Of a stretch of 34,517 nt of DNA, positions 1-34,517 are shown piece after piece (the first letter of the stretch is position 1; every line of letters begins with the position of its first letter). The position numbers and the translations under genes were made by a program. The notes under the pieces were generated by a model, which saw only the letters and a program-made list of their open reading frames with translations, did not search any database and had not been told where the DNA came from. The stretch lies in the IMG/VR virus record IMGVR_UViG_3300028840_000485, positions 1 through 34,517 of that record. One strand, written 5' to 3'. Source of the DNA: a virus.

Positions 1-3
1 CTG

Positions 4-21
4 TACCTTTTTGAAAAGGTA
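4..21. repeat. Short inverted repeat upstream of first gene
   Basis: TACCTTT and AAAGGTA form a 7-bp perfect stem around a TTGA loop, 11 bases before the Shine-Dalgarno of the first gene. There is no following T-run, so it is not a convincing terminator. It could be an mRNA leader hairpin or part of an operator; its left context is cut by the window edge. Confidence 0.3.
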
Positions 22-47
22 AAAGAAGAACAAGGAGAATTGCAACT

Positions 48-362
48 ATGAATACACACAAGGAACTATTCAAGAACCCTGAATTGATTGTCAATGACTT
101 CAATCTTTTCAGGGGAATGGTGAACTTCATTGACAGGCAAGGTGAAACACATCACTTTCCAAAAAGTGTTATCATGTGCAGTCTTTCCTTTTGCGATCTT
201 TCAGGATGGGAATATCAGTGTGGTGATGTTTTCCCTGTATACCTTGACAACAAGGTTCATGAAATTGTCATTCAAGAAGTCAAGCCAAGCAAAGTTGAAC
301 ATGCGCCCTGCTTGGTGTTCACAGAAATCAAAGGACAAATAAAAAAAGCAAAGGAGCAATGA
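48..362 (+). CDS. Hypothetical phage protein (104 aa)
   Basis: I do not recognise this protein. It is a small soluble-looking product with no membrane segment or signal peptide and four scattered cysteines that do not form a clear metal site. The start at 48 is supported by a strong Shine-Dalgarno (AAGGAGAA at 32-39), the same type of site found before most genes in the first 6.3 kb. The next gene begins 1 base after its stop, so the two are surely cotranscribed. Position and size suggest an accessory gene; no function can be assigned. Confidence 0.75.
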   Translation: MNTHKELFKNPELIVNDFNLFRGMVNFIDRQGETHHFPKSVIMCSLSFCDLSGWEYQCGDVFPVYLDNKVHEIVIQEVKPSKVEHAPCLVFTEIKGQIKKAKEQ

Positions 363-363
363 A

Positions 364-726
364 ATGTTTTATCATGCAGTTATTCACAAATTTTTTGTTC
401 ATTCAAAAGGCTGGATCATTTTGCCAATAGAAGCAGACACAGAAGAAGAAGCACACAGGGTTGCAAAGGCAAGAGTTCATGACATTGAGAAATCATCAAC
501 TTGCAAGAAAGCAGAATATCACTTGATAGGAATTGCTGATAAAGATGTCATTTACCTTGAAAGAAAATTGACATGGAAAGAAAGAATTTTTGGATGGGCA
601 AAAGTTTCAATTGCACCAACAAAAAAAACAGTCACAGAAGTTTGTCCAAAATGCAAAGGGGAAACATGGAACATTGATTGTGTCTGTCATGGCAGTGGTT
701 ATTTGATCAAGGACATTGAAGAATGA
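364..726 (+). CDS. Hypothetical protein with C-terminal zinc-ribbon-like motif (120 aa)
   Basis: The protein starts right after the previous stop and is preceded by AAGGAG at 350-355, inside the end of the upstream gene. The C-terminus has a CPKC motif (Cys94, Cys97) followed by CVC (Cys106, Cys108), a spacing that could hold one zinc ion and resembles half of a DnaJ-type or rubredoxin-like ribbon. The N-terminal two thirds are unrecognised. Its last codons overlap the next gene as ATGA, indicating translational coupling. A nucleic-acid or protein-binding role is an inference from the Cys motif only. Confidence 0.75.
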   Translation: MFYHAVIHKFFVHSKGWIILPIEADTEEEAHRVAKARVHDIEKSSTCKKAEYHLIGIADKDVIYLERKLTWKERIFGWAKVSIAPTKKTVTEVCPKCKGETWNIDCVCHGSGYLIKDIEE

Positions 727-1013
727 AAAAAATATATAAATACAAACTTGAACCAACAAGGGGAATGGGGCAGGAATGGAAAGTCACCATGCCTTGCATT
801 CATGAAGTTTTGAAAATTGGAATGGACAGGAATCGGGAACTTCACATTTGGATCAGATTCAATCCTGAAGGTATTGATTCAACATATCTTGTCAAGGTGT
901 TTCCAACAGGTGCAGAAGTTCCTGACAGCTTTGAACACATCAAGACAGTCATTGAAGAAAGTGGTCTTGTTTGGCATTGGTTCATTCAAAACCTGAGAAA
1001 CAGAACCAAATGA
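723..1013 (+). CDS. Hypothetical protein (96 aa)
   Basis: A small unrecognised protein overlapping the previous gene by 4 bases (ATGA). It is rich in Trp and charged residues, has no membrane segment and no motif I can name. It is the last gene before a 73-base non-coding gap that holds two sets of 10-bp tandem repeats, so it may end a transcription subunit, although no terminator hairpin with a T-run is visible. Confidence 0.7.
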   Translation: MKKIYKYKLEPTRGMGQEWKVTMPCIHEVLKIGMDRNRELHIWIRFNPEGIDSTYLVKVFPTGAEVPDSFEHIKTVIEESGLVWHWFIQNLRNRTK

Positions 1014-1033
1014 ACAAAAGTTCTTTTGCTTAT

Positions 1034-1073
1034 ACCAAATCAAACCAAATCAAACAATATAAAACAATATAAA
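1034..1073. repeat. Two adjacent pairs of 10-bp tandem repeats
   Basis: ACCAAATCAA occurs twice in tandem (1034-1043, 1044-1053), followed immediately by ACAATATAAA twice in tandem (1054-1063, 1064-1073). All four units are exactly one helical turn long and AT-rich, and the block sits directly upstream of the gene at 1087. It could be a protein-binding array, a bent promoter-proximal segment, or replication slippage. TATAAA at 1068-1073 resembles a -10 box, but I find no matching -35. Confidence 0.7.
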
Positions 1074-1086
1074 ATAACGGTGAAAA

Positions 1087-1344
1087 ATGAGTTATGAAAA
1101 TTACGACAATTCACTTGAAGTCAGAACAGAACATGTTCACTTTTTGTTTTACAACGCACTTGCAATAGAACCTGACATCAATGAAGTTTACTACTATGTT
1201 ATTTTCACAGGAACAGAATGGAGAACAGTTCCTGCACAATGGGAAGAATCAAAACATGACCTTGCAAGATTCAATGCAGGAAATGTTTTCACAGGCAAAG
1301 AAGAAATTGAATCAATTCTTGAACACCAAAAGGAGAATCAATAG
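1087..1344 (+). CDS. Hypothetical protein (85 aa)
   Basis: An acidic, aromatic-rich small protein with no recognisable domain. The region before its start lacks the AAAGGAGAA box used by neighbouring genes; only ATAACGGTGAAAA precedes the ATG, so initiation may be weaker or depend on the AT-rich repeats just upstream. Its end carries the ribosome binding site of the next gene (AAGGAG at 1330-1335). Confidence 0.65.
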   Translation: MSYENYDNSLEVRTEHVHFLFYNALAIEPDINEVYYYVIFTGTEWRTVPAQWEESKHDLARFNAGNVFTGKEEIESILEHQKENQ

Positions 1345-1345
1345 A

Positions 1346-1609
1346 ATGAAAGCATTGCAAAACATTTTGAAAGCATCACAGATGATGCGAACAGACCTTG
1401 ACATCTTCAAGCAGGATTGCATCACATCAATTCATGTTCACTACTACACACCACAACAACCAAGAAGTTTTGTCAAAGGGTATGAAAGTGCAAGAGCAAC
1501 AATTGAATTTCAGAAAGGTGACATGAAAGGAGAAAAACAAATCACAGGTGAAAACATTCCTGAAGTTTTTGAACAGATCAAAGAATTCATTGAAGGATTG
1601 GAATTATGA
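1346..1609 (+). CDS. Hypothetical protein (87 aa)
   Basis: The reading frame is open further upstream, but the ATG at 1346 is the likely start. It lies 1 base after the previous stop and 10 bases after AAGGAG (1330-1335), while the upstream extension would overlap the preceding gene by more than 150 bases. The protein is soluble-looking and unrecognised. It overlaps the APS kinase gene by 4 bases (ATGA), so the two should be translationally coupled. Confidence 0.7.
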   Translation: MKALQNILKASQMMRTDLDIFKQDCITSIHVHYYTPQQPRSFVKGYESARATIEFQKGDMKGEKQITGENIPEVFEQIKEFIEGLEL

Positions 1610-2136
1610 AGGGAATCACATATTGGATGACAGGTCTTTCAGGTGCAGGAAAGACAACCATTGCAGAACTTGCAGTGAATCAAATGCAGAAGGAAAAGAT
1701 TCCTGTTGTTTGGCTTGATGGTGACATGATGCGAAAAGGCTTGTGTCATGATTTAGGATTCAGCAATGATGACAGGACAGAAAACATCAGAAGGATTGCA
1801 CATGTTGCAAAGCAAATCAATGACAATGGAATTGATGTCATTGTCAGCATGATCACACCCCGATATTCACAAAGGCAACTTGCAAACATCATCCTGTTGA
1901 AATCTTTCAGGGAAGTTTATATCAGCACACCTTTGACTGTCTGTGAAGATCGTGACCCAAAAGGATTGTATAAGAAAGCAAGGAAAGGTGAAATTGAAAA
2001 CTTCACAGGGATTGGATCAATCTATGAAAACCCACAAAACCCTTCACTGCAACTGACACATTTCATGACAGCACATGAATCAGCAAGAAGACTTTTCAAA
2101 TACATAAAACAAGAAGGTGCAGAAAATGGAATTTGA
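1606..2136 (+). CDS. cysC: Adenylylsulfate (APS) kinase
   Basis: This enzyme phosphorylates APS with ATP to give PAPS, the universal sulfate donor for sulfotransferases and an intermediate of sulfate assimilation. At 176 aa it matches a single-domain bacterial CysC. Visible family motifs are the Walker A loop GLSGAGKTT (10-18), LDGD (37-40), DDRTENIRRIAHVAK (55-69, the APS-binding region), and DPKGLYKKARKGEI (117-130) followed by NFTGI. The usual SPYR segment is altered to TPRY near residue 84. No ATP sulfurylase is seen, so APS would come from the host. The gene sits among unknown small genes, overlapping the upstream one as ATGA, and far from the two sulfotransferase-like genes at 20401 and 33056 that could use PAPS. 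Family assignment is strong; its role in the phage is inference. Confidence 0.93.
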   Translation: MKGITYWMTGLSGAGKTTIAELAVNQMQKEKIPVVWLDGDMMRKGLCHDLGFSNDDRTENIRRIAHVAKQINDNGIDVIVSMITPRYSQRQLANIILLKSFREVYISTPLTVCEDRDPKGLYKKARKGEIENFTGIGSIYENPQNPSLQLTHFMTAHESARRLFKYIKQEGAENGI

Positions 2137-2338
2137 AATTGATGAAACAGTTTTGATCACACTGAAACAATACACAATTGCCAATGGTGCAAATCCAATT
2201 GAAGTTGAAGGTGTGATTGAAAGAATAGAAAACAAACCATATCACAAGGTTTTCCATGTCAGATATTTTGACAGACAAATAAACGAAGAAACAGTTGGCA
2301 GATTTTATTCTGTCAGAAAAAAGGAGAAAACACAATGA
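2126..2338 (+). CDS. Hypothetical small beta-rich protein (70 aa)
   Basis: The frame is open from a GTG at 2117, but the ATG at 2126 has AAGAAGG (2111-2117) at 8 bases and is preferred; it overlaps the end of cysC by 11 bases. The pattern of alternating hydrophobic residues (VLITL, GVIERI, VFHVRYFD) suggests a small SH3-like barrel, as in many phage small proteins, but this is a guess from composition. It overlaps the next gene by 4 bases. Confidence 0.65.
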   Translation: MEFEIDETVLITLKQYTIANGANPIEVEGVIERIENKPYHKVFHVRYFDRQINEETVGRFYSVRKKEKTQ

Positions 2339-2715
2339 ACCTGATTCCACCATTGACACATGAAGTAAAACTGCAAACAGGCAAAATGTCACCTGTTCAC
2401 ACTAATCATCAAGGTTGCGAGTCAATCAGATGTGAAGGAACAGAAAAGCACAAAGGTTGCGGTGAATGGAAGTATTGGACAAAGTTTCATCCATCCATGC
2501 TGAAGACAGAAAAGCCAAGATGCAAAGAATGCCTGAAGAAAGCAGATGATGAAAGAACAAGAAGAAGAATCAAAGAAAGATCAGATCACAAAACAATCAA
2601 TGATTTGAAAACCATGATTGAAAACATTGAAAATCAGATTGCCAGCACTGACAGAAGGAAGATTCACCTTCAAGGACAATTGGCAATTCTTCAGGAACTT
2701 CTTGAAAAACAATAA
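2335..2715 (+). CDS. Putative zinc-finger protein with C-terminal coiled coil (126 aa)
   Basis: The N-terminal half contains five cysteines (28, 33, 42, 63, 66) with a Cys-Lys-Glu-Cys pair at 63-66 and aromatic residues between. This layout resembles small zinc-binding treble-clef or HNH-associated domains found in phage proteins. The second half is a highly charged, predicted coiled coil with heptad-like Leu and Ile (about residues 90-126). No HNH catalytic histidines are evident, so a nuclease call is not supported. A DNA-binding or adaptor role is plausible. It overlaps the upstream gene by 4 bases. Confidence 0.7.
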   Translation: MNLIPPLTHEVKLQTGKMSPVHTNHQGCESIRCEGTEKHKGCGEWKYWTKFHPSMLKTEKPRCKECLKKADDERTRRRIKERSDHKTINDLKTMIENIENQIASTDRRKIHLQGQLAILQELLEKQ

Positions 2716-2732
2716 AACAGGAGATCACAAAA

Positions 2733-3083
2733 ATGACAGAAGCTAAAAAAAGGCAATTGGAAATTGGTGAATGCATTGTCAATGAAAAGATGGAAACTGA
2801 ACAATACCTTTACGCAGAAGAAGCATACATCAAACACCTTATATGCAATCAATCACAGGAACCACAGGATGAAAAAAAGATACCACCTGAAGTTGATGAT
2901 GAAACAGGCAAGAAGATTGAAGAATATTTGAAAGAAGTCAGGAACAAAAGAAATTCAATCCTTGAAGAATTTACAAAAGCATATTTGGCAGAAACAGGAT
3001 TGAAACCAAGTGAAGTTGAAATGATCACAGAACTTGGAAAGAATGGAACAATGGTCACATCTTTCAGGGCAAAGGAGAATTGA
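2733..3083 (+). CDS. Hypothetical charged protein (116 aa)
   Basis: A soluble, strongly charged, helix-rich protein with no domain I recognise. CAGGAG (2718-2723) precedes the ATG by 9 bases. The end of the gene carries AAAGGAGAA, which serves the next gene 3 bases downstream. It belongs to the run of small cotranscribed genes of unknown function. Confidence 0.7.
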   Translation: MTEAKKRQLEIGECIVNEKMETEQYLYAEEAYIKHLICNQSQEPQDEKKIPPEVDDETGKKIEEYLKEVRNKRNSILEEFTKAYLAETGLKPSEVEMITELGKNGTMVTSFRAKEN

Positions 3084-3086
3084 AAA

Positions 3087-3347
3087 ATGGAACACGAGGT
3101 TTTTAGAAAGATTGAAAATGAAAAACCTATTCAGCTTTATTCACTTTGGGAAGACAAGCAGACAGGGAATATTTATGTCCTGACACCAACTTCAACAAAT
3201 CATTCAAGATACCTGTGCAGGAATTTACTGAAACCCGATTTCATTTGGTTAGGATCAGCAAAAACAATGCAGGAAGCAACAAAGGGATTGACCTATTTTG
3301 ATGGGATGATCCAAGTCAGCAACAAACCAATTGAAAATTTCATATAA
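3087..3347 (+). CDS. Hypothetical protein (86 aa)
   Basis: An unrecognised small protein with a beta-rich appearance. Its start is well supported by the recurrent AAAGGAGAATTGAAAA initiation site that overlaps the end of the upstream gene. No signal peptide, membrane segment or metal motif is seen. Confidence 0.7.
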   Translation: MEHEVFRKIENEKPIQLYSLWEDKQTGNIYVLTPTSTNHSRYLCRNLLKPDFIWLGSAKTMQEATKGLTYFDGMIQVSNKPIENFI

Positions 3348-3359
3348 GGAGAAAGCAAA

Positions 3360-3602
3360 ATGTACGAACTTGAATTCAGAGCATGGAAAAAGGTTAAGGG
3401 CATCCCTCATGAATATTCAGGACATTTCTTTGTGAAGAAAATCACCATGACAGGATTTGATGCACTTCTGCAATTTGAAGACAGAATCAATCAGGCACTT
3501 GGTGGTGGTTTTTGGGTTGAATGCACATGGAACAAACTTGATGATGCAAGAATTCTTGAAACACAAGAAGACCTGATTGAAAGATTGGAGAATCAAAAAT
3601 GA
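3360..3602 (+). CDS. Hypothetical protein (80 aa)
   Basis: A small unrecognised protein, preceded by AAGGAGAAAGCAAA directly before the ATG. Near its 3' end lies another copy of the initiation cassette (GGAGAATCAAAA) that serves the ATG at 3599, overlapping this gene's stop as ATGA. No domain is visible. Confidence 0.7.
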   Translation: MYELEFRAWKKVKGIPHEYSGHFFVKKITMTGFDALLQFEDRINQALGGGFWVECTWNKLDDARILETQEDLIERLENQK

Positions 3603-4016
3603 AACTTTTTGAAAAAAAAGTGAACCCCAAAATCCCAAATCTATAGATTTTATTTTGATACAAAAACCAACAATTCAATTTGGTGCTGATGGTGGATTCA
3701 TGGCAGAAATCATTCAACTGAATTCTGCTGTTCCACCTGACACCATGAAGCAACTCGAAAATGCTGACTACATGCCAGCAAAACAAATGACTGGACAAGG
3801 GGAATTTGAATTGACCCTTTCTTTCATTGAACCAGCAATGACCATCACATGCAAAGTGAAACCAAGCATCAGGAGAAAGGCACATTCAAGAAAGTGGATG
3901 CATTGCAGGAAGGCAAGATTCAGCAGGGCAGGATCAATCACTGTCACTGCAAGGAACCTGTCAGGATTGACCCCTGCTTCACTTTATTGATTCAGGTGCA
4001 TCAGAAGCTGTCCTGA
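3599..4016 (+). pseudogene. Likely frameshifted gene (two frame changes) or frameshift-expressed ORF
   Basis: A good initiation site (GGAGAATCAAAA then ATG at 3599) opens a frame that stops after 15 codons at 3644-3646. Eight A residues at 3612-3619 contain an in-frame A AAA AAA slippery heptamer. A -1 shift there enters the frame that is open from 3613 to 3990 (a 97-codon ATG ORF lies at 3700-3990). In the last third that frame becomes implausibly basic (RRKAHSRKW). The next frame, from about 3868 to 4016, instead gives a neighbour-like sequence (EKGTFKKVDALQEGKIQQG) with normal phage codons. Simplest reading: one gene of about 138 codons broken by two indels, in evolution or assembly. The first shift could be programmed. 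Function unknown. Confidence 0.45.
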
Positions 4017-4017
4017 T

Positions 4018-4047
4018 GCTTAAAGTGGCTTAGAATGGCTTAAAATG
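4018..4047. repeat. Three tandem 10-bp repeats
   Basis: GCTTAAAGTG, GCTTAGAATG and GCTTAAAATG follow one another without spacing and are trailed by a partial GCT. The period of 10 bp puts the units on one face of the helix. They lie directly after the broken gene and start the non-coding stretch 4017-4281, which also holds three CCAAAA units at 11-12 bp spacing (4092, 4103, 4115). Confidence 0.65.
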
Positions 4048-4137
4048 GCTCATTCAGGATGATGATTTCAGGAAGAACACCTGATTTCATGCCAAAAACA
4101 CCCCAAAAATACGCCCAAAATGCCGATGAACCCTGCC

Positions 4138-4172
4138 TTTTCCCTTTAGTTTTCTTCAGGAAAAAGGGAAAA
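4138..4172. repeat. 10-bp perfect inverted repeat in non-coding DNA
   Basis: TTTTCCCTTT (4138-4147) and AAAGGGAAAA (4163-4172) form a perfect stem around a 15-base loop. There is no T-run on either outer side, so it is not a good intrinsic terminator. An AT-only tract follows at 4188-4208. The stretch 4017-4281 holds no gene that I can support; its repeats, inverted repeat and AT-rich tract are its only structure. Confidence 0.55.
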
Positions 4173-4220
4173 ATTTAGCCTCAAAACATTATTTTTTATA
4201 AAAAAAATAGTGGAAAGGGG

Positions 4221-4248
4221 TTGAAAAAGCATAGATAAAATCTATTCT
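4221..4248 (+). promoter_or_regulatory. Candidate promoter with 15-bp dyad operator
   Basis: The dyad ATAGATAAAATCTAT (4231-4245) is preceded by TTGAAA (4221-4226), and TATTCT lies 16 bases further on (4243-4248), giving a fair sigma-70-like pair with the dyad in the spacer. The identical dyad, also next to TTGAAA, occurs in reverse orientation at 12856-12870. It sits 34 bases before the start of the gene at 4282, whose own site is AAAGGAGAATTCAAA. The repeat is certain; the promoter role is inferred. Confidence 0.5.
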
Positions 4249-4281
4249 TTAAGCATCAACAGAAACAAAGGAGAATTCAAA

Positions 4282-4704
4282 ATGATCACTTCAACTGAAA
4301 GCAAAGAAATGACAGTCAGCAACCTGAAAGGTGGACAAATCAAAATTGATGTGTGGACAATCACCCACAACCATGATGAAGTTCGTCACTGTGTTTTCTA
4401 CAAACATGAAGATGGCAAAACCTTACAGGCAGTTGAAGAAGAACTTGAAGGTGCAATTGGAATGCTTCAGTGGGCAATCATCGGCTACGACAAAAAGAAA
4501 GCAATGGAAGTTGCCAAGAAAGAAGCAGACATGTTCATCAAGCAGGACACAAGAATCGCAGGGTTGAAATGTCCAACAAATGTTATCATCAATCAGGCTT
4601 GTGAAGAAGCCTGCAAGCGTCACAAAGTTGAAGATGTTGAAGGATTGAAAAGACTGATGAAAAGCACACACATTCACACAATGAAAATTCAGGGGTTGGC
4701 ATAA
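4282..4704 (+). CDS. Hypothetical protein (140 aa)
   Basis: First gene after the repeat-rich non-coding stretch and candidate promoter, so probably the head of a transcription unit running to the terminator at 6315-6346. The protein is soluble with a central helical, charged region (about residues 45-90) and two late cysteines. I do not recognise it. AAAGGAGAATTCAAA precedes the ATG. Confidence 0.75.
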   Translation: MITSTESKEMTVSNLKGGQIKIDVWTITHNHDEVRHCVFYKHEDGKTLQAVEEELEGAIGMLQWAIIGYDKKKAMEVAKKEADMFIKQDTRIAGLKCPTNVIINQACEEACKRHKVEDVEGLKRLMKSTHIHTMKIQGLA

Positions 4705-4732
4705 AGCCACCCCAAACAAAGGAGAATCAAAA

Positions 4733-5374
4733 ATGCAATTACTTACAAGAAAAAAGAGTGAGCAAACAGGAAGAACCTATACCAAAGCAATCAACCTGAA
4801 AGAGCTTGTCAACAATCTAATGCCTGAAGCAGAACTTTCAGAAAGTGAACATGCAGACTTCATCAGGACAGATTCAGGAATCAGTTTCAGAATTGAAATT
4901 TCAAGAAGTTACCCATATACACACAAGTTGACTTTTGCCTACTACGCAGGATACAGGATCAAGGCTGTGAAACGATGGATGAAAATTGATCATGGTGAAA
5001 TTGACATGAACAAAGTTCAAAAGAAGTTTAATCAGTTCCAGCAGGAAGCAACTTATGCAAAGAATCTTGAAAATGAAAAGCAAGCACAAGAGCAAGAGAG
5101 AAAATCAAAGAAGGAACACTTTAAGCAGGAACTTGAAACACTGATGCCTCAACTGCTGGAACTTGGCATCGCAGAAGAATATACTTCATACGATGGTTCA
5201 CTTGCCTATAATAGCAAACTGAAAGTAAAAGAAACAAACTATGGGCATGTGTGGATTGACTTCAATGATGGATCAAGTGAATTCCATTTTGACAGCATTG
5301 ATGGTGTCAAAGAATTCCTGATCCTTTATCCACAACTGAAAGCAGTCACAGACAAAATCAAAGTCTTGAAATAA
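4733..5374 (+). CDS. Hypothetical coiled-coil protein (213 aa)
   Basis: The largest protein in the left block. Residues 1-90 look globular. Residues 95-135 form a highly charged Gln/Glu/Lys-rich helix, probably a coiled coil. The remainder ends in a beta-rich, acidic domain. No catalytic motif is recognised. Its ATG follows the standard AAAGGAGAATCAAAA site, 28 bases after the upstream stop. Confidence 0.75.
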   Translation: MQLLTRKKSEQTGRTYTKAINLKELVNNLMPEAELSESEHADFIRTDSGISFRIEISRSYPYTHKLTFAYYAGYRIKAVKRWMKIDHGEIDMNKVQKKFNQFQQEATYAKNLENEKQAQEQERKSKKEHFKQELETLMPQLLELGIAEEYTSYDGSLAYNSKLKVKETNYGHVWIDFNDGSSEFHFDSIDGVKEFLILYPQLKAVTDKIKVLK

Positions 5375-5394
5375 TCACAAAGGAGAATCAGAGA

Positions 5395-5670
5395 ATGAGA
5401 AGAAAATCAAATCCAGCAGAGAAAGAAGCAGAACTGCTTCAAATCAGACAGGCAAAATGGCGCAGTCAATATCATTGCATCAAGGTTCTGAATGGAATTG
5501 CGACTGTTGGATCAGAAGTTTATTTTTCACCAAGAAAAAAAGGAAAGGTTGTGTCAATCTCATTGACTGAATCAGGTCAAGGGCAGACAGTGACATTTGA
5601 AACATCAAAGGGTTTGATGACACGAGGCGCAGAAAGTCTTGAAATAATTACAAAGGAGAATCAGAAATGA
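5395..5670 (+). CDS. Hypothetical protein, possible SH3-like barrel (91 aa)
   Basis: The basic N-terminal helix (residues 1-25) is followed by a segment resembling a small beta-barrel of SH3/KOW type (GSEVYFSPRKKGKVVSI, then VTFETSKG). This suggests nucleic-acid binding but is only a pattern impression. The start follows AAAGGAGAATCAGAG. The stop overlaps the next start as ATGA. Confidence 0.7.
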   Translation: MRRKSNPAEKEAELLQIRQAKWRSQYHCIKVLNGIATVGSEVYFSPRKKGKVVSISLTESGQGQTVTFETSKGLMTRGAESLEIITKENQK

Positions 5671-5849
5671 AACAGGTCAGCAAGAAGCAACTGAAAGAAT
5701 GCCTGAAATTATTAAGGGATTATGGATTCAAAGGTGAATTGAATAAGCCTGCAAAGATCAAGGTTGAATGGAAAAACAGACATTTCACAAATGTGAAATT
5801 TATCAATGCAAACATTTATGCAGTGATGGATTTCATCAGGGAACACTGA
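5667..5849 (+). CDS. Hypothetical small basic protein (60 aa)
   Basis: A very small basic protein overlapping the previous gene by 4 bases and preceded by AAAGGAGAATCAGAA inside that gene's end. Its length, Lys content and position suggest a small regulatory or binding protein, but no motif is recognised. Confidence 0.65.
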   Translation: MKQVSKKQLKECLKLLRDYGFKGELNKPAKIKVEWKNRHFTNVKFINANIYAVMDFIREH

Positions 5850-5865
5850 AAAGGAGAATTGAAAA

Positions 5866-6084
5866 ATGGCAACACTGAAAATCTATTTTGACAATGAACT
5901 GATTGAAGCAACCAATGTGACAATCTGCCTGAATGAACTTGAAGGACATTCACATTCTGAAGTCAGGATCAGCACAAACTATTCGGGTGACAAAATGATC
6001 ATCAAGGCAACAGACATGAATGTTGAAGAACTGTCCATGTCAGAAGCACACAAGAACATGAAACTAAAACTGAAGGAAAGTTGA
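5866..6084 (+). CDS. Hypothetical protein (72 aa)
   Basis: A small unrecognised protein preceded by the standard site AAAGGAGAATTGAAAA. The first 35 residues look beta-rich and the C-terminal 25 helical and charged. The next gene starts 1 base after its stop. Confidence 0.65.
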   Translation: MATLKIYFDNELIEATNVTICLNELEGHSHSEVRISTNYSGDKMIIKATDMNVEELSMSEAHKNMKLKLKES

Positions 6085-6085
6085 A

Positions 6086-6265
6086 ATGAAAAAGAAATGG
6101 AAATCAATTGCACAGCCAAACCCCTTTTACAGTCAAAAGGAAGCTGAAGAATATGCAAAAGGTTATGCATATGCAGTGAAAGGAAACAACATAAAAGAGA
6201 ATCAAGGAGACGCACGGGAAGCAGGGTTTGCTGATGGTGTCTTTGATGCAAAGCTGAATGAGTGA
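6086..6265 (+). CDS. Hypothetical small protein (59 aa)
   Basis: A short gene starting 1 base after the previous stop, with AAGGAAAG 5-12 bases upstream of the ATG. The product begins MKKKWKSIAQPNPFYSQ and ends DGVFDAKLNE. It has repeated Tyr-Ala and Gly residues in the middle that resemble small phage proteins with a helical AEGYAxG-like segment. Codon use matches its neighbours. It is the last real gene before the terminator. Confidence 0.6.
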   Translation: MKKKWKSIAQPNPFYSQKEAEEYAKGYAYAVKGNNIKENQGDAREAGFADGVFDAKLNE

Positions 6266-6287
6266 AGGAGAATCCAAAATGAAATAA
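6266..6287 (+). other. Orphan ribosome binding site with a two-codon ORF
   Basis: AGGAGAATCCAAA is followed by ATG AAA TAA (6279-6287). This is the same initiation cassette used by real genes in this block, but it opens only two codons before the stop. It looks like the remains of a gene deleted between here and the terminator, or a leader minicistron. A partial copy of the dyad (ATAGATAAAATCT, 6296-6308) follows. Confidence 0.45.
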
Positions 6288-6314
6288 TAAAATCAATAGA
6301 TAAAATCTTGAACA

Positions 6315-6346
6315 GGCAGATTGCAAAAGTGCAGTCTGCCTTTTTT
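6315..6346 (+). terminator. Rho-independent terminator ending the left gene block
   Basis: GGCAGATTGC (6315-6324) pairs with GCAGTCTGCC (6331-6340) as a 10-bp stem with one G-U pair, a 6-base loop and an immediate run of six T. It separates the small-gene block from the structural genes. Confidence 0.9.
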
Positions 6347-6354
6347 ATTTTCCC

Positions 6355-6383
6355 TTGCGTCATTGTTATTTCATCTTTATATT
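6355..6383 (+). promoter_or_regulatory. Candidate sigma-70-type promoter for the structural genes
   Basis: TTGCGT (6355-6360) and TATATT (6378-6383) are separated by exactly 17 bases, right after the terminator and about 30 bases before the portal start codon. The -10 matches the consensus at 5 of 6 positions and the -35 at 3 of 6. Position is ideal for a late or structural promoter; not proven. Confidence 0.5.
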
Positions 6384-6413
6384 TGCACCAATAAATTTTT
6401 TACAGGTACAAAT

Positions 6414-7874
6414 ATGAATCCACAACCAAATGAAAAACAGGCAAAGATGAATGATGACATGGCAAGAGCCATGATGATTGTCAATACATTCCTGACCCGA
6501 TCACAATTACAGGCACAGCTTGGTTATCAATACGGCACTGAGCGTGACATGTATGAAGCACTTGGATACAAAAGAACACCTACCTTTGAAGACTTTGAAG
6601 CAATGTACGACAGACAGGACATTGCAAAAACAATCATTGACATTCCTGCCGATGGAACTTGGAAGGGTGAACCCTGCATTGAACAAGTTGGAATGTTGGA
6701 AGGAAAGGTTGATTCCCCTTTTGAAATTAAGTTCCAGCAGATTGCGAACGATTTGAAACTGTGGACATATTTCAACAGGGTTGACAAGATCAGTCAACGT
6801 GGTGAATATGCTGTTTTGTTTCTTGGCTTTGATGATGCAAAGGATTTCAAGCAACTGAAGAACCCTGTTTCAGAAAACACAGAAGGTCTTTCAATCACAC
6901 ACATTCGCCCGATCAGTCAACCAAATGCACAGATCAGCAAATTCAATTCTGATCCTTCATCTTCAAGATTTCAACAGCCTGAGATATACACACTGACTTT
7001 TGATGATCAGTCACAGCTTCAAGGATCAACTGATCAAGATACAAAATCAAAGTCAGTCAATGTTCATTGGTCAAGAGTTCTGCACATTGCATCTGATCTT
7101 CAGGAATCAGACATCTACGGAACACCTACATTGAAAGCAATCTTGAACAGATTGTTTGATTTGGAAAAAGTGGTTGGTGGAAACAGTGAAGCATTTTGGC
7201 GTGGTGCATATCCTGCAACACAGTTCGACCTTGATCCTGATGTTCAGTTGTCACCAAAAGAGAAAGAAGAACTGCGTGATCAGACAAATGATTTTATAAA
7301 CAAATTCAAAAGGACAATCAGAACAAGGGGAATGGACATCAAAGAATTTTCTGCACAAGCAGTTGATCCTTCAGGTGCATTTGATGTCATCATGAAATTG
7401 ATTTCTGCAAAAACAAGAATTCCAATGCGAATGTTGACAGGTTCTGAACGTGGTGAATTATCATCAAGTCAGGACATGGTTTCATTCAATGAAATGCTGT
7501 TGGAAAGAAAAGAAGATTTTGCAACACCTTGTGTGATCAAGCCATTCATTGACAGGTTAATCAAATACGGCATCTTGCCACCTGTTGAATACACTGTGAC
7601 ATGGCATCCTGTTACAGTCAGGGATGCAGAAAAACAATCTGTTGTCACAAAGAACCTGACTGAATCAATTGTCAAATATTCTGAATCACTTCCTGCACAG
7701 ATGATTGTTCAACCAAAAGATTTTTTCACAAGGATTCTTGGCTTGTCAATTACAGAAGCTGAAACATTGCTTGAAGAAATGGATGGACAGTTCGATGATG
7801 AAGAAGAAGATGATGAATTTGATTTTGAAATAATTGAAAAAGAACAGGACAATGAACAAACCCCTGACAACTAA
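6414..7874 (+). CDS. Portal protein (DUF1073 / Phage_portal family)
   Basis: The portal forms the dodecameric ring at the capsid vertex through which DNA is packaged and to which the neck attaches. The ATG at 6414 gives 486 aa, typical of the DUF1073 group (a Pfam family whose current name refers to Acb1). Visible family features are an N-terminal AKTIIDIPADGTWK segment, a central SRVLHIASDL, an FDLEKVVGG helix and the RTRGMDIKEFSA stretch, followed by IPMRMLTGSERGELSSSQD. The C-terminus is very acidic. Earlier codons in the same frame lie inside the terminator and are excluded. No terminase gene precedes it here, which is unusual because terminase normally lies just upstream. Confidence 0.9.
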   Translation: MNPQPNEKQAKMNDDMARAMMIVNTFLTRSQLQAQLGYQYGTERDMYEALGYKRTPTFEDFEAMYDRQDIAKTIIDIPADGTWKGEPCIEQVGMLEGKVDSPFEIKFQQIANDLKLWTYFNRVDKISQRGEYAVLFLGFDDAKDFKQLKNPVSENTEGLSITHIRPISQPNAQISKFNSDPSSSRFQQPEIYTLTFDDQSQLQGSTDQDTKSKSVNVHWSRVLHIASDLQESDIYGTPTLKAILNRLFDLEKVVGGNSEAFWRGAYPATQFDLDPDVQLSPKEKEELRDQTNDFINKFKRTIRTRGMDIKEFSAQAVDPSGAFDVIMKLISAKTRIPMRMLTGSERGELSSSQDMVSFNEMLLERKEDFATPCVIKPFIDRLIKYGILPPVEYTVTWHPVTVRDAEKQSVVTKNLTESIVKYSESLPAQMIVQPKDFFTRILGLSITEAETLLEEMDGQFDDEEEDDEFDFEIIEKEQDNEQTPDN

Positions 7875-10026
7875 TCTTCTGCCAGCACAGAAAGACCCCA
7901 CACATACACTGACAATCAGGAATAAATTTGTCAGTGAATTCAGGAGACGTTTGCGAACAATCAGGGGTTTCATCACAAAGTCTTTGGTTGACAATGATGC
8001 ACTTGGTTTGATCAATACATCAGGACAGGGCAGGGAATCATTCAGGCGATTCACAGGCAACATGCCAGCAGGAAGGAATCAGTTTGTCAGACCTACACAA
8101 GCAGGATCAATCCAAGCATTCAGGGAATGGTTTCAGGAACAGCTTGATGAACAGGTTCTGCAAGTGACAAGGAATCCATTGACAGGAACAGTTGAACAGA
8201 TCAGACCACAGTGGACAGAAAAATATATTCAGCAAGGCTATTTGTCAGGGGTGAATCAAGCAACTGAATCTGTCAGGGCATCAGGAATCATCACACCATC
8301 CATTGCACCAACAATTGACAAGCTGAATCTTGTTCAGATACAAGCAAACCCTGTTCACGCATCAGCAATGGAAACATTGTTTCAAAGAACCTTTTCAGAA
8401 TTGACAGGAATGACTGACACAATGAAACAACAGGTTGCAAGAAATCTTGCTGATGGATTGCTTGCAGGTGACGGTCCACGAGCCATTGCAAGGAACATGA
8501 ACAAGACAATGCAAACACTTGGAAAAAGGGCAGAAGTAATTGCAAGGACAGAAACCATCCGAGCACATGCAAATGCATCCCTGAATCAGATGTCTGTTCT
8601 TGGTGTCACTGAAGTCAATGTTGTGGTGGAATTTTCCACAGCAGGTGACAACAGAGTTTGTCCACAGTGTTCATATTTGGAAGGAAGGATTTTCACAATT
8701 GAAAAGGCACAGGGAATCATCCCTGTTCATCCACAATGCAGATGCACATGGATTCCTGCCAATGTGGGTGAAAGGCGTGATCCAAATGTGTCAGATGAAG
8801 GCTTTGGTGACAGGATACCACAAAGCAGGATTGAAGAATTTGGTGATGTCAGGATTTCAGATGTTGAAAGGGAAGTCACAGACATTATTGGTTTCACCCC
8901 ACCATCCCGAGCAATACCGAATAAAACGATCCTGCATGGAAAAGATGGTGAAAGGGGTGTCAGTGTTGCCTATTCGGAGATAAACGCTTCAGGATGCCTT
9001 GAAATCCATTATACCGATGGACTGTTTCAGAATGTTGGAAAGGTTCAGGGATCAGGGATCAAGGACATTCAGATTCAAAATGAAAGGCTTTTAATCCACA
9101 CCACAGAAGGAAAGGTCTTTGATGTGGGTTCAGTCATGGGCAGGGCAGGAAAAGACGGTCAGGATGGAAAGAATGGGATTGATGGCAGGACAGGTGACAA
9201 GGGTGAAGATGGAATTGGAATCAAAGGAACAGGTCTGATTGATGGAATGCTGTTTCTTGAATTGACAAATGGCAACATTCACAATCTTGGAAAGGTCATT
9301 GGTGATGCAGGTGCAAAGGGTGACAAAGGTGATGCAGGCAAACAAGGTGAACAAGGTGAAGCAGGGCAAGATGGAATCAATGCAGACATCATTGAAAGCA
9401 TCAGTCACAATGACAACACAATCATTTTCAATTTTGAATCAGGCAGGGTGATTGAAACTGAACTTCAATTGAATGAAGCAAAGCCTGAAGAATTTGTTGA
9501 AAGAATTGAATTGAACAATGCAAAGACCATGTGGCGATTCAGAATGTTTGGTGAAGCATGGTCTGAATGGATCAGGATCGGTGGTCGTGGTGGTGGTGGT
9601 GGAATAGGTGAAGCACCAAAGGACGGAAAGACCTATGGAAGAAACAATGGCGAATGGGTTGAAGTTTCAACAGGTGATGGTCTTGAAACTGTCAACTTCA
9701 CTTTTGCAAGAAACAGCAGGAATGTGACCGACCAATATTTGCGTGGCATTGATGGTCAACGATCAAACCTTTCAAGCTATGTTGCACCATTCAATGCAAC
9801 GATATACAAGATCACAGTTGCAACAGCAGACACAGAATCATGGACAGCAGAAGTCAGAAAGAATGGAAGTGCAACTGTTGAAACTTCTGCAACTATGTCA
9901 GGAGAATCATTGAAGGTTGTGACAGTCAACAAAGATGTTGATGAAGGCGATCTTTTGCAACTTTATTGCAATGGAATAAATATTAACAGACCAACAGTAA
10001 CGATATACTTAAAGCGGAGAAATTAA
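7852..10026 (+). CDS. Mu F-like head morphogenesis protein fused to collagen-like and beta domains
   Basis: Residues about 165-305 match the phage Mu gpF family: ARTETIRAHANASLNQMS, then DNRVCPQCSYLEGRIF, then VHPQCRCTW, with the conserved Cys/His set. Such minor head proteins bind the portal. The following 420 residues are unusual: collagen-like Gly-X-Y runs (GKDGQDGKNGIDGRTGDKG near 435; GAKGDKGDAGKQGEQGEAG near 490) alternate with beta-hairpin repeats (IHTTEGKVFDVG, LELTNGNIHNLG). The last 110 residues match the C-terminus of the next protein. A surface-exposed head or neck fibre tethered through the MuF domain is inferred. The start at 7852 overlaps the portal; a TTG at 7834 in frame is less likely. 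Confidence 0.88.
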   Translation: MNKPLTTNLLPAQKDPTHTLTIRNKFVSEFRRRLRTIRGFITKSLVDNDALGLINTSGQGRESFRRFTGNMPAGRNQFVRPTQAGSIQAFREWFQEQLDEQVLQVTRNPLTGTVEQIRPQWTEKYIQQGYLSGVNQATESVRASGIITPSIAPTIDKLNLVQIQANPVHASAMETLFQRTFSELTGMTDTMKQQVARNLADGLLAGDGPRAIARNMNKTMQTLGKRAEVIARTETIRAHANASLNQMSVLGVTEVNVVVEFSTAGDNRVCPQCSYLEGRIFTIEKAQGIIPVHPQCRCTWIPANVGERRDPNVSDEGFGDRIPQSRIEEFGDVRISDVEREVTDIIGFTPPSRAIPNKTILHGKDGERGVSVAYSEINASGCLEIHYTDGLFQNVGKVQGSGIKDIQIQNERLLIHTTEGKVFDVGSVMGRAGKDGQDGKNGIDGRTGDKGEDGIGIKGTGLIDGMLFLELTNGNIHNLGKVIGDAGAKGDKGDAGKQGEQGEAGQDGINADIIESISHNDNTIIFNFESGRVIETELQLNEAKPEEFVERIELNNAKTMWRFRMFGEAWSEWIRIGGRGGGGGIGEAPKDGKTYGRNNGEWVEVSTGDGLETVNFTFARNSRNVTDQYLRGIDGQRSNLSSYVAPFNATIYKITVATADTESWTAEVRKNGSATVETSATMSGESLKVVTVNKDVDEGDLLQLYCNGININRPTVTIYLKRRN

Positions 10027-10028
10027 AA

Positions 10029-10874
10029 ATGGCTCAAGTATTATTAACAACACAGAATGTCGGATCATACACAGTTGATGATTTGGGTGGAAAAACTTTT
10101 GTTCACCCTGTGGTTGACTTTGATCTTCTGACAGAATTCACAGAAACTGACATTCAGGAAAGTGAAGACCTGCAATCATTGATTGATTCAGGTGACATTG
10201 TTCTTGAAGATACAGCAGGAAATGTTCTTGGAACAGTGCGTGACATTGGCGCACACAAACACAATCTGAAGGATGACGTTGATCAGTTCACCCTTGCAGA
10301 TTTGAATGACAGGGTTTCTGATGGAACACTTGACACAACAAGTGATCCACGACCACCAAATGCACATGCAGGATCACACATTCAAGGTGCAACAGATGAA
10401 ATTGACGGTGATCAAATTGACATTGATTTCACACCTGCAAACTACACACCTGACACATCACCACCTGAAGTTGATGACCTTGATCAGTTGACAGCACACT
10501 TGAAAGGTATTGATGATGCCTTGAATGGTGTTGCAGGAAATGAAAAATACATAATCCGATTTGGAAGAAACAGGAACAATAGTGCTGATGTTTACCTGAA
10601 CAACGAAGAAGTTCCTTCAAACATTGCAGGAAGCGTTCTTGCTGTTGCTGGTACACTGACACACATTGCAGTGAAAACTGAATCACCTGTGTCTTGTACT
10701 TTTGAAATCAGAAAGAATGGTTCACCAACTGTTCTTGAAAGCATTACACTGACAGCACAAGACCTTGCTGTGAAAGCAGTCAACGTTGCATTTTCTGCAC
10801 AGGATGAAGTTCAGGTCTATCTGAATGGAACATGTGACAGGGTTGTGCTTCTTCTTTCATTTACTAATCCATAA
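10029..10874 (+). CDS. Putative head/neck fibre protein, shares domains with both neighbours
   Basis: This 281-aa protein is a mosaic. Its N-terminus (FVHPVVDFDLLTEFTETDI) matches the N-terminus of the next protein. A middle segment, IDIDFTPANYTPDTSPP then LTAHLKGIDDAL, matches IDFDPVNFIPV then LLALLKGIDTKL next door. The C-terminal beta domain (FEIRKNGSPTVLESITL, then VQVYLNGT) matches the end of the MuF fusion protein (AEVRKNGSATVETSATM). HAGSHIQGATDEIDGDQID is a motif common in phage fibre and structural proteins. Together these suggest a homotrimeric-type fibre or decoration anchored by the shared N-terminal domain. Its start lies 2 bases after the upstream stop. Confidence 0.75.
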   Translation: MAQVLLTTQNVGSYTVDDLGGKTFVHPVVDFDLLTEFTETDIQESEDLQSLIDSGDIVLEDTAGNVLGTVRDIGAHKHNLKDDVDQFTLADLNDRVSDGTLDTTSDPRPPNAHAGSHIQGATDEIDGDQIDIDFTPANYTPDTSPPEVDDLDQLTAHLKGIDDALNGVAGNEKYIIRFGRNRNNSADVYLNNEEVPSNIAGSVLAVAGTLTHIAVKTESPVSCTFEIRKNGSPTVLESITLTAQDLAVKAVNVAFSAQDEVQVYLNGTCDRVVLLLSFTNP

Positions 10875-10888
10875 GGTTTGACAGGGCA

Positions 10889-11647
10889 ATGAGCGAACTT
10901 CTTTTATCTACAACAGGAACAAACACTGAGATTGTTTTGCCTGACATGGGGCAGAAGAAGTTCGTTCACCCTGTAATTGATTACAACCTTTATAACGAAT
11001 ACAATGAAGAAGACATCAAAGCATCACAGGATTTGCAAAATGCAATCAGTCAAGGATGGATCACATTAACGCTGAACGGATTGACAATTGACGATGTCAA
11101 AGAAGTAGTTGAAAGCAGACCATCAAGGCAAAGCATTGACTTTGACCCTGTGAACTTCATTCCTGTCACTGATGCAGAACACGATGAAGATTCACTGCTT
11201 GCTTTACTTAAAGGGATCGACACAAAACTTGGAGCAATTATTTCAGGATCAGTTGATGTTGATTCACAAAAAAGCAAACTATCTGAAGACACAACAGTGA
11301 TGGTTGACGAATGGCAAGATATTGCAGGGGATTCAATCAATCAATTGACTGAAGCAATAACAGCATCAGGTGTCAACAGGAATTATCTAATTGAATTCAG
11401 TGGTGATTTTCAGAATTCACAGAACAACAAATTTGTTTGTCTTCGATTTGTCATTGATGGGATTCCTTCAGAAGCATCTGAAATTGAAATCAAGCATCAA
11501 GAATATCCTGCAAACATTTCAATTCAGGATATTGCAACACTTGCACCTGCAAAACAGGTCAAGGTTCAATGGAAAATCAAATCAGGAAATACAAACTACA
11601 CAATCACTGCAAGAAGGGGCAGGTTGATAATTTACGGAGTCGGATAA
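10889..11647 (+). CDS. Putative fibre/decoration protein, paralogue of upstream protein
   Basis: A 252-aa protein whose first 75 residues are clearly related to the preceding gene product (KKFVHPVIDYNLYNEYNEED). It also keeps the short IDFDP / LKGID motif near residues 90-115. The C-terminal 130 residues are a different beta-rich domain (EFSGDFQNSQNNKFVCLRFV), compatible with a TNF-like or jelly-roll head-binding fibre tip. The pair therefore looks like one anchor with exchangeable tips. AGGG lies 4 bases before the ATG. Function is inferred from context in the head gene cluster. Confidence 0.7.
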   Translation: MSELLLSTTGTNTEIVLPDMGQKKFVHPVIDYNLYNEYNEEDIKASQDLQNAISQGWITLTLNGLTIDDVKEVVESRPSRQSIDFDPVNFIPVTDAEHDEDSLLALLKGIDTKLGAIISGSVDVDSQKSKLSEDTTVMVDEWQDIAGDSINQLTEAITASGVNRNYLIEFSGDFQNSQNNKFVCLRFVIDGIPSEASEIEIKHQEYPANISIQDIATLAPAKQVKVQWKIKSGNTNYTITARRGRLIIYGVG

Positions 11648-11648
11648 A

Positions 11649-12518
11649 ATGGCAGTACAGAAACACACATATTCAATTGCAACGGACACAGCAAATGGAA
11701 AGGTTGATCATGACACATTGAAAAAAGAGATTGAAGCACCTTCATCAGGCGTGATCTATGGTCTTGCAATTCCAATGATTGTGACTGTCAACGATGTTCT
11801 TGACATCTACCTGAAAGACAATGCAGAAGACATGTACGATGAACTTCTTGCAGTTGTGAATGCACATCAAGGTGAATCAACTGCTGAACAGCCTGAAGCA
11901 TTTGCACCACAGCAATCAAGGGAAGGGTTCAGATTGTGCAACAGGGATTTTCTTTTGAACACTGCAATTTTTGATGGCATTGATTCCTTTGAAGACCTGT
12001 ACGTCAATCCAGCAGACAACAAGAGATACGACTGGGGTGAAATGTCTTTTATGGGTTGTTATAAAAAAGACCTGACAGAAAGCAGTGAACCGATGATCCT
12101 TTGCACAGATCAAGCAGATGCAGATGCAAATGCAATTCTTTCTGTGTGGGATTATGTACCAAGAAATTTGTCAGATGGATCACCAACTGACATTGACATT
12201 CTTGGTGGTGGTCTTTGGGTTGACAAAGATTTGCAAGGTGCAAACAATGCAGAACTTCTTGAACATCAGGTCTACGTTATTTCTGCCCCGAACATTCCTT
12301 CAAGTCTTGGTGGAAGAATCAAGTTCTTCGATGGTTATCTGTTGCCATACAAAGACAGGCAGATGCAAGCACAGTCATCAAGAGCAATTCCACTTGATGC
12401 AACAGGTGCAGGTGGTGTTGAAGGTGGACGAATCAGGGTTTGGCTTTATTATCCAGCAGGGAAAAAGCAAAGTCACATCTTTAGACTGAACACATTCAGG
12501 AAAGCAATGTCACAATGA
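11649..12518 (+). CDS. Putative structural protein of unknown role (289 aa)
   Basis: I do not recognise a domain. The protein is soluble and acidic, with a short Ala/Glu/Gln-rich linker near residues 75-90 and a C-terminal half rich in beta-type segments (GGRIKFFDGYLLPY, GGRIRVWLYYPAG). It starts 1 base after the upstream stop and overlaps the next gene by ATGA, so it is part of the head/neck operon. Virion association is likely from position only. Confidence 0.65.
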   Translation: MAVQKHTYSIATDTANGKVDHDTLKKEIEAPSSGVIYGLAIPMIVTVNDVLDIYLKDNAEDMYDELLAVVNAHQGESTAEQPEAFAPQQSREGFRLCNRDFLLNTAIFDGIDSFEDLYVNPADNKRYDWGEMSFMGCYKKDLTESSEPMILCTDQADADANAILSVWDYVPRNLSDGSPTDIDILGGGLWVDKDLQGANNAELLEHQVYVISAPNIPSSLGGRIKFFDGYLLPYKDRQMQAQSSRAIPLDATGAGGVEGGRIRVWLYYPAGKKQSHIFRLNTFRKAMSQ

Positions 12519-12859
12519 AAGACCATTGCACAAAATTCCCTGATCACCTTTTTGGAATTGACATTTCAGAATGCTGTGAATATCACGACATATGCTATGC
12601 ACTTGGTGGTGGCGAACAGGAAAGGTTTCTGTCTGACATTGTTCTGAAAAGGTGTGTGTTCAATAAGTTCATGAAAAAGAAAGTGAACTTTGCAGGGGAT
12701 CATTGGTCTGCTTGGTTCCTTTGGTGGTATGTGTTCATGACCTTGTTTGTTTACAGCACAAAAGCAGGAAGGTGGATTGCAGGAAAGATTGTTTCAAACC
12801 TTATGTTTGCAGGTGTCAGACTGTTTGGAAAGAAATATTTTAACTACCATTCACAATAG
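12515..12859 (+). CDS. Phospholipase A2-like small membrane protein
   Basis: The first 48 residues carry the hallmark of secreted PLA2: CCEYHDICYALGG (20-32) fits the catalytic-His signature C-C-x-x-H-D-x-C, with His24-Asp25 as the expected dyad centre. It is preceded by FPDHLFGIDISE, like the PD-x-x-x-G-x-D segment of bacterial/fungal-type (group XIV) PLA2, and followed by LSDIVLKRCV with a candidate second Asp (41) and a pairing Cys (47). Known enzymes of this fold hydrolyse the sn-2 ester of phospholipids using calcium. Residues 65-82 form one membrane segment and a second hydrophobic, amphipathic stretch lies at 86-104. There is no signal peptide. The domain is shorter than usual, so activity is uncertain. 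The gene sits between structural genes, overlapping the upstream one as ATGA. Confidence 0.72.
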   Translation: MKDHCTKFPDHLFGIDISECCEYHDICYALGGGEQERFLSDIVLKRCVFNKFMKKKVNFAGDHWSAWFLWWYVFMTLFVYSTKAGRWIAGKIVSNLMFAGVRLFGKKYFNYHSQ

Positions 12860-12885
12860 ATTTTATCTATAACTTTCAAATAAAA
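12856..12885. promoter_or_regulatory. 15-bp dyad ATAGATTTTATCTAT with flanking TTGAAA on the minus strand
   Basis: Positions 12856-12870 are the exact reverse complement of the dyad at 4231-4245, and the minus strand shows TTGAAA three bases before it (plus-strand TTTCAA at 12874-12879), nearly copying the 4221-4246 arrangement. It lies just after the phospholipase-like gene in a 112-base gap. A shared operator or promoter element is the likely explanation. If it is a promoter it would point leftward, against the genes, so an operator is more likely. Confidence 0.5.
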
Positions 12886-12958
12886 ATTTTGCACAAACCC
12901 TTGCAACGATTGCCGTTTTCATTACCGTAGCGAATAAATACTTATAAAAAAAATTGGT

Positions 12959-12973
12959 ATAGATTTTATTTAT
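12959..12973. promoter_or_regulatory. Degenerate copy of the dyad overlapping a start codon
   Basis: ATAGATTTTATTTAT differs from the 12856 copy at one of 15 bases, and its last bases are the AT of the ATG at 12972-12974. No Shine-Dalgarno is visible before this start, unlike almost all other genes here, so the element may replace or block normal initiation. TATAAA at 12943-12948 is a weak -10 candidate without a clear -35. Confidence 0.45.
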
Positions 12974-13868
12974 GGCAGTCAGAACTTGGAAAGGTGAAGG
13001 GGATTCAGCACTTCCTAACGATTGGAACACGCCTGCAAATTGGCTTGAAGGGTTTGTTCCTGTCAATGGTGATGATGTTTATTTCAGCGACAATGCTGTT
13101 TCTGTACTGACAGGGCTTGATCAGTCAGCAGTCATGCTTGCATCCCTGAATTTCAGACAATCATTCACAGGTGTCAATGCACCTGATGCATCTTCTTTCT
13201 TACAGATTGGAACACAAAGATTGACTATCGGACAGAATCAAGGCAATTCTTCTGCTGGTGGTTCTTCAAGATTAAACATTGATCTTCAACCACCTGATTC
13301 AGGTGGAACACAAATTGACATATACCAAACAAACACTTCACCTGCTGATCAAAACAGACAGACAGTGCGAATCATTGGTGGAAAAGATTCTGCATCAGGC
13401 ATCCTGAATGTGTTCATCAGAAGTGGTGTTGTTTCCTTTGCTGAAGATGGTGGATCAACTTTTGAATGTGATGACATTCACATCACCGAAGACGATGCAG
13501 ATGTCAAACTTGGTGATTCTGTGACATATCAGAACCTGTTCATGCGAAGGGGTTCATTTGAAGGTTATTCAATGCCAGCAGTTGAAGCAAGGTTTTCAGG
13601 TGGTGATGGAATCCTTCAGGGTGTTGATGCATTGCCATTGCTTGTGATGGATGGAACAGCATCAGTCATCAGCAACATTGAAGGAACTATTTCACAGGTC
13701 GATGGTTATGGTGGAACAGTTGACTTTTCACAGTCAGATGTTTCAAGGATTCTGACCCTTTTGAATTTGAAAGAACAAAATTTCAGCATGGTTTATGACA
13801 AAGACGTTCTCGATGTTCAGTCAATTGTCAATCAGATTGAAGGATTTGCAACTTTGGGTGTGTCATGA
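12972..13868 (+). CDS. Putative virion surface protein (298 aa)
   Basis: The N-terminus (WKGEGDSALPNDWNTPANW, then GFVPVNGDDVYFSD) has the W..G....W....NW..G..P..GD pattern seen in beta-helix or autotransporter-like surface repeats. The rest is Gly/Ser/Asp-rich with many short beta strands and no catalytic motif that I recognise. It overlaps the protease gene by ATGA and lies among head genes, so a capsid-surface or fibre role is likely but inferred. It lacks a visible Shine-Dalgarno, and its start codon overlaps a copy of the recurrent dyad. Confidence 0.65.
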   Translation: MAVRTWKGEGDSALPNDWNTPANWLEGFVPVNGDDVYFSDNAVSVLTGLDQSAVMLASLNFRQSFTGVNAPDASSFLQIGTQRLTIGQNQGNSSAGGSSRLNIDLQPPDSGGTQIDIYQTNTSPADQNRQTVRIIGGKDSASGILNVFIRSGVVSFAEDGGSTFECDDIHITEDDADVKLGDSVTYQNLFMRRGSFEGYSMPAVEARFSGGDGILQGVDALPLLVMDGTASVISNIEGTISQVDGYGGTVDFSQSDVSRILTLLNLKEQNFSMVYDKDVLDVQSIVNQIEGFATLGVS

Positions 13869-15268
13869 TATTCAACAAAAAGAAAGAATGTGATTGTGGG
13901 TGCGGTGGTGCATGTGGGAAACCTGATTTCAACATTGCACCAAATGGACAGGTGAACATCAATTCAGAATTGAAACTGAATCTGAAAGGTTCTGACATTG
14001 AAATGAAAGTTCTGAATGGTGAAAGGCATCTTGTAGGGCGAGCAGTTTTAATTGTTGAAGGTGTCCTGAATGGCTTGCTTTATCCACTTGAAGAACTTGA
14101 AATCCATCCTGATGCTTGGAATGGCAGACCAATTCCAATTGATCACCCTACAAATGAAAGGGGTGAATTCCTGTCTGCAAATGATCTTGCTGTATTTGAG
14201 AAGAACATAGGTCAACTAATGAATTCCCGAATTGAAGGGAATGCATTGGTTGCTGATCTTTGGATGAATGAAGCCAAGCTGAGAAAGCAGAATCCAAAAC
14301 TGCTTTTGAAAATTGTCAACAAAGAATTCATTGAAGTCAGCACAGGACTATTCATTGAAATTGAAGAACAGGCAGGAGAATTCAACGGTGTCAAGTTCTA
14401 TGGCATTGCAAGAAATTATAAACCTGATCACCTTGCACTGTTGCCAAATGACATCGGTGCTTGCAGTGGCAAAGATGGTTGCGGATTAAGAAGCAACAAA
14501 GGAAATGATGAAATGCTTTATCCAAAAAACCCTTTGGCGAAAAAGGTATGGAATGCATTGGCAGGTATCTTTTCAGAAGATGCTGAAAAAGAAATTTCTT
14601 ATTCCATCAATCCTGATGGAACTGAAAACACAAACAATCTTGAAGTTGCTGGCGAGCTTCAGGGTGCGAAACAAAAAACATTGGAGACAAATACAATGAA
14701 AGAAATGGTTGACAATATCATTTCCAATGAAGGCAATGAATGGTCAGAAACTGATCGTGAATTCCTGATGTCATTGAATGAAGAACAACTGAAAAAAGTT
14801 GCTCCTGCAAACGACAATGAGAAAGGGGAAGTTCCTGCTGAAGAAGGTAAAACTTCCAGCGAGGTGAACACCGAAAATGTTTCTACCCCTGAACCAATTG
14901 TCAAAGCAGAAGCAAATTCTGAAGTTGATGTTGAATCTGCTGTACGCAAAGTTCTGAATGAAGAATTTGGTGAAAGTGGAATCAAGGGTTTCATTCAGAA
15001 AGCTGTTGAAAGTGCATCCAACAAGCGTGTTGAAGCAGATGCAAAAGAAACAGTGATCAACAAAATCATGGCAAACACAGGCATGAACAAAGAAGAAGAC
15101 AAAGCAGAATTGCAGAAACTTTCTTTGACTGCCCTTGAAACACTTGCCAAAAATTCCACACAGCAGGTCTATCTTGGATTCGGCTCAAACACCAATGCAG
15201 ATGTTGATGCAGATGCTGAAGTGCTTGAAGTTCCAAGTGATCCCTTCAAAAAAGCAAACAAGGAATAA
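13865..15268 (+). CDS. Prohead protease (DUF2213) with C-terminal scaffold-like region
   Basis: Residues about 50-215 match the DUF2213 phage family, thought to be the capsid maturation protease: GRAVLIVEGVLNGLLYP, the strongly conserved PIPIDHPTN, IEVSTGLFIEIE, PDHLALLPNDIGACS and DGCGLR. The following 240 residues are acidic, Lys/Glu-rich and helix-prone, as in internal scaffolding domains. A Cys-rich N-terminus (CDCGCGGACGK, 9-19) is unusual. An internal start at 14696 may yield a separate scaffold. It directly precedes the decoration and capsid genes, as expected. Confidence 0.85.
   Translation: MIFNKKKECDCGCGGACGKPDFNIAPNGQVNINSELKLNLKGSDIEMKVLNGERHLVGRAVLIVEGVLNGLLYPLEELEIHPDAWNGRPIPIDHPTNERGEFLSANDLAVFEKNIGQLMNSRIEGNALVADLWMNEAKLRKQNPKLLLKIVNKEFIEVSTGLFIEIEEQAGEFNGVKFYGIARNYKPDHLALLPNDIGACSGKDGCGLRSNKGNDEMLYPKNPLAKKVWNALAGIFSEDAEKEISYSINPDGTENTNNLEVAGELQGAKQKTLETNTMKEMVDNIISNEGNEWSETDREFLMSLNEEQLKKVAPANDNEKGEVPAEEGKTSSEVNTENVSTPEPIVKAEANSEVDVESAVRKVLNEEFGESGIKGFIQKAVESASNKRVEADAKETVINKIMANTGMNKEEDKAELQKLSLTALETLAKNSTQQVYLGFGSNTNADVDADAEVLEVPSDPFKKANKE
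14696..15268 (+). CDS. Candidate internal-start scaffolding protein (190 aa, same frame)
   Basis: Inside the protease gene, GGAGA (14683-14687) lies 8 bases before an in-frame ATG at 14696 (residue 278, MKEMVDNIIS). Translation from here would give only the acidic, helical C-terminal part, without the protease. Several phages make their scaffold this way from a nested start in the protease gene (for example lambda C/Nu3), so this is a reasonable prediction. Nothing in the sequence proves it is used. Confidence 0.4.
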   Translation: MKEMVDNIISNEGNEWSETDREFLMSLNEEQLKKVAPANDNEKGEVPAEEGKTSSEVNTENVSTPEPIVKAEANSEVDVESAVRKVLNEEFGESGIKGFIQKAVESASNKRVEADAKETVINKIMANTGMNKEEDKAELQKLSLTALETLAKNSTQQVYLGFGSNTNADVDADAEVLEVPSDPFKKANKE

Positions 15269-15274
15269 AAGACA

Positions 15275-15709
15275 ATGAGCAAAAATACAATCATTCGTCG
15301 CATTTCAGGTTCCATGACCAAAGACGGTTACGATGCATCAGCAGAGATTTTGCCGGGCATGGTCTGTGAACTTTTTGACAATGCAGGATCACTTGATGTG
15401 CGTCCATTGGCATCTGCCAAAAAATCCCGTCTGATTGCTGTTGAAAATGATCTTGCTGGAAAAGACATCACTGATGCATATGCAAGTGGTGATCGTGTTC
15501 AGCTTGTGACTTTCAAATCTGGTGACATTGCCCGTATGCGTGTAGCAAATGGCGAGACTGTCACACAGGGTGATGAAGTTGAATCAAACAGCGATGGTTA
15601 TGTAAAAACTGGAAGCACTGCACCAATTGGTGTCGCTCTTGAATCTGTGGACATGTCCGACAGTTCAGGTGCCGATCCTGATGGGTTCATTGACATTCAG
15701 ATAATTTAA
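15275..15709 (+). CDS. Putative capsid decoration/stabilisation protein (144 aa)
   Basis: A small beta-rich protein immediately before the major capsid gene, the usual place of a head decoration protein (lambda gpD or DUF2190-like in role). Segments such as AYASGDRVQLVTFKSGDIA and ANGETVTQGDEVES fit a small barrel. Arginine is encoded almost only by CGT/CGC, in contrast to AGA/AGG in the rest of the window, a sign of high expression shared with the capsid gene. Exact family not certain. Confidence 0.75.
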   Translation: MSKNTIIRRISGSMTKDGYDASAEILPGMVCELFDNAGSLDVRPLASAKKSRLIAVENDLAGKDITDAYASGDRVQLVTFKSGDIARMRVANGETVTQGDEVESNSDGYVKTGSTAPIGVALESVDMSDSSGADPDGFIDIQII

Positions 15710-15721
15710 GGAGTTCCAAAA

Positions 15722-16786
15722 ATGACAGACGATGTAATTGTTGGAAATCAGGTCATTGGTGATTTTGCCAATGCACTACATGCAAACGGTTTTTCTGCTG
15801 GACGCTTGCGTCCGTGGTATGATGTAAACAAACGCAAATGTTTCATCAATGTCAATGGAAAAGCTGTTGAATATTCAAACCTCGCAATGAATGCAACACT
15901 GCGAAAAGATGAATGGCAGGAAATTGATTCTGCTGTTCTTGAAGTTGCACAAGAACGTCTTGTTGGTGTTCGTGACCTGCTTCAGGCTGGTCTGCTGAAA
16001 ACCCTTTCACAGGGAATTGGTGCAACTGTTTTCCAATGGGAAACTGTTTCTGATTTTGATGAAGCAGGTGTTTCAATGGATGCAGTGACTGACCATGTTG
16101 GCGACCGTCCAAAATTCAAACTTGAATCCATGCCTGTGCCTGTGATTCATAAAGAGTTTGAATTCAACAGCCGTCAACTTGATGCAAGTCGCAATCGTGG
16201 TGAAACACTTGATGTGACATCAGTGCGTTCTGCAACTCGTCAGGTGACTGAGAAGCAGGAAGACATGTTGTTCAATGGTGCAGACAGCTTCACTTTTGAT
16301 GGTGGTTCACTTTACGGTTATACCACTTTCCCACAGCGTAACTCTGTTACTTCTGCTGATGGCAAAAAGTGGGATGACCCTGCAAAAACAGGTGAAGAAA
16401 TTCTTGCTGATGTCCTTGCACTTATTACTGCAAATGACAATGCAAATCACTTCATGGATTCTAAACTGTATATTCCAAGAGCATATGATCGTGTCCTTGA
16501 CAATGATTTCAAAGCTGATTCTGACAAAACAATCCGTCAGCGTCTTCTTGAAATTCGTGGCATCATGGGCATTGAACCAGCAGACAGACTGACTGCTGAT
16601 CAGGTTGTTCTTGTTGAAATGAATCGTGAAGTTGTTCAGCTTGTTCAGGGAATGCCTTTGACAACTGTTCAGTGGTCTGAAAACTTTGGTTTCCGTGAGA
16701 AATTCAAAGTGATGATCATTCAGGTTCCAAACCTGCGTGCTGATCAGAATGGTCAGACAGGTATTGCACACATGGATTTGTCATAA
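15722..16786 (+). CDS. Major capsid protein (HK97 fold, encapsulin-like group)
   Basis: A 354-aa protein after protease and decoration genes and before a strong terminator, as expected for the main capsid subunit. It resembles the encapsulin-like/DUF2184-type phage capsid proteins, with an N-terminal arm, a LEVAQERLVGVRDLLQAGL helix, the IHKEFEFNSRQLDASRNRG segment, EKQEDMLFNGAD and a C-terminal YIPRAYDRVLDNDF to VVQLVQGMPLTTVQW core. More than 20 Arg codons are CGT/CGC with only about two AGA, indicating selection for rapid translation. AAGGAGTTCC precedes the ATG. Confidence 0.85.
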   Translation: MTDDVIVGNQVIGDFANALHANGFSAGRLRPWYDVNKRKCFINVNGKAVEYSNLAMNATLRKDEWQEIDSAVLEVAQERLVGVRDLLQAGLLKTLSQGIGATVFQWETVSDFDEAGVSMDAVTDHVGDRPKFKLESMPVPVIHKEFEFNSRQLDASRNRGETLDVTSVRSATRQVTEKQEDMLFNGADSFTFDGGSLYGYTTFPQRNSVTSADGKKWDDPAKTGEEILADVLALITANDNANHFMDSKLYIPRAYDRVLDNDFKADSDKTIRQRLLEIRGIMGIEPADRLTADQVVLVEMNREVVQLVQGMPLTTVQWSENFGFREKFKVMIIQVPNLRADQNGQTGIAHMDLS

Positions 16787-16806
16787 GACTTTTCCATTCC
16801 GTTCAT

Positions 16807-16841
16807 GGTGGAATCCTTGTTGATCAAGGGTTCCACCTTTT
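16807..16841 (+). terminator. Rho-independent terminator after the major capsid gene
   Basis: GGTGGAATCC (16807-16816) pairs with GGGTTCCACC (16828-16837), extended by an inner TTG/CAA, giving about 13 bp with one G-U pair around a 5-base loop, followed by TTTT. The short T-run suggests partial termination, which would set the capsid message above the downstream genes. Confidence 0.85.
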
Positions 16842-16844
16842 AAG

Positions 16845-16880
16845 CCTTAACCAAAGGCATTTTAATTCCTTAACCAAAGG
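16845..16880. repeat. 13-bp direct repeat before a start codon
   Basis: CCTTAACCAAAGG occurs at 16845-16857 and again at 16868-16880. The second copy contains the AAAGG that serves as Shine-Dalgarno for the ATG at 16889, and both copies can fold CCTT/AAGG mini-hairpins. It could modulate translation or be a simple duplication. Confidence 0.6.
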
Positions 16881-16888
16881 ATTGTGTG

Positions 16889-17338
16889 ATGAAGCGTCAA
16901 TATAAAATTCTGCATGGAACACATTCTGAAGATGGAAAATATTTCATTGCAGGAACATCAAACAACATCATTGAAAGTGATGTAAATTTGGCACTAAAAT
17001 ACAAGAACAAGTTTGTTGTCCATGTGCCAAGATCAAATTCAGATGAAGACCCTGATATTGAATTTCTTGAACCCGTTGACAAGGGCAATGGAATGTTTGA
17101 TGTCATGGACACAAGAACAGGTCAGAAAATCAATAACGGTTACCTGACACAGGAACAGGCTTTTGAATGGTGTGGACTGAATGCACCAAGTGAAGCAAGA
17201 AAGAAACCTGAAAAAATTTCTGAAATTGATTCTGATGATGAAGAAACAGATGCAGAAGCAGATGCAGATGCAGAAACTGAAACAGAATCAGAAGGACAAG
17301 ATGATGATGACAGCAACACAGACCCACTTATTTCATGA
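16889..17338 (+). CDS. Hypothetical protein with acidic C-terminal tail (149 aa)
   Basis: The first 110 residues look globular and beta-rich (YKILHGTHSEDGKYFIAG). The last 35 are almost purely Asp/Glu/Ala/Thr (DADAETETESEGQDDDD). It follows the capsid terminator and would sit where small head-completion or capsid-associated proteins often are, but no family is recognised. The ATG at 16889 is 8 bases after AAGG; an in-frame GTG three bases earlier is less likely. Its end overlaps the next gene by about 35 bases. Confidence 0.7.
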   Translation: MKRQYKILHGTHSEDGKYFIAGTSNNIIESDVNLALKYKNKFVVHVPRSNSDEDPDIEFLEPVDKGNGMFDVMDTRTGQKINNGYLTQEQAFEWCGLNAPSEARKKPEKISEIDSDDEETDAEADADAETETESEGQDDDDSNTDPLIS

Positions 17339-18050
17339 AGCACAGGAGACAGTGAAAGGTCTTTGGTCTGTTCCTAAAGCATGGAAAGATGAAAGCTGTT
17401 TCATCATTGGTGGTGGATATTCTGCAAAGAAACTTGACCTGTCACTTTTGAAACCCTTCAATGTCATTGGTTGCAATGATGCATATATCTATGGCGAAGA
17501 AATTGTTGACATCTGCTATTTTGGCGATCTTGGTTGGTACGATATTCATTGGACTGATGAAGTCAGCTACGATGACATTGGAACATTCAAAGGATTGAAG
17601 CATTTCAAAAATCTGATTGTCACAAACTGCCATGACAAGTTTCTTGAAAAAGATCAGGAAACACCTGTCAATCCAAAAGTCAAAGTTCTGAAACGAATGG
17701 GAAAGGGAATCAACACCATTCCATCATGTGTTGCATGGAATGGAAACACAGGATCATCTGCAATCAGCCTTGCCTGTCATTTAGGTGTCAAAAGAATCTA
17801 TCTTCTTGGTTTTGATATGTGCCTGACACAGGAAGGAAGCAAGCAGGTTGCAAATTGGCATCAGAATTTGAAGAATCCACCAAACAAAGATGTGTACGTC
17901 AAATGGCTTGAATACTTCAAGCAGATCAAAGAAACTGCATCCATGATTGGACTTGAAATTCTGAATTGCAGTAAAGTTTCAAGAATCAAAGAATTCAAAT
18001 TTTGTGAATATGAAAAGGCAATTGAAGCCGAAAGGAAAAACCTGAAATGA
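17304..18050 (+). CDS. DUF115/MptE-like (Maf-type) putative sugar-transfer protein
   Basis: The protein shows two paired Rossmann-like motifs of this family: SCFIIGGGYSAKKLDLSLL near the N-terminus with VIGCNDAYIYGE after it, and GNTGSSAISLACHLGVKRIY then LLGFDMCL in the second half. DUF115 relatives include Maf proteins that glycosylate flagellin with nonulosonic acids, and MptE-like pterin kinases; phage copies are common and uncharacterised. Starts at 17301, 17304 and 17307 are all possible; 17304 lies 7 bases after AAGGA. The frame is open to 17181 but that extension is low-complexity Gln/Lys antisense to nothing. It overlaps the next gene by ATGA, forming a unit with methyl-, glycosyl- and sulfotransferases. 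Confidence 0.72.
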   Translation: MMTATQTHLFHEAQETVKGLWSVPKAWKDESCFIIGGGYSAKKLDLSLLKPFNVIGCNDAYIYGEEIVDICYFGDLGWYDIHWTDEVSYDDIGTFKGLKHFKNLIVTNCHDKFLEKDQETPVNPKVKVLKRMGKGINTIPSCVAWNGNTGSSAISLACHLGVKRIYLLGFDMCLTQEGSKQVANWHQNLKNPPNKDVYVKWLEYFKQIKETASMIGLEILNCSKVSRIKEFKFCEYEKAIEAERKNLK

Positions 18051-20404
18051 AACAACTGATCAACATGTGCATTTGCGGTGGCTCAAAAGTCAGACCTGCA
18101 ACCATGAAAGGAATTGATGTGTTGCAGTGCATTTCATGTGGTGTCATCAGACAATCTGTTCACATGACAGAAGCAGAACTCGATGAATGGTATGAAAAAC
18201 AATATCATGATGGCATTTTTTCACATGACTATGATCATGACATAAAAATTGCCAATTTAAGACTGAAAGAATACGGTCTGAAGAAAAACACCACCATCCT
18301 TGACATTGGCTGTGGAAATGGTGCATTTGTCGATGCAAGCCGAAAGAAAGGGATTCAGGCATACGGTTGTGAAGTTGGTGATGGTGCAAGTCAAAGCAAA
18401 TTCACTTATCAGGGGAAAGTTGAAGACATCCATTTCCCGACAGACCATTTTGACACAGTTGTGATCCATGATGTCCTTGAACACCTTGTCAATCCTTTGC
18501 AGTTCTGCATTGAAGTCAGAAGAATATTGAAACAGGGTGGAACATTCATCATTGACTTTCCTGATTTCTTTGTTCCTGAAGGCGATCATCATTGGAAAGA
18601 AATTGAACACCTGTGGATGCTGAATGAAGAACAGGTTGTCAATATCCTTGTTGGACTTGGTTTCAATTTGAAGGAAATCAAAAAACCCATTCCTTCAAAA
18701 CTAGTTTTCTATGCAGAAGCACCAACAGAACAAAGACAATCAATCATCATTCCGCCGGGCATTGGCGACACATGGTGGTCGTTGTTAAAGCTGAAAAGTT
18801 TCTGTGAATCAAATCAAATTGGAATTCCTGATGTTTACATCATGTCAGACAATGGAAAGAAAGACAGGTCAATTGACTTTGTGAAACGAGCACCATTCCT
18901 GAATGCAAAAGGATATATGAAATATCCAAACAAAGCACAGGATGAAGTTTGGCGTGAAGCATACATGCTTGATGGAAGAACTGTTTTCACAAGAAAAGAT
19001 TTGCCTGTTGATGCAGACTATTTCCTTGCTTACAATGGTGTTTTAAGGGCAGGGAAAAACATTGATGAAGTTGACACCTTGTATCAATCAGATTGGCTTT
19101 ACGATCAATTTATAAGCCTTGAAGAAAGATGGTACGGTGAAAACTGTGTCAAGGAATGGGGTGAATACCTGATTGCATATTTTGTTGATCATGGCATGTA
19201 TGGAAAGCATTGGATCAAAGAATTCAGCAAAGCACACATCAAGAAAACACTTGAACTGTTGCACAAGCAGACAGGGAAAAAGATTGTCCTTGTTGGTTCT
19301 GAATGGGATGACAATGCATTCACAAAAGACCTTGCAAAAGGGTTTGACTTTGTGATCAACATGATTGGCAAAACAGAACTTGAAGAATTCATTGGAATGA
19401 TCCGATATTCATCAGGGATGATTGGTTTTCCATCAGGTGCAACTTTCATGGGTGTGAAGTTCAAAAAGCCTGTCATGTGCATTTGGAACAAATACTTCAC
19501 AACGAAATTTTGGTGGAATGCCTGCCCGAAAGAAAGCTGGAACAATTGGTATGGCATCATTGATTCAAGACATGCAAAGCCTGACACAGTTGTGAATGGT
19601 TTCATGAAGTTGATTGATGAAAACATTGAAGACACAAAGGAAATTCCTGTGAAAAACAGCAAAAAACCCCAAAAAACAGCCAAAAAAGCCGAAAAAACTG
19701 CATCCAAAACAGGTGAAAAGAAAACTAAAAGGGATCAGAAAGAGCCTTTCTTTGTGTCAAAAGGTGCAAAATTGGTTGCATGTGTGCTGAAATCAGGTGG
19801 TGATTTTGACAGAACCTACGTTTCAAGGCTTGAAAAGAACATCAAGAAGCACACAAACTATCCGATCAAACTTGTCTGCCTGTCAGACTTGGAAAACACA
19901 GGTGCAGATGAAACAATCAAACTGAAACACAATTGGCAAAGTTGGTGGTCAAAGATTGAACTGTTCAGACCTGATGTTTTCAATGAAGAACCTGTTGTGT
20001 ATTTTGATCTCGACACTTTGGTGCTGACAAACATTGATGGATTGATTGGTTCAAAACATTCATTCACAATGCTTGAAGCATTCAACAAAAAAAGAAATCC
20101 ATTTGCATCAGGTGTCATGGCATGGTCAGGAAACTATTCAGAAATTTATACTGAATTCAAAAAGAATTTCAGACAGGTCATTGAAAACAGAACAACCAAT
20201 GATCAGAAATTCATCCACAAAGTTTTGACAGAAGAATACGGCATCATTCCTGAAAGGGTGCAGAAGTTTGTGAATGTTGCAAGTTTCAAAAGAGAATGCA
20301 ATCATCCCACAGGCGCACCAAAGGGAACAAACATTGTCTGCTTTCATGGCAAACCAAGACCGATTGAAGTCACCCTTCCGTGGGTTCAGGAGGCATGGGC
20401 ATGA
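18047..20404 (+). CDS. Three-domain methyltransferase / GT9-like / DxD glycosyltransferase fusion
   Basis: At 785 aa this is the second-largest protein here. Residues 1-225: a Cys-pair N-terminus (CIC at 8-10, CISC at 28-31) and a class I SAM methyltransferase with motif I ILDIGCGNGAF (84-94) and VVIHDVLEHLVNP (138-150). Residues about 231-525: a glycosyltransferase-9-like region, beginning IIIPPGIGDTWWSLLKLKSF and ending with VLVGSEWDD, NMIGKTELEEFIGMIRY and GFPSGATFMGVKFKKP, as in ADP-heptose LPS heptosyltransferases. A Lys-rich linker spans about 534-565. Residues about 575-785: a GT-A-type domain with the metal-binding motif VVYFDLDTLVL near 650. Together they could build and methylate a glycan. 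It overlaps both neighbours by ATGA. No frameshift is visible, so this is a true fusion. Confidence 0.82.
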   Translation: MKQLINMCICGGSKVRPATMKGIDVLQCISCGVIRQSVHMTEAELDEWYEKQYHDGIFSHDYDHDIKIANLRLKEYGLKKNTTILDIGCGNGAFVDASRKKGIQAYGCEVGDGASQSKFTYQGKVEDIHFPTDHFDTVVIHDVLEHLVNPLQFCIEVRRILKQGGTFIIDFPDFFVPEGDHHWKEIEHLWMLNEEQVVNILVGLGFNLKEIKKPIPSKLVFYAEAPTEQRQSIIIPPGIGDTWWSLLKLKSFCESNQIGIPDVYIMSDNGKKDRSIDFVKRAPFLNAKGYMKYPNKAQDEVWREAYMLDGRTVFTRKDLPVDADYFLAYNGVLRAGKNIDEVDTLYQSDWLYDQFISLEERWYGENCVKEWGEYLIAYFVDHGMYGKHWIKEFSKAHIKKTLELLHKQTGKKIVLVGSEWDDNAFTKDLAKGFDFVINMIGKTELEEFIGMIRYSSGMIGFPSGATFMGVKFKKPVMCIWNKYFTTKFWWNACPKESWNNWYGIIDSRHAKPDTVVNGFMKLIDENIEDTKEIPVKNSKKPQKTAKKAEKTASKTGEKKTKRDQKEPFFVSKGAKLVACVLKSGGDFDRTYVSRLEKNIKKHTNYPIKLVCLSDLENTGADETIKLKHNWQSWWSKIELFRPDVFNEEPVVYFDLDTLVLTNIDGLIGSKHSFTMLEAFNKKRNPFASGVMAWSGNYSEIYTEFKKNFRQVIENRTTNDQKFIHKVLTEEYGIIPERVQKFVNVASFKRECNHPTGAPKGTNIVCFHGKPRPIEVTLPWVQEAWA

Positions 20405-21072
20405 AGTCTGAAGATGGAATTTTGATCACAGGAATTGCAAGAAGTGGAACAAGTGCAACAGCAGGAAGCATTGACATCTGTGGTGCATATGGTGGAAAAA
20501 CTGCTGGTGGTACAAGGTACAATCAGAAAGGCTTTTTTGAAAACACTGAAATCAGAAATGCATTGATCAAACCATTTCTTCTTGCAAACAATTGTGATCC
20601 ATTAGGGCAGAACCCATTGCCTGACATTGAAAAACTTGATGACTTTCCTGAACTTCAGGAGAAATTTTTTCAAGTCATGCAACGTCATGGATACAAACAG
20701 GGGAAATGGTATTACAAGGGCGCAAAGATGTGTTTGATTTGGACTGTCATTCACAATGCATTCCCGAATGCAAAGTGGGTGATTGTCAGAAGGAATGATG
20801 AAGACATCATCAATTCATGTTTGAAAACAGGCTTCATGCGAAAGAACAAAGGGCGTGAAGGTTGGCAATGGTGGATTGATGAACACAAGAAAAGGTTTCA
20901 GGAAATGCACACAGCAGGATTGCAGATCAAAGAAATTTATCCTGCAAAAATGGCTGAAGGTGATTTCACAGAAATGCAGGAATGCATTGAATGGTTAGGT
21001 TTGGAATGGAAAGAAAAAGAAGTCAGGAAGTTTATTGATCCACAATTATACAGCAGGACAAAAGTAAAATGA
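20401..21072 (+). CDS. P-loop sulfotransferase
   Basis: Sulfotransferases move sulfate from PAPS to a hydroxyl or amine of a sugar, lipid or protein. This 223-aa protein has the 5'-phosphosulfate loop GIARSGTSAT (11-20) and the 3'-phosphate-binding segment KWVIVRRNDEDIINS (125-139), in the correct order and spacing. The Walker-like loop lacks the GKT of kinases. The start at 20401 lies 7 bases after AGGAGG (20388-20393) and forms ATGA with the stop of the glycosyltransferase fusion. An in-frame ATG at 20395 is too close to the Shine-Dalgarno. PAPS could come from the CysC at 1606. The acceptor is unknown; a glycan made by the two upstream genes is the natural guess. Confidence 0.8.
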   Translation: MKSEDGILITGIARSGTSATAGSIDICGAYGGKTAGGTRYNQKGFFENTEIRNALIKPFLLANNCDPLGQNPLPDIEKLDDFPELQEKFFQVMQRHGYKQGKWYYKGAKMCLIWTVIHNAFPNAKWVIVRRNDEDIINSCLKTGFMRKNKGREGWQWWIDEHKKRFQEMHTAGLQIKEIYPAKMAEGDFTEMQECIEWLGLEWKEKEVRKFIDPQLYSRTKVK

Positions 21073-21293
21073 AACTGATTGTCAAAAAAGAAAAAAACGG
21101 TCAATGTCAGTTGGCACTTGAAGGACAAGATGATTTGAAGATTACAGGCTTCACAATCAAGGCAGGTGTGGATGAAATGATGACAGCAACGATTGATGTT
21201 TTGATCCTGCCTGAAGATGAACTTTTGATTGATGCAGATGATCCACACTTGACAATCAATAAACACTTAATTGGAGAAACAAAAAATGCTTGA
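21069..21293 (+). CDS. Hypothetical protein (74 aa)
   Basis: A small beta-rich protein (KLIVKKEKNGQCQLALEG, then VLILPEDELLID) with no recognised family, overlapping the sulfotransferase stop as ATGA and the next gene by 8 bases. It is the last member of the overlapping run before the connector genes, so it may belong to either unit. Confidence 0.65.
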   Translation: MKLIVKKEKNGQCQLALEGQDDLKITGFTIKAGVDEMMTATIDVLILPEDELLIDADDPHLTINKHLIGETKNA

Positions 21294-21696
21294 TTCAAGT
21301 TGTCCAATTACAGGTGATGAAGTTGCAGAAGTTCTTGGAATCACAATTGATTCAGGAAGCACAGAACTAGACTTTGCAATCAATTGTGCCTGCAAACTTT
21401 ATGATTCATGTGTCAAAGGCACAGGTGATTCAACGCTTGAAAGTTGCGTATTGCTTTATTTGTCAGCACACTTTGCAAGCCTGAGCGACAAATATAAAAA
21501 GGTGCTTGCACAATCTGAAAAACTTGGTGATGCACAGATCACTTTTGCAATCAATGCATCAGGTGGTGCAGGTGGTCTTTCTTCAACAGTCTATGGTCAG
21601 ACAGCTTTGGACATGGACAAGACAGGAAGACTGCGATCAAAAACATGTGGCATTGGTATTGAATCAATGGGAGCATACAACAATGGCAATTGCTGA
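21286..21696 (+). CDS. Head-tail connector protein (DUF4054-like)
   Basis: A 136-aa protein placed where the first head-completion (adaptor) protein normally lies. It has a helical N-terminal segment (DEVAEVLGITIDSGSTELDF), a LLYLSAHFASLSDKYKKVL helix, and the Gly/Ser-rich loop and YGQTALDMDK stretch common in DUF4054-like connectors. The ATG at 21286 lies 7 bases after GGAGAA (21273-21278); an in-frame TTG at 21271 is rejected. It overlaps the next gene by 14 bases. Confidence 0.72.
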   Translation: MLDSSCPITGDEVAEVLGITIDSGSTELDFAINCACKLYDSCVKGTGDSTLESCVLLYLSAHFASLSDKYKKVLAQSEKLGDAQITFAINASGGAGGLSSTVYGQTALDMDKTGRLRSKTCGIGIESMGAYNNGNC

Positions 21697-22048
21697 ATTT
21701 GTCAATCAGAATCTGTTGAACGATGCCGTATATTGGTCAATCGGTGCAGGTGAAGACGATGGTGAAGGGAACATCACATATCCTGCACCCATTGAAATCA
21801 AATGCAGATGGCAAGATGTGAATGAAATGGTTGATGACAATGAAGGGAATCAATTTTTAAGTCAAGCAATAATCTATTCAGACAGGGAACTTGAAGATAA
21901 CGGTTGGCTGTTTGAAGGAAAGCTGACTGACATTGTTGGAAGCACTGACAATCCGAAAGAAGTTGCAGGTGCTTACATGATAAAAAAGAAGGGTAAAAGT
22001 TCAAGACTGAAGATTGCTGATGAAAAAATCTTCAAGGTGTGGATATGA
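21683..22048 (+). CDS. Putative head-tail connector / stopper protein (121 aa)
   Basis: The open frame extends upstream, but the ATG at 21683 after GGGAG is the realistic start because the extension lies antiphase over the preceding gene. The protein has a beta-rich core (EIKCRWQDVNEMVDDNEGN, then SQAIIYSD) typical of small connector or stopper proteins in this gene order. Family not firmly recognised. It overlaps the next gene by ATGA. Confidence 0.65.
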   Translation: MAIAEFVNQNLLNDAVYWSIGAGEDDGEGNITYPAPIEIKCRWQDVNEMVDDNEGNQFLSQAIIYSDRELEDNGWLFEGKLTDIVGSTDNPKEVAGAYMIKKKGKSSRLKIADEKIFKVWI

Positions 22049-22554
22049 GCATTCAAATGACAGTTCAAGGTGTTGATGTGACAGAGCAAAATATGCTGAA
22101 AGTTGCAAGCGATGTTTTGATTGCATCAGAAATTGGTGTATTCAAAACAGGCTTGCTTGTTCAAAGAACTGCACAGTTGAAAGCACCTGTTGATTTGGGC
22201 AACTTGAAAGCATCTGCATACACACATGGAAAAAGGCAGGCATTTGACGATCCATCATGGGTGAAAGAGAAAAAAGAAAAGGATGAAAAAACAGGAAGAA
22301 TTGTTGTCAGGACAGCAGACCCTGTTGAACTTTCAGTTGATCATGCAAATGCAAAGAATGAAGCAACAGGAAGAATCAGGGTTCAAGAACAGCAATTGAA
22401 TCAACTTGTTGTCGTTGGGTTTTCTGCAAACTATGCAATTTATGTTCATGAAAATCACAGAACAAAATCAGATTTCTTGCGTTCTGCAATAACAGAAAGC
22501 AGTGACACTTTGCTGATGAATGTTGCAAGAGAAATCAAAAGGGTGTTGCCATGA
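22045..22554 (+). CDS. HK97 gp10-like tail-joining protein
   Basis: A 169-aa protein with the family layout: N-terminal beta strand, a helix with TGLLVQRTAQLKAPVDLGNLKAS (continuing to the ‘TGxLKxS’ signature), and C-terminal NYAIYVHENHRTKSDFLRSA, which matches the ‘YAxYVExG.....PFLRPA’ pattern of HK97 gp10. Such proteins complete the neck and allow head-to-tail joining. The ATG at 22045 (overlap ATGA with upstream) is preferred over a GTG at 22039; AAGG lies 7 bases before it. Confidence 0.78.
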   Translation: MSIQMTVQGVDVTEQNMLKVASDVLIASEIGVFKTGLLVQRTAQLKAPVDLGNLKASAYTHGKRQAFDDPSWVKEKKEKDEKTGRIVVRTADPVELSVDHANAKNEATGRIRVQEQQLNQLVVVGFSANYAIYVHENHRTKSDFLRSAITESSDTLLMNVAREIKRVLP

Positions 22555-22976
22555 ATGCAGTCACAAAAGATTTAGTTGAATATTTTGTTGCAGAAGGTCT
22601 TGGTGTTAAAGGTGGCAAAACTGATTGGGCATTATACATGAACCAAGAACCTGCATCAGGAAAAGATAACGGTCCTGCATCAGACAATGTGATCACACTT
22701 TACGATCAGGCAGGACAACCACCTGCACGATGCATCAACAGTCAGAAGACTGCATTCTTCACAGCCTTTCAAATCAGGGCAAGGGGAAATGTTCAAACTG
22801 ATGTCAGGGAAAGACTGAAACTTTTAAGAGATAAACTGACAAGCATTGAAGGATGGTTGCAGTTGAATGGAACAGATTACATGAATTTCCAACCGTTGTC
22901 CGACATGTTTCTAATCGCCAGAGATGACAGACAGCGATGGATTTGGGCGGTGAATTATCAGGTTCTAAGAAAATGA
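22551..22976 (+). CDS. Tail terminator / minor capsid protein
   Basis: A 141-aa protein between the gp10-like gene and the tail tube gene, the normal place of the tail terminator that caps the tube. RINSQKTAFFTAFQIRARG-type central strand (here CINSQKTAFFTAFQIRARG) followed by a VRERLKLLRDKL helix and a C-terminal RQRWIWAVNYQVLR strand fit the PF12691-type ‘minor capsid’/gpU-like fold. It overlaps the upstream gene by ATGA. Confidence 0.72.
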   Translation: MNAVTKDLVEYFVAEGLGVKGGKTDWALYMNQEPASGKDNGPASDNVITLYDQAGQPPARCINSQKTAFFTAFQIRARGNVQTDVRERLKLLRDKLTSIEGWLQLNGTDYMNFQPLSDMFLIARDDRQRWIWAVNYQVLRK

Positions 22977-23020
22977 TGATTCACCATGAAACAATAACAA
23001 TGATGAATTGAGGTAAAAAA

Positions 23021-23410
23021 ATGCCAAAGAATTCACATGGTACAAAGATAACTTTTGCGAGTGGTTTCCTTGCTTGCATCACAGCCTTTGTTTTACCTGA
23101 TCAAACAAGAATTGCTCTTGACACTTCTTGCATGGACACCGACACATGGCGGACAAAAATCCCAGGCAAGTTAATTGATCAAGGTGAAATGACTGTTGAC
23201 CTGTTCTTTGAACCTGAAAACATTCCTCCGATCAATGGTTCACCCGAAACCATTGTCATACAGTTCACCGATGGTGCGACTTGGAGTTTTACAGGTTTTA
23301 TGACTGCAACAGGTGGTGCATCTGCTGAACTTGATGGATTGATGACACAAACTGTCACCATCACTGTCAGTGGAAAAATTGAAATCACTGGTGACAGTTC
23401 ATCAGGTTAA
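23021..23410 (+). CDS. Major tail tube protein
   Basis: A 129-aa beta-rich protein located just before the chaperone and tape measure genes. MDTDTWRTKIPGKLIDQGE and VDLFFEPENIPP, followed by VIQFTDGATWSFTGF and GLMTQTVTITVSGKIEI, follow the pattern of the lambda gpV-like tail tube fold. Many copies would stack into the non-contractile tube. The 44-base gap upstream carries GAGGTAAAAAA before the ATG. Confidence 0.82.
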   Translation: MPKNSHGTKITFASGFLACITAFVLPDQTRIALDTSCMDTDTWRTKIPGKLIDQGEMTVDLFFEPENIPPINGSPETIVIQFTDGATWSFTGFMTATGGASAELDGLMTQTVTITVSGKIEITGDSSSG

Positions 23411-23431
23411 TAAAAAAAAGGTAAACATAAA

Positions 23432-23854
23432 ATGGACAGCTTAACCAAAGCAGAAATCCTTGAATTCAAAAATCTTGAAATCGTGGCTGTGTCCTTGCCT
23501 GAAATGGGCAAGGGCAAAGTCATCAATATAATTGCTTGGAATGGCAGACAGCGTGACCGTTGGGAACAGCAACTGCAAGACAATCAGAAAGGAAAGAAGA
23601 TCAGCTTGCGAGGCATCAAAGCACTTGCATGTTGTCTTTCCATCTGCAATGACAAAGGTGAAATGCTTTTCAACGAAAATGATTCTGCTGAACTGAACAA
23701 GATCAGTGCAAAAATTATCAACAAACTTTGGGATAAGATTTGCGAGATCAATGGTATTGGTGAAAGTGAAGTTGAAGAATTGCAGGGAAACTCAAAAGGC
23801 GGGGCGAAAGATGGTTTTGGTTCCGCCTCTCAAGAGAATTTGGAATCCCTGTAA
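23432..23854 (+). CDS. Tail assembly chaperone, short form (lambda gpG-like)
   Basis: A 140-aa protein between tube and tape measure genes. IIAWNGRQRDRWEQQL and LRGIKALACCLSICNDKGEMLF follow the common chaperone pattern with Trp-Gly-Arg, an Arg-Gly-x-x-A helix and D-x-x-G-x-x-LF. In lambda-like phages such a protein coats the tape measure during tail assembly. Near its end lies an in-frame GGGAAAC slippery heptamer and hairpin (23785-23828) that would produce the longer form. Confidence 0.85.
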   Translation: MDSLTKAEILEFKNLEIVAVSLPEMGKGKVINIIAWNGRQRDRWEQQLQDNQKGKKISLRGIKALACCLSICNDKGEMLFNENDSAELNKISAKIINKLWDKICEINGIGESEVEELQGNSKGGAKDGFGSASQENLESL

Positions 23855-24144
23855 AGCAACTGCAAGAACAGATCAGTTCAAAAGAGTTTGCAGAATACAT
23901 GGCATTCTATCTGATTGAACCATCAATCGAAGATAAAATTGTTGCGTATCTGAAACAGGTTGCATACTATGTTGACAGATCATCAGGTGGAAAGGTAGAC
24001 AGAAACCTGACAAAATATGAACTGTTTGAAAAGGCATTGAATGAAACCATGACTGATGATGAAATCATCAATGCAAGAAAGCAATGGCAAGAAGCAAACA
24101 AAGATATGTTTGTCAGAAAAAAGAGAAAGAAGAAAAGCGTGTAA
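23432..24144 (+). CDS. Tail assembly chaperone, -1 frameshifted long form (gpGT-like, 237 aa)
   Basis: A -1 shift at G GGA AAC (23785-23791) joins 120 codons of the short form to 117 codons of the next frame, which is open from 23776 to 24144. The added part, starting LKRRGERWFWFRLSREFGI and continuing VKQLQEQISSKEFAEYMAFY, is the classic T-domain pattern (REFG.....L...SS.E..E..AFY..EP) that binds tail tube subunits. A separate start at 23899 would give a protein missing the beginning of this domain, so the frameshift product is much more likely. The C-terminus is very basic (VRKKRKKKSV). Confidence 0.85.
23785..23828 (+). promoter_or_regulatory. Programmed -1 frameshift signal (slippery heptamer plus hairpin)
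   Basis: GGGAAAC at 23785-23791 is in the correct phase (G GGA AAC) for simultaneous slippage of two tRNAs to GGG AAA. Five bases later AGGCGG (23797-23802) can pair with CCGCCT (23823-23828), extended by two G-U pairs, around a loop of 16 bases. Lambda uses the related heptamer GGGAAAG at the equivalent place. Confidence 0.82.
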
Positions 24145-24161
24145 ACGCAAGGAAATAAAAA

Positions 24162-26567
24162 ATGCCTACCGTTGGAAGCATTGTCGTTGACCTTGTTGCT
24201 AATACATCAAAGTTCATCAGGGGCATTGATGAAAGCACAACTGAAATGGAAAAGTTTGGTCGTGTCATGGAAGCAACAGGAACAAAGATGCGAAACATTG
24301 GCAGGTCACTTTTCACAAGGGTGACATTGCCGATCACAGCTTTGGGTGTTGCATCAGTCAAACTTGCATCAGACTTTGAAACAAGCATGACAAAGATTGA
24401 AACCCTTGTCGGCATTGCAGGTGATGAAGTTGGAAGGATGCGATCACAGGTTCTTGAATTGTCAGGACAAACATCAAAGTCACCAAGAGAACTTGCAGAT
24501 GCATTGTTTGTTGTAACATCAGCAGGTCTGCGTGGAAGCAAGGCAATGGAAACCCTTCAACAATCTGCAAAGGCATCTGTTGCAGGTCTTGGTGAAACAC
24601 AGGATATTGCAAGGGCAGTCACAGGTGTTCTTCAGGCTTATTCAAAGCAAGGTCTGCAAGCAAGTGAAGCAACAGACATTCTTCTTGGAACAGTTCGTGC
24701 TGGTAACTTGGAAGCGTCAGAGCTTGCACCTACACTTGGTCGAGTTGTGGGAATTGCAGGTGAACTTGGTGTGTCATTCAAAGAAGTTGGTGCAAACATT
24801 GCAACATTCACAAGACTTGGTGTGAACAGTGCAGAAGCTGTGACAGGTCTTCGTGCAATCCTGTCTTCAGTTCTTTCACCAACAGAGAAAACAGAACAGG
24901 CACTTGCAACTGTTGGTTTGTCTGCTGAAGATTTGCGAAGAAAGATTGGTGAACAAGGCTTGCAAAGAACACTTGCAGAATTGCTTGAAAAGTTTCAAGG
25001 AAATTCAGCGGCACTTGCTGATGTTTTCCCTAATGTCAGAGCATTGTCAAACGTTCTTGGTACAGCATCAGCACAGGGTGAAACATATGCACAGGTGTTG
25101 AAAGACATGGAAGAATCAACAGGTCTTGTTGATCAGGCATTTGACAGAACAAAGCAAACAGCAGGACAAAAGTTTGCTGAAGCAATCAATGCATCAAAGA
25201 AAGCATTCATCAGTTTTGGTGAAACACTGCTTCCTGTTATCACAAAGATTGTTGAAGGAATCACATCAGTTGTCAAAGCAATTGGTGACATGAATAAATT
25301 TTGGAAGATTGTAACAATCACAGTCCTTGCATTTGCGGCGGTCATTCCACCACTTCTGATTCTTATGGGAACTTGGCTTGCAATCATTGGACAGATCACA
25401 ATTGCATATGGAAAAGGATTGATCCCTGCAATTTGGGCTTCAACAAAAGCAATCATTGCAAAGACTGTTGCAATTGGTTTGGCAATTCTTCCTGTTGTGG
25501 CTTTGACTGCTGTGATTGTTGCACTTGGTTTAGCATTTATGGAAGCAGGAGATAATGCACAGACAGGTGCAAGAATGTTCAGGGAATCATTCAGGAATGA
25601 AAAGAATTTCACTGCACTTGGAAAAGCAACTGAAAGCATTGCAAAGTTGAAGAAAGAACTTGAAAAGATGCCAAAGGGAACACTGCCAGCAGAACAGAAA
25701 AGGCTGGAACTTTTCAAGGAACAATCAAAAAGGCTGAATTCACAGAGAAAGATTTTCACAGACCTTGCCAAAGAGCAAAGGGCAACAGGCAGGGGTGATC
25801 TTGCACAGCGATCAATGCGAATTGCAAGAGAAAGAACAAAGCAACTGATTGAACAGAACAAGAAGATCAAGGAACAGTCACAACTGATCAAGAAGATTGC
25901 CAAAGAAGAACGTGAACGAATGGCAAGGGAACAAAGGGCAAAATCCCTTGAAAAGTTTGCTGAAGGCATTGCAAAGATTCAGGAAGGTTTGCGTGGTGGT
26001 GGAATGTCACCAATGGAAAAACTTGCTGATGATATAAGCAAGGCAGAAGAAAATGCAAGGAAATTAGTTGCAGGATTGAAAGGTCTGACAGCAGAACAGA
26101 AAAGCACACTGACAGAACAGGCAATTGCTGACATCAAGAAACTTGGTGCTGAAAGAAAAAGACAGATCAAGAAAGATGCAGAAATCGAACTTGCACAGGC
26201 ATTGCTGACAGGAAAGGAATTGCAAATCTTCAATGAAAAAAGAAGGTTCAATGCACTACGAAAGCAGGCAGGTGACAACAAAAAGATTCAGGATGCACTG
26301 AAGAAACAGTTGGAACTGAACATTGGAAAGATTCTTGCAGATGGTGAAAAGAAAAAAGAACCATCAGGAAGAACAACACTGACAACAGATGCACTTCGCA
26401 GGGGAAGCGTTGAAGCATTCAGGGCGTTGAATGTTGACAGAGATAATAAAGAATTGAAAGTCCAGCAAGAAACAGCAAACAACACTGAAGCAACAAAGAA
26501 AGCACTTGAAAACATTGAAAGAAAACTTGGTGAACAAGGTTTTCAATTGCTAGTGCGAGGTAATTAA
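24162..26567 (+). CDS. Tail tape measure protein (TP901 type)
   Basis: The 801-aa protein sets tail length and is threaded in the tail tube. Residues about 60-330 match the TP901 tape measure core: SKSPRELADALFVVTSAGL, ARAVTGVLQAYSKQGLQASE, LLGTVRAGNLEASELAPTLG and GVNSAEAVTGLRAILSSVL. Hydrophobic segments at about 385-460 (ILMGTWLAIIGQITIAYG and later stretches) would be membrane-active during DNA entry. The C-terminal 340 residues are charged and helical, probably coiled coil. At about 0.15 nm per residue the length predicts a tail near 120 nm. Its start follows AAGGAAATAAAA. Confidence 0.93.
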   Translation: MPTVGSIVVDLVANTSKFIRGIDESTTEMEKFGRVMEATGTKMRNIGRSLFTRVTLPITALGVASVKLASDFETSMTKIETLVGIAGDEVGRMRSQVLELSGQTSKSPRELADALFVVTSAGLRGSKAMETLQQSAKASVAGLGETQDIARAVTGVLQAYSKQGLQASEATDILLGTVRAGNLEASELAPTLGRVVGIAGELGVSFKEVGANIATFTRLGVNSAEAVTGLRAILSSVLSPTEKTEQALATVGLSAEDLRRKIGEQGLQRTLAELLEKFQGNSAALADVFPNVRALSNVLGTASAQGETYAQVLKDMEESTGLVDQAFDRTKQTAGQKFAEAINASKKAFISFGETLLPVITKIVEGITSVVKAIGDMNKFWKIVTITVLAFAAVIPPLLILMGTWLAIIGQITIAYGKGLIPAIWASTKAIIAKTVAIGLAILPVVALTAVIVALGLAFMEAGDNAQTGARMFRESFRNEKNFTALGKATESIAKLKKELEKMPKGTLPAEQKRLELFKEQSKRLNSQRKIFTDLAKEQRATGRGDLAQRSMRIARERTKQLIEQNKKIKEQSQLIKKIAKEERERMAREQRAKSLEKFAEGIAKIQEGLRGGGMSPMEKLADDISKAEENARKLVAGLKGLTAEQKSTLTEQAIADIKKLGAERKRQIKKDAEIELAQALLTGKELQIFNEKRRFNALRKQAGDNKKIQDALKKQLELNIGKILADGEKKKEPSGRTTLTTDALRRGSVEAFRALNVDRDNKELKVQQETANNTEATKKALENIERKLGEQGFQLLVRGN

Positions 26568-27563
26568 ATGCCAACACCAACACAAATATTTGAAACAGCA
26601 GGTGACGGAAGACGAGCACCAATAAACAGTGACAACACTTTCAACTTCATCAGGACATTCAGAGTTGTTTATGATGAACCTGTGTTTGATCTTGCAGAAG
26701 TTGCAGGTGCAAAGATCAGTGAATCAGTCAGACTGCCAAGAAAGGGTGAACCATATTCAACACAGTTTTCAAAAGCAACTGTTCGTGTCATTGATCCAAC
26801 AGATGTGAACGATGAAGGCTGTGTCTTTGACGTAAGGGTTGAATATTCTTCAGAAGGAAGTTCATCAAACAGAGACAATCCTGATAATCCTTTGAAGCGT
26901 CCGTGGAAAGTTTCATTCAGTTTTGACTTCAAAGAAAAGACATTGGAAAGGGCAAAGTCAAGCATTGGTGCTTTCAATGAATCAGTTGCTGTTGCAACTA
27001 TTGCAGGGGAAAAGTTTGATCCGCCACTTGTCCAGCAAGAAACATTCACACTTGTCAGAATGGTGAAAAACATGGCAAATTTTCCAACTGCACTTGCAAG
27101 GGAAACTGTGAAAAGCATGAACAAGAACAAGACAAATGTTGCAGGAATTGATGTTCCTGAACTTCATGCATTCATGCGATCAATCACATCAGGTGACAAG
27201 CAAAAAGAAAATGATGTTGAATTCTATGCAGTGACATTTGAAGTTTTGATTGCAGGTCAGATTCAAAATCAAAATGTGAACTACGTTCCAAAAAACACAG
27301 CAAGAAACAAGGTCAGTCCTTTTGACACTGAAATCCTTCATGCAGGATACAGGGCATTCTATGTGAATTCGCCCGGATCAAGTGATGCTGATGAAGTGAC
27401 AATCAACAATAAGAAACCATCAAAGCCTGTCTTGTTGAATGATGAAGGTGCATACGATCCCGAAGCACAAAAACCTGAAAATGCATCCTATATTGTTTTC
27501 AGAACATTTGAAGCAAAAGATTGGAAAAATCTCGGGTTGCCTGTCAATCAAGGTGGTGTCTGA
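26568..27563 (+). CDS. Putative minor tail protein (331 aa)
   Basis: Directly after the tape measure and with no gap, where distal tail or tail-tip proteins lie. It has a beta-rich composition (FNFIRTFRVVYDEPVFDLAE) and a segment EVLIAGQIQNQNVNYVPKNT typical of long structural strands, but I recognise no named family. It overlaps the next gene by 3 bases, so it is part of the tail operon. A distal-tail role is inferred from position. Confidence 0.7.
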   Translation: MPTPTQIFETAGDGRRAPINSDNTFNFIRTFRVVYDEPVFDLAEVAGAKISESVRLPRKGEPYSTQFSKATVRVIDPTDVNDEGCVFDVRVEYSSEGSSSNRDNPDNPLKRPWKVSFSFDFKEKTLERAKSSIGAFNESVAVATIAGEKFDPPLVQQETFTLVRMVKNMANFPTALARETVKSMNKNKTNVAGIDVPELHAFMRSITSGDKQKENDVEFYAVTFEVLIAGQIQNQNVNYVPKNTARNKVSPFDTEILHAGYRAFYVNSPGSSDADEVTINNKKPSKPVLLNDEGAYDPEAQKPENASYIVFRTFEAKDWKNLGLPVNQGGV

Positions 27564-29308
27564 TGGCAGATAAAGGTGTTGTATTTGGTGAAAAAACTGC
27601 TGACAGAATTCTGAATGCAACTCAAAAGGTTGAATCAGCAACAAGGGGAATTGGTTCAAGCACATCGGTCAGTTCAGAAAATGTCACCTATGTCGAAATC
27701 ACAGAAGCACTTGAAAATGGTTTTTATTTAGGGGTGCAAAGGGTTTTTGATTTTGAAGCAGTACAAGACACAGAAAACCCTGAACCATTTTTCATTGAAC
27801 CAACATCAGGAAACATCATTCAATTCAATGGCGGTCCAAATGGTGACAACACAAACTTTGGTGTCAGTGAAGCAAGCAATCTTTTTGAAATCAATGGAAT
27901 GACAGGTGTTCCAGCAGGAACAATTGTTCAGGTCTTTCCTGCGTATGGAATTGCAGGTGGTACACAATGGGTTTTTGATGTCAAGTCAGCATTGCTGTTG
28001 CCTTTTCAATTGTCATACGATTCTGATATTTCAGAAGCAACAGTTGGTGCATTCAGAAGTGAATCATGGTATCCGTTTGAAGATTCAATCAGACTTGGCG
28101 GACAGGAAGAACTGATTCAAACATCACCTGAATCAATCAGTGCAAGTGATGGTGATGTCATCTTTTATGAAATAACAATTTCAACTTTCATGGCAACACT
28201 GAACAAAGACACTGCACTGCCAGCAGACACAGCCGACACCCGACATGTTGAAGTTGGAAGGATCAAAGGCAATCAGGCACATCAAACACTGTACGGAATC
28301 ATCAGGCTTGATCTTGGTGAAGTCAGGGTTTCAATTGATGACTTGGAACTTGGTTTGCTATACGATAAAATTCAAGCACCTTCAGACACAGGTGATGTTG
28401 CAAATGGTGCAGACAATCTTGCACTTGTTGTCTATGTGGCAAATCCAGCAGGTGCAGAATTGGTTGCATTAGATTTTGACATTCAACTTTTGCCAAGTCA
28501 GACAATCAGCACATCAGACCACCTGATGCTTGCAAGTGGTCAAAATCATTACAAAGCAACACTTGAAGACATCTACGACAACATTGATGACATCTTTGTG
28601 ACTGCATCTTCATCTGACACAACTGCCGGACCATTGTTTGACGCATCAGTTGGAACAGAAAAACTTCGGGCAGGTGCAGGTGGAAAAGATGGTTACGATC
28701 CTGTATCAACACCTGATAACGATGCACTTTATGTCTATGTCACAAATGAAGCAGGTGACGAAGAAATGTGGATCGACATGGACATTGCAAGACTGGTGAA
28801 CCTTGCACCAAATTCAACTGATGTCATCATGTTTGCACCTGATTCAACTGCACCAACACATCAGAAAAGAACCTTTGGTGAATTGGCAGGTGATGCAATT
28901 CAATTTCTGAACAATGCCTTTGCACTTGATGGAAAAAGATCAATCACAACAGACACAGATCAAGCACAGCTTGTCAATGATTTGGATGATGGAAGTCTTT
29001 CTGATGGATATTGCTATTCATACGATACAACTAGGGGATGGCACTTGATAGAAGACCTTCTGATCACAATGAATGGATATAACGCATCATTTGACCAGTT
29101 TATTGTTTCAGATTCAAGTGGTGGATCACCTGCCGAATGGCGAAATCTTTCTGTTCTTGCAGGTGAACTGCTGACCTATAGTGAAGCATTCAATTCACTT
29201 GATGTTGACCTGACAGGAATCACAGGGTACGATTCAGGGAAAACACAATTTCTTGGACACATTTCAGGAACACTGACTTGGATTGATTCAAGCACGACCT
29301 GCACATAA
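27563..29308 (+). CDS. Putative tail tip/fibre protein with internal repeat (581 aa)
   Basis: The ATG at 27563 (TGATG overlap; AAGGTGG 6 bases upstream) gives 581 aa; an in-frame start at 27521 is inside the previous gene. The N-terminus (KTADRILNATQKVESATRG) is helical. The rest is acidic and beta-rich. Two segments repeat: ALVVYVANPAGAELVALDFD near 284 and ALYVYVTNEAGDEEMWIDMD near 386, each followed by a D-x-x-x-x-A-x-x-x-x-x-x-x-x-T stretch. Repeated beta domains, position after the tape measure and length suggest a tail tip or receptor-binding fibre. No enzymatic motif seen. Confidence 0.7.
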   Translation: MADKGVVFGEKTADRILNATQKVESATRGIGSSTSVSSENVTYVEITEALENGFYLGVQRVFDFEAVQDTENPEPFFIEPTSGNIIQFNGGPNGDNTNFGVSEASNLFEINGMTGVPAGTIVQVFPAYGIAGGTQWVFDVKSALLLPFQLSYDSDISEATVGAFRSESWYPFEDSIRLGGQEELIQTSPESISASDGDVIFYEITISTFMATLNKDTALPADTADTRHVEVGRIKGNQAHQTLYGIIRLDLGEVRVSIDDLELGLLYDKIQAPSDTGDVANGADNLALVVYVANPAGAELVALDFDIQLLPSQTISTSDHLMLASGQNHYKATLEDIYDNIDDIFVTASSSDTTAGPLFDASVGTEKLRAGAGGKDGYDPVSTPDNDALYVYVTNEAGDEEMWIDMDIARLVNLAPNSTDVIMFAPDSTAPTHQKRTFGELAGDAIQFLNNAFALDGKRSITTDTDQAQLVNDLDDGSLSDGYCYSYDTTRGWHLIEDLLITMNGYNASFDQFIVSDSSGGSPAEWRNLSVLAGELLTYSEAFNSLDVDLTGITGYDSGKTQFLGHISGTLTWIDSSTTCT

Positions 29309-29321
29309 AGGGAATCATGTA

Positions 29322-29861
29322 ATGCCTGAAGTTCGATTGAATGCAAATGGTGAAGTCTTATTGAATGCAAGTGGTGAAGTTGCCATTGACACTGAATGCT
29401 GTTGCACAGTTGTCTATGAACTTTGTGATCCAACATCAATTGAATATCTTGAATGCAATGGTGATTCATCAGCAGTTCCAATTTATGTTGACCCTTCAGT
29501 TTTATCAGGGATTGATCCACCACCATCTGTGATTGAAATTTCAGGAACATGTTATGAATTTGTTCAGAAAAGCCTGACTGCCATTGATACATTTTCAATT
29601 GATTCAGAACCAAATGCATGTGATGATTCTGTCTGTGCAGGTGCAGTTCTTGATTGTGGTGATGCAGGTTGCACAAATCAGATCACACACAGTTCAATTG
29701 CGCCATTCTTTACAGAAGCTGAATGTTTGGCGGCACTACCACCGAGCCCTGATTGCACATCTGATTGCAGTGGATCATTTAGTTCCGCACCATGTGGTGC
29801 ATTCTGTGCAGATTTAGGCGGTCTATGGGCAATCACCTGTTGCTGTGAGGATTCACCATAA
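29322..29861 (+). CDS. Cys-rich repeat tail-associated protein 1 (179 aa)
   Basis: First of three consecutive proteins sharing a Cys-rich module. Here it runs VYELCDPTSIEYLEC, IYVDPSVLSGIDPPP, VIEISGTCYEFV, TAIDTFSIDSEP, then CDDSVC. The start MPEVRLNANGEVLLNASGEVA-like N-terminus contains two near-identical LNA(N/S)GEV units. The C-terminal 60 residues are another Cys-rich segment (ECLAALPPSPDC, CGAFCADLGG, CCC). With over 20 Cys, disulfides or metal binding are likely; lack of a signal peptide argues for assembly in the virion. AAGGGA precedes the ATG. Function unknown, likely tail tip or receptor contact. Confidence 0.7.
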   Translation: MPEVRLNANGEVLLNASGEVAIDTECCCTVVYELCDPTSIEYLECNGDSSAVPIYVDPSVLSGIDPPPSVIEISGTCYEFVQKSLTAIDTFSIDSEPNACDDSVCAGAVLDCGDAGCTNQITHSSIAPFFTEAECLAALPPSPDCTSDCSGSFSSAPCGAFCADLGGLWAITCCCEDSP

Positions 29862-30811
29862 TGTCTGATATAAGAGTAAATAAAACAAATTTAAGTGATC
29901 CAATTCCTGATGTGGTCAAAGCAGGTGGTGTGTGCTATAAGATAAAAGAAATCAACAGTGATGCACCCGACACAGTTCCAACTGATGAATACGAAGATTG
30001 CGACTGCTGTATTGCAACATCTGTTTGCTATCAATCCTGCGATGATTCATCAATTTTGATTTACATTGATCCTTCTGCATTAGATATGAGCAACATTCCT
30101 TTGGTTGTGGAAATTTCAGGAACATGTTATGAATTGCCTTTGTGCAGTCAAGAAGCACCTGACACATTCAGCATCAGCAGTACACCACCTGATTGTGATG
30201 ATTCAGTTTGTTCAGGATCAGGTTCTTGTATTTATGAATTATGTGATCCTGTGTCAGTACAATATCAGGAATGTGCAGGTGGCGGTGGTGCAACAATCTA
30301 TGTTGATCCTTCAGTTCTTTCAACACTTGATCCACCACCTGACATTGTGGAAATAAATGAAATCTGTTACGAGTACGTGCAGAAGTCTTTGACTGCCATT
30401 GACACATTCAGCATTTCAACAGATAGTGCTGTTGATTGTGCTGATGAACTTTGTGTTGTCTGTCCTGCAAATAAAACAGCTTCTTATCTTGCACAATCAG
30501 GGGGAACGTTAATATTTGGTTCATGTGGTGTTTGCGGAATACCTCTAACAAACCTTGCAAGGCAAAGTGATTTACAATGGCTTGGAACTGTTGGTTCACA
30601 GTTTGTTTATCTTGAAAGGGTTTCAAATGAATGGCAAGTCAGGTATCTGTGTAACGCTGGAACACCTGTCACAGTCATTTATAAATTGCCAGGCGGTGCA
30701 GGTATTGGTCAAGCCTGCCCACCAAACGGAAACTATCAACACACAAGTTTCCCATCAGCAGGCGTGGCTTGTGCAGGAACAGTAATACCTTCTTTTATGG
30801 TGATAAGTTAA
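29861..30811 (+). CDS. Cys-rich repeat tail-associated protein 2 (316 aa)
   Basis: Overlaps the previous stop by one base (TAATG). It contains a short N-terminal half-module (GGVCYKIKEI, APDTVPTDEYEDCDCC) and two full Cys modules: VCYQSCDDSSILIYIDPSAL then VVEISGTCYELPL, APDTFSISSTPPDCDDSVC; and IYELCDPVSVQYQECAGGGG then IYVDPSVLSTLDPPP, NEICYEYVQKSLTAIDTFSI. The C-terminal 95 residues (GIPLTNLARQSDLQWLG, FVYLERVSNEWQVRYLC) differ and may be the variable tip. It appears to be an expanded paralogue of its neighbours. Confidence 0.7.
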   Translation: MSDIRVNKTNLSDPIPDVVKAGGVCYKIKEINSDAPDTVPTDEYEDCDCCIATSVCYQSCDDSSILIYIDPSALDMSNIPLVVEISGTCYELPLCSQEAPDTFSISSTPPDCDDSVCSGSGSCIYELCDPVSVQYQECAGGGGATIYVDPSVLSTLDPPPDIVEINEICYEYVQKSLTAIDTFSISTDSAVDCADELCVVCPANKTASYLAQSGGTLIFGSCGVCGIPLTNLARQSDLQWLGTVGSQFVYLERVSNEWQVRYLCNAGTPVTVIYKLPGGAGIGQACPPNGNYQHTSFPSAGVACAGTVIPSFMVIS

Positions 30812-30812
30812 A

Positions 30813-31505
30813 ATGGCAAATATAAAAATAGCAAAAGTTGGTGCATGTAATAACGATGCAGTTTTATATAATGGGAATTGTTACAAGTTCCTTCAGGAAA
30901 GCCCCGATCCACCTGACACAACACCTGCAAGCATTCATGATGATTGCGAAGATTGCAAATGTGACAATGCAGTGAGCGTTGAATATTCAAGTTGCGAATG
31001 TGGCGATTCAATTTTTGTTGATCCTGCTGTGCTTTCAGGATTAACACCACCACCACCTGTGATTGAAATTTCAACAGTCTGTTATCAATATGTGGAATGT
31101 TCACAGACAGCAATTGATACATTTTCAATTGATTCAGAACCAGCAACATGTGATGATTCTGTCTGTGCAGATGTATTCACATGTCCTGTTGATTGCTCAA
31201 GTTGTTCGTGGCCATTAAGTATTTTCATATCAGGAATTACAGGAAGTGCTTCCTGCACAAGCCATAATACATTTTTTAATTTTAGCTCACAGCCTTCATC
31301 ATGCGTCAGGCGTTATCAAAATTTTCTTGGAACAGTTTTTGTCGATGTTCAATGTGTTGGAACAAAATGGCAGGTTGTCGATATTCTTGGATTAGGTTTG
31401 ATTTGGGAAGCAGACAATGTTTGTGGTTGTCCACCAACAGGCATTTTTTATAATTTAGTTTCAACAGGTTCATGTGGGGGAACTCCGACATGTCAGGTCT
31501 TTTAA
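30813..31505 (+). CDS. Cys-rich repeat tail-associated protein 3 (230 aa)
   Basis: Starts one base after the upstream stop. It has the half-module NGNCYKFLQESPDPPDTTP with DDCEDCKC, then one full module (VEYSSCECGDSIFVDPAVL, VIEISTVCYQYVECSQ, TAIDTFSIDSEPATCDDSVC). A different C-terminal domain contains WQVVDILGLGLIWEADNVCG, similar in style to the end of protein 2 (EWQVRYLCN). At DNA level its 31113-31170 segment is nearly identical to 29583-29640 of protein 1, so these genes duplicated or exchanged sequence recently. Confidence 0.7.
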   Translation: MANIKIAKVGACNNDAVLYNGNCYKFLQESPDPPDTTPASIHDDCEDCKCDNAVSVEYSSCECGDSIFVDPAVLSGLTPPPPVIEISTVCYQYVECSQTAIDTFSIDSEPATCDDSVCADVFTCPVDCSSCSWPLSIFISGITGSASCTSHNTFFNFSSQPSSCVRRYQNFLGTVFVDVQCVGTKWQVVDILGLGLIWEADNVCGCPPTGIFYNLVSTGSCGGTPTCQVF

Positions 31506-31521
31506 TTGAAAGGAAAAAATA

Positions 31522-32028
31522 ATGAAACCCAAATTCACAGAAAGTTATATTTGCAGAAGCAATCAGAATTGCATGAATTGCAGGTTTTCCCCTATTCGGG
31601 AAAAGTGGTTTGGAATGTATGAAGTTCCTGAAAATATTCGTGAAGAATGTGCAAGGGGAAAAACAATTGATCAAATCAAAGAAGAACATGCAAATGTTCA
31701 GAAAATGAGAAAAGAAAACCCTGAATTGCCAAGCCTGATTCAAAGGGCATGGAACTATTCACAGTTTTTGAAGCGTGAAGCAATTGCAAAAGCTAATGGT
31801 GAAGAAACAACTGTTTCACAGGAAGTCTTTGAAGAAAGGCTGAAAATTTGTCAAGCAAATAAATGTGGCAAACTAAATATAAAAGAACATGATGATGGTC
31901 AAGGTGGAATCTTGGAAACATTCACATGTTCACATCAAAGCTGTGGATGCAATCTGTTAAGCAAGTTATGGAAAACAGTTGAATCATGTCCAATGGATGA
32001 ATGGCAATCCACACAAGGAAATGGATGA
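31522..32028 (+). CDS. Cys-rich, Zn-ribbon-like phage protein (168 aa)
   Basis: The N-terminus has CRSNQNCMNCRFSPIREKW, a helical middle follows (residues 45-110), and the C-terminus carries ERLKICQANKCGKLNI, TFTCSHQSCGCNLLSKLW and ESCPMDEW. The last block (C-x4-C ... C-x4-CGC-x2-L-x2-K ... CP-x3-W) is a recurrent pattern at the C-terminus of phage proteins of unknown function and would suit two zinc sites. A role in tail completion or in host interaction cannot be decided. AAAGGAAAAAATA precedes the ATG. Its end overlaps the nuclease gene. Confidence 0.7.
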   Translation: MKPKFTESYICRSNQNCMNCRFSPIREKWFGMYEVPENIREECARGKTIDQIKEEHANVQKMRKENPELPSLIQRAWNYSQFLKREAIAKANGEETTVSQEVFEERLKICQANKCGKLNIKEHDDGQGGILETFTCSHQSCGCNLLSKLWKTVESCPMDEWQSTQGNG

Positions 32029-32363
32029 TGAATTATGAATACAGAGCATTGTGTGTGAAAGTCTACGATGGTGACACCATCACCTGTGACATTGATCTTG
32101 GATTTTATATCACACTGAGAAAGCAAACAATCAGGTTGCTAAGTATTGACACCCCTGAAATTCGTGGTGATGAAAGACCTGAAGGATTGATTGCAAAAGA
32201 TTGGCTTGCTGAACAAATCCTGAACAAGGAAGTTGTTCTGCACACACTGAAAGACAAACGAGGGAAATACGGACGCTGGCTTGCAGATGTTTACCTGCCT
32301 GAATCTGACATTTCCCTGAACAAAACAATGCTTGATTTGGGCATTGCCAAAAAATACCAATAG
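32025..32363 (+). CDS. SNase-like (thermonuclease) endonuclease
   Basis: A 112-aa staphylococcal-nuclease-fold protein. Family motifs are complete: VKVYDGDTI (11-19, calcium ligand Asp), TIRLLSIDTPEI (35-46, with the catalytic Arg37, Asp42 and Glu45), and KYGRWLADVYL (81-91, with catalytic Arg84). Such enzymes cut DNA or RNA using calcium. No signal peptide is present, so it acts inside the cell or in the virion. It could degrade host DNA, act in packaging or be a tail-associated nuclease. Starts at 32025 and 32028 are both reasonable after AAGGAA (32015-32020); the first forms an ATGA overlap with the upstream gene. Confidence 0.85.
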   Translation: MMNYEYRALCVKVYDGDTITCDIDLGFYITLRKQTIRLLSIDTPEIRGDERPEGLIAKDWLAEQILNKEVVLHTLKDKRGKYGRWLADVYLPESDISLNKTMLDLGIAKKYQ

Positions 32364-32375
32364 GAGAAAAAAGAA

Positions 32376-33059
32376 ATGAAACAAGCAATTTATCTGATCA
32401 TGTGTTGTCTGCTGTTTGCAGGATGCTTGACAATAAATGATGATGAAAGCAAGAAGGATGAAGTCACAACCAAAGAAGGGATTGTTCAACTTGATCCAAA
32501 TAAAACCTACACAGCAGATGAAGTGAAAGCAATCAAGCAAAAACAGGCACTTGCTTTTGATCAGGAAATCTTGAACAGGAAACTTGAATCAGACAAGGAC
32601 ACAAGAACAGTTCTGCGAAGGGTGCAATATCTGTGCGGTCTTATTCTACTAATATCAGCGATTGCTTTTTGGAAAGCACCTTCGTCAAATGCTAAACGAT
32701 GGGCAATAGGTGGTGCAGTTGGATCAGTCTTTGCTTTGATGGTATGTGCAACCTGTTCTTTCTTTCTTGATTGGATCAGGTGGATCATGCTCGGCTTGCT
32801 TTTAAGTGCAATTATCACTGCTGTTGGTTTTGCTGTTCTTTGGATCAGGAAAAACTATGCATTCAAGACTGTCACCAAGTCAGCACAGAAACACATTGAC
32901 GCTGATCCTGAAGGATGGAATGATCTTGTTGAAAGTGGCAAGATTGATCACGATGAAGATGTGAAGAAACAGGTGAAGGATGCAAAGAAACAAATTGAAG
33001 CAGACAACACCAAAGAAAAGAAAGCAAAACTGAAGGAAAGCATCAAAGAATTGAAATGA
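32376..33059 (+). CDS. Putative lipoprotein with three membrane segments (227 aa)
   Basis: The N-terminus IYLIMCCLLFAGC is a typical lipobox signal (cleavage before Cys17). A charged region (21-80) is followed by hydrophobic segments at about 84-99, 109-131 and 134-157, then a long charged helix with heptad features (170-227). This combination of lipid anchor, membrane bundle and cytoplasmic or periplasmic coiled coil is unusual and fits neither a simple holin nor a two-gene spanin. Superinfection exclusion, lysis control or membrane anchoring are possible. It follows AGGAGAAAAAAGAA and overlaps the next gene as ATGA. Confidence 0.7.
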   Translation: MKQAIYLIMCCLLFAGCLTINDDESKKDEVTTKEGIVQLDPNKTYTADEVKAIKQKQALAFDQEILNRKLESDKDTRTVLRRVQYLCGLILLISAIAFWKAPSSNAKRWAIGGAVGSVFALMVCATCSFFLDWIRWIMLGLLLSAIITAVGFAVLWIRKNYAFKTVTKSAQKHIDADPEGWNDLVESGKIDHDEDVKKQVKDAKKQIEADNTKEKKAKLKESIKELK

Positions 33060-33685
33060 TTCACCTTTGCACAGTTCAGCACACAGGAACTTGGTTTCTG
33101 ATCAGGTTCCTGTATAAACACCCTGAAGTTCATGACTACATCATTGAATGGACATTGCGACATCAATTAAGCAAATGCACACTTGATGAAACAAAAAGGA
33201 ACATCTTTCATTGTCATGCACCTGCAAAAGACAGTGCATATTTTCACATCTTGGAATCCCTGATGAAAACAAACAAGGTTGTGATGACAGTTCGTGATCC
33301 AATTTTAGCACTGACAACTCGGCACACAAGGCATCCTGAAATGGATCACACTTTCATCTTGAAAGGGTTTCTTCAAATGCATGAATGGGCAGACAATGAA
33401 AATGTTTTCTTTTTCAACATTCATGATCAAAGGGAAGAACAGTTGATTGCACTTCTTGAGTTTTTAGGATTGGAAATTGACTGTGAACTGATCAGTGAAT
33501 ACGAAAACAATTGGCAAGCAGAAAACACAACACAGGGAAGGAACATCTTGAAAACCCTTTATCTTGAACATGGGATTGATGGCATCAGGCACAAGCTGTC
33601 AGATGAAATTGAATTCCTTGAAAAATATCAAGATAAAATTCAGGGTTTCATGGAAAGGTTTGTCAGATTGTCTTGGTTTTCTTGA
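33056..33685 (+). CDS. Second sulfotransferase-like protein (209 aa)
   Basis: The sequence begins with a phosphosulfate-binding-like loop, VQHTGTWFLIRFL (7-19), comparable to the TxGTxxL loop of PAPS-dependent sulfotransferases. Later it has KVVMTVRDPILALTTR (74-89), the usual VRDPxxxxxSxxxx 3'-phosphate-binding site, with Thr replacing Ser. The order and distance are right for the fold, but the protein is short and the rest is divergent, so acceptor and activity are uncertain. It overlaps the lipoprotein gene as ATGA. Together with cysC (1606) and the sulfotransferase at 20401 it forms a dispersed set of sulfate-transfer genes. Confidence 0.6.
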   Translation: MIHLCTVQHTGTWFLIRFLYKHPEVHDYIIEWTLRHQLSKCTLDETKRNIFHCHAPAKDSAYFHILESLMKTNKVVMTVRDPILALTTRHTRHPEMDHTFILKGFLQMHEWADNENVFFFNIHDQREEQLIALLEFLGLEIDCELISEYENNWQAENTTQGRNILKTLYLEHGIDGIRHKLSDEIEFLEKYQDKIQGFMERFVRLSWFS

Positions 33686-33734
33686 CAAATTAAAGAAAAA
33701 ATGCAATTTGCGATAAAATGGAATATATTAAAAA

Positions 33735-34154
33735 ATGAGCGATGATATAACAACAGAAAAAGAAGGCAACAGAAAAATGTCAACAAAAGAATGGTGGATT
33801 GGAATTCTTGCCCTTGTCTTCACAGGCATTGGATTGATTTTCAGTATGTGGCAGACATCAATTGAAAATGCAAAAGAGAATCAGAAAACCCGATCCATTG
33901 TTCAGGATTTGAAAGAAGACTTTGAACAGTACAAGCAGATCACTGACAAAAGCCTTGCACATCTGTCTTCCAAGCATCATGAACATTCTGCAATGGCAGG
34001 ACACCCGATCACACAGGAAAGGATTCTGCAAAATCAGAAATTGCTTGAAAAGATGGAACAAGTCATCACAAAAGATGTGCCACAGATCAAAGCTGAAATC
34101 ATGCTGTTGCGTGCTGTCACCATGCCAAAGACATCACCTTCACCTGTGCCATAA
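33735..34154 (+). CDS. Single-pass membrane protein with coiled coil (holin- or spanin-like, 139 aa)
   Basis: A membrane segment at about residues 22-41 (WIGILALVFTGIGLIFSMW) follows a short charged N-terminus and is followed by a long charged helix (42-75, 95-125) predicted to be a coiled coil. Phage genes of this form at the end of the structural operon are often annotated as holin or i-spanin, but nothing here proves lysis function and no endolysin is present in the window. A terminator lies 50 bases downstream. There is no clear Shine-Dalgarno, only an AT-rich leader. Confidence 0.65.
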   Translation: MSDDITTEKEGNRKMSTKEWWIGILALVFTGIGLIFSMWQTSIENAKENQKTRSIVQDLKEDFEQYKQITDKSLAHLSSKHHEHSAMAGHPITQERILQNQKLLEKMEQVITKDVPQIKAEIMLLRAVTMPKTSPSPVP

Positions 34155-34204
34155 GATTTCAAGGTCACTGTGAATTCTGCTTCGGGTTCATGGTTGAATG
34201 ACTG

Positions 34205-34244
34205 CCCTTCTTGATGCAAAATAAAGCATCCTGAAGGGTTTTTT
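34205..34244 (+). terminator. Strong Rho-independent terminator after the last complete gene
   Basis: CCCTTC (34205-34210) and GATGC (34213-34217) pair with GCATC (34226-34230) and GAAGGG (34233-34238), with one internal TT/CT bulge and an 8-base loop, followed by six T and then CTTTT. Confidence 0.88.
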
Positions 34245-34315
34245 CTTTTCAGGGGTGTCAGTGGTGGGTTTTGCTGGCAAAGTGCAGGAGAATCAAAGGA
34301 ATCACCATTCAGTGC

Positions 34316-34347
34316 AAAAAAAAGCCCTGCCGGAGGCTTGGCAGGGC
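34316..34347 (-). terminator. Candidate minus-strand Rho-independent terminator
   Basis: Read on the minus strand, GCCCTGCC (34347-34340) and GGCAGGGC (34331-34324) form a perfect 8-bp GC-rich stem with an 8-base loop followed by eight T. On the plus strand the hairpin is not followed by T. This would end leftward transcripts entering from beyond the window's right edge, converging with the plus terminator at 34205-34244. Confidence 0.7.
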
Positions 34348-34391
34348 AACAAGGAGGCGTATTCAGTGGCTCTTGCAGGAGAAAAGGAGGC

Positions 34392-34504
34392 ATGGCATTA
34401 CAAAAACCACAATCAAAACTGTCATTTCAGGTTCAGAAAGCAAGGAAATTGCAAAAAAACCCTGAAAAAATCTATATTTTCCCTGATTTTCTGCCCTTTT
34501 CCCT
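34392..34504 (+). CDS. Partial 5' end of an unknown gene, cut by the adapter
   Basis: AGGAG (34377-34381) and AAGGAGG (34384-34390) precede an ATG whose frame stays open with phage-like codons to the end (starts MALQKPQSKLSFQVQKARK and continues EKIYIFPDFLPFSL). The true sequence stops at 34504 because the adapter begins at 34505. I cannot name the product. A minus-strand reading frame ending at 34363, 16 bases before the minus-strand terminator hairpin, is the competing interpretation of this short region. Confidence 0.4.
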
Positions 34505-34517
34505 AGATCGGAAGAGC
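34505..34517. other. Illumina adapter sequence (assembly artefact)
   Basis: The last 13 bases, AGATCGGAAGAGC, are exactly the common start of the Illumina TruSeq adapter. They are not phage DNA. They also create an artificial TAG stop in one frame at 34504-34506. Confidence 0.97.

Follow-up and report, generated by a model that had tools for sequence, protein, structure and literature searches.

A predicted phage-encoded sulfation system: an APS kinase, two sulfotransferase-type genes and a putative glycan island in the head operon

The phage genome analyzed here probably encodes a sulfation system that would act late in infection on a glycan made by the phage itself, this glycan probably being located on the virion. 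To our knowledge, no phage is known to produce either a sulfated glycan or a sulfated virion. The three genes on which an earlier note had based the proposal of phage sulfation were all confirmed as open reading frames in the window, that is, the whole stretch of 34,517 nucleotides that was analyzed:

1606..2136, plus strand: cysC, predicted full-length APS kinase of 176 aa (P0001); PF01583, TIGR00455 and APS kinases in PDB
20401..21072, plus strand: predicted sulfotransferase 1 (P0002); PF13469/PF17784, fold match to TPST-PAP, 61-member family
33056..33685, plus strand: sulfotransferase-like 2 (P0003); sub-threshold match to PF00685, relatives located in other phages' sulfation islands

By sequence comparison, the window corresponds to bases 17099-51602 of an IMG/VR contig of 54,348 bp which carries a 123-bp terminal repeat and is apparently a complete phage genome. 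At the very end of the window, 13 bases (AGATCGGAAGAGC) derive from an Illumina adapter and do not belong to the phage. The DNA of the first 24 kb of the window has no match in phage isolate records, and neither P0002 nor P0003 has any match among 50,697 phage records. No RNA families were found in the phage sequence, a promoter scan gave signal no higher than in shuffles, and the sole match to PADLOC defence families was the methyltransferase domain of a fusion protein encoded in the island described below.

The two sulfotransferase families

P0002 scores 27.8 bits against PF13469 (cut-off 27) and 23.8 bits against PF17784 (cut-off 22.8), and the earlier description of this gene as a clear P-loop sulfotransferase overstated such single-sequence evidence; the class assignment itself stands, given that PF13469 is matched by 59 of the 61 members of the P0002 family (E<=1e-3) and given the predicted fold. 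When the model of P0002 (pLDDT 76, pTM 0.79) was compared to known structures with Foldseek, the first matches were PAP-bound tyrosylprotein sulfotransferases (E ~6e-6, probability 1.00, TM only 0.5-0.6), and all 15 best PDB matches were sulfotransferases; thus, the structure prediction that the earlier note had suggested as a check yields a PAPS-sulfotransferase fold for this protein. The putative 5'-PSB is GIARSGTS (residues 11-18) and the 3'-PB consists of R131...S139, with R14, S15, G16, T17, R131 and S139 invariant across the 61 members. By its Pfam assignment and predicted fold, P0002 is a PAPS-dependent sulfotransferase. The only cellular relative is a weak one, located on an Alphaproteobacteria MAG contig (5.3 kb, coverage 0.9) that may itself be viral.

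The case for P0003 is weaker. Its match to PF00685 (E=0.002, 17.9 bits) is under the cut-off of 22, and none of the other proteins in this family of 11 matches that profile; the model obtained with AlphaFold from the single sequence has a pLDDT of 37, and profile-profile and PDB searches with the small family returned nothing significant. Nevertheless, the designation as sulfotransferase-like retains the support of all three sulfotransferase motifs (5'-PSB, catalytic His and 3'-PB), conserved in the relatives, nearly all of which are located in the MCP-sulfotransferase island of other phages. These motifs, which we take to be functional equivalents of the SULT motifs, are HTGTW (9-13), H54 within an 'HxHxP'-like motif, and RDP...T (80-88); GTWF, H54 and RDP are invariant in the family, and T10, P78 and T88 nearly so. 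Judging from the motifs and the relatives, P0003 is probably a second sulfotransferase.

The glycan island and the likely acceptor

The sulfotransferase 1 gene is the last gene of an island that is embedded in the head operon, with the following neighbors:

15722..16786, plus strand: major capsid protein (MCP), left border of the island; PF19774/PF04454/PF09950, phrog_771, phrog_264
17301..18050, plus strand: DUF115/MptE-like, sialyltransferase-like glycosyltransferase; phrog_4603 (4.6e-29), PF01973 under the cut-off
18047..20404, plus strand: fusion of a SAM methyltransferase, a GT9-like domain and a C-terminal glycosyltransferase; PF08241 (7e-15)
21271..22554, plus strand: head-tail connector genes (21271-21696, ~21641-22048 and 22039-22554), right border of the island

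The start at 17301 was preferred for the DUF115 gene over that of the listed ORF, which opens at 17181, because of the upstream 'gaaggacaag'. The annotation of phrog_4603 is 'alpha-2;3-sialyltransferase', and the DUF115 protein has no match in PDB. In the fusion protein, the GT9-like domain corresponds to a PF01075 match slightly under the cut-off (2e-4), and residues 577-784 match the glycosyltransferase family phrog_1962 (2.3e-35). The first connector gene belongs to phrog_302 (head and packaging) and the second to phrog_797 (function unknown).

The arrangement is conserved in related phages. All 35 loci that show both the MCP and the sulfotransferase gene keep the order MCP, DUF115, variable glycosyltransferase/methyltransferase island, sulfotransferase, followed by the connectors, and an HTC2 homologue is found beside the sulfotransferase gene in 76 of the 83 loci of relatives. 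Wherever dN/dS could be computed, it was well under 1, which indicates purifying selection. Because the island adjoins the major capsid gene and DUF115 is an invariant partner, a glycan on virion proteins appears to be the most likely product, its virion location being suggested by gene position; a glycan is favored over a lipid because the sulfotransferase gene is the closing member of an island of glycosyltransferase genes within the head operon. The position of the island thus narrows the original suggestion of a glycan, lipid or protein target to a glycan, probably on the virion.

The nearest solved relatives of P0002, however, sulfate protein tyrosine rather than sugar, which counts against a glycan acceptor, and the family profile of P0002 also matches TPST1/2. 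Accordingly, the acceptor could be the capsid protein or another structural protein itself, an unlikely alternative that is compatible with the smallest island (L113), which comprises the MCP, DUF115 and sulfotransferase genes alone. Against tyrosine sulfation, the TPST matches are remote (13-17% identity), the DUF115 glycosyltransferase-like gene is always present, and the islands contain up to ~9 additional genes, many of them glycan-related. Similarly unlikely is a role of the island in altering the host surface polysaccharide (receptor masking or superinfection exclusion), with sulfation as the last step. The variable islands of the relatives, which encode GT11 and other sugar transferases, do resemble O-antigen or capsule loci, and marine bacteria do have sulfated capsules (PMC11641403), but in the relatives the island lies between the MCP and connector genes, and this location inside the head operon implies late expression together with virion parts; furthermore, neither a flippase nor a membrane anchor was apparent among the islands that were read.

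The APS kinase and its link to sulfotransferases

P0001 matches PF01583 with an E-value of 4e-56 (189.6 bits, cut-off 21.1) and passes the cut-off of the NCBIfam apsK equivalog TIGR00455 (191.7 bits, cut-off 138.7); among solved structures, it is nearest to PAPSS1 from human and to CysC from mycobacteria (PDB APS kinases to 2.6e-40). The earlier claim of a full-motif CysC is borne out by the P-loop (10-17), DGDxxR (38-43), DDRTENIRR (55-63, including RxxN), the lid KGLYKKAR (119-126) and FTGI (133-136), the single departure being MITP (82-85) in place of the usual 'FISP'. On this sequence evidence, P0001 is predicted to be an APS kinase producing PAPS from APS and ATP. The cysC gene is located ~18 kb away from the sulfotransferase 1 gene, in an early-type region outside the island, which counts against a joint sulfation system.

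A profile search of the entire 54,348-bp contig detected no match to PF01507, the PAPS-reductase type, which takes in CysD as well; hence the absence of PAPS reductase noted earlier holds genome-wide, and the contig contains neither of these genes of the sulfate assimilation set. No ATP sulfurylase of the types outside PF01507 was seen upon reading of the ORFs. PF01507 is likewise absent from 41 sulfotransferase contigs.

CysC-type genes and sulfotransferase genes are kept together in related phages, a positive outcome of a check that the earlier note had suggested. A short, lid-less APS-kinase homologue touches the sulfotransferase gene in 21 loci including near-duplicates (~20 relatives), often overlapping it, and in four relatives (L367, L368, L369 and L371) ST2, CysC and ST all lie within ~5.5 kb, so that glycosyltransferases, sulfotransferase and putative PAPS synthesis, represented by the lid-less homologue, form one unit. 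Among 50 other viral contigs bearing a full-length cysC, 28 carry a sulfotransferase of some type, contrary to the prospect of viruses that keep cysC but never a sulfotransferase; the pair is at most 5 kb apart in 15 of these 28 (3.6 expected). PF13469 is represented in 25 of the 50 compared to 0 of 45 random contigs (Fisher 2e-9), the controls being shorter in sum (2.3 Mb vs 6.3 Mb) and not habitat-matched. Given that a sulfotransferase is found in 28 of the 50 contigs and a PF01507 gene in 9, viral cysC often appears to be a sulfation gene.

These observations bear on the published interpretation of viral cysC/cysH auxiliary genes as sulfate assimilation genes (PMC10914622, PMC9529941), under which CysC would contribute to cysteine supply and the sulfotransferases would be unrelated. 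The 9 contigs with PF01507 fit such a role, but for the present phage it is improbable, and we rejected it given the absence of PF01507 and the linkage to sulfotransferases; the preference for sulfation over assimilation in the earlier note is thereby upheld.

Because the lid is missing, the activity of the short homologues is uncertain. CysC-like kinases with other specificity exist, and Cj1415, a Campylobacter CysC homologue, reportedly acts on CDP-phosphoramidate. It is conceivable, if very improbable, that CysC and the short homologues phosphorylate such another nucleotide and that the glycan is decorated without sulfate; however, P0001 exceeds the apsK equivalog cut-off and scores under that of subfamily PRK05541, nearly all short forms retain DGDxxR, the aromatic residue and RxxN, and the neighboring gene encodes a PAPS-type sulfotransferase. 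Just as improbable is the sulfation of a hypermodified DNA base, which has been proposed computationally for phages together with base glycosylation (Iyer 2013, as cited in PMC10829341) and could be linked to the TET-associated glycosyltransferase (PF20691, 1.4e-33) encoded in this genome outside the window, but the sulfotransferase gene moves with the head operon and glycan island rather than with the TAGT region, and no TET/JBP oxygenase was seen in the subset of proteins tested.

Proposed pathway

Under the preferred scenario of glycan sulfation, CysC would phosphorylate host-made APS and thereby raise the level of PAPS, from which sulfotransferase 1, and probably P0003 as well, would transfer the sulfuryl group to a carbohydrate assembled late in infection by the phage's own glycosyltransferase/methyltransferase island. 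The absence of CysC from larger sulfotransferase-bearing relatives (51, 58 and 66.6 kb) indicates that cysC is optional. Many bacteria reduce APS directly, making little or no PAPS, and therefore their phages would need a cysC of their own; the restriction of cysC to some relatives may thus reflect hosts that lack a PAPS supply. More tentatively, with a chance that we put slightly below even, tailed phages of one widespread family decorate their own capsids with sulfated glycans that vary between strains, through a head-operon island capped by a dedicated viral sulfotransferase, with a phage APS kinase where host PAPS is too low. Sulfated capsids, if they exist, would differ in charge and adsorption and might provide protection or mimicry of the host surface.

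Comparison with known systems

In the sulfated-capsule cluster of Vibrio sp. KMM 8419, which includes cysC, cysND, sulfotransferases and glycosyltransferases, the combination of PAPS-synthesis and sulfotransferase genes has been termed a hallmark of the production of sulfated polysaccharides (PMC11641403). As in these marine bacterial clusters, APS kinase-type, sulfotransferase and glycosyltransferase genes form a single genetic unit in related phages, but the phage version is much smaller, resides in the head operon, employs a viral sulfotransferase family, and shows no cysND or exporter. Phage glycosyltransferases are thought to decorate capsid proteins in mycobacteriophage Che8 and related F1 phages as well (Freeman 2023, cited through PMC11256854), whereas the passages of PMC11256854 that we consulted mention no sulfotransferase or PAPS-making gene for them. 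The viral cysC/cysH auxiliary genes (PMC10914622, PMC9529941) include APS kinases of the same family, but the cysC described here accompanies sulfotransferases without a PAPS reductase; if this interpretation is correct, many viral cysC genes now tallied as sulfur assimilation genes are sulfation genes, which would affect sulfur-cycle models. Finally, PF13469 genes have been described in marine phages, namely OM43 phages and cyanophages, in a 2023 paper according to which it 'remains unclear' what phage sulfotransferases do (PMC10580990). Those genes were reported as isolated, whereas here the sulfotransferase belongs to a conserved island and has a predicted PAPS-making partner, which provides a testable genetic context for the question of its function.

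Gene identities and genome context

The open reading frames of the three predicted sulfation genes are intact:

1606-2136, P0001, APS kinase (CysC)
20401-21072, P0002, sulfotransferase
33056-33685, P0003, second sulfotransferase-like gene

On all tests applied, P0001 is a predicted APS kinase: it matches the Pfam APS kinase family (4e-56), exceeds the cut-off of the NCBI apsK equivalog and aligns over its full length with solved APS kinases, and the P-loop, DGDxxR, RxxN and KGLYKKAR motifs are all present, in agreement with the full motif set claimed in the earlier note. P0002, which that note called a clear P-loop sulfotransferase, exceeds the Pfam sulfotransferase cut-offs by only a narrow margin as a single sequence. 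An IMG/VR scan with a five-member alignment yielded 91 relatives, of which 80 were kept. Once relatives are included, the predicted assignment becomes firm: a PF13469 match is seen in 59 of 61 family members, RSGT, R131 and S139 are invariant, and the best 15 PDB matches of an AlphaFold model built from five sequences (pLDDT 76, pTM 0.79) are all sulfotransferases, including PAP-bound human TPST2, with modest TM-scores (0.5-0.6).

P0003 scores under the Pfam sulfotransferase cut-off. Searching IMG/VR with the P0003 family yielded 16 relatives, the contig of P0003 excluded. Each has GTWF close to the N-terminus, a histidine within an 'HxHxP'-like motif and RDP, followed by T in nearly all. We take these to be, respectively, the 5'-phosphosulfate loop, catalytic histidine and 3'-phosphate site of cytosolic sulfotransferases. 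The shared motifs, together with the location of nearly all relatives in the gene islands described below (capsid, DUF115, fusion glycosyltransferase or P0002 homologues on the same locus), support a second sulfotransferase-like gene despite the missed cut-off.

Base for base, the window matches 17099-51602 of IMGVR_UViG_3300017963_000320 save for its last 13 bases (34505-34517, AGATCGGAAGAGC), which are Illumina adapter; the longer contig carries the true sequence there. Because this 54,348-bp contig has a 123-bp terminal direct repeat, the phage genome is apparently complete at about 54.2 kb. It holds one APS kinase, one PF13469 gene and one sub-threshold PF00685 gene; a Pfam search of the whole contig found no gene of PF01507, the family that takes in PAPS reductase and CysD. 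Thus, the lack of a PAPS reductase noted for the window extends to the rest of the genome, where such a gene had been named as evidence against sulfation.

Several other genes were recorded in this genome. In the window, these are a minor head protein of the head-morphogenesis type whose C-terminal half carries collagen-like Gly-X-Y repeats (7834-10026), a small protein without a Pfam match that contains 'CCEYHDICY', a phospholipase-A2-like motif (12515-12859), and three adjacent, probably structural cysteine-rich paralogues with common repeats of the type 'CYEFVQKSLTAIDTFSI' (29283-31505). Outside it, on locus L019 of the same genome, an Amidoligase_2 gene adjoins a gamma-glutamyl cyclotransferase (GGACT) gene (12726-14220), and a TET-associated glycosyltransferase (8699-9547; PF20691, 1.4e-33) directly follows an unassigned 266-aa gene that is ParB-like by eye, without a Pfam match. 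Base hypermodification is a possibility in this phage; no TET/JBP oxygenase was found among the proteins tested.

A putative glycan island between capsid and connector genes

Upstream of P0002 lie a DUF115/MptE-like gene, matching a family of phage proteins labelled 'alpha-2;3-sialyltransferase' (4.6e-29), and a gene for a single fusion protein with methyltransferase, GT9-like and glycosyltransferase domains; the island is bordered by the major capsid gene to the left of these genes and by connector genes to the right of P0002. The slot is conserved in relatives, with a homologue of the head-tail connector HTC2 nearby in 76 of the 83 loci examined and a DUF115 gene between the capsid and sulfotransferase genes in all 35 loci showing both. 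The stretch from capsid to sulfotransferase gene ranges from 1.0 kb (L113, capsid-DUF115-sulfotransferase only) to 9.7 kb; the one island scanned in detail, that of contig G004, encodes GT11, RXYLT1/exostosin-like, sugar-binding GT, GT2, radical SAM and methyltransferase proteins. Given the constancy of DUF115 and sulfotransferase and the changing contents of the stretch, the island is a conserved core of these two genes that encloses variable sugar-gene cargo.

In 21 loci (about 16 without near-duplicates), a short APS-kinase homologue (about 120-165 aa) touches the sulfotransferase gene, usually with a 22-nt overlap or else at a distance of no more than about 80 nt; in L087 it is located just upstream, as it is in L086 (9267-9986), where it is fused to a cytidylyltransferase-like nucleotidyltransferase domain (PF01467). 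These proteins have lost the lid, but the P-loop, DGDxxR, aromatic and RxxN motifs are retained in nearly all of them; ten score 53-67 bits against PF01583 (cut-off 21). The dN/dS of about 0.07-0.22 in four pairs points to purifying selection. In four loci (L367, L368, L369 and L371), a short homologue, a P0002 homologue and a P0003 homologue all lie inside about 5.5-6.6 kb, so the three genes are indeed kept together in some relatives, a check that the earlier note had proposed.

Association of cysC with sulfotransferases in viral contigs

In the reverse direction, an alignment of full-length CysC proteins was used as the query and picked out 78 viral contigs, 50 of which were tested. PF13469 is present in 25 and PF00685 in 24 of these (E<=0.001; union 28/50), and PF01507 in nine. 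Among 45 random viral contigs >20 kb, none has PF13469 (Fisher P=2e-9, a guide only because the control contigs add up to less sequence, 2.3 Mb vs 6.3 Mb, and are not habitat-matched). The linkage result is independent of the control set: with related contigs counted as separate, cysC and a sulfotransferase gene are within 5 kb in 15 of the 28 carriers vs 3.6 expected under random placement, and 0 of 20,000 shuffles reached 15.

Proposed mechanism and comparison with known systems

CysC would convert host APS to PAPS, with which P0002, and probably also P0003, may sulfate a glycan built by the island enzymes late in infection; the virion is the most likely site of this glycan. Relatives of 51-66 kb lack cysC, and its optional presence is consistent with hosts that supply their own PAPS; in hosts that reduce APS directly, the phage CysC would putatively be needed.

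Sulfation has been proposed to take part in phage base modification, for which Iyer 2013 is cited. Pairing of PAPS synthesis with sulfotransferases is found in bacterial sulfated-capsule clusters (PMC11641403), and virion glycosylation is known in mycobacteriophages, according to work cited in PMC11256854. Phage cysC has been classed as assimilatory (PMC10914622, PMC9529941), and the function of phage sulfotransferases has been termed unclear (PMC10580990). The one paper in which a full-text search of the open-access literature found phage, cysC and sulfotransferase together deals, to judge by its title and abstract, with cyanobacterial photosynthesis. The combination seen here appears to be undescribed, although all of its parts have precedents.
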